From: Desulfovibrionaceae bacterium
GTDB taxonomy: Bacteria; Desulfobacterota; Desulfovibrionia; Desulfovibrionales; Desulfovibrionaceae
NCBI GenBank assembly: GCA_015709205.1
Contig: JACCQO010000010.1
Location: forward strand, 54,571 to 118,570
Reading direction: 5' to 3'
DNA: 64,000 nt
The position numbers were made by a program, and so were the translations under genes. The notes beneath the pieces were generated by a model. That model saw nothing but the letters and a program-made list of their open reading frames with translations, had not been told where the DNA came from and made no database searches. Below, piece after piece: positions 1-64,000 of this stretch; within the stretch, counting starts at the first letter, position 1; every line of letters starts with the position of its first letter.

Positions 1-3000
1 GACCAAGTTTCAATCCGCGCCCCCGTGCGGGGGCGGGACCCCAGCGTCATGGTCAGGCCCGGATATCGGACGAAGTTTCAATCCGCGCCCCCGTGCGGGG
101 GCGGGACGCACGGCCTGCAGGTGGTCCGTGCCGTCCACCTTGTTTCAATCCGCGCCCCCGTGCGGGGGCGGGACCTGGGCGTGGTCCTGGACGACGCGGA
201 GCGCGGCAAGTTTCAATCCGCGCCCCCGTGCGGGGGCGGGACAGCAAAACCAGTATGTTGTGAACATTCTGCAAAAGTTTCAATCCGCGCCCCCGTGCGG
301 GGGCGGGACTGCATCCTCAGTGAGGACCAAGACTGTCTTGTCGTGGTTTCAATCCGCGCCCCCGTGCGGGGGCGGGACAGGAAAGGGACGGAGCTTACCC
401 AATCACTGAAGGGTTTCAATCCGCGCCCCCGTGCGGGGGCGGGACACTGCTTGTGCCTCAAACCAAAAATTTTGATCCTCTGTTTCAATCCGCACCCCCG
501 TGCGGGGGCGGGACGTCCAAGTATCACGCATAAATGCATGTATCAAAGGTTTCAATCCGCGCCCCCGTGCGGGGGCGGGACTTACCGATCTGCTTGGCGC
601 TGTGTCTGCACATTTCGTTTCAATCCGCGCCCCCGTGCGGGGGCGGGACGACCGAGTCCTACGTCGTCAGCAAGGACGCCGAAGTTTCAATCCGCGCCCC
701 CGTGCGGGGGCGGGACCGACGAGATGGCGCGGGCCCAGGAACGCCTCTTTGTTTCAATCCGCGCCCCCGCACGGGGGCGGGACCGCACCTTGGGACCCGC
801 CCGGCCCGGCGAGCAAAGTTTCAATCCGCGCCCCCGCACGGGGGCGGGACGCGAGAATCGCAAAAAAAGTCTAATTAATCTAGTGTTTCAATCCGCGCCC
901 CCGCACGGGGGCGGGACGCCCCGGAGGAGCAATCTCCAGGGCCCATCTACGGGTTTCAATCCGCGCCCCCGCACGGGGGCGGGACCGACACCATCCTCGC
1001 CCGATCCGCCCTGCTCAAGGTTTCAATCCGCGCCCCCGCACGGGGGCGGGACTGGTTGCTGTGCGTCCCTATGAGCGCGGTCTTCCGTTTCAATCCGCGC
1101 CCCCGCACGGGGGCGGGACCCTCGCGAAATGCCAGCACGTTGGCGGTCTCAAGGTTTCAATCCGCGCCCCCGCACGGGGGCGGGACAGGGGTCACGGTTC
1201 GTACTCCATCACTGCTTGAATGTTTCAATCCGCGCCCCCGTGCGGGGCGGGACGCCCATGTGTTCGGTCACGAGTTCGTCGATCCAGTTTCAATCCGCGC
1301 CCCCGTGCGGGGCGGGACCCCCGGTGGCGGTCTTTGCGGCGCAGGTCCACCAAGTTTCAATCCGCGCCCCCGTGCGGGGCGGGACGCGGGTGCCGTCGGC
1401 CACGGGCAGGCCGGAGTGGTTTCAATCCGCGCCCCCGTGCGGGGCGGGACGTTCGACGGCCGCGGCCCCGGCAAGGTCATTGAAATGTTTCAATCCGCGC
1501 CCCCGTGCGGGGCGGGACACCAGCGTAACCACGTTCGGCAGCGGGCCCGCGGCGTTTCAATCCGCGCCCCCGTGCGGGGCGGGACCCGCGCAAAACTTGG
1601 GCAGGTCCTCGTAGCTGGGGTTTCAATCCGCGCCCCCGTGCGGGGCGGGACGCGCAGAAATTCGCCGCGCAGGTCCGGCAGTTGGTTTCAATCCGCGCCC
1701 CCGTGCGGGGCGGGACGTCCGCGCGGCATCGCGGTCATCCCCACGGTCATGTTTCAATCCGCGCCCCCGTGCGGGGCGGGACTCAAACAACACTACGCCA
1801 ACATCTAGGAGAGAACATGTTTCAATCCGCGCCCCCGTGCGGGGCGGGACGTCACGTTGGTGGACCATCTGCCGCCCCTGGCGGTGTTTCAATCCGCGCC
1901 CCCGTGCGGGGCGGGACGTCCGCGCGGCATCGCGGTCATCCCCACGGTCATGTTTCAATCCGCGCCCCCGTGCGGGGCGGGACTCAAACAACACTACGCC
2001 AACATCTAGGAGAGAACATGTTTCAATCCGCGCCCCCGTGCGGGGCGGGACGTCACGTTGGTGGACCATCTGCCGCCCCTGGCGGTGTTTCAATCCGCGC
2101 CCCCGTGCGGGGCGGGACGCGCTCGAAGGGCTGCGCACCGAGATCCGCGACGTGTTTCAATCCGCGCCCCCGTGCGGGGCGGGACCCGGGGACGCCACGG
2201 CATACCCGCCCACGGAAGACGTTTCAATCCGCGCCCCCGTGCGGGGCGGGACGGCATGTTTCCGTCGGTTTCGAAATTCATGAGCTGTTTCAATCCGCGC
2301 CCCCGTGCGGGGCGGGACACCTGGTAGGCGACGCGGAAGTCATCGTGGGCAGGTTTCAATCCGCGCCCCCGTGCGGGGCGGGACTGACCTGGACGCGGGC
2401 CTGGTCGTGGCGGGACGTGTTTCAATCCGCGCCCCCGTGCGGGGCGGGACATGTGTGCGGCCTTGAGCATTTCGGCGTAACTTGGGTTTCAATCCGCGCC
2501 CCCGTGCGGGGCGGGACGCATGGACCCGGACGAGGTTTTGCGCTACGAGCAGTTTCAATCCGCGCCCCCGTGCGGGGCGGGACGCGAATAACCGCAAGGA
2601 GACAGACAGATGAAACCGTTTCAATCCGCGCCCCCGTGCGGGGCGGGACATGCTGGCCCAGGGGAAATTCCCCGGGGCCAGGAGTTTCAATCCGCGCCCC
2701 CGTGCGGGGCGGGACACCATGGCGCCGACGATGACCGCGTCCTGGAAATGTTTCAATCCGCGCCCCCGTGCGGGGCGGGACTCGACGATCTCCACCGGCT
2801 CCTCGAAGCGAATGGGTTTCAATCCGCGCCCCCGTGCGGGGCGGGACTTCGGTTGACGAACGCGCCCTGGGCATCGACGGGGTTTCAATCCGCGCCCCCG
2901 TGCGGGGCGGGACCGCCCCCCAGGCCCAGCTTGTCCGCGACCCACGAGTTTCAATCCGCGCCCCCGTGCGGGGCGGGACCGGTGCCGTATTCAACGGTCG

Positions 3001-4102
3001 TCGCCGTGAGGTAGTTTCAATCCGCGCCCCCGTGCGGGGCGGGACTGCTGCAATACGTGCAAACCAAAAAGCGTACCTTGTTTCAATCCGCGCCCCCGTG
3101 CGGGGCGGGACGAGCCGGATGCCAAGGCCTCGGGCACCAAGACCAAGTTTCAATCCGCGCCCCCGTGCGGGGCGGGACTCCATCTCCGCGGTGGCCAACC
3201 CCATCGTGGCGGTTTCAATCCGCGCCCCCGTGCGGGGCGGGACAAAAGCATTTGCACCACTTTGCAGTGCTGTTGCAAAGTTTCAATCCGCGCCCCCGTG
3301 CGGGGCGGGACGGAGAGCGCGGCGCGGAAACACGAGCTTGGACGGACGTTTCAATCCGCGCCCCCGTGCGGGGCGGGACGTCTCCGGCCGGGTTGATGGA
3401 CGCGCCGGAAAGGTTTCAATCCGCGCCCCCGTGCGGGGCGGGACCTGCGGGCCATGGGCGGCGAGGAGGACTAACATGTTTCAATCCGCGCCCCCGTGCG
3501 GGGCGGGACCTTTGCATGCGTCCGCGCGCTGCGGCGGGACGCGGTTTCAATCCGCGCCCCCGTGCGGGGCGGGACTACGCCCCAACTTCGCGACCCCAAA
3601 AAAGCCCGGTTTCAATCCGCGCCCCCGTGCGGGGCGGGACTGCATACCGGCCAACGATTGGAGGAAAAACTCGATGTTTCAATCCGCGCCCCCGTGCGGG
3701 GCGGGACCATCTACTCCATCTCCGGGGCCCAGAACCGCGAGTTTCAATCCGCGCCCCCGTGCGGGGCGGGACGGGTACCGCATCGAGCCGAGCATGAGCG
3801 TGGCGGTTTCAATCCGCGCCCCCGTGCGGGGCGGGACGGGCGAGGCGTCGTTCGGGCCGAGGGCGTGGCCGTTGTTTCAATCCGCGCCCCCGTGCGGGGC
3901 GGGACCGCCGTGCTGACCAAGAATCTCCTGCACGAGCTGTTTCAATCCGCGCCCCCGTGCGGGGCGGGACTGACCACGGCGCCGATGACCGTCTTGCTGG
4001 AAAGGTTTCAATCCGCGCCCCCGTGCGGGGCGGGACCGCTGGACACGCTGAATTTCAAGTGGACAAAGCTGTTTCAATCCGCGCCCCCGTGCGGGGCGGG
4101 AC
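1..4102 (-). CRISPR. Type I-C CRISPR array, 62 repeats in window, continues past the left edge
   Basis: 62 repeats lie between 7 and 4102, separated by 33-36 nt unique spacers; bases 1-6 are the end of a further spacer, so the array continues to the left. On the plus strand repeats begin GTTTCAATCC and end GGCGGGAC. Read on the minus strand they end in ATTGAAAC, the usual type I-C 3' end, so transcription is leftward, the same direction as cas. Three repeat classes occur in blocks: 11 repeats of 33 nt with loop GTGC (7-716), 7 of 33 nt with loop GCAC (751-1186), and 44 of 32 nt with loop GTGC and one G fewer in the right stem arm (1222-4102). The repeat at 482-514 carries one G-to-A change. 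The leader-proximal (youngest) end is at 4102. Confidence 0.99.
1717..2118 (-). repeat. 201-bp tandem duplication of three spacer-repeat units inside the array
   Basis: The three spacers at 1717-1750, 1783-1818 and 1851-1885 recur in the same order at 1918-1951, 1984-2019 and 2052-2086. Every repeat in the second copy is offset by exactly 201 bp (1751 to 1952, 1819 to 2020, 1886 to 2087). The copies look identical by eye. This is a segmental duplication by recombination between repeats, not independent acquisition. Confidence 0.97.
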
Positions 4103-4128
4103 TCTCGCGCCGGGAAGGCGCGAGAGTC
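4100..4128 (-). promoter_or_regulatory. Perfect 12-bp inverted repeat across the leader-repeat junction
   Basis: The left arm GACTCTCGCGCC (4100-4111) and right arm GGCGCGAGAGTC (4117-4128) are exact reverse complements around a 5-nt loop, GGGAA. The first three bases of the left arm are the terminal GAC of the leader-proximal repeat, so in the pre-crRNA the last leader bases would pair with the first bases of repeat 1. It could be a leader-anchoring element for Cas1-Cas2-Cas4 integration or an RNA structure at the start of the array. No T-tract follows, so it is not an ordinary terminator. Confidence 0.8.
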
Positions 4129-4287
4129 GGGTGGTGCGCGGGGCGTTTCCGCGAACCTGATGGCGATTCTCGAAGAACTCTATTGTGTTGTCAAGGATCG
4201 CAAACACAACACATTGAAATAGCTTACGATAAATCAACCGCGAAACCCCCGCGAAAAACCGGACGCTCCGGGTTCGCGCGGCAGCCG
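4129..4287 (-). promoter_or_regulatory. CRISPR leader with putative pre-crRNA promoter
   Basis: This gene-free, locally AT-richer stretch lies between cas2 and the first repeat. On the minus strand there is a -35 hexamer TTGACA at 4194-4189, a 17-nt spacer, and a -10-like GAGAAT at 4171-4166, which would start transcription near 4159, just before the junction hairpin. An inverted repeat TTGTGTT (4183-4189) / AACACAA (4203-4209) with a 13-nt spacer overlaps the -35 box and could be an operator. The -35 is perfect and the -10 matches 4 of 6, so the promoter is plausible but not proven. Confidence 0.6.
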
Positions 4288-4578
4288 TCAGACGATCAGC
4301 GGGCCCTCCTGGTCCACCCCGGGCTTGGCGCCCACGTGCTCCACGCGCCGCCGCCAGTTGGAACCCAGATAATAGAACCGCAGGCTGTCGCGCTCCGCGT
4401 CGATCTCCTGCACCAGCCGCGCGCGCAAATGCTCCCACTGGCCCGGGTCCACCAGGCACTCGAACACCGAATACTGCACGCGCTGCCCCCAATCGCAACA
4501 CGCCCGGGCCACGCGCCGCAGCCGCCGCGCCCCGCCCCGGTCCCGCGTGTCCACGTCGTAGCTCACCAGCACCAGCAT
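4288..4578 (-). CDS. cas2: CRISPR-associated endonuclease Cas2 (type I-C)
   Basis: A 96-residue protein, the normal Cas2 length, opening MLVLVSYDVD with the conserved Asp8 after the first beta strand. The motif QYSVFEC near residues 36-41 is also typical. Cas2 is the central dimer of the Cas1-Cas2 integrase that inserts spacers. The ATG at 4578 overlaps the cas1 TGA (ATGA), so translation is probably coupled. It is the last cas gene, and the leader and array follow in the same direction. Confidence 0.97.
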   Translation of the reverse strand: MLVLVSYDVDTRDRGGARRLRRVARACCDWGQRVQYSVFECLVDPGQWEHLRARLVQEIDAERDSLRFYYLGSNWRRRVEHVGAKPGVDQEGPLIV

Positions 4579-5609
4579 CACGACCTCCACACGAACGGCG
4601 GATACCCGTCCAGGTCGCCGCGCACGAACCGCGCGAACAACTGCGCCTGCACGTGCACCGCCAGCCCGATCTCCATGCGCTCGCCCAGGAACGGATGCTC
4701 GACCTCCTCCTGCTTGCGCTTCTGATAGGCCACGAGCACCGCCTTGCGCGTCTCGTCGTCCATGCGCACCGCGCCCGACGCCGTGGTCTCGAAGCCCCCG
4801 GCGTTCACCTGCCGCCGGTTGACGAGCGTGAGCGCCAGCCGGTCCGCCAGCGTGCGCCACTCCTCCATCATGTCCAGGGCCAATCCCATGCGCCCCGGCC
4901 GGTCGCGGTGCAGAAACCCCACGGCCGGATCCAGCCCCGTGGTCTCCAGCGCACTGCGCACGTCGTGCATCAGCAGCGTGTACAGGAACGAAAGCAGGCA
5001 GTTGATGTTGTCCAGGGGCGGCCTGCGGTTGCGCCCGCGAAACGCGAAGGCCTCTCCCGCCACGCGCACGAGCCCGTCGAAGACCCCGAAATACGCGTTG
5101 GCCGCCGCGCCCTCCAGCCCGCGCAGCACCTCCATGTCGCCCTCGCCCTCCAGACGCCGCAGCGCGCCGTCGATGACCGCCAGCGCCCCCTCCACGGCCG
5201 CCCGGTCCATCTCCGCGCCGTGGTCGCGCAGGCCCCGGCGCAGCACGGACCGCTCGTTGGCCAGCTTGCCCGTCAGCACGCAGCGCGTGACCAGCGCGCA
5301 CGCCGCCGGGTCGTCGGCCATGCGGTACTGGGCGCGCCGCAGCAGCACGTTGCCGCTCGCCTCGCCCACCACCCGGGCCAGGAACCGGCCGTTCTCGCTC
5401 AGAAAACTCATGCCGATGTCGTTTTCCGCGCAGTGCGCCATGAGCTGCGGGCTGGCCGACACCTGCCCGAAGCAGACCACGCCGCCCAGGGTGTGCGCCG
5501 GAACGCGCAGCCGCGTCTCGCCGTCGTTGCGAACCACGACCGCCTCGCCCTCCTTGGCCAGGTACGTCCCCTGGCTGGTCACGTAGAGCGTGTTGAGCAG
5601 ATGCTTCAC
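4578..5609 (-). CDS. cas1: CRISPR-associated integrase Cas1 (type I-C)
   Basis: A 343-residue protein of the usual type I-C Cas1 size. The metal-site regions are recognisable: an LEGAAANAYF segment carrying the Glu, then FLHRDRPGRMGLALDMMEEWR-like sequence (split here: FLHRDRPGRM, then GLALDMMEEWR) with the catalytic His and Asp. Cas1 catalyses spacer integration at the leader-repeat junction with Cas2. The start is GTG at 5609, overlapping the cas4 TGA by 4 nt; it opens with residues KHLLNTLYV after the initiator, matching I-C relatives. Upstream extensions run into cas4. Confidence 0.96.
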   Translation of the reverse strand: MKHLLNTLYVTSQGTYLAKEGEAVVVRNDGETRLRVPAHTLGGVVCFGQVSASPQLMAHCAENDIGMSFLSENGRFLARVVGEASGNVLLRRAQYRMADDPAACALVTRCVLTGKLANERSVLRRGLRDHGAEMDRAAVEGALAVIDGALRRLEGEGDMEVLRGLEGAAANAYFGVFDGLVRVAGEAFAFRGRNRRPPLDNINCLLSFLYTLLMHDVRSALETTGLDPAVGFLHRDRPGRMGLALDMMEEWRTLADRLALTLVNRRQVNAGGFETTASGAVRMDDETRKAVLVAYQKRKQEEVEHPFLGERMEIGLAVHVQAQLFARFVRGDLDGYPPFVWRS

Positions 5610-6322
5610 GGCCCCTCCACGATGGCTTGCAGGTATCCGCGCACGGACCGCGCCACGCCCTTGGGGCGGCACAGCTCCAGGAGCGAGCACGCCCGGCACT
5701 TGCCGCCGTAGACGGCGGGCGGGGTGCGGCCCGAGGCCACGATCTCGTGCACGCGTTCGGCCGCGGCGCGCGTGGCGGCGCGCAGCGGCGGGTCGAAAAC
5801 CACCTCGACCCGCCGCCGCGCCTCGCCGTAATAGAGCGCCCCGGCCTCCAGACGCACGTCCAGCATCTCCTCCAGGCACACGGCCTGGGCGCAGAGCTGC
5901 ACGCGGTCGCAGTCGCCGCCCTTGGCCCGCCCGCGCTTGTACTCCACGGGAAACGGCGTCTCGCCGCCCGGCCCGGCGTGGAACTCCACCACGTCGGCCA
6001 CCCCGGAAACCCCGAGCGCAAAGGACACGAGGCGCACGCCGAACTCCGTGCGCACCCCGCGCCGCCGCTCGCCGCCGGGCGCGTGCACGCGGGCGTGCAG
6101 GATGCGCCCGGCGGCGGTCTGCCGGTTCTCGGCCCAGGCCCGCTCCACGTGGATCAGCGCACACTGGCGCTCGCAGTAGAGCACGTGCTGCAGGGCCGAG
6201 AGCGGCACCAGGTCGTCCTCGGCATACAGGGGCCCCTGGACCGCAACGGGAACGGCGGGCCCCGCGGGGGCGGCGGGCCCCGCGGGGGCGGCGGGCCCCG
6301 CGGGGGCAACGGGAGCGGACAT
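5606..6322 (-). CDS. cas4: CRISPR-associated exonuclease Cas4
   Basis: A 238-residue RecB-family nuclease that trims prespacers and selects PAM-containing ends for Cas1-Cas2. The N-terminal cysteine region YCERQCALIHVE, the Asp of GVADVVEF, the Glu/Lys of PVEYKRG, the downstream Gln helix QLCAQAVCLEEM and the C-terminal cysteines CRACSLLELC (Fe-S cluster) are all present. Unusual: residues about 4-25 are a Pro/Ala/Gly extension encoded by an 18-bp tandem repeat, placed before the recognisable domain. The start at 6322 lies 2 nt after the cas7 stop; a later start inside or after the repeat is possible, for example nearer PLYAEDDLVP. Confidence 0.95.
   Translation of the reverse strand: MSAPVAPAGPAAPAGPAAPAGPAVPVAVQGPLYAEDDLVPLSALQHVLYCERQCALIHVERAWAENRQTAAGRILHARVHAPGGERRRGVRTEFGVRLVSFALGVSGVADVVEFHAGPGGETPFPVEYKRGRAKGGDCDRVQLCAQAVCLEEMLDVRLEAGALYYGEARRRVEVVFDPPLRAATRAAAERVHEIVASGRTPPAVYGGKCRACSLLELCRPKGVARSVRGYLQAIVEGP
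6254..6307. repeat. Three 18-bp tandem repeats in the cas4 N-terminus
   Basis: GGCGGGCCCCGCGGGGGC is repeated exactly three times (6254-6271, 6272-6289, 6290-6307). On the cas4 strand each copy encodes a six-residue Ala/Pro/Gly unit. The repeat length is a multiple of three, so copy-number changes would keep the frame. Confidence 0.95.
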
Positions 6323-6324
6323 GG

Positions 6325-7206
6325 CTAGATCAGCTCCAGCAACTCCACGCCCTCGGGCAGCCCGGCGCGGTCGATGCTCACCCCGTAGTCGCCGAACGAG
6401 CGCGCCGGGGTCGCCGTGTCCGTGAGGCGCTCGACGCCGATGCGCTCGAAGAGCCTGTGCGCGGGCGCGTTGCCCAGGGCCGTGGCGTGCCTGAACGCGT
6501 AGAGCCCGCGCGCCGCCATCATGCCGCGCGCCGCGGAGCGGTCGTGCTCGAACATGTTCTGCAGGGCCTGCCAGAGCGTTTCGAGGTCCGCCTCGTCGAA
6601 CCCGGTCTGCCGGGCCAGGTGCGCGGAGACGAACCCCTCGCAGCGGTACAGGCCGTAGGGCAGGATGTACTTGCGGCCCATGGTGCGGTTGCCGCCCTCC
6701 TGCTTCTCGGCCTCGGCCTGGGTGGTCACGGCCATGCGCGTCACGGTCACCTCCTGGGGCACCACCGGCTCGATGGAGCGCGCAAAGGCCAGTTGCACGG
6801 GCCCGCGCACCTGGCCGCAGTTCACGCCCGTGGTCATGACCGCGCCGAAGGTGCGGACGTCGAAGAAGTTGTGGCACATCCAGTCGCGGACCTTCCTCTG
6901 GTCCTCCTCCTTCTTGGGCAGTTTCCTTTCCGCGGGCCGCTCCACGCCGGTGGCCGAATAGGCCAGGGCGTGCTGGTCGTTGAGCACGGCGCGCTCGCGC
7001 ACGTAGATGTTGTAGCGGTCCTCGCCGTTGCGCACGAGGTCCACGAAATTGCGGATCTTGCGCTTGAGGCAGACGTCGGTGACCAAACCGTGGCCGGTCT
7101 CCTGGTCGGTGCGCGGCATGTTGTCGGTGTCGGGATCGCCGTTGGGGTTGCCGTTGACGACGTCGAACAGGTACACGAAATCATAGCGATTATTCAGGGC
7201 GGTCAT
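6325..7206 (-). CDS. cas7: Type I-C Cascade backbone protein Cas7 (Csd2)
   Basis: A 293-residue Csd2/Csh2-family protein opening MTALNNRYDFVYLFDVVNGN, followed by PNGDPD, the Cas7 family signature. It coats the crRNA spacer in the I-C Cascade. Glycine-rich and RNA-contacting segments such as TTGVNCGQVRGPVQ are visible. The start at 7206 is preceded by GGAG 9 nt upstream, so I prefer it to the longer frame beginning at 7275. It lies between cas8c and cas4, the canonical order. Confidence 0.96.
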   Translation of the reverse strand: MTALNNRYDFVYLFDVVNGNPNGDPDTDNMPRTDQETGHGLVTDVCLKRKIRNFVDLVRNGEDRYNIYVRERAVLNDQHALAYSATGVERPAERKLPKKEEDQRKVRDWMCHNFFDVRTFGAVMTTGVNCGQVRGPVQLAFARSIEPVVPQEVTVTRMAVTTQAEAEKQEGGNRTMGRKYILPYGLYRCEGFVSAHLARQTGFDEADLETLWQALQNMFEHDRSAARGMMAARGLYAFRHATALGNAPAHRLFERIGVERLTDTATPARSFGDYGVSIDRAGLPEGVELLELI

Positions 7207-7231
7207 GGTCGTTCTCCGTAGGGTGTCGGGG

Positions 7232-8998
7232 TTAGGAATCGTCGCGGCTTTCGGTCTTGTCCTTCTTCTCGGCAAGCTGCTGGTAATAGCCGACCAGGAA
7301 CAGGCTGGCCTGGTCCGGGCTGAAGCGGTCGGGCAGCCCGGGAACCGGCGGCCGGAAGGCGTCCAGTCCGGCCATGATGTCCTCGATCTGGCGGCGGAAC
7401 CAGTGGGCCAGGCCGCCGCCCTGCTCCCGCCCGATGATCTTCAGGTCGTTCTGCACCTTGCGCAGGAGCAGGTTGAAGATGGCGCGCGGCGAGTTGGACG
7501 CCGCGGACAGGTAGCGCTCGGCGAGCGTGGCGTTGACGCCGGGCCGCGCGGCCTGCTGCGTCTTTTCCAGCACGGCGAAGAGCCGCCCGAGCCGGTAGGC
7601 GATGTTGTCGGTCCCAGTGTTGACGGTCATGGTCAGCTCCATGCGGTCGGGGTGATCGGAACGGCGGCGGAACAGCCGCGCCATGAAGGCCTTGAGCAGC
7701 GCGGCGCGCAGGTAGCCCACGCGGCGTTCGGCGCGCACGCGCGCCAGCACCGCGCCCTGCAGCGCGCGCGGATAGTCGGCGCCGTCGAGCACCGCGCGCA
7801 GAAAGGCGTCGATGAGCGGCGCCTTGGCCGGTTCGGCGGAACCCGTGCGCCGGGTCGCGCCGAGCAGTTGCCAGAGCGTGGGGAACTCCGGTTCGTTGTC
7901 GAACCGGCGCGCGATGGCCAGGTCGTCGTAGTGCCGGCGCACGCGGTCGAAGACCTCGCCCGCCGTGGACGAGCGCCAGTAGCGCACGACCACGCGCGCG
8001 GCGTTGGGCCCCAGGCCGAGGATGTCGAAGGTCGCCTCCGGCGACCAGCCCTCCACGGGCGGCTGGCCGTTGCGCAGGTTCTCGAAGCTGTTGCGCAGCG
8101 CGGCCTCCTCCATGGCGGTGGAATCGACCATGACCGTGGCCCACAGGGTCTCGACCTGCCGGGCGCAGGGGCCGTCGGCCCAGAACACGTACATGTTCTC
8201 GCCCACGCGCATGCGGCGCGGGCTGTCCGCGGCGAGCAACCGGTTGAGCGCCGTGGCGTACTTGAAGGCCGCCAGCTCGCCGATGGGGGCGTTGAGCGCG
8301 TTGCCCGTCCTGCCGTGTTTGGCATAGGACTCGAAGGCGTCCGCGTTGAAGGACACGAGCGGAGCCCCGCCCGTCTGCCCGCCGATCAGCCCCTTGACCT
8401 TCTTGTGCAGCCGCACGGCCCGGGTCCGTCCGCCGGTGATCAGGCAATCGGCCCGCACGTCCCAGGCCTGCCTTTCCATGTAGTCCAGCCACGCCTCGCG
8501 CACGGCCGGGCGCTCGTGGATGTAGCGGCGCTCGCCCGCGAGGCGGAAGACGACGTTCAGCCCGGCCATGCGCTCCCAGTCCGGCAATTGCGGCGCGTCC
8601 TCCGGGTTCCAGCCGTCCAGGAAGCGCAGCAGCGCGCGCATGCCCGCGTCGTCGAGATCGCCGCCCACGTCGCGGCAGCGCTGCCTGAAGGCGGCGAAGC
8701 ACTCCAGGGTGCGTTTCGGGCTCCCGCCCGCATCCGCACCGAGCACGTATTTGGTGTTGTCCCAGGCGAAATTGGCCTCGACGTTGGAGGAGCGCTCCAC
8801 CGGGTCGGGCACCTTCAGCTCGACGGGCACGACCCTGCCCTTTTCCGGCTCGGCCAGGGTCGCGGGATCGCCGACCCGGTTCCCGGCCTCGTCGATGGTC
8901 ATCGCGTAGTGGACCTTCTGCATGCCGAAGCCGAACTCCGGGGCCTCGCCCGCGGCGAGCATCCGGTCGTAGCAGCGGGTCAGTTCCTGGAGGATCAT
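7232..8998 (-). CDS. cas8c: Type I-C Cascade large subunit Cas8c (Csd1)
   Basis: A 588-residue protein, typical Csd1 length, opening [20 protein letters not shown], the common N-terminus of Csd1. In I-C systems Cas8c recognises the PAM and helps recruit Cas3; an internal start often yields the small subunit Cas11c from its C-terminal third. Candidate internal Met codons exist there, for example [19 protein letters not shown], but I cannot tell which is used. The ATG at 8998 overlaps the cas5 stop (ATGA). A longer open frame continues upstream through cas5 and is not coding. Confidence 0.95.
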
Positions 8999-9657
8999 GA
9001 CGCCACCTCCCCGGGCGCGCCCGCGCCGAACGGCGGTACGGCGATCACCCCGTCGACCATGGCGGCGCGGAAGAACCTCGCCTCCATGTCGCGGCCGTAG
9101 TCCAGGTCGTGCAGCATCCAGCCGAGGTCCCGCGAGCCCCGTAACGGCGAGGCGGGCGGCGCGTCGAGCAGCTCGAAGTGCGCCGGAAACTCGCGGCAGC
9201 CCAGATAGGGGCGATGGAAGCACTGCCCCTTGGCCGCGCGGCGGCAAAACATCTCCATGTGCTTCGCGAGGTTGTCGTCGGGCCCGGCGCGCGGGGTCGG
9301 CTCCATGCGCGCCTCGATCACGTAGGCCACGTCGCGCAGGATCAGGGACGCGCGCTGCTGGCGGTCGTCCTCGATGGCGATGCCCAGGGCCCTGCCGTCC
9401 CGCATGGCCGTCTTCGCGAGGTCGGTGGAGGCCTTGGAGGCCACCTCGTTGCGCCGGATGGAGGTGAAGCGCACGGGCCTGAGCACGTGCAGCCGCTCCA
9501 CGACCCAGCGGATCGCCGGTTTCCAGTGAATCGCCTCGAGCACGGCCCGGGCGGCCGAGGGCGTGATCACGTCGTAGCTGACGCGCTCCACCTTCATCTC
9601 CGGGCGAGTGAAGCAGGCGAAATCACTCCACACCTTCAACACCACGTCGTTGTGCAT
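8995..9657 (-). CDS. cas5c: Type I-C Cas5 (Cas5c/Cas5d), pre-crRNA processing nuclease
   Basis: A 220-residue RAMP protein that in I-C systems replaces Cas6: it cuts each repeat at the base of its hairpin and then stays as the 5'-handle subunit of Cascade. The start [20 protein letters not shown] matches the family opening (a strand followed by CFTRPE). GGAGG sits about 7 nt before the ATG at 9657; an in-frame ATG at 9672 overlaps this ribosome site and is less likely. 131 bp separate it from cas3, the only real gap in the cas operon. Confidence 0.95.
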
Positions 9658-9788
9658 AGGCCATCCTCCCATGGTGGCATGGGTTATATAGACGAGGCCT
9701 CAGGTGTCGCATGGAGCAGAAGAAAAACCAAGACAAAAGGCCGGAACGAAATGCGCTTTCCCGGTGTTCAAAAAGGCTGTCGGATTTT

Positions 9789-12035
9789 TCACGCGATAAG
9801 CCCGGACGGCTCCACGACTCCCAGCGACGCCGCGTCCAGGCCCACGTCGTCGGAGTAGCAGCCGTCCAGGGTGCGCAGCACCGCGTACTGGTCGTGGACC
9901 ATCTCCACGTACCCGTCGCGCAGCCGGTCGAACAGGCGCGGGGAGACCTGCACGACGTAGGGCTGCAGCCGCCGCAGCACGGAGCCGGGGTGCTCGGCGC
10001 GGCGCAGGGCCTGGATCAGCTCGCGCGCCCGCCCGTCCCAGGGCGCGACGACCGGCTCGAGGGAGCTCTCGATGATCCGGAACCGTTCGGCCACAGCGGC
10101 GAACGGGAACTTCATGTCCAACCACGTGCGCTCCAGGTCGGGCAGGATGTTCTTCCTGTCCAGCCCCGGCCCGGCGCGCCAGAACAGCTCGCGGAAATAC
10201 TCCGCCACCGTGGCCGGATCGAGCGGGTCGAAGCGCTCTCCGAGCGCGTGCAGGACGTGGTGCGTGGCGGCCACGGGCTGGGCCAGATAGTCGGGCGTGC
10301 GCCGATCCCTTGGCGCGAACACGTGCACCACGCCCGCGGCCCCCGCGCCTTCGCGGTTGCAACGCCCGGCGGCCTGGATGATCTGGTCCAGCCCGGCCAT
10401 GGCGCGGAAGACCACGGGGAAGGAGATGTCCACCCCGGCCTCGATCAGGCTCGTGGAGACCACGAGACAGCGCCCCCCCTCCGCCAGCCGCGTCCTGACG
10501 AGCTCCAGCACCCGGGCCCGGTGCGCCGCGCACATGTTGCCGGAAAGATGAAACAGCCCCGAGCCGTCCCCGCCGCCGCCCGGGCGGTCCCGTAGCGCCG
10601 CGTACACGGCGCGCGCATGCGGCCGCGTGTTCACGACGCACAGGCCCCGGCCGCAGGCCGCGAGCCGTTCGGCCAGCTCCGCGTCGTCCAACGGCTCCGG
10701 CTCCATGACGAAGCGCGCGCGCCGGAACTCCGGGGCGAGCGCCAGGGCGCGCGCGTCCGGAATGATCTCGCGCACGCCCTCCAGCCCCTGCGCGAACTCC
10801 TCGGTGCGCTCCAGCGCGGGCTGCGTGGCCGTGCACAGCACCACGCTCGCGCCGTAGTGCGCGGTCAGTTCGCGCAGGGCCGCGAGGCACGGCTCCAGGT
10901 AGTCGCGCGGCAGGGTCTGGGCCTCGTCGAGCACGACGACCGCGCGCGCCAGGTTGTGCAGCTTGCGGCAGCGGCCCGCGCGGTTGGCGAAGAGCGATTC
11001 GAAAAACTGCACGGCCGTGGTGACCACGACCGGCGCGTCCCAGTTCTCGGTGGCCAGGCGGCCGCGCAGGTCGTGGTCCGCGGGATCGAAGGAGCTGTGA
11101 TGTTCGAGCACCGCGTCGGCGTCCTGGCCCAGGAAATCGCGGAAGACCCGCGCATTCTGCTCGATGATCGCGGTGACGGGCATCACGTGCACGATGCGCG
11201 TCATGCCGTGGAGCACGGCGTGGTCGAGGGCGAAGGCCATGGACGAGAGGGTCTTGCCCCCGCCGGTGGGCACGGACAGGGAGAACAGGCCGGGCGGTGC
11301 GGACGCGGCCCGGCGGCAATGGCCGAGAATGGCGGCGCGGCGGGCGTTGAGCGGAGTCGGGGTGCCGCTCTTGGCCGCCAGGAACGGCCCCAATTCGCGG
11401 TCGAAACGCGCCTTGAGCGCCCCGAGGGGCGGATACGCGCCGCGCTCGTCCGCGCGGGCCGGGTCCATGAACCGCTCGGTGTCCAGGAAATCCGCGTCCA
11501 CCAGACAGGAAAAGAGCATGCGGACGAAGAAGGCGGCGTGGAAGCCCGGCCCCCGGGCGGGCGGAGGAAACGGATAGGCGGGCGGCGACGCGCCGAGCAG
11601 CCCGGCCGGACAGGCCGACCAGTCCTCCACGTCCTTTTCCAGGCGCTTGGCGAGGCAGGCCGCGTTGCGGTCACCGACGTCGTGGTCCGCCAGCCCGGCA
11701 TGGTGCCCGGCGATGGCGTAGGCCAGGGCCTTGCCCGCCGCGCCGCCCAGCGCCCCTACGGCGTGCTGCGCCCCGGCGGACGAGTGGTCCGTGCGCAGCC
11801 GCAGCGCCGCCTTCTCGTCCCCGGCCGCACTGCGGGCGAGATACTCCTGGAACCTGTCGGAATACTTGCCGAGGTCGTGCCAGAGCCCGGCCAGGCGACC
11901 CCACTCCCCGGCCCCGAAGGCGGCGGCGAAACGCCCTGCCCTTTCCGCCACGCCCGCCAGATGGTCGGCCAGAAGATGCTCCTTCCCGCCTTCCGCCTCC
12001 ACCAGCAGATGCGCCAAGCGCTCCCCAGAGTGCAT
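9789..12035 (-). CDS. cas3: CRISPR-associated nuclease/helicase Cas3
   Basis: A 748-residue protein with an N-terminal HD nuclease and an SF2 helicase; it degrades the target strand after Cascade binding. HD ligands are His53-Asp54 in WHDLGKYSDRF, with TDHSSAG and GHHAG further on. Walker A PTGGGKT is at 256-262 and the DEAQ box at 370-373. The ATG at 12035 follows a GGGGGAG ribosome site. It is first in the cas operon, so the cas promoter should lie in 12,036-12,193, which contains an AT-rich patch near 12,061-12,100. A much longer open frame through this region includes the MFS gene in another frame and is spurious. Confidence 0.96.
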   Translation of the reverse strand: MHSGERLAHLLVEAEGGKEHLLADHLAGVAERAGRFAAAFGAGEWGRLAGLWHDLGKYSDRFQEYLARSAAGDEKAALRLRTDHSSAGAQHAVGALGGAAGKALAYAIAGHHAGLADHDVGDRNAACLAKRLEKDVEDWSACPAGLLGASPPAYPFPPPARGPGFHAAFFVRMLFSCLVDADFLDTERFMDPARADERGAYPPLGALKARFDRELGPFLAAKSGTPTPLNARRAAILGHCRRAASAPPGLFSLSVPTGGGKTLSSMAFALDHAVLHGMTRIVHVMPVTAIIEQNARVFRDFLGQDADAVLEHHSSFDPADHDLRGRLATENWDAPVVVTTAVQFFESLFANRAGRCRKLHNLARAVVVLDEAQTLPRDYLEPCLAALRELTAHYGASVVLCTATQPALERTEEFAQGLEGVREIIPDARALALAPEFRRARFVMEPEPLDDAELAERLAACGRGLCVVNTRPHARAVYAALRDRPGGGGDGSGLFHLSGNMCAAHRARVLELVRTRLAEGGRCLVVSTSLIEAGVDISFPVVFRAMAGLDQIIQAAGRCNREGAGAAGVVHVFAPRDRRTPDYLAQPVAATHHVLHALGERFDPLDPATVAEYFRELFWRAGPGLDRKNILPDLERTWLDMKFPFAAVAERFRIIESSLEPVVAPWDGRARELIQALRRAEHPGSVLRRLQPYVVQVSPRLFDRLRDGYVEMVHDQYAVLRTLDGCYSDDVGLDAASLGVVEPSGLIA

Positions 12036-12193
12036 CGCTCCCCCTTGCGTCCGGTTCCATGCACGACAAGATAAATAACTCGAAAGCGCATATACCACGG
12101 CGGCATCCCCCTCCACAACCACACCCCCCGCACTCCGGGACCGGAACGCGCGATGGCAAGGCGGCGGGGCGCATCCCCGGGGGCCGTTCGGAC

Positions 12194-12220
12194 AAAAAAA
12201 GCCGCGACTTGCGTCGCGGC
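12194..12220 (-). terminator. Rho-independent terminator of the MFS gene
   Basis: On the minus strand an 8-bp stem GCCGCGAC / GTCGCGGC (12220-12213 and 12208-12201) with a 4-nt loop is followed by seven T residues (12200-12194). It lies 64 nt after the MFS stop and insulates cas3 from it. Confidence 0.9.
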
Positions 12221-12283
12221 CCTCTTTCTCGTTCCACCCTTGCGGCGGACGTCGTCCCCCGCCTCCCCCGCCTGCCCTGTGGT

Positions 12284-13591
12284 TCAGTACCGATTGATCA
12301 CCAGCACCACCGAGGCCAGCATGCCCACCAGGGCCACGCCGACCAGGGTCAGGAGCGCGCCGGTGAAGCCGCCGGTCACGCTCATGGAAAAGCCGATCAG
12401 CACCGGCCCCAGGGAGGCGCACAAGAAGCTCGTGCCGTTCATGATCCCCGCGCCCATGGAGATGGCCCGGCCCGGCACCATCTCCTGGAGCATGGTGAAG
12501 GTCATGGGCGCGCCCAGGGTCAAGACGCCCATGCCGAAACAGATGAACCCGGCGGCCATCAGGTTGTCGCTCACCGTGGCCGCGCAGTACATGCCCGCGG
12601 CCGAACCCAGCGTGGCCAGCACGCAGAACGGCGCGCGGCGGCCCACCAGGTCCGAGGCCCAGCCGCCGATGAGCTTGCAGGCCACCGAGAGCACGAAGGG
12701 CAGCGAGGCCCAGAAGCCCATCTCGGACCAGGTGAAGCCCCGCTCGGCCTTGAGATAGGTCGGCAGCCAGGTGAGCAGCCCCCAGTAGACCAGGTTGTGC
12801 ACGGAATAGTAGACCACCAGCAGCCAGAAGAGCGGCTTCCGGGCCACCAGCCGGAGATTCTCCCTGAGCATGCCGCGCACGTCGCCCCGCCCGGCCCCCT
12901 CGCTCTCGGCGGCCGTGGCCTCTCCGGCCTGGCCCTCCTCGATGTAGGCGATCTCCAGCGCGTTGGCCTTGCGGCTCTTGCGCGGCGTGTCCGCCGTGTG
13001 GAACCAGACCAGATACAGCGGGATGATTCCCAGGGCCGCGCAGAGGAAGAAATTCACGTGCCAGCTGGTGTGGATCAGCAGCCAGGCGAAGAAGGGCATG
13101 GCCACGGCCGGGGCCAGGGAGGTGCCGATGAACCAGCAGGCGTTGGCCTTGGCCCGCTCGCGCTTGGGGAACCAGGCCTTGACGTAGGTGCTCTGCATGG
13201 GGAAGTGAATGCCCTCGCCCAGGCCGAGCAGAAAGCGCGACAGAAGCACCGTGGCGAACAGCCCCGTGGCCCCGCCCAGGACCATGGAAAAGGTCCAGAC
13301 CACGATGGAGATGGCCATGGCCTTGCGCGGCCCCAGGTAGTCGCCGATGGAGCTGAGGAAGAGGTTGCCGGTGCCGTAGGCCAGCAGGAAGACGGTCATG
13401 AGCAGGCCGATCTGGGAGGGATTCCCGGCGATGCCCATGCTCTCCAGAAAGTGCTCGTCGGCGATCAGGACGGAGATGTTCACCCGATCGAAGTACGCGA
13501 CCATGATCGTGATGAGCAGGATCAGCAACAGCACGAGGCGTTGCCGCGTCGGCACGCCCTTGGGATCGATTTCTTCCACGCTGGTACGCAT
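12284..13591 (-). CDS. MFS transporter, anion:cation symporter type (organic or sugar acid uptake)
   Basis: A 435-residue, 12-helix major facilitator. After TM1 comes AYFDRVNISVL, the DRxN signature of the ACS family (glucarate, hexuronate, phthalate and tartrate carriers). The loop 2-3 motif GDYLGPRKAM and the corresponding SDLVGRRAP in the second half are also seen. The substrate cannot be read from the sequence; family members import carboxylates with H+ or Na+. The start at 13591 has GGAG 8 nt upstream and removes an unlikely 25-residue extension. It has its own terminator. It sits beside the DASS carrier and the acyl-phosphate genes, suggesting uptake of a related acid. Confidence 0.88.
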   Translation of the reverse strand: MRTSVEEIDPKGVPTRQRLVLLLILLITIMVAYFDRVNISVLIADEHFLESMGIAGNPSQIGLLMTVFLLAYGTGNLFLSSIGDYLGPRKAMAISIVVWTFSMVLGGATGLFATVLLSRFLLGLGEGIHFPMQSTYVKAWFPKRERAKANACWFIGTSLAPAVAMPFFAWLLIHTSWHVNFFLCAALGIIPLYLVWFHTADTPRKSRKANALEIAYIEEGQAGEATAAESEGAGRGDVRGMLRENLRLVARKPLFWLLVVYYSVHNLVYWGLLTWLPTYLKAERGFTWSEMGFWASLPFVLSVACKLIGGWASDLVGRRAPFCVLATLGSAAGMYCAATVSDNLMAAGFICFGMGVLTLGAPMTFTMLQEMVPGRAISMGAGIMNGTSFLCASLGPVLIGFSMSVTGGFTGALLTLVGVALVGMLASVVLVINRY

Positions 13592-13965
13592 TGCACGCTC
13601 TCCGATTTCCGCAGCTACATCGTTGATGAGTATATGCGGCCTGCAATATTGGCTATCCGACCGCACGCGCGCGTATCCAGAAAGTGCTCATAGTCCCCGC
13701 GCGCCGTTCTGTCCAATGCCGCACCGCCGTTGCGGCGGCCTCTGCGTTCCTCCTGCCGCGCTCCATCTGCGCGTGGCCGTCCGCCTTCTTCCGGAAACGG
13801 TTCATGGCGGAACCCGCGTCCCGCCCGCCGAGGAGCCGCGCCCGCTCCGAATTCCGGCCGCCCGGGCCCGGGCGCGGTGCGCGCCCAAGGCCCGGGTCCG
13901 GCCCGCGTCATCCGAAGAATGACGCCACGACACGCGTCATTCGGGAAACGACGCCGAAGCCCGCG
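13592..13965. other. Intergenic region between MFS and DASS carrier genes
   Basis: There is no gene in these 374 bp. The part nearest the MFS gene (13,610-13,690) is AT-richer and should hold its promoter, but no clear -35/-10 pair stands out. At 13905-13925 there is an inverted repeat GCGTCAT / ATGACGC with a 7-nt loop, followed by a third GCGTCAT near 13,935. It could be the 3' structure of the DASS transcript or an operator. Confidence 0.5.
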
Positions 13966-15378
13966 TCAGGAGATGACGCCGAGCATCCGCCAGTACGGCA
14001 CGCTGATCATGTGCGCAAGCACGGCGATGACCACGTAGATCACGGCCAGCTTGATCTCGTGCCACTTGTGCAGCATCTCGCCGCTCGTCGCGTAGTAGGC
14101 GATGATGTAGGCGGAGTTCTGGTACTGCAGGAAGAACGCGCCCGCGGCGATGGTGAAGGTCAGGAAGACGATGAGCATGGGATGCAGGCCGTAGGCGGCC
14201 ATGAGCGGCCCCACGATGAGGATGACCAGGGAACACGACGAGGCCATGGAGGTGATCAGGAAGCGCAGCACCAGGATGATGCCCGCCACGGCCAGGATGA
14301 AGAGGTAGGGGCTGCTCAGCACGCCGCCCATGTAGGGGGAGATGAGTGTGCCCACCCACTTGTCGATGGCCACGTGGCGGATGACCGAGGCCATGCCCAC
14401 GATGGTGCCGATGTAGATCATGCTGCTCCAGGGCAGGGTGTTGAAGTCCTTGGTCGAAAGGATGCCGGTGACGATCAGGGCCAGCATGGCCAGCACCGCG
14501 ACCACGCCCGCGCCCACGCCGTGCACCTTTTCCGTGGCCCAGGCCAGCAGGGTCAGCAGGATGATGATCGTGCAGATGACCTCCTCGCGCTTCATCCTGC
14601 CCAACCTGGCCAGCCGCTCCTCGATGAACTCCTTGGACATGGCGATCTTCTTCTCGGGGCGGAAGAAGACCTGCATGGCGATGCCGTAGGCGGCGATGAC
14701 CATGACGCCCCAGGGCAGAAAGGCCTTGGCCCACCAGCCCCAGGTCACGACCTCCTGGCTCTCCTTGGGCAGCATGGCCACCAGGGCGTAGTTCGTGCCC
14801 GTGGAGCTGAGGAAGGCCAGACCTGCGATGGTGAAGCTGACGAACATGGCGCCGAACAGGCCGGCCATGCCGTTGCTCTTCTTGCCGAAGCCCAGGCTCT
14901 CGCCGATGTTCTGGGCGATGGGCGCGGCGATGGCGGCCTTGCCGTTGATGCTCGGAATCAGCGGGCTGATGATGAAGCCGGAGATGAGCAGGCCATAGAT
15001 CTGGCCGCCGTAGGTCGGCTTCATGTACTTGAGGATGTACAGGGACAGCCGCTCGAGCAGGTTGCACTTCCTGGCCGCCGCGCCGATGGCGAAGGCGCCC
15101 ACGATCATCCAGAAGGCCGAGCCCGCGAACACGGAATAGGCCTTGCCGAAGGGCACGTGGCAGAGCCCGACCCAGAGGCTGAGCATGCCCAGGCCCGTGA
15201 CGTACTCGGGCAGGAAATCGACGATCCAGAAGCCCAGGGCGCAGATGAGCACGCCGAGCACGCGCATGGCCTCCGGGCTCAACCCCTCGAAGGGCGTGGC
15301 CATGAACATGACCGCGCCGAGCACGACCGAAACGATCGCGACGGCGGTCTTTCCGAAACCTTTTCCATTGCCGGGCAT
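13966..15378 (-). CDS. DASS/SLC13-family carboxylate:sodium symporter
   Basis: A 470-residue polytopic protein of the divalent anion:Na+ symporter family. It has the two pseudo-symmetric halves, including the SINGKAAIAAPIAQNIGES segment after a re-entrant hairpin and the second-half SMASSCSLVILIVGPLMAA. Family members take up C4-dicarboxylates, citrate or related acids. The start at 15378 follows GGAGG. A sigma-54-type promoter lies about 170 bp upstream, and the activator gene is next on the same strand. The context (2-oxoacid oxidoreductase, butyrate kinase) suggests it feeds that pathway; the substrate is inferred only. Confidence 0.88.
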   Translation of the reverse strand: MPGNGKGFGKTAVAIVSVVLGAVMFMATPFEGLSPEAMRVLGVLICALGFWIVDFLPEYVTGLGMLSLWVGLCHVPFGKAYSVFAGSAFWMIVGAFAIGAAARKCNLLERLSLYILKYMKPTYGGQIYGLLISGFIISPLIPSINGKAAIAAPIAQNIGESLGFGKKSNGMAGLFGAMFVSFTIAGLAFLSSTGTNYALVAMLPKESQEVVTWGWWAKAFLPWGVMVIAAYGIAMQVFFRPEKKIAMSKEFIEERLARLGRMKREEVICTIIILLTLLAWATEKVHGVGAGVVAVLAMLALIVTGILSTKDFNTLPWSSMIYIGTIVGMASVIRHVAIDKWVGTLISPYMGGVLSSPYLFILAVAGIILVLRFLITSMASSCSLVILIVGPLMAAYGLHPMLIVFLTFTIAAGAFFLQYQNSAYIIAYYATSGEMLHKWHEIKLAVIYVVIAVLAHMISVPYWRMLGVIS

Positions 15379-15546
15379 AGGGTTCCCTCCAATAAACGTT
15401 GCGGTGCGGGAGGAGGCTTCCGGAAGGAAGCCGGTCGGCCTGTCCGTGTCCCCACGACCGGGCGATGACCGACGGATCGAGCAGGCTGTTCGCGGGTTCC
15501 GGCAGGGCGATCACCCCGCGCCGGGCCCGTTGAGAGGGGGCCGTGA

Positions 15547-15561
15547 GCAAGAAAAATACCA
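15547..15561 (-). promoter_or_regulatory. Sigma-54-type promoter of the DASS carrier
   Basis: On the minus strand TGGTAT, 5 nt, TTGC gives the invariant GG-N10-GC spacing of sigma-54 promoters. The predicted start is near 15,535, with a leader of about 155 nt before the ATG at 15378. Confidence 0.65.
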
Positions 15562-16010
15562 AGGCGCGGGACGGCGGTGAGTGGGGAATGGCGGGCGCGG
15601 ACGCGCGCAAGTTCCGGCTGCGCGGGGCCTGCGGGCCACGCAGGGGGCCACGGGTAAAGCCGTGCGCGCAGGCGCAGGCCAAGGGCGCGGCGCTGGGGGA
15701 CGGGGCTGGTGGACGAGGACGGGGGACGGGCGCCGGAGACGAAGGACGGCGGGACGCGGGAGCGGATTCAGGCGGCCCATGGGGCTACGCGCCCGGCCGG
15801 AGGCGGACGCGGGCGGGCACGCGTCGGGCGGCCCGCCGCGGGTTCCGCAACATGCCGTCAAAACGGCAAAATCGAATCGCCGCCGGCACCGGTGCCCCGC
15901 GCAAAAGGAACGCCGACAAGGCCGCCGCGGGGGCGCGGCGGATTTTCCGAAAAAAAAGCGGGAAACGTTTCGCGGACGGGCGAGGTGAGAAAAACGGGGG
16001 GAGCGCCGGA

Positions 16011-16065
16011 ACCACCTGGTTACGAGCTGGTTCCCAACTGGGTGCCCGCCGGGCAACCAGGTTGC
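16011..16065. promoter_or_regulatory. Putative activator-binding cluster (site A)
   Basis: ACCTGGTTGC occurs on the minus strand within 16053-16065 (plus strand GCAACCAGGTTGC). Further half-sites CCTGGTT (16014-16022 area), CTGGTT and AACTGGGT lie just to the left. The same core recurs at 18,522-18,560 and 22,146-22,172, each time upstream of a sigma-54-type promoter, so this is likely an enhancer for the neighbouring activator. Confidence 0.55.
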
Positions 16066-16197
16066 GCACCGGCCCCCGGTTCCACGGCCCGGCCGATTCT
16101 TTTCCGCGCAAGCCGCAACGGAACGGCGGGAGCAGGAGTCCGTCGGGACGCGGGTGGCCCGAAAAGCAGGAAGACGGCGGCCCTCGGCAGCGCGCTG

Positions 16198-18279
16198 CTA
16201 GCCTTCCGCGCCGGCCGCGAGGTAGGCCTCGCCCGCCTCGGTGAGCACCGAGCCCCTGCCGTTGGCGGTCAGGATCAGCCCGTTGTCGCGCAGGATGTCC
16301 AGGCGCGTCTTGATCTGCTGGATGCTCATGGCCGCGCCGCGTTCGGCGAGGATGTCGCGGATGGTGAACCGCCCCAGCAACCTGCCGGAATCCCTGGCCT
16401 CGTGCATGACCTGCAGGATCTGCAGGATCTCCTCGCGCATCTCCGGCTTGCGGAAGAACAGCTCGCCGCCCCCGGCCGGGCCGCTCCCATCGCCCGCCTC
16501 TCCCCCGGGCGCGCCGTCCCGCGCGTCCAGACGCAGCAGGCGGCGGATGTCCGGGATCAGCGAGACGCAGGTGTCGTGGGTCGTGGCGATGTATTCGGCC
16601 ACGTTCTTGAGTTCGCGGATGTTGCCGGGCCAGTCGTGGCCGTTCAGCAGGGCCGAGGCCTCCGGGGTGAGCACGTCGGCCGGCGTGCCGAAGGAGTCCA
16701 GGAAGTGGCGCAGCAGCAGGGCGACGTCGCCGCGGCGCTCGCGCAGCGGCGGCAGGTGGATGTTGATGACGTTGAGCCGGTAGTAGAGGTCCTCGCGGAA
16801 CGCGCCGCGCCTCACCTGCTCCAGCAGGTCCTTGTTCGTGGCCGCGATGATGCGCACGTTGACCGGGATGGCCCGCCCGCTGCCGATGCGCATGATCTCG
16901 CGCTCCTGCAGCACGCGCAGCATCTTGATCTGCGTGGCCACGGGCGCGTCGCCCAGTTCGTCCAGGAACAGGGTTCCGCCCTCGGCCATCTCGAAGAGGC
17001 CCTTGCGCCCGCCCTTGCGTGCGCCGGTGAAGGCCCCGTCCTCGTAGCCGAAGAGTTCGCTCTCCAAAAGCGTTTCCGACAGGGCCGCGCAGTTCACGGC
17101 GATGAAGGGGCAGGACGCGCGCAGGGAGTCGTTGTGCATGGACTGGGCGAGCAGTTCCTTGCCCGTGCCGCTCTCGCCCGTGATCAGGATGGTGGCGTCC
17201 TTGCGCGCGAAACGCCGGGCCAGATCCACGGTCCGCGCCATGGCCGGGCTGCGGTGCACGATGTCCTCGAACCGGAACCTGGCCCCGTGCGCCGCACGCC
17301 TGCGGCCATTGGCGGGCCGCGCCTCCGGCGCCCCGGCATTCGCCGCCGGGACAGCCTGGGCTTCCCGGGCCTCCTTGAGGGTGATGATCCGGAAGCCCTC
17401 GCCGCCCCCCAGGTCGTAGGACGTGTCGCTGACGCGCACCAGGGTGTCGCGGATGTTGGCGAAGGCCGAGCCACCGGGCTTGGCCAGCAGTTCCTCCCTG
17501 ACCAGGTCGCGGATGTCGCAGCCCACGACCTCGCGCTTGCCGAGCAGCTTCTCCGCCGCCGTGTTGCAGAAGGTCACCAGCCCGGACTCGTTGGTGATCA
17601 GCGTTCCGGCCTCGTAGTTCTGCAGCAGGACGTTCATCTGCCGCTGCAGGAGTATGTTCTTCTTGTACTTTCGCGAAAGGTTCGCGGAGAGCGTCATCAT
17701 GTAACGGTTGTAGCGCTCGTGAAGAATGCTCTCAGGGATGTTCCCGTTGTTGTAGTGGAACAGGATCTGCGCGATGGACATGATGCTGATCAGTCGCGTG
17801 CCGATGTTGATGACGTTGGGAATCTCCTCAGGCACGAGGTCCATCTCGTTGGGCGTGATGGCGTACTTGAACGTTCTTTCGAGCGCGGCACCGGGTACGT
17901 GCGCCGTGTAGCGCAGGTGGGTCACACCCATAGCCTGCAGTTCCTCGATGACCTCAACGGCGTTCTTGTAGAGGTTGTTGACGACCAACACGTCGGACAT
18001 GGGCGGGATGGAATAGACGCGGCCCAGGGACTTGGGATTGATGGTCCGCCGGGCCACGAAAAAGGTGCAGTCCGGGGGCAGGTGGTCGATGACCAGTTCC
18101 TTGATGGCCGGGGCCGTGAGCAGCACCGGAAGTTGGCCTGGCGCCTTGGCCTCCACGAATTCACGGCAACAATAGCTGGTTATGTCGAAGCTGTCGCCCA
18201 GCATCGAAACCAGTTGCCGGTTGCTTTCGGTCTTGGCCATGGCGTCGTAGGACACCGTGGAAAAGGCATGCTTCATCAT
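16198..18279 (-). CDS. Sigma-54-dependent transcriptional activator with PAS domain and C-terminal winged helix
   Basis: 693 residues. Residues about 50-200 form an N-terminal sensor-like region I cannot assign, with a PAS-like domain at about 216-300. The AAA+ domain has Walker A GESGTGKE (368-375), the sigma-54 contact loop GAFTGA (415-420), Walker B GGTLFLDELGD (434-444) and RIIAATN. After the AAA+ domain there is no Fis-type helix-turn-helix; instead residues 625-690 (GRFTIRDILAERGA, then QQIKTRLDILRDNGLI and a GRGSVLTEAG wing) look like a winged helix. MM at 18279 follows GGAGG. It is divergent from ptb-buk and upstream of the DASS carrier, and is the obvious regulator of both and of the oxidoreductase operon. 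Confidence 0.92.
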   Translation of the reverse strand: MMKHAFSTVSYDAMAKTESNRQLVSMLGDSFDITSYCCREFVEAKAPGQLPVLLTAPAIKELVIDHLPPDCTFFVARRTINPKSLGRVYSIPPMSDVLVVNNLYKNAVEVIEELQAMGVTHLRYTAHVPGAALERTFKYAITPNEMDLVPEEIPNVINIGTRLISIMSIAQILFHYNNGNIPESILHERYNRYMMTLSANLSRKYKKNILLQRQMNVLLQNYEAGTLITNESGLVTFCNTAAEKLLGKREVVGCDIRDLVREELLAKPGGSAFANIRDTLVRVSDTSYDLGGGEGFRIITLKEAREAQAVPAANAGAPEARPANGRRRAAHGARFRFEDIVHRSPAMARTVDLARRFARKDATILITGESGTGKELLAQSMHNDSLRASCPFIAVNCAALSETLLESELFGYEDGAFTGARKGGRKGLFEMAEGGTLFLDELGDAPVATQIKMLRVLQEREIMRIGSGRAIPVNVRIIAATNKDLLEQVRRGAFREDLYYRLNVINIHLPPLRERRGDVALLLRHFLDSFGTPADVLTPEASALLNGHDWPGNIRELKNVAEYIATTHDTCVSLIPDIRRLLRLDARDGAPGGEAGDGSGPAGGGELFFRKPEMREEILQILQVMHEARDSGRLLGRFTIRDILAERGAAMSIQQIKTRLDILRDNGLILTANGRGSVLTEAGEAYLAAGAEG

Positions 18280-18521
18280 CGCCGACAGCCTCCGCCCACC
18301 GCCGCCGCCCGGCGGCCGCATCCGTCCGCCGCGCTGCGGACATCCTCCGGGCGCACCGCCAAGCCGCCAGGAAGCGGTCCGGGCGCGCGCGTGGTTCGCC
18401 CGTCGAGGTTCTTTCGCTGTCCGGATGTCGTTCCCGCTACGGCCGGGAGGATGCGCCGCTGTGAAATGGCGCCTGGGTCGATGCGAGGAAGGAACTGTGG
18501 GAGCGTCCGAACCTGCCTCCA

Positions 18522-18560
18522 CACAACCAGTCCATAACCTGGTTTGCAACAGGTCTGCAA
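18522..18560. promoter_or_regulatory. Putative activator-binding cluster (site B)
   Basis: Contains ACAACCAG and then AACCTGGTTTGCAAC (18536-18550), sharing the ACCTGGTT(T)GC core with sites A and C. It lies about 100-130 bp upstream of the ptb sigma-54-type promoter, the normal distance for an enhancer, and about 250 bp upstream of the divergent activator gene. Confidence 0.6.
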
Positions 18561-18649
18561 GACGAGGGCCATCCCCCTGTTTCACCAGCCCATCCCGTCC
18601 CCATCCCGCCCCTGCCCATGATCGCGGATCGTCCGCCACCCCGCCCCGC

Positions 18650-18664
18650 TGGCATGCTCCTTGC
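18650..18664 (+). promoter_or_regulatory. Sigma-54-type promoter of ptb-buk
   Basis: TGGCAT, 5 nt, TTGC, with exact GG-N10-GC spacing and close to the TGGCAC-N5-TTGC consensus. The predicted start is near 18,676, about 57 nt before the ptb ATG. Confidence 0.75.
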
Positions 18665-18732
18665 CTCCGGCCCCCTTTGCGCGGCTCCGGCCGCCGCACC
18701 CGCACACCACCGGAAACAAGAGGTATCGATTC

Positions 18733-19638
18733 ATGATCTATTCGGATTTCGAACATCTTCTGGAACAGGCCCGCGCCCGGACCGACGCCGAGCGCACCGT
18801 GGCCGTGGTCGCCGCCGAGGACGACCACACCCTGGAGGCCGTGATCCAGACCCGCGATCTCGGCTTCATCTCCTCCGTGCTCGTGGGCCGCGGCCCGCGT
18901 ATCGAGGAGGAACTGAAGAAGCTCGGCCAGAACCCCGGAGACTTCCACATCGTGGACGCCGCGACCCCGGAGGAGGCCGTGTTCACGGCCGCGGACCTCG
19001 TCAACGCGGGCCGGGCCGATTTCCTGATGAAGGGCCTCATCGAGACGCCCATCCTGATGAAGACCCTGTTCAACGAGCGCTGCAACTTCCGCACGGGCGG
19101 GCTCATCTCCCACGTCTGCTTCGTGAAGATTCCCAGCTACCACAAGCTCGTGGCCATCACGGACATCGCCCTGAACATCGCCCCGGACCTGGAGCAGAAG
19201 CAGCTCATTTTGCAGAACGCGGTGGACGCCATGCTGCGCATGGGCTTCGACGAACCCCTGGCGGCCGTGCTCGCGGCCAACGAACGCGTCAGCCCCAAGA
19301 TGGTCGAGACCGTGGACGCGGCCGAGCTCAAGCGCCGCAACCAGGAGGGGCTGATCAGGAACTGCGTGGTCGAGGGGCCCCTGTCCTACGACCTGGCCAT
19401 CAGCGCCAAGGTCGCGTCCGTCAAGGGCTGCGACAGCCCGGTGCCCGGCAACGTGGACCTCATGCTCGCGCCGAACATCTCGGCGGGCAACATCCTGCTC
19501 AAGGCCCTGGTCTATTCCGCCGGAGCGCACCGCGCGGGCATCGTGGTCGGCGGCCGGGTGCCCATGGTCCTGCCCTCGCGCGCCGCGGTGGCCGAGGACA
19601 AGTTCCTGCCCATGGTCCTGGCCGCCGCCGCGGCCTGA
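18733..19638 (+). CDS. ptb: Phosphate butyryltransferase-like acyl-CoA:phosphate acyltransferase
   Basis: A 301-residue Pta/Ptb-family enzyme (acyl-CoA + Pi to acyl phosphate + CoA). Family segments include ADFLMKGLIETPILMKTL, the LISHVCFVKIP stretch, and the C-terminal phosphate/CoA-site region GCDSPVPGNVDLMLAPNISAGN. The length is typical of Ptb rather than the longer Pta. The following gene is the matching kinase. The natural acyl group (butyryl, isobutyryl or another) cannot be read from sequence. The ATG at 18733 is chosen because translation upstream is low-complexity; the ribosome site is weak (AAGAGG about 7 nt upstream). Confidence 0.92.
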   Translation: MIYSDFEHLLEQARARTDAERTVAVVAAEDDHTLEAVIQTRDLGFISSVLVGRGPRIEEELKKLGQNPGDFHIVDAATPEEAVFTAADLVNAGRADFLMKGLIETPILMKTLFNERCNFRTGGLISHVCFVKIPSYHKLVAITDIALNIAPDLEQKQLILQNAVDAMLRMGFDEPLAAVLAANERVSPKMVETVDAAELKRRNQEGLIRNCVVEGPLSYDLAISAKVASVKGCDSPVPGNVDLMLAPNISAGNILLKALVYSAGAHRAGIVVGGRVPMVLPSRAAVAEDKFLPMVLAAAAA

Positions 19639-19668
19639 ACGACGCGCCACGCCGCAAGGAGATCCGCA

Positions 19669-20751
19669 ATGACCGAAAGAAGCCACACCATCCTGGCCGT
19701 CAACCCCGGCTCCACGACCACGAAGATCGCGGTCTTCACCGACGAGGAGGAACTCTTCCGCGCGACCATCGAGCACGACGTGCGCGAGCTGGGCCGGTTC
19801 AGGACCATCGCCGAGCAACTGCCTCTGCGCAAGCGCAACATCGAGCAGCGCCTTGAGGAGATGGACATGCCCCTGTCCGCCCTGGACGCCGTGGCCGGGC
19901 GCGGCGGCGGCGGCCTGCCGCCGGTGAGGAAGGGAGCCTACCGCGTGGACGAGCGCATGGTCGACCAGCTCGTGCACCGCAACTTCTCCGAACACGCCTC
20001 CAACCTGGGCGCGCTCATCGCCCACGCCTTCGGCGCGGAGCTCGGCGTGCCCGCCTACATCTACGACTGCGTGGCCGTGGACGAACTCACGGACATCGCC
20101 CGCCTCTCCGGCCTGCCGGAGCTGGACCGCGTGGCCCGCTGCCACGTGCTGAACATGCGCGCCGTGGCCCTGGAGGTCGCAGCGCGCCGCAACGCGCGGC
20201 TGGAGGACATGAACGTCGTCGTCACCCACATGGGCGGCGGCGTGACCTCCTCGGTCATCAGCCGGGGCGACCTGGTCGACATCGTGGCCGACGACGAGGG
20301 CTCGTATTCGCCCGAGCGCGCGGGCCGCGTGCAGTGCCGCAAGCTCATCGACATGTGCTTCTCCGGCAAGTACGACCGTTTCTCGGCCACCCGCCGAGTC
20401 AAGGGCGAGGGCGGGTTCATGGCCTACCTGGGCACGGCCAGCGCCCTGGAGGTGGAGCGGCGCATCGCTGCGGGCGACGAGCGCGCCCGGCTGGTCTACG
20501 AGGGCATGGCCTACCAGGTGTCCAAGGACATCGGCGAGCTGGCCACCGTGGTCAAGGGCGAGGTGGACGCGATCATCCTCACCGGCGCGGTGGCCCATTC
20601 GGCCATGATGACCGGCTGGATCGCGGAGCGCGTCTCCTTCATCGCGCCCGTGGAAATCGTGCCCGGCGAGAACGAGCTCAAGGCCCTGGCGCGCGGCGCG
20701 TTGCGCGTGCTGCGCGGCGAAGAGCAGGCCCACGAATTCACGGAGGGGTAG
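19669..20751 (+). CDS. buk: Butyrate kinase-like acyl kinase
   Basis: A 360-residue ASKHA-fold kinase converting acyl phosphate + ADP to the acid + ATP. The N-terminal phosphate loop is VNPGSTTTKIAVF, the central acid/arginine region reads GAYRVDERMVDQL, and the THMGGGVTSSVI and ILTGAVAHSAMM segments are typical of Buk. It starts 30 nt after ptb with a ribosome site (AAGGAG) about 7 nt upstream. With ptb it makes a substrate-level phosphorylation module for an acyl-CoA larger than acetyl-CoA, as suggested by family membership. Confidence 0.93.
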   Translation: MTERSHTILAVNPGSTTTKIAVFTDEEELFRATIEHDVRELGRFRTIAEQLPLRKRNIEQRLEEMDMPLSALDAVAGRGGGGLPPVRKGAYRVDERMVDQLVHRNFSEHASNLGALIAHAFGAELGVPAYIYDCVAVDELTDIARLSGLPELDRVARCHVLNMRAVALEVAARRNARLEDMNVVVTHMGGGVTSSVISRGDLVDIVADDEGSYSPERAGRVQCRKLIDMCFSGKYDRFSATRRVKGEGGFMAYLGTASALEVERRIAAGDERARLVYEGMAYQVSKDIGELATVVKGEVDAIILTGAVAHSAMMTGWIAERVSFIAPVEIVPGENELKALARGALRVLRGEEQAHEFTEG

Positions 20752-20859
20752 GGACGCCCCTGCGTGACGCCCGGGCCGGGCCGCGCCGCCAGAACCTCCC
20801 CGGCGCGGTCCGGCCCGGCCGCTGCGATCGAGCGCCGGCGCACGGCCGACGCAGACGAC

Positions 20860-20893
20860 AAGGCCCCGCCCTCCTCACGGAGGGCGGGGCCTT
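20860..20893. terminator. Bidirectional terminator between buk and the convergent dehydrogenase
   Basis: A 15-bp perfect stem runs from 20860-20874 to 20879-20893 with loop TCAC. It begins AAGGCCCCGCC and ends GGCGGGGCCTTT, so the AA/TTT flanks allow it to act for both convergent transcripts. Confidence 0.85.
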
Positions 20894-20922
20894 TGCGTCG
20901 CGGCCGCGGGCGGCCCGGTCGG

Positions 20923-21915
20923 CTACTTCCCGGCCCGCGCCTCGGGGTTGAGGCAGTTGGGCGGCACGCGGCCGTCCAGCGCCGCGAAGATCTTCTCGGC
21001 GCAGCTTGCGCCCATGCCCACGCGCGCCTCCATGGTGGCCGTGCCGTTGTGCGGGCACAGCAGCACGCGGTCCGAGGCCTTGAGCCCCTCGTGGACCTCG
21101 GGCTCGCGCTCGAACACGTCCAGACCGGCCCCGGCCAGCCGTCCCTCGGCCAGCGCGGCCACCAGGGCCCGCTCGTCCACCACCGGGCCGCGCGCCGTGT
21201 TCACCAGCACGGCCGAGGGCCGCATCATGGCCAGCTCCGCCGCGCCGATCCAGTGGCGGGTCTCCTCGGTCAGGGGCACGTGCAGGCTCACGAAGTCCGA
21301 GGTGCGCAGCAATTCCTCCTTGGCGGCGTACGTCGCGCCCGTGAGCCGCTCGAACTCCTCGTTGCGGCGGCGCGAGGTGTAGAGCAGGCGCATGGCGAAG
21401 CCGCGCGCGCGCAGGGCCAGGGCCGTGGCGATGCGCCCGCTGCCCACGATGCCCAGCGTCTTGCCGTAGACGCGCACGCCCGTGTACAGCGTGGGCCCCC
21501 AGCCGCCCCGGCCCGAGCGCACGAAACCGTCGGACTCGCGCAGCCGCCGGGCCACGCCCATGAGCAGGGCGAAGGCCAGGTCCGCCGTGTCCTCGGTGAC
21601 GAAGCCGGGATTGTGCGTGACCCAGATCCCGTGGCGCGTGGCCGCGTCCACGTCCACGTGGTCGTAGCCCACGCCGTAGCAGGCGATGATCCGGCAGGTG
21701 GGGGCCATGGCCGCCACGATCTCGGCGTCGAGCTTGAGATAGCTGGCCAGGATGGCCTCGCGGCCGCGCACGGCCTCGAGGACCCCGGTCCGGTCCAGCC
21801 CGCCCTGGGGGGCCACGTCCACCCGGCAGCGGGTGCGCAGCTCGGCCAGGGCCTCGTCGATCAGCTTGCGCGTCACATACACGTTGCCCCTGTCCTCGTT
21901 CCTTCCGTGTTCCAT
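20923..21915 (-). CDS. D-2-hydroxyacid dehydrogenase, NAD(P)-dependent
   Basis: A 330-residue member of the D-isomer 2-hydroxyacid dehydrogenase family (2-oxoacid to D-2-hydroxyacid with NAD(P)H, reversible). It shows the nucleotide fold LGIVGSGRIATALALRARGF, the catalytic Arg in NTARGPVVDE, a Glu after VFEREPEV, and the His in LCPHNGTAT. The start at 21915 has GGAGG 6 nt upstream. It is convergent with buk and divergent from the oxidoreductase operon, sharing its upstream region. It could interconvert the 2-oxoacid used by the KorABC complex with its hydroxy form; the exact substrate is unknown. SerA-like, glyoxylate and hydroxypyruvate reductases are close alternatives. Confidence 0.88.
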   Translation of the reverse strand: MEHGRNEDRGNVYVTRKLIDEALAELRTRCRVDVAPQGGLDRTGVLEAVRGREAILASYLKLDAEIVAAMAPTCRIIACYGVGYDHVDVDAATRHGIWVTHNPGFVTEDTADLAFALLMGVARRLRESDGFVRSGRGGWGPTLYTGVRVYGKTLGIVGSGRIATALALRARGFAMRLLYTSRRRNEEFERLTGATYAAKEELLRTSDFVSLHVPLTEETRHWIGAAELAMMRPSAVLVNTARGPVVDERALVAALAEGRLAGAGLDVFEREPEVHEGLKASDRVLLCPHNGTATMEARVGMGASCAEKIFAALDGRVPPNCLNPEARAGK

Positions 21916-22145
21916 TGCGTCCTCCGACGTGTTGCGCCTTCCGGGCGTGCGAATCGGCGTCCCGGCCGACCGCTCCGGCCGGGCGCGCCGCCACTCCCTG
22001 CAGCATCCGCGCTGGCGGCGCGACGCAGGGACGGACCCGGCGCAGGGGCCGCACGCCGCGCGGCGCGCGGTCCCGCTCCAGGCCTTGTGCCGCCATCCCG
22101 GACCAAAGGCAAGCGGAGCGCGGCCCGGCCCGACCGTGCCCCCTC

Positions 22146-22172
22146 CAGGTTGCAACCAGGTCGCACACAGGT
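22146..22172. promoter_or_regulatory. Putative activator-binding cluster (site C)
   Basis: Minus strand reads ACCTGTGTGC, then GACCTGGTTGCAACCTGG: repeats of an ACCTG-G/T-TGC unit sharing the ACCTGGTTGC core with site A. It lies about 220 bp upstream of the korA promoter and about 230 bp upstream of the divergent dehydrogenase start, so it could serve both. Confidence 0.6.
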
Positions 22173-22381
22173 CCGTATCCCACGCCGCGCCGCGCGCCCT
22201 GCACCGCCACAAGGAGCGCGCCCCCGGCCCGCTCCGGCCCCATCGACGACGAGGGACGCCGAAGGCCGCAAAAAGCACCGCCCCGCGCCCCGGGCCGCAC
22301 CGTGCGCCCCGGGAGCTCGGCTCCGGGAACCGGCTCCGGGGTTCGGTCCCGGCGCCCCTCGGCCGGCCCGGCCGCTCGTTC

Positions 22382-22396
22382 AGGCATTCTTCTTGC
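22382..22396 (+). promoter_or_regulatory. Sigma-54-type promoter of the 2-oxoacid oxidoreductase operon
   Basis: AGGCAT, 5 nt, TTGC with exact GG-N10-GC spacing. The predicted start is near 22,408, about 128 nt before the korA ATG. Confidence 0.7.
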
Positions 22397-22535
22397 TCAT
22401 CCGCCCCGAACGTCCGCGCGAACGGCCGGGCCGGGGGCCCCCGGGCGCGGGCGCACAATGCCGAACAAGCGCATCCCGTGCGCCGGACGGCCCGCCGCGG
22501 CGGCCGCCCGCAAGCGATCAAGCAAGGAGACCTCA

Positions 22536-23663
22536 ATGAACAGTGTCGGAACTCTCATGCAGGGCAACGAGGCGATAGCCAAGGGCGCGCTCTACGCCGG
22601 CGCGTCCTACTACGCGGGCTATCCCATCACGCCCTCCAGCGAAATCGCGGAAATCTGCTCGCGCGAGCTGCCCAAACGCGGCGGCGTGTTCATGCAGATG
22701 GAAGACGAGATCGCCAGCATGGCCGCTATCATCGGCGCGTCCGCCTCCGGGGCCAAGGCCTTCACGGCCACCAGCGGTCCCGGCTTTTCCCTGATGCAGG
22801 AACACATCTCCGCCGCGGTGATCATGGAGATGCCCGTGGTCGTGGTCAACGTGCAGCGCGAGGGCCCGTGCGTGGGGCTGGCCACCAAGCCCGCCCAGGC
22901 GGACATCATGCAGCTGCGCTGGGGCCGCCACGGCGACCAGGCCATCGTGGCCCTGATCCCGGCCACGGTGCGCGAATGCTTCGAACTCGCGGTCAAGGCC
23001 TTCAACATCGCGGAAAAGTACCGCGTGCCCGTGATCCTGGCCCCGGACGAGGTGGTCGGCCACATGCGCGAGAGCGTGGTCGTGCCCGCGCCCGGCGAGC
23101 TGGAGATCGTGGACCGCGTCAGGCCCACCTGCGCGCCCGGGGAGTACAGGCCCCTGGACTTCACGCCCGGCGCGGTGGCCCCGCTGGCCGCCTTCGGCAG
23201 CGAGTACGTCTTCCGCATGACCGCGTCCATGTCCGGCGAGGACGCCTGCTCCAACAGCGACCCGGCCAACGCCGCGCGCCGCGTGGCCCAGCTCTACACC
23301 AAGCTGGAGGCCGGGCGGGAGGACATCGTCCTGACCCGCGGCTACGACACCGGGGACTGCGACGTGCTCGTGGTCGCGGCGGGCAGCCCGGTGCGCGCCG
23401 CGCGCACCGCCGCCCGGGAGGCCCGCGCCGCGGGCCGGAAGGTCGGCGTGCTGCAGATCCAGACCATCTGGCCCTTCCCGGGCGCGGAGATCAACGCCTG
23501 CGCCGCCAAGGCCGAACGCGTCGTGGTCGCGGAGATGAACTACGACGGGCAGATCGCGGGCGAGGTCCGCAAGTGCCTGGACGATCCCTCGCGCATCCGC
23601 ACCGTGAACACGTTCAACGGAACCATCATCACGCCCGGCCTCATCGCCGAGGCCCTGGCCTAG
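22536..23663 (+). CDS. korA: 2-oxoacid:ferredoxin oxidoreductase, alpha subunit (KorA-like)
   Basis: A 375-residue alpha subunit of a ferredoxin-linked 2-oxoacid oxidoreductase (2-oxoacid + CoA + 2 Fd-ox to acyl-CoA + CO2 + 2 Fd-red). QGNEAIAKGALYAG, YAGYPITPSSEIAE and MEDEIASMAAIIGAS are hallmark KorA segments. The loop I know as GGPSTGLPTKPAQ in 2-oxoglutarate enzymes reads EGPCVGLATKPAQ here, three changes next to the expected substrate site. With ptb-buk nearby, the substrate may not be 2-oxoglutarate; a branched-chain or other 2-oxoacid is possible. The ATG has AAGGAG 8 nt upstream; beta follows after 9 nt. Confidence 0.92.
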   Translation: MNSVGTLMQGNEAIAKGALYAGASYYAGYPITPSSEIAEICSRELPKRGGVFMQMEDEIASMAAIIGASASGAKAFTATSGPGFSLMQEHISAAVIMEMPVVVVNVQREGPCVGLATKPAQADIMQLRWGRHGDQAIVALIPATVRECFELAVKAFNIAEKYRVPVILAPDEVVGHMRESVVVPAPGELEIVDRVRPTCAPGEYRPLDFTPGAVAPLAAFGSEYVFRMTASMSGEDACSNSDPANAARRVAQLYTKLEAGREDIVLTRGYDTGDCDVLVVAAGSPVRAARTAAREARAAGRKVGVLQIQTIWPFPGAEINACAAKAERVVVAEMNYDGQIAGEVRKCLDDPSRIRTVNTFNGTIITPGLIAEALA

Positions 23664-23672
23664 GAGACGACA

Positions 23673-24503
23673 ATGGCACATGCGACCGGCAGAGCCTACA
23701 TCCGGCGGGAGGGACTCCCGCACATCAGTTGCGCGGGCTGCGGCAACGGCATCATCGCCGGGGCCATGGCCCGGGCCTTCGAGGAACTCGGACTGGCGCG
23801 CAACGAGATCGTGGTCGTGCCCGGCATCGGCTGCAGCGGCACCATCAACCGCTACCTCAACGTCAACTACCTGCACTCCACGCACGGCCGCGCCCTGGCC
23901 TTCGCCACGGGCATCAAGGCCGCCAACCCGGCGCTGAACGTGGTCTGCTTCGTGGGCGACGGCGACGGCGTGACCATCGGCGGCAACCACCTGATCCACG
24001 CCGCGCGCCGCAACATGGGCATCACCGTGATCCTGGTGAACAACTACAACTACGGCATGACCGGCGGCCAGGTTTCGGGCGCGACCCCGGCCGACGCCCG
24101 GACCTCGACCACGATGATGGGCAACCCGGAGCGCGGCTTCGACATCTGCGAGCTGGTCCGCGCCGCCGGGGCCAACTTCGTGGCCCGCGAGACCGCCGTG
24201 GCCGGGGTGCGCCTGAAGAAGCGCATCAAGGAGGCCCTGACCAACCCCGGCTTCTCCCTGCTGGAGGTCATGAGCCCCTGCACCACGCTCTTCGGCCCGC
24301 GCAACGGCAAGAAGACCCCGGTGGACATGCTCCGCTGGCTCAAGGAGAAGGCCCTCTCTCCGGAGAAGTTCGCCAAGACCGAAAACGCCGCGGCCCAGGG
24401 CTACTTCCGGGTCGGCACCCTGGCCGACGAGCGGGCCGACAGTTTTTCCACCCGCTACGAGGCCATGCGCCGGCGCGTGCTCGACGCGGCAGGAGGCAGG
24501 TAG
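23673..24503 (+). CDS. korB: 2-oxoacid:ferredoxin oxidoreductase, beta subunit (TPP-binding, KorB-like)
   Basis: 276 residues. It carries the thiamine pyrophosphate motif GDGDGVTIGGNHLIHAARRN (about 95-114), continuing to NNYNYGMTGGQ. The N-terminal CAGCGNG and a later GIGCSGT supply cysteines, matching KorB subunits that lack a full ferredoxin domain; the electron-carrying Fe-S part is probably the separate ferredoxin-like subunit downstream. It starts 9 nt after korA, with AGGAGA just before. Confidence 0.93.
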   Translation: MAHATGRAYIRREGLPHISCAGCGNGIIAGAMARAFEELGLARNEIVVVPGIGCSGTINRYLNVNYLHSTHGRALAFATGIKAANPALNVVCFVGDGDGVTIGGNHLIHAARRNMGITVILVNNYNYGMTGGQVSGATPADARTSTTMMGNPERGFDICELVRAAGANFVARETAVAGVRLKKRIKEALTNPGFSLLEVMSPCTTLFGPRNGKKTPVDMLRWLKEKALSPEKFAKTENAAAQGYFRVGTLADERADSFSTRYEAMRRRVLDAAGGR

Positions 24504-24505
24504 GC

Positions 24506-25030
24506 ATGCAGACGCACGAAATCATCATGGCCGGAACCGGCGGCCAGGGGCTGGTGCTCATGGCCACGTTCCTGGCCCAGGCCGCCATCGCCGACGGCAA
24601 CCACGTGGTCCAGACCCAGTCCTACGGCGTGGCCCAGCGCGGCGGGTTCATCTCCGCCGAGGTGCTCGTGAGCCCGGAGGAGATCCTCTTCCAGCAGGTG
24701 CGCACGCCGAGCGTGATCCTGGCCCTGCACGGCGTGGTCGGCGCGCGCTACGACGGCGCGGCCTGCCCGGTGATCTGCGACTCCACCCTGCTGTCCCGGG
24801 ATCTGCCCGACTGGCACGGCGTGCCCTGCACGGCCATCGCCGGCGAGCTGGGCGTGCCCAAGGCCGCGAACATCGTGGCCCTGGGGGCCCTGCTCGCCGT
24901 GCATCCCGTGGTCTCCCTGCAGGCCCTGGAAGGCGTCATCCGCGGCAAGTTCAAGGGCGCGGTGGGCGACAGCAACATGGAGGCCGTGCGCCGGGGCTTC
25001 GCCGCGGCCGGCGGCCGGGCCGAGAACTAG
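24506..25030 (+). CDS. korC: 2-oxoacid:ferredoxin oxidoreductase, gamma subunit (KorC-like)
   Basis: A 174-residue gamma domain opening MQTHEIIMAGTGGQGLVLM, with QSYGVAQRGGFISAEVLVS, both standard for the CoA-contacting gamma subunit of these enzymes. It starts 2 nt after the korB stop with an AGGAGG ribosome site inside the end of korB, so coupled translation is likely. Confidence 0.93.
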   Translation: MQTHEIIMAGTGGQGLVLMATFLAQAAIADGNHVVQTQSYGVAQRGGFISAEVLVSPEEILFQQVRTPSVILALHGVVGARYDGAACPVICDSTLLSRDLPDWHGVPCTAIAGELGVPKAANIVALGALLAVHPVVSLQALEGVIRGKFKGAVGDSNMEAVRRGFAAAGGRAEN

Positions 25031-25212
25031 ACTTCCGCCGTCGGCCGGGACCGCGTCGCCCGCGGTCCCGGGCGCCATGCCGGACGGTCGGGGCGGGCGG
25101 CCGCGCGTTTGCCCCCGTTTGCGAGCGGACGCCCGCCCCGGCAGCACGGACGCCGTGCGAACCGGAACCACCACGCCCGGCGCGCCGCCGGGCGAGCCCA
25201 AGGAGAAGCGTC

Positions 25213-25461
25213 GTGAGTACGACCGAATCGAAAAAGAGCTACGTGACCACCGTGGAAGAGGCCCTGTGCAAGGCCTGCGGCTACTGCGCCGAGAGCTGTC
25301 CCAAGGACGTCTTCGAGCCCGCGGACCATCTCAACGAGCAGGGCTACACGCCCTTCGTGGCCGCGCACACCGAGAACTGCATCGGGTGCCTGAACTGCCT
25401 GGCCCTATGCCCGGACTTCGCCATCACGGTGGAGGAGGCCGAAGGGGCCGCAGCGAAATAG
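25213..25461 (+). CDS. korD: 2x[4Fe-4S] ferredoxin-like delta subunit (KorD-like)
   Basis: An 82-residue protein with two classical clusters: CKACGYCAESCP and CIGCLNCLALCP. It is probably the electron-transfer subunit of the KorABC enzyme. It begins with GTG at 25213, with AAGGAG 8 nt upstream; no ATG fits. A 182-bp gap after korC is unusual for a tight operon and could carry a processing site or separate promoter, but none is clear. Confidence 0.9.
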   Translation: MSTTESKKSYVTTVEEALCKACGYCAESCPKDVFEPADHLNEQGYTPFVAAHTENCIGCLNCLALCPDFAITVEEAEGAAAK

Positions 25462-25666
25462 CGACCGCCGCCCCCGCGCAGGCCCAGGGGGACGCACGGC
25501 CCACGGGGGAACCTCCGCCGTCCCCCGGGCGCGGCGCGCCGCCGATTGCCCGGCGCGCCGCGCCCAAAGGGCGGCAGGCGAGGAGGATTCGCAGGCGGGG
25601 CGGGCGGGATGGACTTTTCAACGGACCGAGGTTGTACTCGCCGTTGCACACACAAGGAGCATGGCC

Positions 25667-27061
25667 ATGGATTCAGCGTCTATCGTGAACAAACTGCGCG
25701 CGATCGCCGGGGCCGGGAACGTGGTCAGCGACCGCGAGGAACTCGTCTGCTACCTCTTCAACGCGCGTTCGCGGGAGCTTTCCGAGCACCTGCCCGCCGC
25801 GGCCGTGCAGCCGCACAGCGCCGAGGAGGTCTCGGAAATCCTGCGTTTCGCCAACGAGCACGCCATCCCGGTCATCCCGCGCGGCCAGGGCTCGTGCCTG
25901 AGCGACAACACCACGATCATGCGCGAGCAAACGATCATCCTGTCCCTGTCCAACTTCCGCAAGATCGAGGTGGACCCGCAGACGCTCACGGCCGTGGTGG
26001 GCCCGGGCGCGGTGACCGCGGAGATCAAGGCCGCGGCCGCCGAACACGGCCTGTTCTACCCGCCGGACCCGGCCAGCTTCACCTACTCGACCATCGGCGG
26101 CAACGTGGCCACGGACGCGGGCGGCCTGCAGTGCGTCAAGTACGGCACCACCAAGAGCTACGTGGCCGGGCTGCAGGTCGTCCTGCCCAACGGCGAGATC
26201 ATCCGCTGCGGCGGCAAGTGCATCAAGGACGTGACCGGCTACAACCTGACCCAGCTCTTCGTGGGCTCCGAGGGCACCCTGGGCGTGGTCACGGAGATCA
26301 TCCTCAAGCTCATTCCCCAGCCCGAGGGCAAGAAGGCCATGCTCGCGGCCTTTGCCGACGTGGACAGCGCGGCCGGCGCCATCTCCAGGATCATGGTCTC
26401 GGGCGTGGTGCCCTCGATCATGGAGTTCATGGACAATCCGCTGATCCGGGCCGTCGAGGAGGCCACGCAGTCCGGATTTCCGGTAGACGCGGCGGCCATG
26501 CTGCTCATCGAGGTGGACGGCGCCCGGAACACCCTGGACGACCAGGCGAACAAGATCCGCGCGGTCTGCGAGGAACTCGGCGCGGTGCACCTGCACATCG
26601 CGGCCACGGACGAGGAGGCCAAGCACGTCTGGGACGCCCGGCGCATGAGCCTTTCGGCCCTGTACAAGAAGGCCAGACACCGCTTGAGCGGGGACCCGGC
26701 CGCGCCCATCGACCGGCTGGGCGACGAACTGCGCAAGCTCCAGGAACTGGGCGAGAAGTACGGCATCATCGTGGGCTGCTACGGCCACGCCGGGGACGGC
26801 AACGTGCACCCCTGCATCCTCTTCGACACCGACGACGAGCGCGAACGCGCCCACAAGCTGCGCTCGGAATTCCACGAGTTCATCATCTCAATCGGCGGCA
26901 CGGTCTCGGCCGAACACGGCGTGGGCCACGAAAAAATCCCCTACATGGAGCGCCAGCTCGGCAAGGCCCAGCTCAAGGTCATGATCGACGTCAAGAAGGC
27001 CATCGACCCGAAGAACATCATGAATCCCGGGTGCATGTTCGGGGAGATGATCCATGAATAA
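25667..27061 (+). CDS. glcD: FAD-linked 2-hydroxyacid oxidase/dehydrogenase, GlcD type
   Basis: 464 residues of the GlcD/D-lactate dehydrogenase family. The FAD-binding PP loop reads PVIPRGQGSCLSDNT, then TIGGNVATDAGG and VTGYNLTQLFVGSEGTLG; the C-terminal cap contains GCYGHAGDGNVHP and SAEHGVGHEK. It would oxidise a 2-hydroxyacid to the 2-oxoacid, passing electrons to the Fe-S partner. AAGGAG lies 1 nt before an ATG at 25661 but 7 nt before the ATG at 25667, so I choose 25667. It overlaps the next gene by 8 nt. It supplies 2-oxoacid to the upstream KorABCD complex if the pathway inference is right. Confidence 0.92.
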   Translation: MDSASIVNKLRAIAGAGNVVSDREELVCYLFNARSRELSEHLPAAAVQPHSAEEVSEILRFANEHAIPVIPRGQGSCLSDNTTIMREQTIILSLSNFRKIEVDPQTLTAVVGPGAVTAEIKAAAAEHGLFYPPDPASFTYSTIGGNVATDAGGLQCVKYGTTKSYVAGLQVVLPNGEIIRCGGKCIKDVTGYNLTQLFVGSEGTLGVVTEIILKLIPQPEGKKAMLAAFADVDSAAGAISRIMVSGVVPSIMEFMDNPLIRAVEEATQSGFPVDAAAMLLIEVDGARNTLDDQANKIRAVCEELGAVHLHIAATDEEAKHVWDARRMSLSALYKKARHRLSGDPAAPIDRLGDELRKLQELGEKYGIIVGCYGHAGDGNVHPCILFDTDDERERAHKLRSEFHEFIISIGGTVSAEHGVGHEKIPYMERQLGKAQLKVMIDVKKAIDPKNIMNPGCMFGEMIHE

Positions 27062-28325
27062 CGAGCTCGAGGCCATTCGCCAAGCCGCGGCCGCCTGCAC
27101 GTACTGCGGCACGTGCCAGGCCTTCTGCCCGGTCTTCGCCGAGGTCGGGGCCGACGCGGCCAGCGCCCGGGGGCGGCTCCTGCAGCTCTGCCTGATGGCC
27201 GACGGGACCATCGAGGGCAACCGCAACCTGGCCCGCTCCCTGACGCGTTGCGCCCTGTGCAAGGCCTGCGAGGAGAAGTGCAGCTCCGGCATCCGCACCA
27301 CGGAGCTGTTCCTGCGCTTCCGCAAGGCCGTGGCCGACCGCACCCCCCTCCCCCTGGCCAAGCGCGCGGCCTTCACGGGCCTGCGCGCGCGCAAGCTCTT
27401 CGACGCCTGCCTGCGCCTGGGCCCGACCTTCCAGGGGCTGCTCTTCCGCAAGGCCGGGCACGGCCCGGGCGCGTTCGCGCGCCTGCCCATCCCGGCGGCC
27501 GGACTGAACAAGCGCCGGCTCATCCCGCGACTGCCCTCCACGCACCTGCGGCGCATGGTCGGCGAGACGTCCCGGCCCGGCGGCAAGCCCCGCGCACGCG
27601 TGGCCTTCTTCCCGGGCTGCATGCTCACCTACGTCTACCCCCAGGCGGGCCGCGCCCTGGTGGAAGTCCTGCTGGCCAACGGGGTGGAGGTGCTCCTGCC
27701 CAAGGACGTTGGCTGCTGCGGCACCCCGGCCATCATCTCCGGCGACTTCGCCACCGGCGCGGTGCTCGCGGCGCACAACGTCGCGGCCCTGGCCGGGCTC
27801 GACGTGGACGCCGTCGTCACGGGCTGCGCCACCTGCGGCACGGCCCTGGCCCACGAATACGGCCTGGCCCTGGAGGACGCGCCCGAACGCGGGGCCTGGG
27901 AAGGGATGAAAGACAAGGTCAAGGACTTCAGCGACTTTTTGCTCGAACTGGGCTTCAGCCGGGACATGCGCCCCGTGCCCGGGGCCGTGACCTACCACGA
28001 CGCCTGCCACCTGGTGCGCGGCATGAAGGTCGCGAGCCAGCCGCGCGAGCTGCTCCGGGCCGTGCCGGAGCTGGATCTGCGCGAGATGCGGGACGCGGCG
28101 CGCTGTTGCGGCTGCGGCGGCACCTTCAGCGCCTCGCACTACGACCTGGCCGCGCGGATCAACGACCACAAGGTCGCGAACATCCTGGCCACGGACGCGC
28201 CCACCGTGGCCACGGGCTGCTCGGCGTGCCGCATGCACATCGAGGACGGCCTGAACCGCAACGGGGCCCAGGGCGTGGCCGTGCTGCACACGGCCGAGAT
28301 CCTGGCCAAGGCCTACGGGCGCTGA
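27054..28325 (+). CDS. glcF: Fe-S oxidoreductase, GlcF type, with two cysteine-rich CCG domains
   Basis: 423 residues. Two N-terminal [4Fe-4S] sites (CTYCGTCQAFCP, CALCKACEEKC) are followed by two CCG domains: GCMLTY with GCCGTPA and TGCATC, then YHDACHL with CCGCGG and GCSACRMHIE. Such proteins (GlcF, LldE/LutA, HdrD-like) take electrons from the flavoprotein to a membrane or soluble acceptor. The 8-nt overlap with glcD implies coupled translation and a complex. A strong terminator follows. Confidence 0.92.
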   Translation: MNNELEAIRQAAAACTYCGTCQAFCPVFAEVGADAASARGRLLQLCLMADGTIEGNRNLARSLTRCALCKACEEKCSSGIRTTELFLRFRKAVADRTPLPLAKRAAFTGLRARKLFDACLRLGPTFQGLLFRKAGHGPGAFARLPIPAAGLNKRRLIPRLPSTHLRRMVGETSRPGGKPRARVAFFPGCMLTYVYPQAGRALVEVLLANGVEVLLPKDVGCCGTPAIISGDFATGAVLAAHNVAALAGLDVDAVVTGCATCGTALAHEYGLALEDAPERGAWEGMKDKVKDFSDFLLELGFSRDMRPVPGAVTYHDACHLVRGMKVASQPRELLRAVPELDLREMRDAARCCGCGGTFSASHYDLAARINDHKVANILATDAPTVATGCSACRMHIEDGLNRNGAQGVAVLHTAEILAKAYGR

Positions 28326-28474
28326 CGCGCCCGGACCGCGTGACCACCGGACAAGAACCCACCCGGCGGCCTTCCCGGGCCGCCCACGAGGCGGGCGCGG
28401 GCCGGAACACCCCGCGTCCGCCCGTATTTTCCGAGCCTCCGCCCGCCGTCCCTCGGGCGAGGGCCAAAAAGACA

Positions 28475-28507
28475 AGGGGTTGCAGCCTCGGCTGCAACCC
28501 CTCTTTT
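28475..28507. terminator. Terminator between glcF and the convergent secretion operon
   Basis: The 11-bp stem GGGGTTGCAGC / GCTGCAACCCC with loop CTCG is followed by TCTTTT on the plus strand. The minus side has CTTGTCTTTTT after the stem, so it may serve both convergent transcripts. Confidence 0.88.
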
Positions 28508-28551
28508 CGGTCGAAAAACCGGACGGACGCTCGCCGGGGCGCCCGCCCCGA

Positions 28552-30561
28552 TCACTCGTATTCGATGTTGCTGGCGCGCAGCATGCGCTGGCCGCGCGGC
28601 GAATCGACCACGGCCTCCAGGGCCTGGATGACCGTGTGGTCGTACTTGGTGTCGGCCATCTGCCAGAGGATCTGCACGGCCTCGCGCGCGGTCTTGGCCT
28701 TGCGGTAGGAACGCTTCTGCACCAGGGCGCTGAAGGTGTTGGTCGCGCCCAGGATGCGCGCGGGCATGAAGATGTCGTCCCCGCGCAGCCCGTTGGGATA
28801 CCCCGTGCCGTCCAGGTTCTCCTGCAGCTGCCAGATGGTCTCGGTGATCGGCAGGTGGAACCGGATGCCCTCGAGGAGGCGGCAGGTGTGCTCCACGTAG
28901 CGCTGCATCTCGCGGATCTCCTCGGGCGTGAGCTTGCCCTGCTTCTCCATGATCTCCTTGGGCACGAAGGTCTTGCCCACCTGCGAGAGGATCGCGGCCG
29001 CCTCCACGGTGGAGCAGTCCTCGTCGCTGAGCAGCAGCGTCTCGGCCACCTCCATGGCCAGCTTGCGCAGCAAGGCGGTGTGGCCGTCCAGAAAGGGCAC
29101 GCTCTCCACCGCGCGCACCAGGGCGTCGATGATCTGCTGGCGCATCTCGATGTTCAGGCTGTTCTGGGCCCGCTCCTCGGTGACGTCGCGGAACACCAGC
29201 AGGGTGTGCTCGGCCTGCTCGCCGAGCGCGACCCGGGAGGCCCAGGCCTCGAAAAGGATGGGCCTGGCCCCGCGGTAGACCGCGATCTCCTGGGTGTAGG
29301 CCGCATCGGACATGGCCAGCATCTGGTCGCCGTGCGCCAGGGCCGCGGCCTCGTCCGGGTTGAAGAGTTCCGCCACGGTCAGCCCCAAGGCCACGGTCGG
29401 CGACTTGCCGCACAACGTTCCGAAGGCCCGGTTGACGTACTCCACCCGGCCGCTTTCGGCGTGGCGCAGGCAGACCGGCACGGGCAGGGCCTCGGCCACG
29501 GCCCCGAGCAGGGCATAGCCCCGGCGCAGGGGCTCGACCTCCTCCTTGAGCCCCCGGGCGATGCGCCGGTAGCGCAGCCGGCTGGCGAAGAGCGCGGCCG
29601 TGCTGGTGAACAGCAGGGCGACCAGCCCGCCGGCGACCAGCAGCGCCAAGGAGACCAGTTCGTAGCCGCGCAGTTCCCCGGCGAGCCGGGCGCGGCCGGT
29701 TTCCGCGGCCAGCCACCAGCGCACCGCGGGCAGCGAGGTCGCCGTGGAGTAGACCTCGTCCGCGCCCTTGAGGTCCGTGCGCGGGCCGAAGCGCACCTCC
29801 TCCACGTCCGCCAGCGAGACCTCCACCGGTTCGAGCTTGAGCGAGTCCGGATAGGCCGGGGCGATCTCCTCGAAGACCGGGGAGCCCATGTCGTCCGCGC
29901 CCTGCTGCACGAGGTGCACGGTGGTGGAAAAGCGCAGGCCGCGCGCGGAGCCCAGGAAGGCGCGCAGCACGTTCTGCAGCGGGATGACGACCACGAGCAC
30001 GTGGTCCGGCGAGGCCGAATCGGACAGAGCGCCCGTGGGATAGACCGGGATGTACAGGTCCGAGACCAGGCCGCCCTTGTAGGCGTAGAGCGGCGAAAAG
30101 AACGGCACGCGCGTCTGCACCACGCTGCGGATGCTCTCGAAGTAGGAGTTCTCCGTGGCGTCGAGCTTGCCCATGGTCGTGGCCAGGAGGTTGCCGTTCA
30201 CGCCGAAGAGGTGCCCGGCCAGAAACCCGGCCGAGGCCACGAAGTTCTCGAAGTCCTCCTGGGCGCGGTCCTTGCGGTCGGCCTTCATGGACGCGAAATT
30301 GGCGATGGCCCCGCGGAAGATGCGCGCCTTGGCCAACTCCCGGGCGCGGACCACCCACTCCACGAGCTGGGTGGAGATCATCTCCGACTGGGAGGCGAGC
30401 ACGTCCGCCTGGTACTGGCGGACCTCCTCGGTCAGGGCCTCGACCCGCTGGTCGCGGAGCATGCCCGCCGTGTGCCAGGCCCCGACCCCGACCACGAGAA
30501 AAAAGCAACAGAGCACGAAGGCCGTGCCCCGCGACTGGGTCTTGAAGATCTTCTTCTTCAT
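28552..30561 (-). CDS. Membrane sensor protein: periplasmic Cache-like domain, PAS and degenerate HD-GYP domain
   Basis: 669 residues. TM1 is at about 12-32, a periplasmic Cache-type region at 40-295, TM2 at 300-328, PAS at about 350-470 and an HD-GYP fold at 475-640. The GYP signature survives (DGTGYPNGL), but every metal ligand I can place is gone: the HD pair is SQ (AAAILSQVGKTFVP), the HH before DGTGYP is QEN, and the VADVYDAL Asp residues are TNTFSAL. It is therefore probably a cyclic-di-GMP receptor or signalling module rather than a phosphodiesterase. It is last in the adhesin secretion operon, 24 nt after the fusion-protein gene, hinting that it controls export or adhesin display. Confidence 0.88.
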   Translation of the reverse strand: MKKKIFKTQSRGTAFVLCCFFLVVGVGAWHTAGMLRDQRVEALTEEVRQYQADVLASQSEMISTQLVEWVVRARELAKARIFRGAIANFASMKADRKDRAQEDFENFVASAGFLAGHLFGVNGNLLATTMGKLDATENSYFESIRSVVQTRVPFFSPLYAYKGGLVSDLYIPVYPTGALSDSASPDHVLVVVIPLQNVLRAFLGSARGLRFSTTVHLVQQGADDMGSPVFEEIAPAYPDSLKLEPVEVSLADVEEVRFGPRTDLKGADEVYSTATSLPAVRWWLAAETGRARLAGELRGYELVSLALLVAGGLVALLFTSTAALFASRLRYRRIARGLKEEVEPLRRGYALLGAVAEALPVPVCLRHAESGRVEYVNRAFGTLCGKSPTVALGLTVAELFNPDEAAALAHGDQMLAMSDAAYTQEIAVYRGARPILFEAWASRVALGEQAEHTLLVFRDVTEERAQNSLNIEMRQQIIDALVRAVESVPFLDGHTALLRKLAMEVAETLLLSDEDCSTVEAAAILSQVGKTFVPKEIMEKQGKLTPEEIREMQRYVEHTCRLLEGIRFHLPITETIWQLQENLDGTGYPNGLRGDDIFMPARILGATNTFSALVQKRSYRKAKTAREAVQILWQMADTKYDHTVIQALEAVVDSPRGQRMLRASNIEYE

Positions 30562-30585
30562 CCGTTGGTTCCCCTTGCCCGCGCC

Positions 30586-31881
30586 CTACCGCGTGCGGTG
30601 CTCGGAAAGCGCCCCGCGCATGCCCCGCAGGACGGGGGACAGCAGGTAGTCGAGCACGGTCTCCTCGCCCGAGAGGATGTTGACCTCCACGATCATGCCC
30701 GGGAGGAAGTCCGCGGCCTTGTGCGCGTCGCCCTTCACCGTCTCGAGGATTACCCGGTAGTACCAGGTGCGCGTCACGTCGTCGAAATAGGTCTTGGCCG
30801 AGATGTTCACGATCCTGGCCAGGAGCATGGTGTCCTCGGAAAATTCGTAGCGCGACGGACGGATCTTGGCGGACATGCCGTTCCAGATCTTGGTCCGGTC
30901 GCCGGGCTGCACCTTGCCCTCGATCTGGATGGAGGCGGTCTTGGGCACGATCTCGGCCAGGGCCTCGCCCGAGCGCACGATGCCGCCCACGGTGTTGGCG
31001 CTGAGCTTGTAGATGGTCCCGTCGATGGGCGAGCGGACCACGCTGCGCACGATCTGCTCGTTGGCCGCGTTGACCTCCTCGGTCACGGCCTGCAGCTCGG
31101 AGCTCACGGTGCTGATCTCCTCGCGCACCTCGCTGAGGAAGTCGAGCCTCTCGCGGTTGATGCGCTGCCTAAGCTCCTGGATCTTGAGGTCGTACTCCTC
31201 GCGCTTGCGCGAAACCTCGTCGATGCTGGTCACGATGCGGGCCAGGTCGGCCTTGCGCTGCAGCAGGAGCTGGCGCGAGCCGATGCCGCGCTCGACCATG
31301 GGCGCGAGCATGTCGTGCTGCTGGCGGATTACCTTTTCCTCCTCGCGCATGTTGGCCATGTGGTTCTCGCTGGAAACCAGCGCGGCCTGGGTCTGGTCGA
31401 TCTGGGTCTGCAGGATGCGGATGCGCTCGGCCAGGGCCTCCTCGCGGTAGCGGGCGAACTGCAGCTCGCTGAGCTCCTCCTCGCTCTTGGCCCGGGCCGC
31501 GAACTCGGCCACCGTGCCTGCGCTCTCGGCGGCCAGCCGGTCGAGCTTGGCGCTCAGGCGCTTCTGCTTGATCTCGGACTTGTTGCGCTCCTTGGTGATC
31601 ATGGTGTTGGCGATGGTCACCAGGGGCTGCCCGGCCTCCACGTCGTCGCCCTCCTGCACGAAGACCTGCTCCACCACGCCGCCCTCGTAGTGGCCCACGA
31701 TCTTGTCCGTCAGGTTGGTCTCCACCACGCCCTGGGCGCGCACGGTCTTCTCGATGGTGCAGTTGGACGCCCAGACCAGGAATACGACCAGGAACACGGC
31801 GATGACCACGAGCACGACCAGCTTGCCCAGGCTCTGCTCCACGGACCAGACGAAGTCCCGCATGCGGAGGTCCTTGCGCAT
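30586..31881 (-). CDS. Type I secretion membrane-fusion protein, HlyD/LapC family
   Basis: 431 residues. A short cytoplasmic N-terminus precedes one membrane helix (about 20-40), a lipoyl-like half (VRAQGVVETNL and GGVVEQVFVQEGDDVEAGQPL), a long coiled coil (about 100-290), the second lipoyl half (VRSPIDGTIYKL) and a beta-barrel end (LPGMIVEVNILSGEETVLDYLLSP), the usual HlyD C-terminus. It bridges the ABC exporter to TolC. It lies 3 nt after the exporter gene. Confidence 0.95.
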   Translation of the reverse strand: MRKDLRMRDFVWSVEQSLGKLVVLVVIAVFLVVFLVWASNCTIEKTVRAQGVVETNLTDKIVGHYEGGVVEQVFVQEGDDVEAGQPLVTIANTMITKERNKSEIKQKRLSAKLDRLAAESAGTVAEFAARAKSEEELSELQFARYREEALAERIRILQTQIDQTQAALVSSENHMANMREEEKVIRQQHDMLAPMVERGIGSRQLLLQRKADLARIVTSIDEVSRKREEYDLKIQELRQRINRERLDFLSEVREEISTVSSELQAVTEEVNAANEQIVRSVVRSPIDGTIYKLSANTVGGIVRSGEALAEIVPKTASIQIEGKVQPGDRTKIWNGMSAKIRPSRYEFSEDTMLLARIVNISAKTYFDDVTRTWYYRVILETVKGDAHKAADFLPGMIVEVNILSGEETVLDYLLSPVLRGMRGALSEHRTR

Positions 31882-31884
31882 GGC

Positions 31885-34245
31885 CTACCCCGCCCCCTGC
31901 CCCAGCTTGGCCAGCACCGCCTCCTTGCTGCCGTCGGCCACCACCCGCCCCTGGTCGATGACCAGGATGCGGTCCACGATCTGGAGGATGTGCGGCCGGT
32001 GCGTGACCACGAGCATGGTCCTGCCCTCCATGCCCTGGCGCATGCGCTGGATGAAGACGTGCTCCTGGGTGGAGTCCATGGAGCTGGTGGGTTCGTCGAG
32101 CAGCAGGAGCGGCGGATCGTTGACCAGGGCCCGGGCGATGGCCACGGCCTGGCGCTGGCCGCGCGAAAGGTTCTTGCCGCCCTCGAGGATGGGCATCTTC
32201 AGCCCCAGGGGGTGGCGGGAGACGAAGGTCTCGATGCCGGAGATGGCCAGGGCCTGGACCATGGTCTGCCGGGCCACCTTGCGCGCGCCCATGAGCAGGT
32301 TGAACTCCAGGGTGCCCTGGAAGAGCACCGGCGACTGCGGGACCACGCCCATGAACTCGCGCACGGTCTCCACGTCCAGGTGGGCCATGTTGTAGCCGTC
32401 GAGCAGGACCACGCCCTCGGAGGGGCGCGCCAGCCCGGCCAGGAGCTTGAGCAGCGTGGTCTTGCCGCTGCCCATGGGGCCGATGATCCCGACCTTTTCC
32501 CCGGCCTTGACCGAGAAGGAGACGTTCTCCAGCACGTAGGGCGCCTCGGGCGCGTAGCGGTAGGAGACCGAATCGAAGGTCACGTCGCCGTCGACCCGCT
32601 CCACCTTCATCCGCGCGGCCTCGCCGGATTCCTTGTCCAGCTTGAGCAGCCCGTAGAGGTCCTTGTAGGAGCGGCGCGCGAAGAGATAGGTGGTGATCAG
32701 GTTGGCCATGCCCGCGCACACGGCGATGCACCGGCCCGAGAGGACCATGGTCGCCAGCAGCCCGCCGCTGCTCATGGACCCGCCCGCGATGAGGAAGAAG
32801 GCCACCACCAGGAGCCCGGCGGAATTGAGCTGCCCGAGAAACCCGGTGGCCATGGAGCAGCGCGTCTGGGCCAGGCGGTACTGCGAGGCCATCTCCCCGG
32901 CCTTCTCCACCTCCGTGGCCCAGCGGGCCACGAAGAGCCGCGTGGCGTTGGTCACCTTGATGGACTCCACGCCCTGGAACACCTCGTTGAGAAACGAGCT
33001 CTTGCGCGACTGCAGCTTGCTCTGGGCCGAAACGTTGCGGTCGATGAAGAACCCGTAGACCAGGGAAACCGCGAGCACGAGCAGGGAGATGGTCGCGGGG
33101 ACCAGAAAGAGCAGGCCACTGTTCAGGTAGATGACGAAGAGGAAGAAGAACAGGAAGACGAAGTCGATGGAGCCGATGACCAACTGGGTGGTGAAGAGCG
33201 CCTTGATGCGCGAGAACTCCTGGACCACGTGGGTCAGGTGCCCGGTGGAGGACGGCAGCGCGGAAAAGACCGTGTCCAGCACCTGGCCGAGCAGGAAGGG
33301 TTCGGCCTCGCGCTCCACGCGCAGGGCGGCCTTTTCCACGAGCACGGTGCGCACGTTCTTGAGCACGAAGTCGAAGAGCAGCACGATCACGGCCCCGGTG
33401 ACCAGCACGCGCAGCGAATTCTCGGCCAGGTTGGGCAGGATGCGGTCGTAGAAGATGCCCATGAGCAGCGGCACCACCAGGGTGAAGCAGTGGATGAGCA
33501 CCGTGGCCAGGACCACCTGGGCGTACAGCGGCCACATCTTGAGCACCTGGCCCAGGAACCAGTTGGGGCTCAGGAAGGGGGCCTCGTCGGTCTCGAAGAC
33601 CGTGGCGAAGGAGCAGCGCCACTCCTTGAAGCGGTCCAGCTCCCCGCCGCCGTTGCGCAGCATGGAGGTCTCGCCGTCCCAGACCTCCAGGATGTGGCCC
33701 TGGCGCTTCTCGACCACGGCGAAGGAGCCGTCCGCGTACTGCACCAGGGCCGGGAGGTCCTCGTCGGCGAAGCGGGGCGGCCGCGGGCCCAGGGTGGCCT
33801 GCAGCCCCATGTTGTCCGCCTGCATCTGAAGGTAATCGCGCAGGTTGGCCGCGTTGCCCAGCTCCAGGGTGCGGCTGGAGGTGCGGATGCCGAAGAGTTC
33901 GGCGACGCGCTCCAGGCACGCGGCCACGGGCGCGCCCTGGGGCTCGGGCTGCGGCCCGCAGTCGGGGGCCGGTCCGGGCGCGGCACCCGGCGCGCCGTCA
34001 ACAGCGCCATCGGGCGCGGGGCCGGTCGGCGCGGAGGAGGCGGCGGCCGCCTCCGGAGCGCCGCCTGGAGCGGAGGACTGGGAGGACACCGCGAAGGACG
34101 CGGCCGCCGGGCCGACCGCCGGATGCGCGGCCCCGGCCGCCCCCGGGCCCGCCGCGGCCGCCGGCGCGGACCCCGGTCCGTCGGCCGCAACGGCCTGCGC
34201 CGCCACGTCCGCCGACTCGATCCTGTCCCGTTCCTTGAACACCAA
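31885..34245 (-). CDS. Type I secretion ABC transporter, HlyB/LapB family
   Basis: 786 residues. It has an inactive C39-like domain (106-225; no convincing catalytic Cys-His pair), six membrane helices (about 240-520) and a nucleotide-binding domain: Walker A GPMGSGKTT, Q-loop VPQSPVLFQGT, signature LSRGQRQ, Walker B LLLLDEPTSSMD, and the switch His in VVTHRP. It powers export of the adhesin from the cytoplasm. Odd feature: residues about 15-105 are an Ala/Pro/Gly-rich extension, absent from standard HlyB. It is followed by the fusion protein after 3 nt and preceded by the MotB/OmpA-like gene. Confidence 0.95.
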   Translation of the reverse strand: MVFKERDRIESADVAAQAVAADGPGSAPAAAAGPGAAGAAHPAVGPAAASFAVSSQSSAPGGAPEAAAASSAPTGPAPDGAVDGAPGAAPGPAPDCGPQPEPQGAPVAACLERVAELFGIRTSSRTLELGNAANLRDYLQMQADNMGLQATLGPRPPRFADEDLPALVQYADGSFAVVEKRQGHILEVWDGETSMLRNGGGELDRFKEWRCSFATVFETDEAPFLSPNWFLGQVLKMWPLYAQVVLATVLIHCFTLVVPLLMGIFYDRILPNLAENSLRVLVTGAVIVLLFDFVLKNVRTVLVEKAALRVEREAEPFLLGQVLDTVFSALPSSTGHLTHVVQEFSRIKALFTTQLVIGSIDFVFLFFFLFVIYLNSGLLFLVPATISLLVLAVSLVYGFFIDRNVSAQSKLQSRKSSFLNEVFQGVESIKVTNATRLFVARWATEVEKAGEMASQYRLAQTRCSMATGFLGQLNSAGLLVVAFFLIAGGSMSSGGLLATMVLSGRCIAVCAGMANLITTYLFARRSYKDLYGLLKLDKESGEAARMKVERVDGDVTFDSVSYRYAPEAPYVLENVSFSVKAGEKVGIIGPMGSGKTTLLKLLAGLARPSEGVVLLDGYNMAHLDVETVREFMGVVPQSPVLFQGTLEFNLLMGARKVARQTMVQALAISGIETFVSRHPLGLKMPILEGGKNLSRGQRQAVAIARALVNDPPLLLLDEPTSSMDSTQEHVFIQRMRQGMEGRTMLVVTHRPHILQIVDRILVIDQGRVVADGSKEAVLAKLGQGAG

Positions 34246-34275
34246 ACGCGCGCTCCGTCGTTCCGGCCCGGCCCG

Positions 34276-35133
34276 CTAGCGGACCACGCTGATCACGACC
34301 TGGTTGGTTCCGGGCACGGCTTCCTCCAGGGCCCGGAACTTGATCTTGGACTTGGGAATCCCGCCCTCCTCGTTGGCCACGCGGATCAGGCCGTAGAGCC
34401 GCTTGAAGGACACGGAGTTGGCCGTGCTCGAGGGCACGCCCTCGAAATTCAGGGTCGCGGTCAGCTCCAGCCCGTTGGCCGCGATGGCCTCCTTGTTGGG
34501 CGCGAGCCAGGCCAAGAGTTCCTGCTTGGTGGCGTCCTCCAGGGTGCTGGTGAGCTTGTTGTAGAGGATGATGATGCGGTTCTTGGGGTCCAGGCCGCGC
34601 ACGATCCTGGTCACGAACTCCGGCGTCTTGGGCTCCAGGCCGGATTTGACCTCCACGTCCTTGCCGCGCGAGGCCTCCAGCTCGGCGATGCGCGCCAGGG
34701 CCTTTTCCAGGGCCAGCTTGGCGGCCTTCTCGTCCTGCACGGCCTTGCCGGAATCGCGCGCCGCGGCCAGCGCGGCCTCCAACTGCCTCTTCAGCGCCGC
34801 CTTCTCCATCTCCAGCTTTTCCAGCTCCAGGACCGAGGCCGGGGAATTGGGCGCCAGGTCCTTGGCGTCCAGCAGGGCCTGGGTGGACAGGGCCTTCTCC
34901 AGCCGCTCCTTGGAGGACAGGGGCGCGGCGTAGGCCATGGCCTGCGAGGAGGCCACGACCTGCGTGTCGCCGGTGGTCTGCGTGGGGGCCGCGTCCTTGA
35001 GCGCGACGATGTAGGAAAGCGTCCCCACCACGAGCACCATGAGCAGGGTGAAGAACACCATCATCATCAGGACCGTGGACAGGGCATCGACGAATCCCGG
35101 CCAGGGCGGTCCCGCATCGTGGTCTTGAGCCAT
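34276..35133 (-). CDS. MotB/SiiA-like inner-membrane protein with divergent OmpA-like C-terminus
   Basis: 285 residues. The N-terminal helix reads GFVDALSTVLMMMVFFTLLM, aligning with the MotB helix around its proton-carrying Asp (YAD-FMTAMMAFFLVMW); Asp16 sits at that position. A coiled coil occupies about 95-165, then a C-terminal region (about 185-285) that resembles a divergent OmpA fold without the usual peptidoglycan-binding signature. With the MotA/TolQ-like protein at the other end of the operon it could form an ion channel. Salmonella SiiA is the closest functional analogue I know. The gene is between the adhesin and the ABC exporter. Confidence 0.82.
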   Translation of the reverse strand: MAQDHDAGPPWPGFVDALSTVLMMMVFFTLLMVLVVGTLSYIVALKDAAPTQTTGDTQVVASSQAMAYAAPLSSKERLEKALSTQALLDAKDLAPNSPASVLELEKLEMEKAALKRQLEAALAAARDSGKAVQDEKAAKLALEKALARIAELEASRGKDVEVKSGLEPKTPEFVTRIVRGLDPKNRIIILYNKLTSTLEDATKQELLAWLAPNKEAIAANGLELTATLNFEGVPSSTANSVSFKRLYGLIRVANEEGGIPKSKIKFRALEEAVPGTNQVVISVVR

Positions 35134-35156
35134 ACGTTCTCTCTCGCTGTTTGTCG

Positions 35157-35177
35157 CGCCGCGCTCCGGGCGCGGCG
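35157..35177 (-). promoter_or_regulatory. GC hairpin in the adhesin-motB-like intergenic gap
   Basis: An 8-bp perfect inverted repeat CGCCGCGC / GCGCGGCG with a 5-nt loop lies between the adhesin stop and the next gene's ribosome site. There is no T-tract, so I read it as an RNA-stability or attenuation element that could lower downstream expression relative to the adhesin. Confidence 0.4.
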
Positions 35178-35203
35178 GTGCGTCCAGCGCCTTGCGGCGC
35201 GGT

Positions 35204-38200
35204 TCAGATCAGGTGTTCGTCCACCACCACCGGGTCCACGTGGATGGTCACGGTGGCCTCCACGCCCGGATCGGGCGTGTCGGCGGGCGCGGCCTGGTTG
35301 TTCTCCGCGTCCGCGTCGAACAGGACCTGGGTATCCGCCCCCTGGTCCTGGGCCATCTGCTCCGTGAGCACGGAGAAGTCGTAGGTCAGGTCGTGGTCCG
35401 TGGCCAGGGTGACCTCGCTGCCGTCGGCCTTCAGGGCCGTGAGGTCCAGGTGGAAGTCGCCCGTGGCGGCCAGTTCCTGGCGGAAATGCAGGCTCCAGGA
35501 GCCGTCGTCGGCCAGGGTGGCGTCCACGTTCACGACGTCCTGGTCGCCGTCGCCGTCCACGTCGCCGGTGATCGTGGCGCGCACGTGGGCCACGTCGTCC
35601 AGGGTCAGGCTGTCCGTGGTGTTGTCGTCGCTCAGGTGCCCGCCCAGCTCGAACTCCACGTCCACGGTCTCCGCCGCCGGGGTGGGGTCGGGCGTGGGGT
35701 CCACGGCCGGGATGTCGTCCAGCCCGCCGCTCACGTGGTCGATGTGGTAGACGCCGTCCGCGTCCGGGCCCGAGCCGATGTCCACCGAGGCCACCTCGGA
35801 CTCGTTGCCCGCGCTGTCCACGAACTTGAACTCGATGTAGGAGTAGTTGTCGTCCGTGCGCAGGGAGCTGGAGTACTCCGTCTCCCCGAGGGTCATCTCC
35901 ACGGTCTCGGTGGAGGTGGAGCCGTCCAGGTAGTGGTAGGTGAAGATCAGGTGGTTGGGCCCGGCGTAGACGTTGTCCGCGTCGTTGTACGCGTCGCTGG
36001 CCGACCAGTCCACGTCCAGGTAGATGCGCGTGCCGGACCGGTTCTGCTCGCATCCGGCGTAGAGATCGAGGGCGCCGGTGTCGTGCACGATCAGCGGCAC
36101 GTCGTGGGTCACGGTCTCGGGGTTGTCCGGGTGGTAGGCGTCCAGGCCGTCTCCGGTAGCGTTGCCGGCCCGGTCCCAGGCCGTGATGGACACGTCGTAC
36201 TCCCCGTTTTCCAGGGTCGGCGTGTAGGTCCATTCGTAGTGCTGGTTGCCGCCGGCGTCCGTGACCAGGGTGCCGAAATCCGCGTCGCCCACGTGGCGCT
36301 CGATGATCGTGCCGCCGACCTCGATCTCGTAGCGGATGGCGTCCGCCGAGACGATGCCGGAGAGGGTCGGCGTGGTGTCGTTGGTCACGTTGTCCACGGC
36401 GAAGGTGCCCGTGTCGCTGGCGTCGTCCAGGCCGATGGACGCGCTGGGCCCGTGCGAGTCGATGGTCAGGCTGAAGGTGGCCGTGGTGTCGGTGATGTTG
36501 CCCGCGATGTCGCCGAAGCGGATCGTGAAGGCGTAGGTCCCGTCGGCATAGGGGTTGCCGTCGTTGCGCGCGGTGGACGGGTCCAGGGTGATGATCCCGT
36601 CGTTGTCCGAGTCCGTGAGATAGGAGGAATAGCCCATGCCGGAGACCGCGATCATGGTCCCGGGCTCCACGAAAACCTGAATGGTCGGCGTGGTGTCGTT
36701 GGTGATCAGGTCGGCCTTGATGCCCGTGCCGTCCACGTCCACGGCGTCGCCGGAGATGATGATCGGCAGGGGCTGGCCGTTGGACATCACGACCGGGGTG
36801 TTCCATTCGTTGACCGGGTCGGCGAGGTCGCCGTCCCGCACGTGGGCGTAGTAGTCCCCGACCTTGTCGGGATTGGCCTCGATGGCCGCCTGGTCCGGGA
36901 TCACCGGGGCCACGGTGTCGATGACCAGCGGGTGCGTGGAGGACCCCACGTCCCAGTCGTCGTCGGCCACGTAGGTGCCGTCGGCCTCGGTGGGCGGATA
37001 GATGGCCTCGCTGACGTGGCCGGACTCGCTGACGTTGACCAGCCGGAGCTGGTAGCCGCCGTCGCCGTAGGTGGCGAAGTCCAGCTCCACCCAGGTGTCC
37101 ACGCCGCTGGCGTGCACGCCCGTGGCCACGGGCGCGCCGTCCGCGTTGACGTTCTCGCCCACGGTGCCGTCCTCGTTCACGCGATAGACGTAGAGCAGAT
37201 AGGTGGCCCCGCTGGAGCCGTAGAGGCGCACGCTCGGGGTGTCGTCGTTGGTGATGCGGTCGTCGTAGGCCGGGTCGTCGTTGCCGAAGGGCCCGGCGTC
37301 GCTGGACTGGCTCAGGCCGATGGCCGCGCTGGCGAAGTCGTGGTCCACGGTCACGGCCAGCGGCGTGGTCACGGCGCGGTTGCCGGCCAGGTCGATGTTC
37401 TCGATGGTGTAGGCGTGCTTGGCGTCGGTGAGCTCGCCGGTGCGGTATTCCCAGGACCCGTCGGCCTGGATGTGGAAGTAGACGCCGTCGTAGTCCGCGC
37501 CGTAGGCGGCGTTGAAGGCCGTGGCGTTCAGCCAGACCCAGGTGCCCACGTCGCCCGAGTCGTTGACCTTCACGTAGTAGGCCTCGGTGGCGGAGGCGTC
37601 GTCCAGGGCCGCGGCCGGGTCCACGACGAGCACCGGGGTGATGGCCACGGTGACGCCCGCGCGGGTGTCCGTGAGGTACATGCGCGACCCGGCCTCCACC
37701 GCGCCGCTCAGGAGCAGGTTGTTCTCCGTGGTCAGGTCGTCGGCGTTGCCGGATTCGAAATCCCCGCTCAGGTGGCCCTTGTGCACGTAGTCCAGCACGC
37801 GGGTGGTGCCGTCGGCCGCCACGATTACCAGATTGGCGGCATCGTCGATGGAACCCCAGGCCGTGCCCGTGGCCACGCCGTCCCAGAGCAGCTCCGTGTC
37901 CTGGGAGGACGGCAGGTCGAGCACCGTGTCCTGGATCTCGGCGTCGATGGTGATGGTGTGGCGGCCGCCGTTCTCCGTGGTGCCCACGAAGGTGTTGCCG
38001 GCCTGGTCGACCACGCGGATGCGCACGTCGTACTGGGCGTTCTCGTACTCGGCCGGGAACACGAAGCGCCAGGTGCCGTCGGCCGTGGACTCCTGCTCCA
38101 CCACGCCCACCTGGACCCACTGCGCCAAGGGGTTCTCCACGCCGTCGTCGGTCAGGTCCGCGACCATCCAGCGGTCCACGTAGACGATGCTGCCCGCCTC

Positions 38201-41200
38201 CACCGTGCCCTCGATGGTCGGCCCGCTGGTCTTCACGATCCAGTCGTTGTAGGTGGAGTCCGCGTGCCCCTCGGCGGCCAGTTCCCCGGGAGTCTGCCAG
38301 AAGTCGTCGGATTCGCCCAGGTACTTGCCCGCCGCGATCTCCTCGGGCGTGCGCCACTGGTCGCCGATGCCCGAATCCATGCGGCTGCTGTTGGACATGC
38401 GCTCCACCTCGGTCTTGGAGGTGTCCATGTCCAGGATCAGGCCGAGCTCGAAGGTGGGGGTGGCCAGGGCCGTGTCCACTTCGAGCACGTAGTCCGGATA
38501 GGTGTAGGTCCCGGTGGCCGTGCCGTCGTCCTCCAGGATCTCCTCGGGCTGCCGGAGGATGGCCGAGCCGTCGGCGTTGATCAGGGCCTGGCCCTCGGCG
38601 TTGACCTCCTGCAGGGAATAGTAGGTGTTGCCGTTGAAGTAGTCCGAGCCCACGAAGAAACGGTAGGAGCCGTCCTCGACCACGTCCGGGTCCGAGCCGC
38701 CCTCTTCGAAGTCCGTGGGCAGCTCGTAGGTCCAGATGCCCGAGGCGTCGGCCGTGACCGTGGCCAGCAGGTGCGCGGCCAGGTAGGCGTCGGTGATCAG
38801 CTCGTTGGTGTCGGCCACGGCGCCGGAGCGGTAGATGCGCACCACCGCGCCGGCCTCGGCCGTGCCCGTGAGCGTGAGCCCGGTGTTGTGGTTGGTGATG
38901 CCGTCGTTGGAGGTCTGGGCGTTGTAGCTGTCGTCCTCCTGGGCCAGGCGCACCGTGGGCGGGCTGGGCGGAATGGAGCTGATCTGGAACTGCGGCGAGG
39001 GCGAGAGCGTGGTGGAGTTGCCCGCGGCGTCCGTGCAGGTGATCTCCACCGTGTAGATGCCGTCGGCCAGGCGGCCCGCGCCGGTCTGCTCGCCGGAAAA
39101 GTCGAAGGACCAGTTCCCGTCCGGGTCGGTCACGTCGATGGTCAGCTGTTTGTAGATGGCCGTGGGGTCGTCCAGGCTGCCGTCCAGGTCGCCGTCGATG
39201 CGCAGCACGATGGTCAGCCGCGAGCCGGTCTCGGCCACGCCGCCGATGGTCGGCATCCAGTTGGTCGTGACCCAGATCGGATTGCCCGAGGAATCGACGA
39301 ACTCGCCCGCCTGGACCTCGCCCGCCGTGCTCGAACCCTCGTTGAGCAGGGCCGTGGACTCCACCTTGTCCTGGAGGTGGAAGGTCAGGGCGTCGGCGTC
39401 CGTGGCCTCGCTGGGCGCGTCCGTGTCCTTGCCGAAGACGAAGGTCTCGGCCGCGGGCCGGTTGCCGGCCTGGTCCTCGGAAACCACGATGACCTTGTAG
39501 TAGCCGTCGGCCAGCTCCTGGCCCGCGTCGGCCCCGGACTGCTGCACCGCGTCCCAGCTCCAGGAGCTCTCGTCGTCGGCCACCAGGATCTCGGTGTGCG
39601 GCGTGGAATCGTACCAGGAATCGCCGGACACGGCGAAGGCCGTGTCGTTCCGGGCGTCCTCCAGGCTGTCGAAGCGCTGCAGGTAGATGCGCACCGCGCT
39701 GCCCGGCTCGGCGTTGCCCGAAAGCTCGGGCCGGACCTCGTTGCTCAGGTTGTCGTCGTGGGCCACGAGGTTGTCGCCGTAGGAACCCTGGTCCGAGCCC
39801 GCGGCCAGGTCGGCCGTGAGCGAGGCGTCCGCGTAGACGTTGTCCACGGTGACCGTGAGGTCCTGGGTGCTCACGTTGCCCGCCAGGTCGGTCACGCGCA
39901 CCGTGAAGGTCCAGTCGCCGTCCTCCAGCGCGTCCGTGGCGTAGGTGAACTTGTTGGTGGCCGCGTCGTAGGTCACGCCCGGGGGCAGGGAGGCGGCCAG
40001 GGCCGAGGAGCCCAGGGCGTAGGTGTACGCGGCCCCGGAGTCCGAGGGATCCGGCGGCATGGCCGTGAAGAGCACCGCGCCGTCCAGGATCAGCTCCACC
40101 TTGGAATTGGCCTCGCCGCCGAAGGCGATGTGCAGCGTGCGTTCGGTGGTCGCGTCGTCGTGGTCCGTGGCGTAGATGATCCCCGCGGAGTCGTCGGCCG
40201 CCACCAGGTCCACGGACTCCTGGTTGAGCACCGGGGCGTTGCGGTCCACGGTGTAGGTCAGGGGATCGGTGGACGAGGGGTACCAGTATTCGTTGCCGAA
40301 GTTGTCCTCGGCCACCACGTAGAAGGAATAGGTGTTCGCGCCCGCGGCCAGGTTGCTGGCCTCGATGACCCAGGTGTTGCCCGTGATCTCGTCGGCCTCC
40401 AGCGTGGCCACCACGCTGGAGTCCACGGCGTTGACGATGCTCACGCGCTTGACCTCGGTGTAGTCCACGTCCGCGGCGAACTCGCCGGAGAGGTGCACGG
40501 TCTGCGCGTTGAGGATGGCGTCGCCCGCGTAGAGGCCCACGCCCGCCTGGCCGTCCTGGTCCTCCACGATCTCCACGGTGAACGCCGGGGGCACGCCGTT
40601 GACGTGCAGGTCCTGGGTCTGCTCGAAGCTGTTGCCCGCCTTGTCCGTGCCCGTGAGCACGAGCCGCCACTCGCCGTCCAGCAGCGCGTCCGCGCCCGTG
40701 GAGGTCTCGAACTGGACGCCGTCCCAGTGCCCGTCCGCCGGGGGATTGCCCGCATGGCCCGGGCCCAGGCTGATGACGAAGATGTCCACGTCGACCACGG
40801 GGTTGGACACCGGGTTGCCGTCGGCGCCCAGGCGGACCAGGGTCAGGGTGGCGGTGTCGCAGTCCGCCTCCATGGTCACGTCGAAGACCGGGCTGGTGAT
40901 GTTCGTCTTCAGGGTATGGTCGGCCTCGTCGTAGTACACGGCGTCGTCCGCGTTCTCGGCATCGAAGGCCGCGCCGAAGCGGATCAGCGCGGGCTGCACG
41001 CCCGCGATGTCGGCGTCCATGTCCGCGAAGCCGTTGTCCACGGTCACCGTGGCGGCCGGACCGAAGTCCGATTCGTTGCCCGCGTCGTCCCAGACCTTGA
41101 TGGAAATTTCGTAGTCCGTGCCCGTGGGCGAGCCGGCCAGGGCCTGGGCGGAATTGGGGATGTCCAGGGTCCAGGCGCCGCTGGCGTTGGACTTGGTGGT

Positions 41201-44200
41201 GCCGATGTAGGTGGGGTCCGCGTCGCCGGGATAGGTGACGTAGACGTCCACGCGCGTGTTGCCCTCGGGCACGGAGCCCGTGAGCGTGGGCCGCGTGCTC
41301 GAGGTGTAGCCGTCGGTGTGGTCCAGGCCGGTGTCCGAGTAGACGGTCTGTTCGCCCACGACCACGCCCGCCGAGGAGATCCGCGCCGTGGCCGCGTCCG
41401 CGTCCGGGGCCTGGGTGTCGATGGTGATCGTCCCGGTGGCGTCGGCCACGTTGCCGGCCTGGTCCGTGACCCGGGCGTAGAAGGTGTAGTCCGTGCCGTC
41501 CAGGTCCGCGGAGGTGTCCGCCAGCGAGGCCATGGCCACGAGCAGTGGCGTGCCCGACGAGGTCCGGGCGTCGGTGTCCACGTCGAAGTACCAGTAGCCG
41601 TTCGCGTCGGTCGGGATGTTCGCGGCGATCAGCACGCCGCCCGCGTCCGGGTCGCCCAGCCAGAGGTCCACGGTGGAGTGCGGCTCCGTGGTGCCGGCCA
41701 GGCGCGGGGTGACGTCGTTGGTCTTGTCGTCCACGAAGTCGCCGTCCTCGGCGTAGGTGCCCGAGTTGTTCAGGCCGCCGTTGACCGTGGAGTTCACGGT
41801 GTTGTTGGCCGCCAGGATCACGGTGCCCGGGTCGAGCTCCGTGTCGATGGTCAGGGTCCGGCCGATCTCCGTGGTGTTCCCGGCCAGGTCCGTGGAGACG
41901 ATGACCAGGGAATTCTCGCCCGGGACGAAACCGGCCGCGGACACGTCGTAGGACCAGGTGCCGTCGGCCGCCGTGGCCACGTAGGCCGTGGCCGCGTTGT
42001 CCGGCGCGAGCAGCGTGCGCGTGCCGTCCTCGGCCACGAGGTAGACCTGCACGCGCACCTCGGTGGCGGGCGTGGTGCCCGAGGGCGCGCTGCCCTCGAT
42101 GGTCAGGGTGTCCGCGCCGCCGCCCACCAGGGCCGGGTTGGTCACCCAGTCGTTGTCGATGCCCGTGTCCGACGCGTCGGCCAGGTTCGCGCTCAGGGCC
42201 GTGGAGGTCGTGTCGATGACGAAGGAGACCGCGTTGTCGTCGGGGTCGGTCGCGTTGCCCGCCTCCAGGTCCGTGAACACCGCCTTGACCGTGTAGCTGC
42301 CGTCGCCCAGGTCCAGGTCCGACGGGTACCACGTGGTCACGCCGTCCACGGTGAGCAGTTCGTCGGCCGGGGGCGCCACGCTGCGCACGGGCGTGGCGAT
42401 GCCCGACTTGTAGAACAGCAGCCGCACGCTGACGGCCTCCTCGGCGCGCCAGGAAAAGGCCGGGTTGTTCTCCGAGGTGTAGCGGTCGTCGCTGGCGAAG
42501 CCGGTGTCGTTGACCTCGTTGGCGACCATGCCGAAGCTCCCGTCGGCCACCTCCACGGTGCGGTCCACGGAGAAGGACGCCACGTCCTCGGCCACCGTGG
42601 TGTTGCCCGCCCGGTCGATGGCCGTGGCCGTGACGTCGTAGGAGCCCACGTCGATGGCCGCGCCGGACTCGCCGGACACGGCCACCTCCCAGTGGCCGGA
42701 TGCGTCGGCCACGGTGGAGGCCGTGTAGACCGTGTCGTCGGACGTGTCCGCGGTGCCCTTGTCGTCGCGCACCTCCACGGTGATGGCCGCGCGGGCCTCG
42801 GACTGGCCCTCGATGGTCGGCGTGGCAGCGCTGGTCACGGGCGCGGCGGAATCGTCCGCGCTGCCGGTGTTCGACGCCGCGTCCAGGCCCACGTCGGTGA
42901 TCGTGGGGTTCTGGGTATCGACCACGAAGTTGATGGTGCTGGTCTCGGAGACGTTGCCCGCCGCGTCCGTGACCCAGGCCTGCACGGTGTGGCTGCCGTC
43001 GGCCAGGGCCGCGTCGGGCGTGAAGGAATGGGTGGAGCCGGTGATGGCCACCTCGCGCGCCGCCCCGCCGTCGATGGAGATGCTCAGCACGGTGCCGGGC
43101 GAGACCTCCAGGCCGGTCAGGCGGAACGGGGTGGAGCTGTTGTCGTTGTAGTAGACGTCGTCGGTGGTGGTGCCCGTGCCCTTGTTGTCCAGGTAGTAGC
43201 CGTCGCCGCCGGTCTCGGTCAGGCCGTCGGTGTAGTCCGTGTCCTGGGAGCCGACCATGGCCAGGGCCGGGGCCGTGGGCGCGGAGCGGTCCACGAGCAG
43301 GTCCGCCAGGGCCACCTCGGTGACGTTGCCCGCGTTGTCCTCGATGCGCGCCACGTACTGGTGGTAGGCCTCGGCCACCGGGCTGGCCACGGAACCGGCC
43401 GTGAAGGTCCAGGTGCCGTCGGCGTGCACCGTGGCGTAGCCCAGGGAGATCCGCGCCCCGAAGGAACCGGCCTGCGTGGACTTCATGCTGTCGAAGATCT
43501 CCACGGTTACGTCGGTCTGGTTCTCGCCCGCGACCGCGCCGCTGAGCACGATGGCCTTGCCGTTGGTGGCGTTGGGCACCACCGCGCCCGCGGTGATGTG
43601 CGAGGCCGTGGCCGAGGCCGGTTCCCAGTCGATGGCGTCGCCCGCCACGGCTGCGGGCGCCTGGTCGTCCAGGGTGAAGGTGTAGGAGCTGGAGCGGGTC
43701 TGGCTGCCGTCCGTGGAGACCACGACCAGGGTCACGTCGCTGGTCGCGCCCGCGTAGGCGGAGGCGTCGAAGACCAGCGTGTCCCATTTGCCCGCCGCGA
43801 CATTGTAGGTGATCCCGGCCTGCACCAGATCGTAGCCGTTCTCCGGGTTGTCCGGGTCGAAGGGCACGTCGCCCTCGGCGATGTTCTTCACGTACACGGC
43901 CACGGTGGAGTCCGAGTCCGCGTCGATCCGCAGGTGGATGTCCGTGCCGTGCGCGGCCACGTAGCCGGTATAGTCGTCGCCGGCCCCGTCGGGCTGGCCG
44001 TCGGAATCGGCGTCGGCCCGGGCCGGGCCGCCGTAGGTGTCCGAACCCGTGGCCAGGTCGATGGTCGGCGTGCCCAGGGAGCGGTCGATGACCACGTCGT
44101 AGGCCCCGCTGGGCGGATAGGTGGTCAGGTTGCCTGCGCGGTCCTCGGCGTAGAGCACGAAGGAATAGGCCCCCTCGGGCAGGCTGGTCCCGCCGGTGCC

Positions 44201-47200
44201 GTTCAGGGCCGGGGTGTACTCGAAGCTCCACTTGCCGGTGCTCCAGTCGATGTTCGTGACCCGCACCGGCGCGCCGCCGTCCTGGCTGATGTACAGGACC
44301 ACGTCCTGGTCCGAGAGGTCGGCCAGGCGGCCCTGGAGCTGCAGGGTGGCGGCGTTGGTGCGCAGGTCCTGCGCGCCGCTGTCGTTATTCAGCCAGAGCT
44401 CGTGCCCGTCCATGAGCACCGGGGCGCGGCTGTCCACGGTGATGTCCAGGGTCTTTTCCGCGGTGTTGCCGCTGGCGTCCTCGGCCACGGCCAGAAAGCG
44501 GTAGCTGCCGTCGCCGGAAAGGTCCGCGTCGAGCACGGTGCAGCTCCAGGCCGTGGACGCGCCCGCGGGCTGCGTCACCGCGCCATCGACCTCCTCGTAG
44601 TCGCCCCAGGAGCCGTCGGAGAGCCGCCGGGCCACGTAGAGGGTCACGGTGCTGCCCTGCTCGGCCACGGTGCCGGTGAGCGTGAAGGCCTTGACCGGGT
44701 CGGAGAGGTTCGCGCCCGTGTTGGTGACGTTGTCCGTGTCGCCCGCCGAGGGATCGGCCGTGCCGGAATAGAAGTAGCCGCCCGCGCTGTCGTCCGCGTC
44801 GATCAGGTCCACGGAAGGCGCGCCGGTGCTGGCGTCGATCTTGACGTAGAGCGGCGAGGTCTCCACCGTGTTGCCCGCCGCATCCTCGAGCACCAGGGTG
44901 TAGGCGTAGGTCGCGCCGTCCGTGAGCGAGCCGGCGGCGTAGGTCCAGGTCGTGCCGGAGATCGTGGCCCGGCCCATGAGCGTGCCGTCCCGGTAGACGT
45001 AGGCGGCCACCGGGTCCTGGACCGCGTTGTAGCCCGTGAGCTCGCCCTGCAGGGTGATGGACGACTTGTCGAGATAGGTGTGGCCCTCGCCGTCCACGCG
45101 CCACGTGCCCGCGGTGATCAGCGGGTTGGCCGCGCCGGCTCCCGCGCCCGCGGGGGTGGAGTCGTTGGTGGTGCTGGCGGCGTTGAGCGCGAGCGTGGGC
45201 ACGGCCTGCACCGTGGTGTCGCGCGTGACCTCCAGGACCACGGCCGCGCCGCGGTTGCCCGCCGCGTCCACGGCCACGGCCACGAACTCGTAGGTCCCGT
45301 CCGCGTCCACGCCGCCCGAGGGATCGGTGTCGAAGGCGTGGGTGTAGTTCCAGCGCCCCGTGGAGGCGTCGGCCGTAACCACGTCGAGCAGGGTGCCGGG
45401 GGAGGCCTCGCTGTAGTCGCTGCCCGGGCCGACGCGGTAGATCTCCACCCGCGCGCCGGCCTCGGCCTCGCCGGTGAAGTACAGGGAATCAGCGCTGGTG
45501 CGGTCGTCGCTGTTGGAGCCCACGGCGGCCAGCCCCAGGGTCCCGGCGATGGAATCCGCCGTGTCGGAGCCCGCGTGCAGGTCCAGGGTCGTGCCCTGGG
45601 GCGCGTGGCGGTCCACGTCCACGGAGAAGGTGTCCGAGACCTCGTTGCCCGCGCTGTCCGCGGCCGTGGCCCGGAAGGTCACGGTCTCGGTGGCGGCCGC
45701 GCCCAGGTTAGCCTTGAGCGTGTTGACGTTGACCGTGTAGGTCCAGTTGCCCGCGCCGTCCTGGGTCCAGTTGGTCCCGGAGGCCGCGGTGGAGCCGTTG
45801 GCGATGGCGTAGAGCGAGGTCCAGGTGGAGCCGTCCAGGGAATATTCGATGAGCACCGGGGCGGACACCGTGGAGGAGCCGTGCAGGGTCAGGTCGGCCG
45901 CGCCGGTGTAGTTGTCCGAGCTGGTGCCCAGGTCGTCGGACGGGTTCGCGGCGTCGTAGTAGGTGTCGTCGGCGGCCGCCAGCCCGAAGGAGCCGATGGC
46001 GGGCGGGGTGCGGTCCACGGTGATGGTCACGTCGTCGCCCACGGTCACGTTGCCCGCGCGGTCCACGACCTCCACGTGGAAGGTGAAGTCCGCCGACTGC
46101 CCGGCGTTGATGCCCGAGGCGAAGTCGAAGGTCCAGGAAACGTTGCCGTCCCCGTCGGTGGCCACCTGGGCCACGCCGATCTGCACGGCCCCGCGGTAGA
46201 CGTTCACGGCCACGTTGTCGGCCTCGTCCGTGGCCTCGGCGTCCAGGGTGCCGGTCAGGGTGAAGTTGGGCTCGCGGGTGATCGAGTCCGTGGCGTAGGC
46301 GGCGTTGAGCGCGGCCAGCGCCGGGTTGGCGCTCACGAAGCGGGCGTCGATGGCCGAGTTGTCCTCCGCGGCCAGCTCCGTGGCCCCGACCGTGGGCGCG
46401 GTGGAGTCGAAGAATACGGTGATCGGCGCGCTGTCCGTGACGTTGCCCGCCGGGTCCACGGCCCGGGCCACGAAGGTGTGCTCGCCGTCCAGGGTGAAGT
46501 TGGTCAGCCGCGCGTCCGTGGCGTCCAGGTCGATGGACCAGGAACCGGTCTCGCCCCCGGCCTCGGGCACCAGGTCGCGGTACTCGGCGTAGCTGATGAC
46601 CTGGGTCACGCCGTTGTAGGTGTGCACCAGGTAGACGGTGGAGCCGTCCTCCACGTTGGCGCCCGTGAGCGTGAGCTTGTTGTTCTCCACGCTCAGGCTG
46701 GTGCGGTCGTCCGTGGTGCCGGTCAGCCCCGCGCCGTAGTCGATGGTCGTGCCGTGGGCCGGGCCCGAGGAATCGGATTCCAGGTCGATGGTCGAGACCG
46801 TGGTGGTGCGGTCGATGGTCGCGGTGTACTGGGTCGCGGAGGAGGGCTGGTTGGCCGCGTCGTAGGCCGTGACCGTGAAGGTGTAGTCCGTGCCCGTGTG
46901 CGTGGTGCTGGAGGTGTCCGTGAGCAGGACCTCGGGCGAGGTCCAGAGCCCGTCGCTCACCGGGATGTGCTCGCTGCCCGTGGTGGTGGTCAGGGTCCGG
47001 GTCACGCCGCCCTCGTCCACGTAGGTGACGACCACGTAGGCCGCGCCGGGCGCGGTGCCGTGCACGCGGACCAGGCCGTCGCGGTCCGCGACGTCCGCGG
47101 CGGACCCGTCGTCCAGGCCGCGCGTGATGTCGTCGGAGGTGACGCCGGTGTTGTAGGAGTCCACCAGGTCCACGGAGGGCGCGGCGGGCGGATCTCCGGC

Positions 47201-49882
47201 CACCTTGATGTAGACGACCTCGGTGGTGGTGTTGCCCGCCGCGTCGGTGGACAGGATCGTGACCTTGTTCATCTCGCCCTTGGTCAGGGCGAAGGAGTCG
47301 CCGTCGGCGTTGTTGCCGAAGGTGTAGCTCCAGGAGTCCGAACCGGTCACCAGCGTGGTGGACGAGCCGTCGCTGAGGATGATGGTCACGTCCGTGCCCG
47401 CTTCGCACGAGCCGCCGAACGTGGGCTTGACCGGCACCACGTAGACGGGGTCGCCCGTGGTGTCGATGACCGCCTTGTCCGCGTCGGTCAGGGACGCGTC
47501 GTCCGCGTCCACGCGGTAGTCCTCGGGCTGGCCGTCGAAGGCCGGGTCGTTGGGGTCGGTGACCAGGTCCAGCCCGGCCAGGGTGGGGGCGATGGTGTCG
47601 TAGGTGAAGTCCGTGGACTCGTAGGCCTCGCCGTCGAGCTTGTCCGTGCGTCCCGAGTTGTCGACCACCACCACGGTATAGGAGTAGTCCTGCGTGGCGC
47701 CGCTGTAGCCCGCGGCCAGGGCGTTCCGCAGCGCGAGGGTGTGCGCGGGCGAAAGCGTCCACGAGTCGCCCTGGCGGCTGGCCAGGTAATAGGTGTCGTT
47801 GTCCATGTCCGGAGAGGCGCCGTCGGAGGTCAGGTAGACCCGGACCTCCTTGACGTTGTCCAGCTCCGCGCCCGCGGCGAAGGAGATGGTCAGCGCGGGA
47901 TTGTTGGTGATCGGATCGGCCGGGGACTCGGACGAGCCCGTGTCCTCCACGCTGAGGATCGGGCTGGGCGGCCGGTCCGTGTCGATCTTGAAGTCCAGGG
48001 TGGTGGTCTCCTGGTTCCCGGCGGCGTCCATGTTGGTGAAGGTCGCCTGGTAGGTGCCGTTGGCCAGGGTCGCGGGGGAGGCAAAGGTGTAGGAGCTGGT
48101 GCTCTCGTCCCAGCGGATCTCCAGGGTCGCGGCCACGGGCAGGCCGGTGGCCGTGTCCACGATGGCGAAGGTGCCCGTGGAGTGGGCCTCGCCCGTGAGC
48201 GTGAAGACCGGATTGCTCTCGCCGATGTAGTAGTAGCCGCCCACCGGATCGACCATGCCGGTGATGGCGATGTGCGGATCGACCACGTCGGTGTCGATGA
48301 CCAGGGTCTTCTGAATGGCCGTGGTGGCGTTGCCCGCGTCGTCGAAGGCCTGGACCACGAGGGTGTAGGTGCCGTCCGCGAGTTGGGCGTTGTTGCCCGC
48401 CACGCTCAGGGAGCCGAAGTCGAAGTCCCCGGCCGCGAAACTCCACGCCCCGCCCGCGGGCGTGGTCTCGCCGACCGTCACGCCGTTGATGGTCACGCGC
48501 ACGGTGGCGTCGTTGCTGGCCGTGCCGCCGAGCGCGAACTGGTTGTCGCTGGTGATGTAGTCCGAGTCGGTCCCGGTCATGTCCGGGTTGGCGGTATCCT
48601 CCACCAGGGTCAGGGCGGAGCCCAGGACCGGGGCCACGGAGTCGATGACCACGCCGGAGAGCGTGGCCGCGTCGGCCGGGGTGCGGTTGCCGGCCACGTC
48701 CACGGCCGCGAGGCGAAACTCCCAGGTGCCGTCCTCGAGCGCGCTGCCGTCCGGAACGGTGTAGGACCACGTGCCGTCGCTCTGCACCGTGGTCGTGCCG
48801 ATCTGCTCGAAGTCGCCCGTGCCGTCCTTGCGGGCCTCGACGATCAGCGTGGTGCCGACCTCGGAGAGGTCGCCGGAGGCGTACTCGCCCTTGAGCGTGG
48901 GCGTGGTGTCGCAGGTGAGCTTGTCCGCGTTGCTCACGCCCAGGTCCGAGGCCGCGGCCAGGGTGATGGACGGCAGCGTGGGCGGCGTGGTGTCGATGAC
49001 CAGTTCCTCGGTCTTGGACACGGCGGTCAGGCCGTACTTGGCGGCCTCCACGTAGACCTCGTAGGTGCCCTCGGCGTAGGACCCGCCGATCACGAAAAGG
49101 AATTCGCCCTCTTCCGTGGCCGTGGTCGTGGCCACGGCCGCGCCGTTGACGTAGAGGGTCACCTCGGCGTTGGGCTCGGCCGTGCCCTCGAACTGCGGAC
49201 TGGTGAACTTGGTCACGAAGTCCAGGGTGGAGCCGGAGTTGGTGTCCTCGGTCAGGGCGAAGTGCGGGGCCGCCAGGGTCGGCTCCTCGGGCTTCTCGGG
49301 CTCCTCGTCGTCGGCCGCGCCGAGCTTGTCCGTGGTGTTGGTGTTGATCACCGGCGAAATGTTGTCGTTGCGCTCGGCGTCGCCGCTCTTGTTGCTGGTG
49401 TAGTCGTTCTGCGCCCGGGAGGCGGACAGGATCTGCTGCTTGAGGTCCACCAGGGGGTCGGCCTGGGCCTGGGACACGTCGGCTTCGGTGCCGGGCTCGT
49501 CCGCGCCGTCCTCCTCCTCGGCCGCCTGCTCGCCGTCGGGCTGGTCCGTGTTGCCCTGGGCGTCCGGATCCTCCTCGTCCCGGGCGTCCCAGGAAACCTC
49601 GTCCTCCTCGTAGGGCTCCACCTGGGCCATCTCCGCGCGCTCGAAGAGCGCCTGGGAGTCGAGCGTGGCCCCGTTGGCGAAGTGCATGTTGACCTGCCCA
49701 TTGAGGCTCATGATGTTGCCCACGAACAGGAACACATGCTCCTCGTTGTCGTGGTCGATGAGCACGAGGTCGGCGCCGCGCAGGACGTAGCGGTAGTCCT
49801 CGGGGTTGCCCGGCACGTCGTAGGACGTGGAGGGCGCGACGCGTTCGCCTACATTGGAGTGGGGAGCCTTCTGGTCTGCCAT
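35204..49882 (-). CDS. Giant repetitive Ig-like-domain surface adhesin, type I secretion substrate
   Basis: 4,892 residues. An N-terminal domain (about 1-90, YRYVLRGADLVLIDHDNEEH) and an acidic linker (90-200) precede roughly 35 Ig-like modules of about 100-150 residues (205-4760). Each has a W(T/S)(F/Y) strand, an ADGTY-type turn, D-x-AGN and an I-D-T-x-P linker. The last 55 residues are acidic with no Lys or Arg and end VVVDEHLI. There are no RTX nonapeptides, so calcium folding of that type is not expected; the many Asp-rich linkers may bind calcium instead. No LapG-type TAAG site is evident. The family (BapA, LapA, SiiE) mediates cell-cell or surface adhesion. Neighbours are tolC, the exporter and MotA/B-like genes. 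GAGG precedes the ATG at 49882. Confidence 0.93.
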   Translation of the reverse strand: MADQKAPHSNVGERVAPSTSYDVPGNPEDYRYVLRGADLVLIDHDNEEHVFLFVGNIMSLNGQVNMHFANGATLDSQALFERAEMAQVEPYEEDEVSWDARDEEDPDAQGNTDQPDGEQAAEEEDGADEPGTEADVSQAQADPLVDLKQQILSASRAQNDYTSNKSGDAERNDNISPVINTNTTDKLGAADDEEPEKPEEPTLAAPHFALTEDTNSGSTLDFVTKFTSPQFEGTAEPNAEVTLYVNGAAVATTTATEEGEFLFVIGGSYAEGTYEVYVEAAKYGLTAVSKTEELVIDTTPPTLPSITLAAASDLGVSNADKLTCDTTPTLKGEYASGDLSEVGTTLIVEARKDGTGDFEQIGTTTVQSDGTWSYTVPDGSALEDGTWEFRLAAVDVAGNRTPADAATLSGVVIDSVAPVLGSALTLVEDTANPDMTGTDSDYITSDNQFALGGTASNDATVRVTINGVTVGETTPAGGAWSFAAGDFDFGSLSVAGNNAQLADGTYTLVVQAFDDAGNATTAIQKTLVIDTDVVDPHIAITGMVDPVGGYYYIGESNPVFTLTGEAHSTGTFAIVDTATGLPVAATLEIRWDESTSSYTFASPATLANGTYQATFTNMDAAGNQETTTLDFKIDTDRPPSPILSVEDTGSSESPADPITNNPALTISFAAGAELDNVKEVRVYLTSDGASPDMDNDTYYLASRQGDSWTLSPAHTLALRNALAAGYSGATQDYSYTVVVVDNSGRTDKLDGEAYESTDFTYDTIAPTLAGLDLVTDPNDPAFDGQPEDYRVDADDASLTDADKAVIDTTGDPVYVVPVKPTFGGSCEAGTDVTIILSDGSSTTLVTGSDSWSYTFGNNADGDSFALTKGEMNKVTILSTDAAGNTTTEVVYIKVAGDPPAAPSVDLVDSYNTGVTSDDITRGLDDGSAADVADRDGLVRVHGTAPGAAYVVVTYVDEGGVTRTLTTTTGSEHIPVSDGLWTSPEVLLTDTSSTTHTGTDYTFTVTAYDAANQPSSATQYTATIDRTTTVSTIDLESDSSGPAHGTTIDYGAGLTGTTDDRTSLSVENNKLTLTGANVEDGSTVYLVHTYNGVTQVISYAEYRDLVPEAGGETGSWSIDLDATDARLTNFTLDGEHTFVARAVDPAGNVTDSAPITVFFDSTAPTVGATELAAEDNSAIDARFVSANPALAALNAAYATDSITREPNFTLTGTLDAEATDEADNVAVNVYRGAVQIGVAQVATDGDGNVSWTFDFASGINAGQSADFTFHVEVVDRAGNVTVGDDVTITVDRTPPAIGSFGLAAADDTYYDAANPSDDLGTSSDNYTGAADLTLHGSSTVSAPVLIEYSLDGSTWTSLYAIANGSTAASGTNWTQDGAGNWTYTVNVNTLKANLGAAATETVTFRATAADSAGNEVSDTFSVDVDRHAPQGTTLDLHAGSDTADSIAGTLGLAAVGSNSDDRTSADSLYFTGEAEAGARVEIYRVGPGSDYSEASPGTLLDVVTADASTGRWNYTHAFDTDPSGGVDADGTYEFVAVAVDAAGNRGAAVVLEVTRDTTVQAVPTLALNAASTTNDSTPAGAGAGAANPLITAGTWRVDGEGHTYLDKSSITLQGELTGYNAVQDPVAAYVYRDGTLMGRATISGTTWTYAAGSLTDGATYAYTLVLEDAAGNTVETSPLYVKIDASTGAPSVDLIDADDSAGGYFYSGTADPSAGDTDNVTNTGANLSDPVKAFTLTGTVAEQGSTVTLYVARRLSDGSWGDYEEVDGAVTQPAGASTAWSCTVLDADLSGDGSYRFLAVAEDASGNTAEKTLDITVDSRAPVLMDGHELWLNNDSGAQDLRTNAATLQLQGRLADLSDQDVVLYISQDGGAPVRVTNIDWSTGKWSFEYTPALNGTGGTSLPEGAYSFVLYAEDRAGNLTTYPPSGAYDVVIDRSLGTPTIDLATGSDTYGGPARADADSDGQPDGAGDDYTGYVAAHGTDIHLRIDADSDSTVAVYVKNIAEGDVPFDPDNPENGYDLVQAGITYNVAAGKWDTLVFDASAYAGATSDVTLVVVSTDGSQTRSSSYTFTLDDQAPAAVAGDAIDWEPASATASHITAGAVVPNATNGKAIVLSGAVAGENQTDVTVEIFDSMKSTQAGSFGARISLGYATVHADGTWTFTAGSVASPVAEAYHQYVARIEDNAGNVTEVALADLLVDRSAPTAPALAMVGSQDTDYTDGLTETGGDGYYLDNKGTGTTTDDVYYNDNSSTPFRLTGLEVSPGTVLSISIDGGAAREVAITGSTHSFTPDAALADGSHTVQAWVTDAAGNVSETSTINFVVDTQNPTITDVGLDAASNTGSADDSAAPVTSAATPTIEGQSEARAAITVEVRDDKGTADTSDDTVYTASTVADASGHWEVAVSGESGAAIDVGSYDVTATAIDRAGNTTVAEDVASFSVDRTVEVADGSFGMVANEVNDTGFASDDRYTSENNPAFSWRAEEAVSVRLLFYKSGIATPVRSVAPPADELLTVDGVTTWYPSDLDLGDGSYTVKAVFTDLEAGNATDPDDNAVSFVIDTTSTALSANLADASDTGIDNDWVTNPALVGGGADTLTIEGSAPSGTTPATEVRVQVYLVAEDGTRTLLAPDNAATAYVATAADGTWSYDVSAAGFVPGENSLVIVSTDLAGNTTEIGRTLTIDTELDPGTVILAANNTVNSTVNGGLNNSGTYAEDGDFVDDKTNDVTPRLAGTTEPHSTVDLWLGDPDAGGVLIAANIPTDANGYWYFDVDTDARTSSGTPLLVAMASLADTSADLDGTDYTFYARVTDQAGNVADATGTITIDTQAPDADAATARISSAGVVVGEQTVYSDTGLDHTDGYTSSTRPTLTGSVPEGNTRVDVYVTYPGDADPTYIGTTKSNASGAWTLDIPNSAQALAGSPTGTDYEISIKVWDDAGNESDFGPAATVTVDNGFADMDADIAGVQPALIRFGAAFDAENADDAVYYDEADHTLKTNITSPVFDVTMEADCDTATLTLVRLGADGNPVSNPVVDVDIFVISLGPGHAGNPPADGHWDGVQFETSTGADALLDGEWRLVLTGTDKAGNSFEQTQDLHVNGVPPAFTVEIVEDQDGQAGVGLYAGDAILNAQTVHLSGEFAADVDYTEVKRVSIVNAVDSSVVATLEADEITGNTWVIEASNLAAGANTYSFYVVAEDNFGNEYWYPSSTDPLTYTVDRNAPVLNQESVDLVAADDSAGIIYATDHDDATTERTLHIAFGGEANSKVELILDGAVLFTAMPPDPSDSGAAYTYALGSSALAASLPPGVTYDAATNKFTYATDALEDGDWTFTVRVTDLAGNVSTQDLTVTVDNVYADASLTADLAAGSDQGSYGDNLVAHDDNLSNEVRPELSGNAEPGSAVRIYLQRFDSLEDARNDTAFAVSGDSWYDSTPHTEILVADDESSWSWDAVQQSGADAGQELADGYYKVIVVSEDQAGNRPAAETFVFGKDTDAPSEATDADALTFHLQDKVESTALLNEGSSTAGEVQAGEFVDSSGNPIWVTTNWMPTIGGVAETGSRLTIVLRIDGDLDGSLDDPTAIYKQLTIDVTDPDGNWSFDFSGEQTGAGRLADGIYTVEITCTDAAGNSTTLSPSPQFQISSIPPSPPTVRLAQEDDSYNAQTSNDGITNHNTGLTLTGTAEAGAVVRIYRSGAVADTNELITDAYLAAHLLATVTADASGIWTYELPTDFEEGGSDPDVVEDGSYRFFVGSDYFNGNTYYSLQEVNAEGQALINADGSAILRQPEEILEDDGTATGTYTYPDYVLEVDTALATPTFELGLILDMDTSKTEVERMSNSSRMDSGIGDQWRTPEEIAAGKYLGESDDFWQTPGELAAEGHADSTYNDWIVKTSGPTIEGTVEAGSIVYVDRWMVADLTDDGVENPLAQWVQVGVVEQESTADGTWRFVFPAEYENAQYDVRIRVVDQAGNTFVGTTENGGRHTITIDAEIQDTVLDLPSSQDTELLWDGVATGTAWGSIDDAANLVIVAADGTTRVLDYVHKGHLSGDFESGNADDLTTENNLLLSGAVEAGSRMYLTDTRAGVTVAITPVLVVDPAAALDDASATEAYYVKVNDSGDVGTWVWLNATAFNAAYGADYDGVYFHIQADGSWEYRTGELTDAKHAYTIENIDLAGNRAVTTPLAVTVDHDFASAAIGLSQSSDAGPFGNDDPAYDDRITNDDTPSVRLYGSSGATYLLYVYRVNEDGTVGENVNADGAPVATGVHASGVDTWVELDFATYGDGGYQLRLVNVSESGHVSEAIYPPTEADGTYVADDDWDVGSSTHPLVIDTVAPVIPDQAAIEANPDKVGDYYAHVRDGDLADPVNEWNTPVVMSNGQPLPIIISGDAVDVDGTGIKADLITNDTTPTIQVFVEPGTMIAVSGMGYSSYLTDSDNDGIITLDPSTARNDGNPYADGTYAFTIRFGDIAGNITDTTATFSLTIDSHGPSASIGLDDASDTGTFAVDNVTNDTTPTLSGIVSADAIRYEIEVGGTIIERHVGDADFGTLVTDAGGNQHYEWTYTPTLENGEYDVSITAWDRAGNATGDGLDAYHPDNPETVTHDVPLIVHDTGALDLYAGCEQNRSGTRIYLDVDWSASDAYNDADNVYAGPNHLIFTYHYLDGSTSTETVEMTLGETEYSSSLRTDDNYSYIEFKFVDSAGNESEVASVDIGSGPDADGVYHIDHVSGGLDDIPAVDPTPDPTPAAETVDVEFELGGHLSDDNTTDSLTLDDVAHVRATITGDVDGDGDQDVVNVDATLADDGSWSLHFRQELAATGDFHLDLTALKADGSEVTLATDHDLTYDFSVLTEQMAQDQGADTQVLFDADAENNQAAPADTPDPGVEATVTIHVDPVVVDEHLI

Positions 49883-49954
49883 GGGATCAACCTCTTCGCG
49901 GTTCGCGGTCGGGGTCGGTGATCGCTGCGTGTTCCGGGCCTGCGAGCTCCGGGG

Positions 49955-51772
49955 CTACTTGTTCAGGGCAAGATCGAGCGTGGTGCCCAACCGCCCCTCT
50001 TCCAGCAAAATGTTCACGGCGGCGCGGATCCTGGTGAAGCGCGCGTTCACTTCGCGCACGGCCGCGCTGGTCTGGCCCTCCCGCGCGGCGGTCAGGTCCA
50101 GCAGGGTGCGGATGCCCAGGTCGAACTCGCTCAGGTACAGCCCCATGAGGCTGACCGAGGAGTCGAAGGCCTCGCGGGCCAGCTTGTGTTCCTCTTCCGA
50201 GGCCCCGTACGAGTTCAGGGCGTCGGTCAGGGTGTTCCTGATCTCCAGCTCGATGCTGCGCCGGGAGGCCTTGAGCCGCCGCAGCGCCGCCTTCTTCTTG
50301 AGCACCTCGTGGGTGGTGGAGAACCCGCTGAACAGGTTCCAGTCGATGGTCACCTGGGCGTCCATGGTCTGGGTGAACTCGTCGGGGCTGTGCATCTTCT
50401 GGAACTCGTTCTTGACCTGGAGGCGGTAGCCGATGGTCGGATAGTGGTCCGCGCGCGAGGCGTCCACGCTCTTCCGCTGCGACTCGATCTGGCGGTCCAG
50501 GGCCTTGAGCTTCTTGTTGGACTGCATGGCGTTGGCCACGGCGTCCTCCAGGCTCGCGGTGATGGCCACGCGCAACAGGCCCACGTCCGGCTCCACGGCC
50601 TCGACCGGATGGCCGATGATGTTGGCCAGCAGGGTGCGCGAGGTGGAGAGCTGCTCGTTCTGCCGGACGAGCTGCGCCTGGGCGTCGCGCAGGGAGACCT
50701 CGACCTTTTTGGCGTCCGCCCGGGAGGAGATGCCCGCGATGTAGCGCTCCTGGAAGGAGCTCAGGAGCTTGACGTAGAACTCCAGGGCGCCCTGATGGAC
50801 GCGCACGAGCTCCTCGGCCTGCAGGACCGCGAGGTAGGCGTTGATGGCCAGCATGGCGATGTCCTCGCACACGCCCTCGTAGTCGATCTCGGCCCCCTCG
50901 AAGCGCAGCCGGGCGCTGGCCACGGTGTCGCGCAGCCCGCCGAACTGGTAGAGCTTGTGGGTCATCAGCAGCGCGCTGTCGCCGTTCTCGGTCTCCCCGG
51001 TGTCGACCTCGGTGGAGGGGCCGACCTTGGTGGACCAGTCCAGGCGCGGGTAGTAGACGCTGCGGGCGATGCCGTAGTCGGCCCGGGCCTCGTCGTAATC
51101 CGCGGAGGCCGAGTCGATGCGCGGGTGGTTCTGGATGGCCAGTTTGCAGGCGCGCGCCAGGGTGATCACGGCGTCGCCCTCGTCCTGGCCCCCGTCCTGG
51201 GTCCCGTCTTGGGTCCCGGCCCGGGGCTCGGCCCCGGCGGTGGCGTTTCCGGCCGGCCCGCCGACGGGCGGCTCGCCCGAGGGCAACGGCGGCCGCACGA
51301 CCGGCGGCCCGTAGAGCCCCTCGCCCAGCGGCGCGGCAGGAGCCTGCCCTACGGGAGCCGCCGCCCCGGGAGCCTTCCCGGCCGCGTCTCCGGCCGCGGC
51401 CCCGGACCCGGCGGCGGCTTCACCCTTCCCGCCCAGAAAGAATTCGATCTTGTCGCCCTGGACGTAGCCCGAGTCGTCCGTGGGCACGTCGGCAAAGGCC
51501 CGCTGGGGCGGCGCGGCGGCCTCCGGAACACCGGCCGCATCGGGCCCGGCCTGCGCGGCGGGTTTTTCCGGCGCGGCGGGATCCCCGCCCCCGGGTTGCG
51601 CGGCGGGCGGCTGGAGCACCAGCGGCGGCACCGGCGGCTCGGCCTCGGGCCCGGTCACGCCGGGAGTCGCGGGCACGCCGAGGGCGTCGGCCGCCCGCGC
51701 CGGAGCGCACAGGCCCGCCACGGTGATCTGGGCAGCCGCCAAAAGAAGTGCAAACGCCGTTTTCAACAACAT
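49955..51772 (-). CDS. tolC: TolC-family type I secretion outer-membrane protein with long proline-rich N-terminus
   Basis: 605 residues. A signal peptide (1-28, MLLKTAFALLLAAAQITVAG) is followed by about 170 residues rich in Pro, Ala and Gly (30-200), then a normal TolC domain (201-605) starting ITLARACKLAIQNHPRI, with long coiled-coil helices and two beta-barrel strands. It forms the outer-membrane duct for the adhesin. The N-terminal extension is unusual for TolC and would sit in the periplasm or at the cell wall. It is 72 nt ahead of the adhesin gene and 38 nt after the MotA-like gene. The ribosome site is weak. Confidence 0.92.
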   Translation of the reverse strand: MLLKTAFALLLAAAQITVAGLCAPARAADALGVPATPGVTGPEAEPPVPPLVLQPPAAQPGGGDPAAPEKPAAQAGPDAAGVPEAAAPPQRAFADVPTDDSGYVQGDKIEFFLGGKGEAAAGSGAAAGDAAGKAPGAAAPVGQAPAAPLGEGLYGPPVVRPPLPSGEPPVGGPAGNATAGAEPRAGTQDGTQDGGQDEGDAVITLARACKLAIQNHPRIDSASADYDEARADYGIARSVYYPRLDWSTKVGPSTEVDTGETENGDSALLMTHKLYQFGGLRDTVASARLRFEGAEIDYEGVCEDIAMLAINAYLAVLQAEELVRVHQGALEFYVKLLSSFQERYIAGISSRADAKKVEVSLRDAQAQLVRQNEQLSTSRTLLANIIGHPVEAVEPDVGLLRVAITASLEDAVANAMQSNKKLKALDRQIESQRKSVDASRADHYPTIGYRLQVKNEFQKMHSPDEFTQTMDAQVTIDWNLFSGFSTTHEVLKKKAALRRLKASRRSIELEIRNTLTDALNSYGASEEEHKLAREAFDSSVSLMGLYLSEFDLGIRTLLDLTAAREGQTSAAVREVNARFTRIRAAVNILLEEGRLGTTLDLALNK

Positions 51773-51810
51773 TCCGTACGAGTCCGAACAGGGTGCGGTG
51801 AGAGCGCGAG

Positions 51811-52884
51811 CTATTGCTTCGACGTTTCCAGGAGCGATTCCAGTACCGAGACCATTTGCCGGGTATCCTTGAGCAGGCGTCCGGTGAGGTCGTTGTTGAG
51901 CCCCAGTTGCTTCTTGGTGTCCGCGACCAACCCCTCCATGGCGCGGTAGACCTCGCCGCCCTGGCGCTGCTGGATGGTCATCTCCAGCAGGAACTTGTTC
52001 GATTCGCCCAGGGCCTTGTTCAGGTCCACGTTGTTCTTGGCGAGCTGTTCGGCGATGGCGCGCATCTGCCCGGAGAAGTCGCCGTCGGCGGGAAAGGCCA
52101 CGCCCCCGCCCGCGGCCACGCCGTTCTCCTGGGACCCGGCCAAGCGCACCTGGGCGCTCAGCCAGCCCTCCAGCAGGCGCTTGAGCTGCTCGTGCACGCG
52201 GCTGAGGACCACGGCCTGGATGCTGACCACGGCGCTGCCCGCCAGACCGAACAGGGACGTGGAAAAGGCCGTGCCCATGCCCTGCATGGGCTCCTTGAGG
52301 CGCGTGATCAGCTCGATCATGATCTGCAGGATGGAGCTGTCCGAGGAGTCCTTCAGCCCGCCGGCCAGCTTGCTGAGGATCACGCCCATGGACTGCAGGG
52401 TGATGGTCAGGCCCAGGAAGGTGCCGAGCAGGCCGAGCAGCACCAGGAAGCCGCCCAGAAAGGTGATCAGCTTGCTGCGCGAGGCCACGCCCTGCTCGAA
52501 GCTCTCGACCATGGAGTGCGTCTCGCTGCTGGAGCTCACCACCGCCCTGCCGCTCTCCTTGATGGAGCCGATGAGCGGCTTGAGCACCGAGCCCAGGAAC
52601 CCGAACTTGACCTGGTCCACGTCGAAGTCGACGTTTTCGGGGTCCTCGTACCATTCGGTGAAGCGCAGGAAGATGTCGATCTCCCGGCAGGCCGCGATGA
52701 TGTAGTAGAGCGCCAGGCAGATGCTGCCCCAGACGACCACGATGATGACCGAGTTGACGGGGATGGACGTCCGGTACAGGGAGGCGATGAAGCCGAAGCT
52801 GGACCAGATTCCGGCGAGCAGCAGGAACAGGAAGCCGATGGAGAACCACAGGTAGAGCTTGTGAATGTTCTGCGAAGAGAGCAT
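51811..52884 (-). CDS. MotA/TolQ/ExbB-like proton-channel protein
   Basis: 357 residues with four membrane helices (about 11-32, 44-66, 138-166, 205-230). The third and fourth carry the Gly/Leu-rich GLLGTFLGLTITLQSMG and MGTAFSTSLFGLAGSAVV patterns of the MotA/TolQ/ExbB domain, and the cytoplasmic C-terminus is coiled coil. Such proteins use the proton gradient with a MotB/TolR/ExbD partner; that partner is probably the product of 34276-35133. It is the first gene of the leftward operon. SiiB is the counterpart in Salmonella SPI-4. Confidence 0.88.
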   Translation of the reverse strand: MLSSQNIHKLYLWFSIGFLFLLLAGIWSSFGFIASLYRTSIPVNSVIIVVVWGSICLALYYIIAACREIDIFLRFTEWYEDPENVDFDVDQVKFGFLGSVLKPLIGSIKESGRAVVSSSSETHSMVESFEQGVASRSKLITFLGGFLVLLGLLGTFLGLTITLQSMGVILSKLAGGLKDSSDSSILQIMIELITRLKEPMQGMGTAFSTSLFGLAGSAVVSIQAVVLSRVHEQLKRLLEGWLSAQVRLAGSQENGVAAGGGVAFPADGDFSGQMRAIAEQLAKNNVDLNKALGESNKFLLEMTIQQRQGGEVYRAMEGLVADTKKQLGLNNDLTGRLLKDTRQMVSVLESLLETSKQ

Positions 52885-53350
52885 GCGGCAGTCCGTTTGT
52901 GATTGAGATTGCGCAATTACGGGAACCCGACGGAAGGCGCGGCGGAGGCCGCAGAATAAGATGCCCCCCAGAGGATCTACCTACGAAGACGGATTATTTT
53001 ATGCACAGGCCTTCCCACAAGCCCCGTGAATCACCGTCGTTCCTGGCTTTAAGCACATTCGCAAGGGAATGTCCACGCCGCTTTGTTACGAACCGCCTGC
53101 ATTTTCAGAGCTATTTATTATCTCTACGGATGGCGCGGGGTTAAAAACAATCGGCACGCCTTTGCCTAAAAACGTGCATTCCTATTCCATCATAACCACG
53201 GATGGCTTCTTGCGAATCGAATAGAAAACGGTCCACCTCGCCCGGCCTGCGGCGGCCGCCCCAAAAATCCATTGACTTTTGGCCCGCGTTTCTCCAAATG
53301 TCCCCGGATGTCACTTGCGACCCCAATTTGAGAAATTGGGCGAGGATTGT
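52885..53350. other. Divergent promoter region of the adhesin operon and the HTH-PTS gene
   Basis: These 466 bp hold no credible gene. The stretch 52,950-53,290 is distinctly AT-richer than its surroundings and must carry both promoters. A TTGACT lies at about 53,274-53,279 toward the rightward gene, but its -10 is weak. A perfect operator-like palindrome sits at 53322-53340. Confidence 0.55.
53322..53340 (+). promoter_or_regulatory. Palindromic operator-like site just before the HTH-PTS gene
   Basis: CCCAATTT, GAG, AAATTGGG: an 8-bp perfect inverted repeat ending 10 nt before the ATG at 53351 and overlapping the ribosome-site area. It could be the autoregulatory operator of the encoded HTH protein or an RNA hairpin limiting translation. 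Confidence 0.55.
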
Positions 53351-54034
53351 ATGAACGTATCCGTCAAAGACGCGGCCCGGCTGCTCTCGGTCTCGGAAAA
53401 GACCATCTACCGCTGGATCCAGCAGGAGATCCTGCCGGTCTACAAGGTCCACGAGACCTACCGCTTCAACCGCGCCGAACTCATCGAATGGGCCACCTCG
53501 CGGCGCATGGGCATCTCCCCGGACGCCTACGCCGAGCCCGAGACCGACTCCCTGCCCCTGCCCTCGCTCGCCGAGGCCCTGGAGGCCGGTGGCGTGTTCT
53601 ACCGCATCGGCGGGACCACGCGCGAAGAGGCCCTCTCCGAGACCGTCACGCACCTGCGCCTGTCCGACGGCGTGGACCGCACCTACCTCTACCAGGTGCT
53701 CCTGGCCCGCGAGCGGCTGGCCTCCACAGCCGTGGGCGGCGGCGTGGCCGTGCCGCACCCGCGCAACCCCGCGCTGGTGCACGCCACCCGCGCCACCGTG
53801 ACCCTCTGCTTCCTGGAAAACCCCGTGGACTTTTGCGCCCTGGACGGCAAGCCCGTGACCATGCTCTTCACGCTCATCTCGCCGACCCTGCGCTTCCACC
53901 TGCACCTGCTTTCCAAGCTCGGGTTCGTGCTCGCGGCCCCCGGGTTCCGTCGCGTCCTCGGGCAACAGCCCGGGCGCGAAGCCATCTTCACCGCCCTGCA
54001 GCGGGCCGAGGCGCGTCTCGCCCCCGCGTCCTAG
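53351..54034 (+). CDS. Helix-turn-helix protein fused to a PTS EIIA (fructose/nitrogen type) domain
   Basis: 227 residues. Residues 1-55 are an excisionase/MerR-like HTH (VKDAARLLSVSEKTIYRWIQ). Residues 65-225 are an EIIA domain with phosphorylatable His136 in VGGGVAVPHPR. This looks like a DNA-binding or adaptor protein whose state depends on PTS phosphoryl flow (EINtr/NPr). The start at 53351 has GAGG 5 nt upstream and gives the normal HTH N-terminus; an in-frame upstream ATG at 53279 would run through the palindrome. It precedes the Hyf-like genes and probably regulates them, though the divergent adhesin operon is another candidate. Confidence 0.9.
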   Translation: MNVSVKDAARLLSVSEKTIYRWIQQEILPVYKVHETYRFNRAELIEWATSRRMGISPDAYAEPETDSLPLPSLAEALEAGGVFYRIGGTTREEALSETVTHLRLSDGVDRTYLYQVLLARERLASTAVGGGVAVPHPRNPALVHATRATVTLCFLENPVDFCALDGKPVTMLFTLISPTLRFHLHLLSKLGFVLAAPGFRRVLGQQPGREAIFTALQRAEARLAPAS

Positions 54035-54099
54035 CCCGCAGCACCCGATCACGGCAGCACCCTTTCCGACCACAACAACCGCACCGAGCATCCCCACCC

Positions 54100-54228
54100 A
54101 TGCGCAGTCATTTCCTTATCGTCGTGCGTCCGGCCGCCCCCGCACGGACCGTCGCCCCCGCTCGGGCCGTCGCCCGCGCACGGGCCGTTGCCCGCGTCCG
54201 GGCCGTCGCCCGCGGAGTCCGGCCATGA
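54100..54228 (+). CDS. Possible 42-residue leader peptide overlapping hyfB start
   Basis: A short open frame opening MRSHFLIVVRPAAPA and continuing as Ala-Arg-Val repeats; its TGA overlaps the hyfB ATG (ATGA). No ribosome site is visible before its ATG, and most of it is encoded by the 18-bp tandem repeat. It may be a coupling peptide or simply an artefact of GC-rich DNA. Confidence 0.2.
   Translation: MRSHFLIVVRPAAPARTVAPARAVARARAVARVRAVARGVRP
54145..54216. repeat. Four 18-bp tandem repeats upstream of hyfB
   Basis: Copies at 54145-54162, 54163-54180, 54181-54198 and 54199-54216 follow the form CGGGCCGTCGCCCGCGNN with a few substitutions. The block ends 8 nt before the hyfB ATG, so it replaces the normal ribosome-binding region; copy number could affect hyf translation. 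Confidence 0.9.
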
Positions 54229-56315
54229 CCATGCCCCTGCTGCTCCTTTCCATCCTGCTCTGCGCCGTCTCCGGCGTGCCCGGGCTGTTCGCCGCGCGCG
54301 CCTCGTCCGGCGGCGAGGGCGCGGCCTGCGGCCTGACCCTGGCGGGCTGCGCTGCGGGCACCGTCGGCGTCTGCCTGGGCCTGGTCCACGGCGGCGAGAC
54401 GCTCCTGGCCCTGCCCTGGGCCGTGCCCGGCGGCGAACTGGCCCTGCGCCTGGACGGGCTGGCCGCGATCTTCCTGCTGCCGCTCTTCCTGGTGGTCGGC
54501 GCGGCCTCGGTCTACGGCCTGGGCTACTGGCCCGAGCGCGAGCACCGCGACTGCGGCCGCTCCCTGCGCCTCTTCTCCGGGCTCATCGCCGCGTCCATGA
54601 TCCTGCTGCTCCTGGCGCAGAACGCCGTGCTCCTGCTCATGGCCTGGGAGGCCATGGCGCTCACCGGCTTCTTCCTGATCACCGCCGAGCACCGCAGCGA
54701 GGACACGCGCCGCGCGGGCTACGTCTACCTGGCGGCCACGCACACCGGGACCCTGGCGCTCTTCGCGGCCTTCGTGCTGCTCGATGGCTGGACCGGCTCC
54801 TTCCTGCTGCCCGCGCCCGGCGCGCTGGACGCGGCCGGGCCCATGGCGGCCACGGGGGCGGCGGTCTTTCTCCTGGCCCTGTTCGGCTTCGGCATGAAGG
54901 CCGGGATCATGCCCCTGCACGTCTGGCTGCCCGGAGCGCACGCCGCCGCGCCGAGCCACGCCTCGGCCGTGCTCTCGGGCGTGATGATCAAGACCGGCGT
55001 CTACGGCCTGGTGCGCATCTGCTCGCTGTTCGCGAACGCGCCCGCGTGGTGGGGCTGGACCGTGCTCGGCCTGGGCGCGGCCTCGGGCATCCTGGGCGTG
55101 GCCCTGGCCCTGGCCCAGCACGACGTCAAGCGGCTCCTGGCCTACCACAGCGTGGAGAACATCGGGATCATCGTCATGGGGTTGGGGTTGGCCCTGCTCG
55201 GCCGCGCCCACGGCGCGCCCGCCATGGAGGCCCTGGGGCTGGCCGGCTGCCTGCTGCATGTGGTCAACCACGGCCTGTTCAAGTCGCTCCTGTTCTTCAG
55301 CGCGGGCTCGGTGATCCACGCCACGGGCACGCGGAAGATCGACCGCCTGGGCGGGCTGCTCCGGCGCATGCCCTGGACCGGGCTGTTCTTCGCGGGCGGC
55401 GCGGTGGCCATCTCCGGCCTGCCGCCCTTCAACGGGTTCGTCAGCGAATGGCTCGTGTACCTGGGGGCCTTCCAGCCCCTGGGCCTGGGCGCAGGGCCCC
55501 TCACGGCCGCCTCCGGCTCCGCCCCGACCGACGCCCTGCTGCCCGCCGTGATCGCGGCCCCGGCCCTGGCGCTCATCGGCGGGTTGGCCCTGGCCTGCTT
55601 CGTGAAGGTCTTCGGCATCGTCTTCCTGGGGCTGGCGCGCGGGCCCGAGGCCGAGCGCGGCCACGAGGCCGGACCGGCCATGCTCGCGCCCATGGCCGCG
55701 CTCCTGGCGGCCTGCGCCTGGATCGGGCTGCTGCCCGCCACCCTCGCGCCCCTGCTGCGCGCGGCCGTGGCCGCCTGGACCGGCCTTTCCGGAGGCCCGG
55801 ATCCGTTGGGCCTGGCGACCATCGGCACCGGAACCGTGGCACCGGGCCCGCAAGGCGCGCTCTCGCCCCTGGGCATGGTCGGGGCCGTGGGCTGGCTGAC
55901 GATCCTGCTTTGCGGCCTGGTCTGGCTGTGGCTGCGGCGGCGCGTGGTCCGCGCGCCCGCCCGGCAGGGCACCTGGGGCTGCGGCTACGCCTTCCCGACC
56001 CCGCGCATGCAGTACACGGCCGCCTCGTTCGCCGATTCCCTGGTGCGCCTGTTCCGGCCCGCGCTGCGCACCCGCGCGCGCCTCGCGCCCGGCGGGGACG
56101 CGGTGCAGGGGCTCTTTCCCACGCGCACGGCCTTTTCCGTGCACACGCCCGATGCGGTGCTCGACCTGGCCCTGGCCCCGGCCTGCACGCGCGCCGCGGA
56201 CTTCTTCCGCCGCGTGCGCGCCCTGGTGCACAACGGCGTGGCCGCGTCCTACCTGCTCTACGTGGCGCTCACCGTCATCGCGCTGCTCGCGTTCGTCTCC
56301 GGAATGGGGAGATAG
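54225..56315 (+). CDS. hyfB: Hydrogenase-4/complex I-like antiporter subunit HyfB (NuoL/M type)
   Basis: A 696-residue polytopic proton-translocating subunit. The proton_antipo_M segment has MPLHVWLPGAHAAAPSHASAVLSG, followed by KTGVYGLVR and LAYHSVENIGI, all typical of HyfB/HycC. It is the first membrane subunit of the cluster. No Shine-Dalgarno is evident, because 18-bp repeats occupy the upstream region. hyfC follows after 9 nt. Confidence 0.93.
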   Translation: MTMPLLLLSILLCAVSGVPGLFAARASSGGEGAACGLTLAGCAAGTVGVCLGLVHGGETLLALPWAVPGGELALRLDGLAAIFLLPLFLVVGAASVYGLGYWPEREHRDCGRSLRLFSGLIAASMILLLLAQNAVLLLMAWEAMALTGFFLITAEHRSEDTRRAGYVYLAATHTGTLALFAAFVLLDGWTGSFLLPAPGALDAAGPMAATGAAVFLLALFGFGMKAGIMPLHVWLPGAHAAAPSHASAVLSGVMIKTGVYGLVRICSLFANAPAWWGWTVLGLGAASGILGVALALAQHDVKRLLAYHSVENIGIIVMGLGLALLGRAHGAPAMEALGLAGCLLHVVNHGLFKSLLFFSAGSVIHATGTRKIDRLGGLLRRMPWTGLFFAGGAVAISGLPPFNGFVSEWLVYLGAFQPLGLGAGPLTAASGSAPTDALLPAVIAAPALALIGGLALACFVKVFGIVFLGLARGPEAERGHEAGPAMLAPMAALLAACAWIGLLPATLAPLLRAAVAAWTGLSGGPDPLGLATIGTGTVAPGPQGALSPLGMVGAVGWLTILLCGLVWLWLRRRVVRAPARQGTWGCGYAFPTPRMQYTAASFADSLVRLFRPALRTRARLAPGGDAVQGLFPTRTAFSVHTPDAVLDLALAPACTRAADFFRRVRALVHNGVAASYLLYVALTVIALLAFVSGMGR

Positions 56316-56324
56316 GGGAAAGCC

Positions 56325-57287
56325 ATGGAAACCATCGTCCGGATAGTCGCGCACCTGCTGCTGCTCGTGGCGCTCGCCCCGCTGCTCCAGGGCGTGACCA
56401 ACAAGACCAAGGCCTGGTTCGCGGGCCGCAAGGGCGCGCCCGTGCTGCAGCCCTACTTCGACCTGGCCAAGCTGCTGCGCAAGGAGCTGGTCCTCGGCCG
56501 TCCGAGCACCGCCGTGCTGCACGCCGGGCCCGTGGTCGGCGTGGCCGCGCCCCTGGTCGCGTGCCTGCTGGTGCCCTTCGGCGGACTGCCCGCCCCGCTC
56601 TCCTTCAGCGGCGACCTGCTCCTGTTCGTCTACCTCTTCGGCCTGGCGCGCTTCTGCACCGCGTCCTCGGCCCTGGACACGGGTTCGAGCTTCGAGGGCA
56701 TGGGCGCGGCGCGCGAGGTGACCTTCTCCTGCCTGGCCGAGCCCACGGTGCTCTTCTGCCTGCTGGTGCTGGCGCGTTTCGCCCTGGCCCCGGCGGCCTT
56801 GGCGCCGGCCGCCGTTGCGAACGCCGCGCCCCTGTCCCTGAACGCGCTGCTCGGGCCGCACCTGGCCGGGCTGTGGAACGGCGCGGCGGCCTTTCCCCTG
56901 GGGCTGGTGGCCGTGTGCCTGTTCGTGGTCCTGCTGGCGGAAAACTCGCGCATCCCCTTCGACGACCCGACCACGCACCTGGAGCTGACCATGATCCACG
57001 AGGTCATGGTCCTGGACCACGGCGGGGCCGAACTGGGGCTCGTGCTCTACGGCGCGGCCATGAAGCTGCTGGTGCTCGGCGCGCTGCTCCTGGGCGTGCT
57101 GCCCGCGCCGTCCACGGGCAGCGCGCTTCTGGACGGGCTGGTCTTCGCCGCGCTGCTCGCGGCCCTGGCCGCGCTGGTGGGCGTCACGGAATCGGTCATG
57201 GCCCGGCTGCGCCTGACGCGCGTGCCCCAGGTGCTCATCGGCACCTCGCTCCTGTCCGTCATCGCCCTGGTGCTGGTGCTCCGATGA
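56325..57287 (+). CDS. hyfC: Membrane subunit HyfC (NuoH-like)
   Basis: A 320-residue, about eight-helix homologue of NuoH/HycD. GRKGAPVLQPYFDLAKLLRKE, ENSRIPFDDPTTHLELTMIHE and a glutamate-rich loop are the family signatures; this subunit anchors the quinone/redox arm and contributes a proton path. The ribosome site GGGGAA lies before the ATG at 56325. Confidence 0.94.
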   Translation: METIVRIVAHLLLLVALAPLLQGVTNKTKAWFAGRKGAPVLQPYFDLAKLLRKELVLGRPSTAVLHAGPVVGVAAPLVACLLVPFGGLPAPLSFSGDLLLFVYLFGLARFCTASSALDTGSSFEGMGAAREVTFSCLAEPTVLFCLLVLARFALAPAALAPAAVANAAPLSLNALLGPHLAGLWNGAAAFPLGLVAVCLFVVLLAENSRIPFDDPTTHLELTMIHEVMVLDHGGAELGLVLYGAAMKLLVLGALLLGVLPAPSTGSALLDGLVFAALLAALAALVGVTESVMARLRLTRVPQVLIGTSLLSVIALVLVLR

Positions 57288-57368
57288 CCGCGCGCCGCTC
57301 CGAGATCTTCTCCGCCCGTTTTTGCAACGGCTTCCGCAACCCGTGCGCCCCGCGCACCGGAGACTGAC

Positions 57369-58007
57369 ATGGACACCGTGACCGACGCGCTGCTCCTGGC
57401 CGTCATCCTGATCAACTTCTACGCCCTGGGGACCTCCCGGCTGCTGGCCTGCATCAAGGCCGCCGCCCTGCAGGGCGCGCTGCTGGCGCTCCTGCCCCTG
57501 ACCATGCACGGCCTGGCCTGGCACACCCTGGTGCTCGGGGCCGAGGCCCTGCTCTTCAAGGGCGTGTGCATTCCCCTGCTGCTGCGCCACGCCATCCGCG
57601 AGACGCGCATCCGCCGCGAGCTGGAGCCGCTCATCGGCTACGTGCCCACCCAGGCGCTGGGCGTGCTGCTCACGGCCTGCTCCTTCGTGTTCGCCGAGCG
57701 GTTGCCCCTGGCCGCGGCCCAGCACGCCTTCCTGCTCGTGCCCACGGCCCTGGCCACCATGTTCGCCGGGTTCCTGCTGCTGACCACGCGGCGCAAGGCC
57801 ATCACCCAGGTGGTCGGCTACCTGGTGCTGGAAAACGGCATCTTCCTCTTCGGCGTGCTCCTGTCCCGGGCCATGCCCTTCATGGTCGAGGCCGGGGTGC
57901 TCCTGGACCTGCTCGTGGGCGTGTTCGTCATGGGCATCGTCATGCGCCAGATCGGCCGCGAATTCTCCACCCTGAACACCCGGCGGCTCTCCGCCCTCAA
58001 GGAATAG
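57369..58007 (+). CDS. hyfE: Membrane subunit HyfE
   Basis: A 212-residue HyfE-family protein (E. coli HyfE is of about this size). Six or so helices are predicted; NFYALGTSRLLACIKA and VGYLVLENGIFLFGVLL resemble NuoK-like segments. An 81-bp gap separates it from hyfC, and hyfF follows after 1 nt. Confidence 0.9.
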   Translation: MDTVTDALLLAVILINFYALGTSRLLACIKAAALQGALLALLPLTMHGLAWHTLVLGAEALLFKGVCIPLLLRHAIRETRIRRELEPLIGYVPTQALGVLLTACSFVFAERLPLAAAQHAFLLVPTALATMFAGFLLLTTRRKAITQVVGYLVLENGIFLFGVLLSRAMPFMVEAGVLLDLLVGVFVMGIVMRQIGREFSTLNTRRLSALKE

Positions 58008-58008
58008 C

Positions 58009-59459
<1,451 letters not shown>

Positions 59460-59463
<4 letters not shown>

Positions 59464-61079
59464 TCACCGTGACCAAGACTCCCGCGACGGCGGGGACGGC
59501 GGCCGCCACCGCGCCCACGCCCCTGCCGCGCCGCCAGGGCGGGTTCCGCGCGCCCCTGGCCGCCCTGCCCGAGCTTCCGGCCGCCGCGTTCCGCGCGGCC
59601 CTGGTCGCGGCCCTGGACGTGCCGCCCGAGGACGGCGGCCCGCGCGTGCTCTCGTTCTTCGGCATGGCCCCCGACGGGTCTCCGGCAGGCGGAGGGCAAC
59701 AGGGCCCGAACGGCACCCGGGTCATCGCGGTGCTGGGCTTCGACCGCTCCGGCGAGGTCGCGGCCCTGCGCGGCGTACTGGAGGACGGAGAGCTGGAATC
59801 CCTGACCCCGGCGCATCCGCAGGTGCACCTCTTCGAACGCGAGCTGGCCGAGCAGTTCGGCGTGCGCCTGCCCGGGCACCCGTGGCTCAAGCCCGTGCGC
59901 TTTCCCCGCCTGCGCGCCGACGGCGCGCCGGGGCCGCTCGCCGGGGACATGGACTTCTACCGCGTGGACGGCGAGGCCATCCACGAGGTGGCCGTGGGCC
60001 CGGTGCACGCCGGGGTCATCGAGCCCGGGCACTTCCGCTTCCAGTGCCACGGCGAGGAGGTCCTGCACCTGGAAATCTCCCTGGGCTACCAGCACCGGGG
60101 CGTGGAAGCGCTGCTCGCGGGCGGTCCGCACCCGGGCGACGCCCAGCGGCTGGAGGCCGTGGCCGGAGACACGTCCATCGGCCACGCCACGGCGCACGCC
60201 CTGCTCGTGGAGGCCCTGGCCGAAACGCCCGCGCCGCCGCGCGCGCGGGCCCTGCGCGCCGTGGCCCTGGAGCTGGAGCGCATCGCCAACCACGTGGGCG
60301 ACGTGGGGGCCATGGCCGGGGACACGGGCTTTCTGCCCACGTCGTCCTTCTGCGGCCGGTTGCGCGGCGACTTCCTGAACCTCAGCGCGGAGCTGTGCGG
60401 CAGCCGCTTCGGCCGCGGCATGGTGCGCCCGGGCGGCGTGCTCTTCGACGTGGACGAGGCGCGCCTGGAGCGCATTTTGGACAAGCTCGCCGTGCTGGAG
60501 CCCGAGACGCGCGGGGCCATCGACCTGTGCTTCGACACGCCGTCGGTGCTGGCGCGCTTCGAGGGCACGGGCGTGGTGTCGCCGGACGACGCCGAACTCC
60601 TGGGACTGGTGGGCGTGGCCGCGCGGGCCTGCGGGCTGGCGCGCGACACCCGGCGGCAATACCTGGACGCCGACGCGCCCGGTCGGCCGGAAATGCCCGT
60701 GGTCGAGACCACGGGCGACGTGTTCGCGCGCGGCAACGTGCGGCGGCGCGAGATCTACGCCTCCCTGGCCCTGCTGCGCCAGGTGCTGCGGCGGCTGGAT
60801 ACGGGCCCGGTGCGCGCGGGGCTGGCGCGCGAGGAAAAATCCGGCGCGGTGCGCCTGGCCCCGGAAAGCCTGGCCGTGGGCTTGTGCGAGGGCTGGCGCG
60901 GCGAGGTGGCGCACGCGGCCGTGACCGACGCGCGCGGGCTCCTCGCGCGCTACCGCATCGTGGACCCCTCGCTGCACAACTGGAGCGGGCTCGCCCTGGC
61001 TTTGCGCGGGCAACAGATCTCCGACTTCCCGCTCTGCAACAAGAGCTTCAACCTTTCCTACTGCGGCTTCGACCTCTAG
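59460..61079 (+). CDS. hyfG: Hydrogenase-related large subunit HyfG (NuoC-NuoD fusion) without N-terminal nickel cysteines
   Basis: 539 residues starting with GTG at 59460 (overlapping hyfF). Residues about 30-165 are a NuoC-like domain (HLFERELAEQFGVRLPGHPW); the rest is NuoD/HycE-like (HGEEVLHLEISLGYQHRG, then ALELERIANHVGD). Where true [NiFe] subunits have RxCGxC, this one has AGDTSIGH, as in NuoD, so it cannot bind Ni-Fe there. At the C-terminus two cysteines remain, 526 and 535 (DFPLCNKSFNLSYCGFDL). It belongs to hydrogenase-related membrane complexes of unknown electron partners. Confidence 0.9.
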
Positions 61080-61088
61080 GACGACCCC

Positions 61089-61868
61089 ATGCTGGACATC
61101 CTCCGCGAACGACTGCGCCAGGGTTACCGCACCGGCGATTTCCCGCGCACCGCGCCGACCCTTTCGGACCGCTTCCGCGGCCTGCCGACCCTGGACGCGG
61201 CGCGCTGCCCCGAAGGCTGCGACGCCTGCCTGACGCGCTGCCCCTACCACGCCATCGTGCGCGCGGCGGACAACAACGGCGCGCCGGGCGCGCTGCGGCT
61301 CGACCTGGGCCGCTGCCTGTTCTGCGCGGACTGCCCGGCCTGCCCGCAGGGGCTGCTGACCTTCACCGCCGACTACCGGCTGGCCGCGCGCACGCGCGAA
61401 GACCTTTGGCTCGGCGTGGGGGCCCGCGAGGAGCACCGGCTGGCCCAGGGGCTGGATGCGCGGCTGCGCTCGCTCTTCGGGCGCTCGCTGCAGCTGCGCC
61501 AGGTCTCGGCCGGGGGCTGCAACGCCTGCGAGGCGGACCTCAACGTGCTCTCCACCCTGGTCTTCGATCTGGGTCGCTTCGGCATCCGCTTCGTGGCCTC
61601 GCCGCGCCACGCGGACGGCGTCATGGTCACGGGCCCGGTGACGCGCAACATGGAGAGCGCGCTGCTGGAGACGTACGCGGCCCTGCCCGAACCCCGGCTG
61701 GTGATCGCCTCCGGGGCCTGCGCCATCGCGGGCGGCCCGTTCGCCGCCAGCCCCGAGGCGCGCGGCGGCGTGGACGGCCTGCTGCCCGTGGACCTCTACA
61801 TCCCGGGCTGCCCGCCGCATCCCTACACCGCACTGGACGGCCTGCTGCGCCTGCTCGGGCGCATCTGA
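61089..61868 (+). CDS. hyfI: Fused ferredoxin-NuoB-like small subunit (HyfH-HyfI fusion)
   Basis: 259 residues. The N-terminal half is a two-cluster ferredoxin: Cys40/44/47/51 and Cys76/79/82/85. The C-terminal half is NuoB-like with CNACEAD (144-150), TGPVTRNM, GACAIAGG and PGCPPHPYT, the ligands for the N2-type cluster. Fusing HyfH and HyfI is unusual. It is the last gene of the cluster; electrons would pass from an unknown donor, probably reduced ferredoxin, through these clusters. Confidence 0.92.
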   Translation: MLDILRERLRQGYRTGDFPRTAPTLSDRFRGLPTLDAARCPEGCDACLTRCPYHAIVRAADNNGAPGALRLDLGRCLFCADCPACPQGLLTFTADYRLAARTREDLWLGVGAREEHRLAQGLDARLRSLFGRSLQLRQVSAGGCNACEADLNVLSTLVFDLGRFGIRFVASPRHADGVMVTGPVTRNMESALLETYAALPEPRLVIASGACAIAGGPFAASPEARGGVDGLLPVDLYIPGCPPHPYTALDGLLRLLGRI

Positions 61869-62099
61869 CGCACGGCGGCGCGCGGGCCATCCCCGCCCCG
61901 TCCCCCGCGGCCCTTGCGCATTCCCGGGCGATGGGCTATGCGGGCCTTGGTCGGCAGTTCACCCAGGCGTCGCCGCCCCGCGAGGGGAGCTAAACCTGCC
62001 ATTCCCTCCTTTCCATTCGGCACCTTGTTTCCGCGCCGAGTCGGAAGACGGCGACCACCGGCAGTCTCCCGAAGACAGGCGCGGCAGCGAGGATTCGCC

Positions 62100-62738
62100 A
62101 TGTCCCGTACCCCATTGCCCCTGCACGTGGGCGACGTCTGCGCGTTCGCCCGCTCCCTGGGCCGCCAGTTGGCGGACCTGGAACGCACGCCCGGCCACGT
62201 GGAACTCCTGAACATGCTCGCCCGGGCCTCGGGCCACCGCAACTTCCAGCACCTGCGCGCCACGGCCGGAAACCCGGCCGACCCGGCCGACGACGGTGCG
62301 GCCGCCGCCGCGGCGCTGGATCGGCCGGACGCGGCGCAGGCCCCCGCCCAGGCGGCCGAGGCCATGCCCGGGCCGGCTGAAAGCGCCGCCACCCAGGCCG
62401 CACCGGCGGCCCCGGCCGTGAACAGGGCGCGCGTGGAACGCACGGCGCGCGTCCTGGACGCCGAGGGGCGGCTGCTGCGCTGGCCGCCGAAGTACAGCCA
62501 ACAGGGGCTGTGCCTCTGGCTGCTCTGGTCGCGCATCCCGGCGCGCCGGACCTTCAGCGAGGCCGAGATCGGCACCCTGCTCACGGCCCTGCACCACTTC
62601 GGGGACCACGCCCTGCTGCGCCGCGAACTGGTGGACCGGGGCCTGATGCAACGCACGCCGGACGGCCGCTCCTACACGCGCATCGAACGGCGTCCGCCCG
62701 ACGAGGCCCTGGCCCTGATCGCGCGCGCGGGCGCATAG
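62100..62738 (+). CDS. DUF2087-like protein
   Basis: 212 residues. The N-terminal 65 residues (HVGDVCAFARSLGRQLADLER, LLNMLARASGHRNFQHLR) look like a small helical domain also seen in other uncharacterised proteins, then an Ala/Pro linker (66-120), then a C-terminal DUF2087 (about 130-205: RWPPKYSQQGLCLWLLWSRI, then LVDRGLMQRTPDGRSYTRIE). DUF2087 proteins are often transcription-linked. The start at 62100 has GAGG upstream. A strong terminator follows. No functional link to the hyf genes is evident. Confidence 0.8.
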   Translation: MSRTPLPLHVGDVCAFARSLGRQLADLERTPGHVELLNMLARASGHRNFQHLRATAGNPADPADDGAAAAAALDRPDAAQAPAQAAEAMPGPAESAATQAAPAAPAVNRARVERTARVLDAEGRLLRWPPKYSQQGLCLWLLWSRIPARRTFSEAEIGTLLTALHHFGDHALLRRELVDRGLMQRTPDGRSYTRIERRPPDEALALIARAGA

Positions 62739-62793
62739 CCCTCCGCCGGGACGCGCGACCGCCCCGACGCCCCCCCCTAACCCCGAACCGCAG

Positions 62794-62828
62794 GCGGGCC
62801 ACGGCGCATGCCGTGGCCCGCTTTTTTT
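62794..62828 (+). terminator. Rho-independent terminator of the DUF2087-like gene
   Basis: The 12-bp stem GCGGGCCACGGC / GCCGTGGCCCGC with loop GCAT is followed by seven T residues (62822-62828). Confidence 0.95.
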
Positions 62829-62926
62829 CGCCCTGCGCGCGCCGTGATCCTGCGGCCGAGGCAACGCCGTCGCCAAAAGCACGGCAGCCCCCCCGTGCAA
62901 AAAGGGGATGGGAATACCGATTACGG

Positions 62927-62978
62927 TTTGAAAATGGCCTTCAAATGGGATGAGAGAGTATTTTTATGGCCATAAAAA
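62927..62978. promoter_or_regulatory. Two palindromes with a shared ATGGCC core
   Basis: TTTGAA-N7-TTCAAA at 62927-62945 and a perfect 18-bp palindrome TTTTTATGGCCATAAAAA at 62961-62978 lie 15 bp apart in an AT-rich island, and both contain ATGGCC. They look like paired operators or a promoter-operator. No clear gene follows on either strand within 200 bp. Confidence 0.55.
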
Positions 62979-63110
62979 CAGGCGATATGGGAGCATGCCC
63001 TATACCACACGAAGGACAGCGGCGCAGGAAAGGCCGCCGGGAGTGGGACGGACGACAGGCGCGGGATGGACGTGGGTTGAGCGCGGAAAAGGCGGGGCGG
63101 GCCCGCAAAC

Positions 63111-63165
63111 GCCATCGCCCCCGTGCCGGGGTGCCCGTGGGCGGTTCCGGAACGGGGGCGATGGC
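63111..63165. other. Large imperfect hairpin after the small-protein gene
   Basis: A 14-bp perfect stem GCCATCGCCCCCGT (63111-63124) / ACGGGGGCGATGGC (63152-63165) encloses smaller GC hairpins. It lies 33-87 nt downstream of the small leftward gene's stop, so it may end or stabilise that mRNA; the T-tract after it on the minus strand is weak (GTTT). Confidence 0.6.
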
Positions 63166-63197
63166 GCTGCGCCTGGAGGGACCTGCCCTCCGGCGGC

Positions 63198-63359
63198 CTA
63201 GCGGCCGAGGAAGGATATGGCGTCTTCGAAATCGTTGGCCTGCGCAAAGGCGGTGGCCGTTTCGAGTTCGTCGATGGCAAACAGCAGCTTCTTGATGATG
63301 GACCAGAACACGTCGGACTCCTTGAAGGTTGCGCGGCCCACGCCCATCGTCGGCCGCAT
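63198..63359 (-). CDS. Small 53-residue protein of unknown function
   Basis: The reading MRPTMGVGRATFKESDVF, then WSIIKKLLFAIDELETATAF and AQANDFEDAISFLGR, is a compact, amphipathic and codon-typical sequence, ending in TAG at 63198. AGGG lies about 5 nt before the ATG at 63359. An AT-rich region with a perfect palindrome (63406-63421) is just upstream, and a large hairpin is downstream. No family is recognised. It has no signal peptide or obvious membrane helix; it could be a small regulator or phage-derived accessory protein. Confidence 0.65.
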   Translation of the reverse strand: MRPTMGVGRATFKESDVFWSIIKKLLFAIDELETATAFAQANDFEDAISFLGR

Positions 63360-63405
63360 TTGCCCTGCCTATTCCAAAAAGCGTGCCGAACCGACGCATG
63401 GCAAT

Positions 63406-63421
63406 AAATTATTTATAATTT
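63406..63421 (-). promoter_or_regulatory. AT-rich palindrome upstream of the small-protein gene
   Basis: AAATTAT, TT, ATAATTT: a 7-bp perfect inverted repeat about 47 nt ahead of the small gene, in the most AT-rich patch of the window (63,400-63,560). It contains TATAA-like sequences and could be a promoter or an operator. Confidence 0.5.
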
Positions 63422-63654
63422 AGCAAGTTATCGATGAAAGCGGCATCCGGCCCAGTCGGCGCCGACCATTGCACTCCGCAACAGGAAAGCGTGGCGATTC
63501 GCACAATTTTTATGTAACCCATTATTTATAAAAGACAACCAGGAGGCATTACATTTCACAACATGTATTACATATCGCAACGATCCCTTTCCCGCCAGTG
63601 CGGAAGAAGCCGCCCCCGCGACGCTCCACGACGTTTGCGACGCGGGCGAGGCGC

Positions 63655-63677
63655 AAAAAAAGGGCCCCTGGCCCTTT
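63655..63677 (-). terminator. Rho-independent terminator on the minus strand
   Basis: On the minus strand the 8-bp stem AAAGGGCC / GGCCCTTT with a 3-nt loop is followed by a run of T (seven consecutive A residues, 63655-63661, on the plus strand). It implies a leftward transcript coming from 63,678 or beyond. Confidence 0.75.
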
Positions 63678-64000
63678 CCTCCTCTCCGCGAAGCGCCTCC
63701 CACAAAAGCAGCGTGACGCTGCACCCATTTCGCGGTCGTCGGGTTCTACGGCCACGCCCCGGTTTTCCCCCGCCCGCGCTCAACCTCCGGGCCCTCGCTC
63801 GGCTCCGACCTTCCTGTTCTCCTCTCAAGGGCGCATCCGCCGCCAGAGGCGGCGGCAGCCCGGCGCGCCCGCTCCGCTCTCAACCTTTTCCGTTCCTCCC
63901 GCGCCCGCACCATCCCCGTCCGGCATCCACGCGCTCTCCACAGTCCCCCCCGCTCTCATCCAGCCGAAAGTTTCTGGGGGTGGAGAGGGGTGGAGGGGGG
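63678..64000. other. GC-rich end of window with no recognised gene
   Basis: No frame on either strand gives a recognisable protein. A GCCGCC / GGCGGC hairpin occurs near 63,838-63,853. The last 30 bases are purine-rich (GGGGTGGAGA repeats). The leftward terminator at 63655-63677 suggests the 3' end of a gene or small RNA extends from here, possibly starting beyond the window. Confidence 0.4.

Follow-up and report, generated by a model that had tools for sequence, protein, structure and literature searches.

A candidate SiiAB-like stator and a probable DvhD-type c-di-GMP receptor in a giant-adhesin secretion operon of the Desulfovibrionaceae

The operon described here, at a probability of roughly 55%, serves the secretion of a giant adhesin of the biofilm type and combines two known control schemes, a SiiAB-like stator for retention and a DvhD-type c-di-GMP receptor, while operating without a protease. 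Gene content and order, conservation, homologies, a SiiA-like fold prediction and the lack of any recognised protease or cleavage site were all established by computation. A bolder proposal, to which we give somewhat less than even odds, is that a giant biofilm adhesin is switched not by proteolysis but by an ion-driven stator under c-di-GMP control: the receptor family that restrains a LapG-type protease in D. vulgaris would here direct a SiiAB-type motor that holds, pulls or releases the uncut protein.

The window, that is, the whole stretch of DNA analysed, comprises 64,000 nucleotides from a member of the Desulfovibrionaceae that is likely a sulfate reducer. Seven genes on the minus strand occupy positions 52884 to 28552 with intergenic gaps of 3-72 bp, in the order MotA-like, TolC, adhesin, MotB-like, ABC, HlyD and receptor. 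The features are as follows.

51811..52884, minus strand: candidate MotA/TolQ/ExbB-like (SiiB-like) stator subunit, 357 aa (PF01618, conserved transmembrane residues, PDB match to ZorA)
49955..51772, minus strand: TolC-family outer-membrane channel, 605 aa (PF02321, TIGR01844)
35204..49882, minus strand: giant non-RTX Ig-repeat adhesin, 4,892 aa (Big_13 stretches)
49613..49882, minus strand: N-terminal domain of the adhesin, spanning roughly residues 1-90, with a putative role in periplasmic retention (co-occurrence; end judged by eye)
34276..35133, minus strand: candidate MotB/SiiA-like stator subunit, 285 aa, single transmembrane helix with Asp16
34279..34653, minus strand: residues 161-285 of the MotB-like protein, predicted to form a SiiA/OmpA-like domain in the periplasm (AF2 and Foldseek)
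31885..34245, minus strand: type I secretion ABC permease/ATPase, LssB-type (TIGR03375)
30586..31881, minus strand: HlyD-family type I secretion adaptor (TIGR01843)
28552..30561, minus strand: probable DvhD/BfsD-type receptor with a DvhD-like periplasmic dCache region, PAS and degenerate HD-GYP (PDB matches)

An earlier sequence-only reading had listed MotA/TolQ-like and MotB-like (Asp16) proteins, TolC, HlyD, the ABC exporter, a 4,892-residue Ig-repeat adhesin and a signalling protein, and every one of these is present. It had also placed the channel genes at opposite ends of the operon, which is incorrect: the MotA-like gene is the first of the seven and the MotB-like gene the fourth, so that the pair brackets TolC and the adhesin. 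A 327-aa open reading frame (49887-50870) was judged spurious, as it overlaps the TolC gene in another frame. A search of positions 26000-56000 against Rfam returned no match at the gathering threshold; there is therefore no known riboswitch in that interval. In the remainder of the window, none of ten gene-frame guesses in one set and four of nine in another had a Pfam match.

The exporter is represented by TolC (51772-49955; PF02321, 3.9e-44; TIGR01844, 1.4e-49, below cut-off), the ABC protein (34245-31885; TIGR03375, 4.4e-176, below cut-off) and HlyD (31881-30586; TIGR01843, 8e-81, above cut-off). The TTG start of the ABC gene is uncertain. Fifteen loci carrying the LapG protease gene show an exporter, to whose ABC and HlyD proteins those of the window are 30-35% and 26-29% identical, respectively.

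In the PDB the receptor matches 9RC0 (1.5e-51), 9RBZ (1.9e-39) and 9RC2 (3e-9), structures named as DvhD in PMC13090378. According to the same source, DvhD binds c-di-GMP, is unable to cleave it, and has a periplasmic LapG-type protease as its output in D. vulgaris. The HD residues are replaced by SQ in all 11 receptors of MotA/B loci as well as in 19/19 from LapG loci. Of the residues with which DvhD contacts c-di-GMP, P567, L577, Y621 and R650 are kept in 11/11 receptors and Y652 in ten, while the other six of the 11 contacts (K520, Y523, R569, K582, M646 and E668) are altered in every one. By its PDB matches and the SQ replacement, the sensor is a relative of DvhD, a catalytically dead HD-GYP receptor for c-di-GMP, and is itself a probable c-di-GMP sensor. 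The signalling protein of the sequence-only reading thus exists; its DvhD-type nature, apparent from the PDB matches, had been missed.

Whether a locus has LapG, MotA/B or neither of them, the receptor gene lies shortly 3' of ABC-HlyD, which makes the exporter genes its most constant neighbours. This would suit an arrangement in which the SiiAB-like stator powers adhesin retention or sets its timing, in the manner of SPI-4, and the receptor works separately, through the ABC exporter, HlyD or some other partner, with no gating of the stator. We consider this unlikely: the known output in D. vulgaris, as described in PMC13090378, is a periplasmic protease, which was not found here, and stator, receptor and exporter occur together in the window and in all ten relatives. 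Unrooted trees of the receptor and ABC (careful method) and of HlyD (quick method only) place MotA/B loci and LapG loci in separate groups, without ranking either type as the older.

The adhesin contains 21 Big_13 stretches, has a pI of 4.05 and lacks the GGxGxD motif of RTX proteins. When a 400-aa stretch was compared with PDB sequences, no match was obtained at E <= 1, SiiE included. The cleavage motif [TAP]AAG is absent from the first 400 aa in 11/11 adhesins of MotA/B loci and present in all three LapG-locus adhesins with a recognisable N-terminus. We infer that the N-terminal domain acts in periplasmic retention.

No match to PF06035, the LapG/DvhG cysteine protease family, was found in the source genome, which is 98.4% complete. 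Seven of the 11 carriers of MotA/B loci lack LapG, versus none of 88 other receptor-bearing genomes (p 2e-8, relatedness ignored). The remaining four keep a LapG at another site, in one case broken into two pieces, and every PF06035 match in carriers lies outside the MotA/B locus. A genome-wide exclusion of LapG and MotA/B was considered and rejected as not significant, since LapG is present in 4/11 carriers versus 92/188 non-carriers (p 0.54, or 0.22 with the broken copy uncounted, 3/11); the contrast exists only among receptor-bearing genomes. Furthermore, of 127 receptor places, 28 have neither MotA/B nor a LapG within 6 kb, all of them in genomes with a LapG gene. Three of these lie 7-9 kb from a LapG, and the eight inspected are all behind ABC-HlyD. 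Absence of an adjacent protease alone does not, therefore, indicate a new output.

LapG genes away from the receptor, and the kinship of the receptor to DvhD, are what one might expect of an ordinary Lap/Dvh system, in which the adhesin is clipped under the receptor's control by an unrecognised protease or by LapG in trans, with MotA/B as accessories. Such a system is improbable, given the carriers without any PF06035 match, the window's own genome among them, and the uniform lack of the cleavage motif.

Control by a stator would rest on the MotA-like and MotB-like proteins. The former matches PF01618 at E 3.6e-5, its 24.0 bits lying just above the cut-off of 22.9, and 10/11 members of its family match at E <= 0.01. 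It displays conserved motifs in TM3/TM4, GLLGTFLGLT and GMGTAFSTSLFGL, and a C-terminal tail of approximately 125 aa; ZorA is its best PDB sequence match (E 0.0083). By sequence it may be regarded as the counterpart of SiiB at the level of the MotA/ExbB/TolQ family.

In the MotB-like protein Asp16 lies within the single transmembrane helix, in PPWPGFVDALSTVL, and is invariant in all 11 sequences (window and ten relatives). The protein of the window has no Pfam match of its own; five of the 11 family members match Pfam ExbD weakly (best E 0.0037), and NF006543 (PRK09039.1-2) gives 1.6e-9, yet its 38 bits fall far short of the cut-off of 305. A PDB profile search with the family returned no SiiA, MotB or OmpA chain up to E 10, its matches being mostly coiled-coil proteins (best E 0.26). 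The periplasmic domain, residues 161-285, was modelled with AF2 on four sequences at moderate confidence (pLDDT 66.9, pTM 0.62). Among 350,542 PDB chains searched with Foldseek, ranks 1-5 are chains A-E of SiiA (6QVP), the best match having an E of 1.4e-6 and a TM of 0.82 on the target. The comparison with SPI-4 made in the sequence-only reading therefore holds at the level of the fold. A full-length AF2 model on the same number of sequences was set aside (pLDDT 49.8, no Foldseek match at E <= 1e-3). The protein combines a single TM helix with a periplasmic domain predicted to be SiiA-like and of the peptidoglycan-binding type.

Since an ion-driven stator of the rotary class is here linked with a surface adhesin, it might also serve gliding-like surface movement, moving the adhesin and neither holding nor releasing it; the action of GldLM on SprB, described in PMC9389320, is the precedent. 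This is very improbable, as no track or baseplate candidate is encoded among the seven genes and the fold matched is that of SiiA, a protein described as acting in retention.

The seven-gene order is identical in the window and in all ten relatives examined within the family, in one of which (G172) the adhesin is divided over two contigs and the order was pieced together from both, and in another (G180) read except for 2 kb inside the adhesin. Because all ten relatives share it, the order is not due to chance. The sequence-only reading is supported in that the pair of stator-like genes is conserved. MotA-like protein, MotB-like protein and the adhesin N-terminus (first 200 aa) co-occur in exactly the same 11 of the 199 genomes of the order; the MotA-like query found one further weak match (G078, E 5.8e-4). 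Eight of the 11 carriers belong to one genus, and the counts are therefore not independent. A scan of named genomes recovered three loci, fewer than the ten relatives in the other collection, and is therefore not exhaustive.

A MotB profile run across the phylum (394 genomes) found, apart from the window, three weak matches, one of which (G528) turned out to be a MotA-MotB pair; a MotA profile gave a single match outside the family (G343) in 197 genomes at E <= 1e-5. In both G528 and G343 the two genes adjoin, the MotB match of G343 being weak, which supports the MotA-like and MotB-like proteins belonging together. Neither pair has a match to the window's exporter proteins nearby; this, with PF01618 and the weak ExbD similarity, would fit a general envelope-energising pair (Tol/Exb-like) present in the operon by coincidence, an idea hardly credible when the genes flank TolC and the adhesin both in the window and in all ten relatives, and when the searches of the order's remaining 188 genomes found neither gene, bar the weak MotA-like match in G078.

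In the proposed stator-based mechanism, the ABC/HlyD/TolC exporter would thread the adhesin outward with the C-terminus leading, a polarity assumed from SiiE, and the N-terminal domain would remain in the export channel. The retained end would be controlled by the SiiAB-like MotA/MotB stator, presumably paired, instead of by LapG-type cutting. Ion flow through the membrane part, putatively using Asp16, would move or lock the cell-wall-bound SiiA-like domain beside the TolC conduit. The dead HD-GYP receptor would sense c-di-GMP and relay its state across the membrane, and the signal may then go to the stator or exporter and not to a protease.

PMC5466336 describes SiiA and SiiB as accessory proteins unique to the SPI-4 exporter, and PMC12607715 calls their use of the proton-motive force unclear; if sulfate reducers from the environment have a SiiAB-like pair, they would offer a non-pathogen setting for this question. 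The loci suggest that one c-di-GMP receptor family can be coupled to either of two dissimilar devices for adhesin control, one a protease and the other an ion-driven stator. If the stator is indeed gated by c-di-GMP, attachment would be reversible and tied to membrane energy. Biofilms of sulfate reducers are described as mattering for corrosion and metal removal (PMC5646257, PMC11784015). No description of a SiiAB-like stator combined with a DvhD-type receptor and an adhesin exporter was found in the literature searched.

ZorAB, TolQR, ExbBD and MotAB are 5:2 ion-driven stators, with which the present proteins share a PF01618 membrane protein and a single-TM partner with a transmembrane aspartate. 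Unlike in those systems, the genes are split around TolC and the adhesin, the periplasmic domain is of the predicted SiiA type, and no nuclease, flagellar or TonB/Tol partner is found among the seven genes. With SPI-4 (SiiA-F) the operon has in common a type I secretion trio encoded together, a giant non-RTX Ig-repeat adhesin, a MotA-like and MotB-like inner-membrane pair and the predicted SiiA-like fold; in Salmonella, according to PMC6272769 and PMC12607715, SiiAB forms a proton channel by which the retention of SiiE is controlled. It differs from SPI-4 in gene order, in the lack of a SiiA sequence match for the MotB-like protein in the PDB search, and in its DvhD-type receptor, which has no entry in the six-gene siiA-F as described in PMC12607715. 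The Dvh/Bfs locus of D. vulgaris (DVU1012-1020) likewise encodes a giant adhesin exported by type I secretion, with an N-terminal retention-type domain, and a dCache-PAS-HD-GYP receptor shortly after ABC and HlyD. The present operon differs in lacking DvhG/LapG, [TAP]AAG and RTX repeats and in possessing MotA/MotB-like genes, D. vulgaris being compared here by descriptions that do not cover DVU1014-1016. The locus resembles this Lap-like biofilm operon as much as it does SPI-4.

Seven genes on the minus strand make up the operon, with intergenic gaps of 38, 72, 70, 30, 3 and 24 bp from gene 1 to gene 7.

52884-51811, minus: gene 1 of 7, MotA/TolQ/ExbB-like protein
51772-49955, minus: gene 2 of 7, TolC
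49882-35204, minus: gene 3 of 7, adhesin of 4,892 aa
35133-34276, minus: gene 4 of 7, MotB-like protein
34245-31885, minus: gene 5 of 7, type I secretion ABC transporter
31881-30586, minus: gene 6 of 7, HlyD
30561-28552, minus: gene 7 of 7, PAS and degenerate HD-GYP protein (the receptor)

All of the genes named in the sequence-only reading are present. It had placed the channel genes at opposite ends of the operon, which is incorrect: the MotB-like gene is fourth, so the two flank TolC and the adhesin and not the operon termini. The surrounding genes are as follows.

4578-6164, minus: Cas1 (PF01867, 3.6e-100)
7232-9247, minus: Csd1 (PF09709, 4e-141)
12284-15378, minus: MFS transporter and sodium:sulfate symporter family gene
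21752-28325, plus: POR-domain oxidoreductase, FAD-linked oxidase and CCG-domain genes, converging on the operon 3′ end
54225-61868, plus: membrane-bound hydrogenase or complex-I-like genes (two Proton_antipo_M, NADHdh, Oxidored_q6)

The CRISPR-associated genes span 4578-9247 on the minus strand and, going by Csd1, are presumably type I-C. We read the oxidoreductase genes left of the operon as being of the lactate-oxidation type; the hydrogenase or complex-I-like genes start about 1.3 kb to its right, beyond the 5′ end. Judging by its relatives, the host is probably a sulfate reducer.

The MotB-like segment PPWPGFVDALSTVLMMMVFF, which includes Asp16, is invariant in all 11 sequences, as is the MotA-like motif GMGTAFSTSLFGL among the family members compared; a second MotA-like motif, GLLGTFLGLT, is almost invariant, reading GLMGTFLGLT in eight relatives. 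Two genomes outside the family, G343 and G528, encode a MotA-like relative followed directly by a protein whose transmembrane segment matches the MotB type. Profile comparison gave E values of 3.8e-15 (MotA) and 2.5e-8 (MotB transmembrane segment) for G528; for G343 a strong MotA match (2.7e-27) goes with a weak one for MotB (E 8.8e-5, probability 60). These adjacent pairs support the view that the two genes of the window may be separated halves of one stator. The window's ABC transporter, HlyD and TolC had no match in the stretches around either pair. Very probably, the MotA-like and MotB-like proteins form a SiiAB-like stator.

The likeness to Salmonella SPI-4 proposed from the sequence is supported at the level of fold, not at that of sequence. 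A model of the MotB-like protein's periplasmic domain alone, built from four sequences, reached moderate confidence (pLDDT 66.9, pTM 0.62). In a Foldseek search with this model against 350,542 PDB chains, SiiA (6QVP, chains A-E) took ranks 1-5, with E values of 1.4e-6 to 5.5e-5 and TM scores, taken on the target, of 0.76-0.82; OmpA-like domains and flagellar MotB (2ZOV, rank 14) came lower. SiiA is absent from the protein's PDB sequence-search matches, so that this model supports a kinship with SiiA at the fold level only. The full-length model was too poor for use, with no Foldseek match at E <= 1e-3. Two reports describe SiiA and SiiB as a proton channel: SiiE retention is raised by external acidification and lowered by CCCP, and without siiA and siiB the secretion of SiiE is unaffected but invasion is impaired (PMC6272769, PMC12607715).

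Among 199 genomes of the order, the MotB-like protein is found in 11, adhesin residues 1-200 in the same 11, and the MotA-like protein in these plus one weak match (G078, E 5.8e-4). The survey of other genomes suggested by the sequence-only reading returned the full gene set, in an order identical to that of the window, at the loci of all ten relatives; the order in G172 was assembled from two contigs, and 2 kb within the adhesin of G180 was left unread. The carriers span three genera, and since eight of the 11 belong to one genus (g14), the counts cannot be treated as independent. Named genomes, when scanned, gave three loci (two Pseudodesulfovibrio sp. MAGs and one Desulfovibrio sp. MAG), two of which apparently overlap the 11 carriers. 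Across the phylum, 394 genomes searched with the MotB profile gave, the window apart, three matches, all weak; with the MotA profile, 197 genomes gave a single relative at E <= 1e-5. In G180 (C2, near position 235612) the open frame that holds the adhesin is 7,496 residues long, about 1.5 times the length of the window's adhesin.

The first account had not recognized the kinship of the seventh protein to DvhD of D. vulgaris. It matches the DvhD structures 9RC0 (PAS/HD-GYP, 1.5e-51), 9RBZ (HD-GYP, 1.9e-39) and 9RC2 (dCache, 3e-9) (PMC13090378). That paper describes DvhD as a catalytically dead HD-GYP receptor for c-di-GMP, with SQ replacing HD, which reportedly controls the LapG-type protease DvhG; the cleavage site of this protease in the adhesin, [T/A/P]AAG, follows the retention domain (PMC13090378). 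SQ is kept in all 11 MotA/B-operon receptors and in 19 of 19 receptors of LapG loci, and HD-GYP is the most conserved part of the receptor in the MotA/B-operon group. Among the eleven c-di-GMP-contact residues named there, P567, L577, Y621 and R650 are kept in 11/11 operon receptors and Y652 in 10/11; K520, Y523, R569, K582, M646 and E668 are changed in every one, and several of these six vary among LapG-locus receptors too. With contacts partly kept and partly changed, c-di-GMP binding by the operon receptor is plausible from its residues.

For comparison we took 20 stretches around LapG-type protease (PF06035) genes, D. vulgaris itself being compared by description; its DVU1014-1016 are counted to the T1SS in a legend (PMC13090378). 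Fifteen have the order ABC, HlyD, protease, receptor; four have protease and receptor, with the exporter unmatched, and one (L082) has the protease and no match to any query protein. None contains a MotA- or MotB-like protein at E <= 0.01. In the receptor, ABC and HlyD trees (unrooted; HlyD as a quick tree only) a well-supported branch separates the two locus types. [TAP]AAG is absent from the first 400 residues of all 11 MotA/B-type adhesins, and GGxGxD from the portions read (partial in G180 and G172). The adhesin N-terminus was recognized in three LapG stretches (L097, L099, L100), all with [TAP]AAG at residues 100-129; six large acidic adhesin-like fragments that lack the N-terminus carry GGxGxD in four cases and not in two, and the filter used found no adhesin in the remaining stretches.

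A search of the window's genome (98.4% complete) for PF06035 gave no match. The domain is present in 96 of the 199 genomes and the receptor (E <= 1e-30) in 99, four genomes having PF06035 without such a receptor; the 11 carriers' receptors score at least 614 bits and the next best 278. All 88 receptor-bearing non-carriers possess PF06035, and seven of the 11 carriers lack it (Fisher p 2e-8, relatedness ignored); measured against all 199 genomes, the depletion in carriers is not significant. In the other four carriers (G147, G172, G180, G189) it lies outside the operon, beside a second receptor. The PF06035 gene of the separate G147 adhesin locus (L095) matches as two neighbouring pieces (G147:C1:3450702-3451086), beside which receptor, HlyD and ABC match over their length.

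Of the 127 receptor places, 88 have PF06035 within 6 kb, 11 belong to MotA/B operons, and the other 28 fall into neither group; three of these 28 are 7-9 kb from a PF06035 gene. Lack of an adjacent protease is thus not peculiar to the MotA/B operons; a receptor with no PF06035 anywhere in the genome is, in this sample, peculiar to their carriers. Eight of the 28 were examined (L117-L124, L124 being one of those at 7-9 kb), and in each the receptor follows ABC-HlyD, with neither MotA nor MotB; L117 has one marginal MotA-profile match (E 0.0082) within the HlyD frame. They represent a third locus type, with LapG elsewhere in the genome.

By analogy with LapA and SiiE, the exporter would thread the adhesin outward, its conserved N-terminal domain remaining in the channel. 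As neither a recognized cleavage site nor a protease accompanies it, we assign control of this retained end to the SiiAB-like stator, which would couple ion flow at Asp16 to movement of the cell-wall-bound SiiA-like domain by the conduit. We put at roughly 70% the probability that the stator influences whether the adhesin is retained or released. From the position of the receptor gene within the operon, c-di-GMP may be what sets the state; that the receptor gates the stator is a tentative proposal, which we rate at somewhat below even odds.

A search mainly of the open literature turned up no paper reporting MotA/B-like proteins encoded as a pair in an operon of this kind in these bacteria, and PMC5646257, PMC11784015 and PMC13090378, when their text was searched, gave no mention of MotA. 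As far as searched, a SiiAB-like pair and a DvhD-type receptor in one operon are undescribed; each half has been described by itself, SiiAB from Salmonella and DvhD from D. vulgaris.
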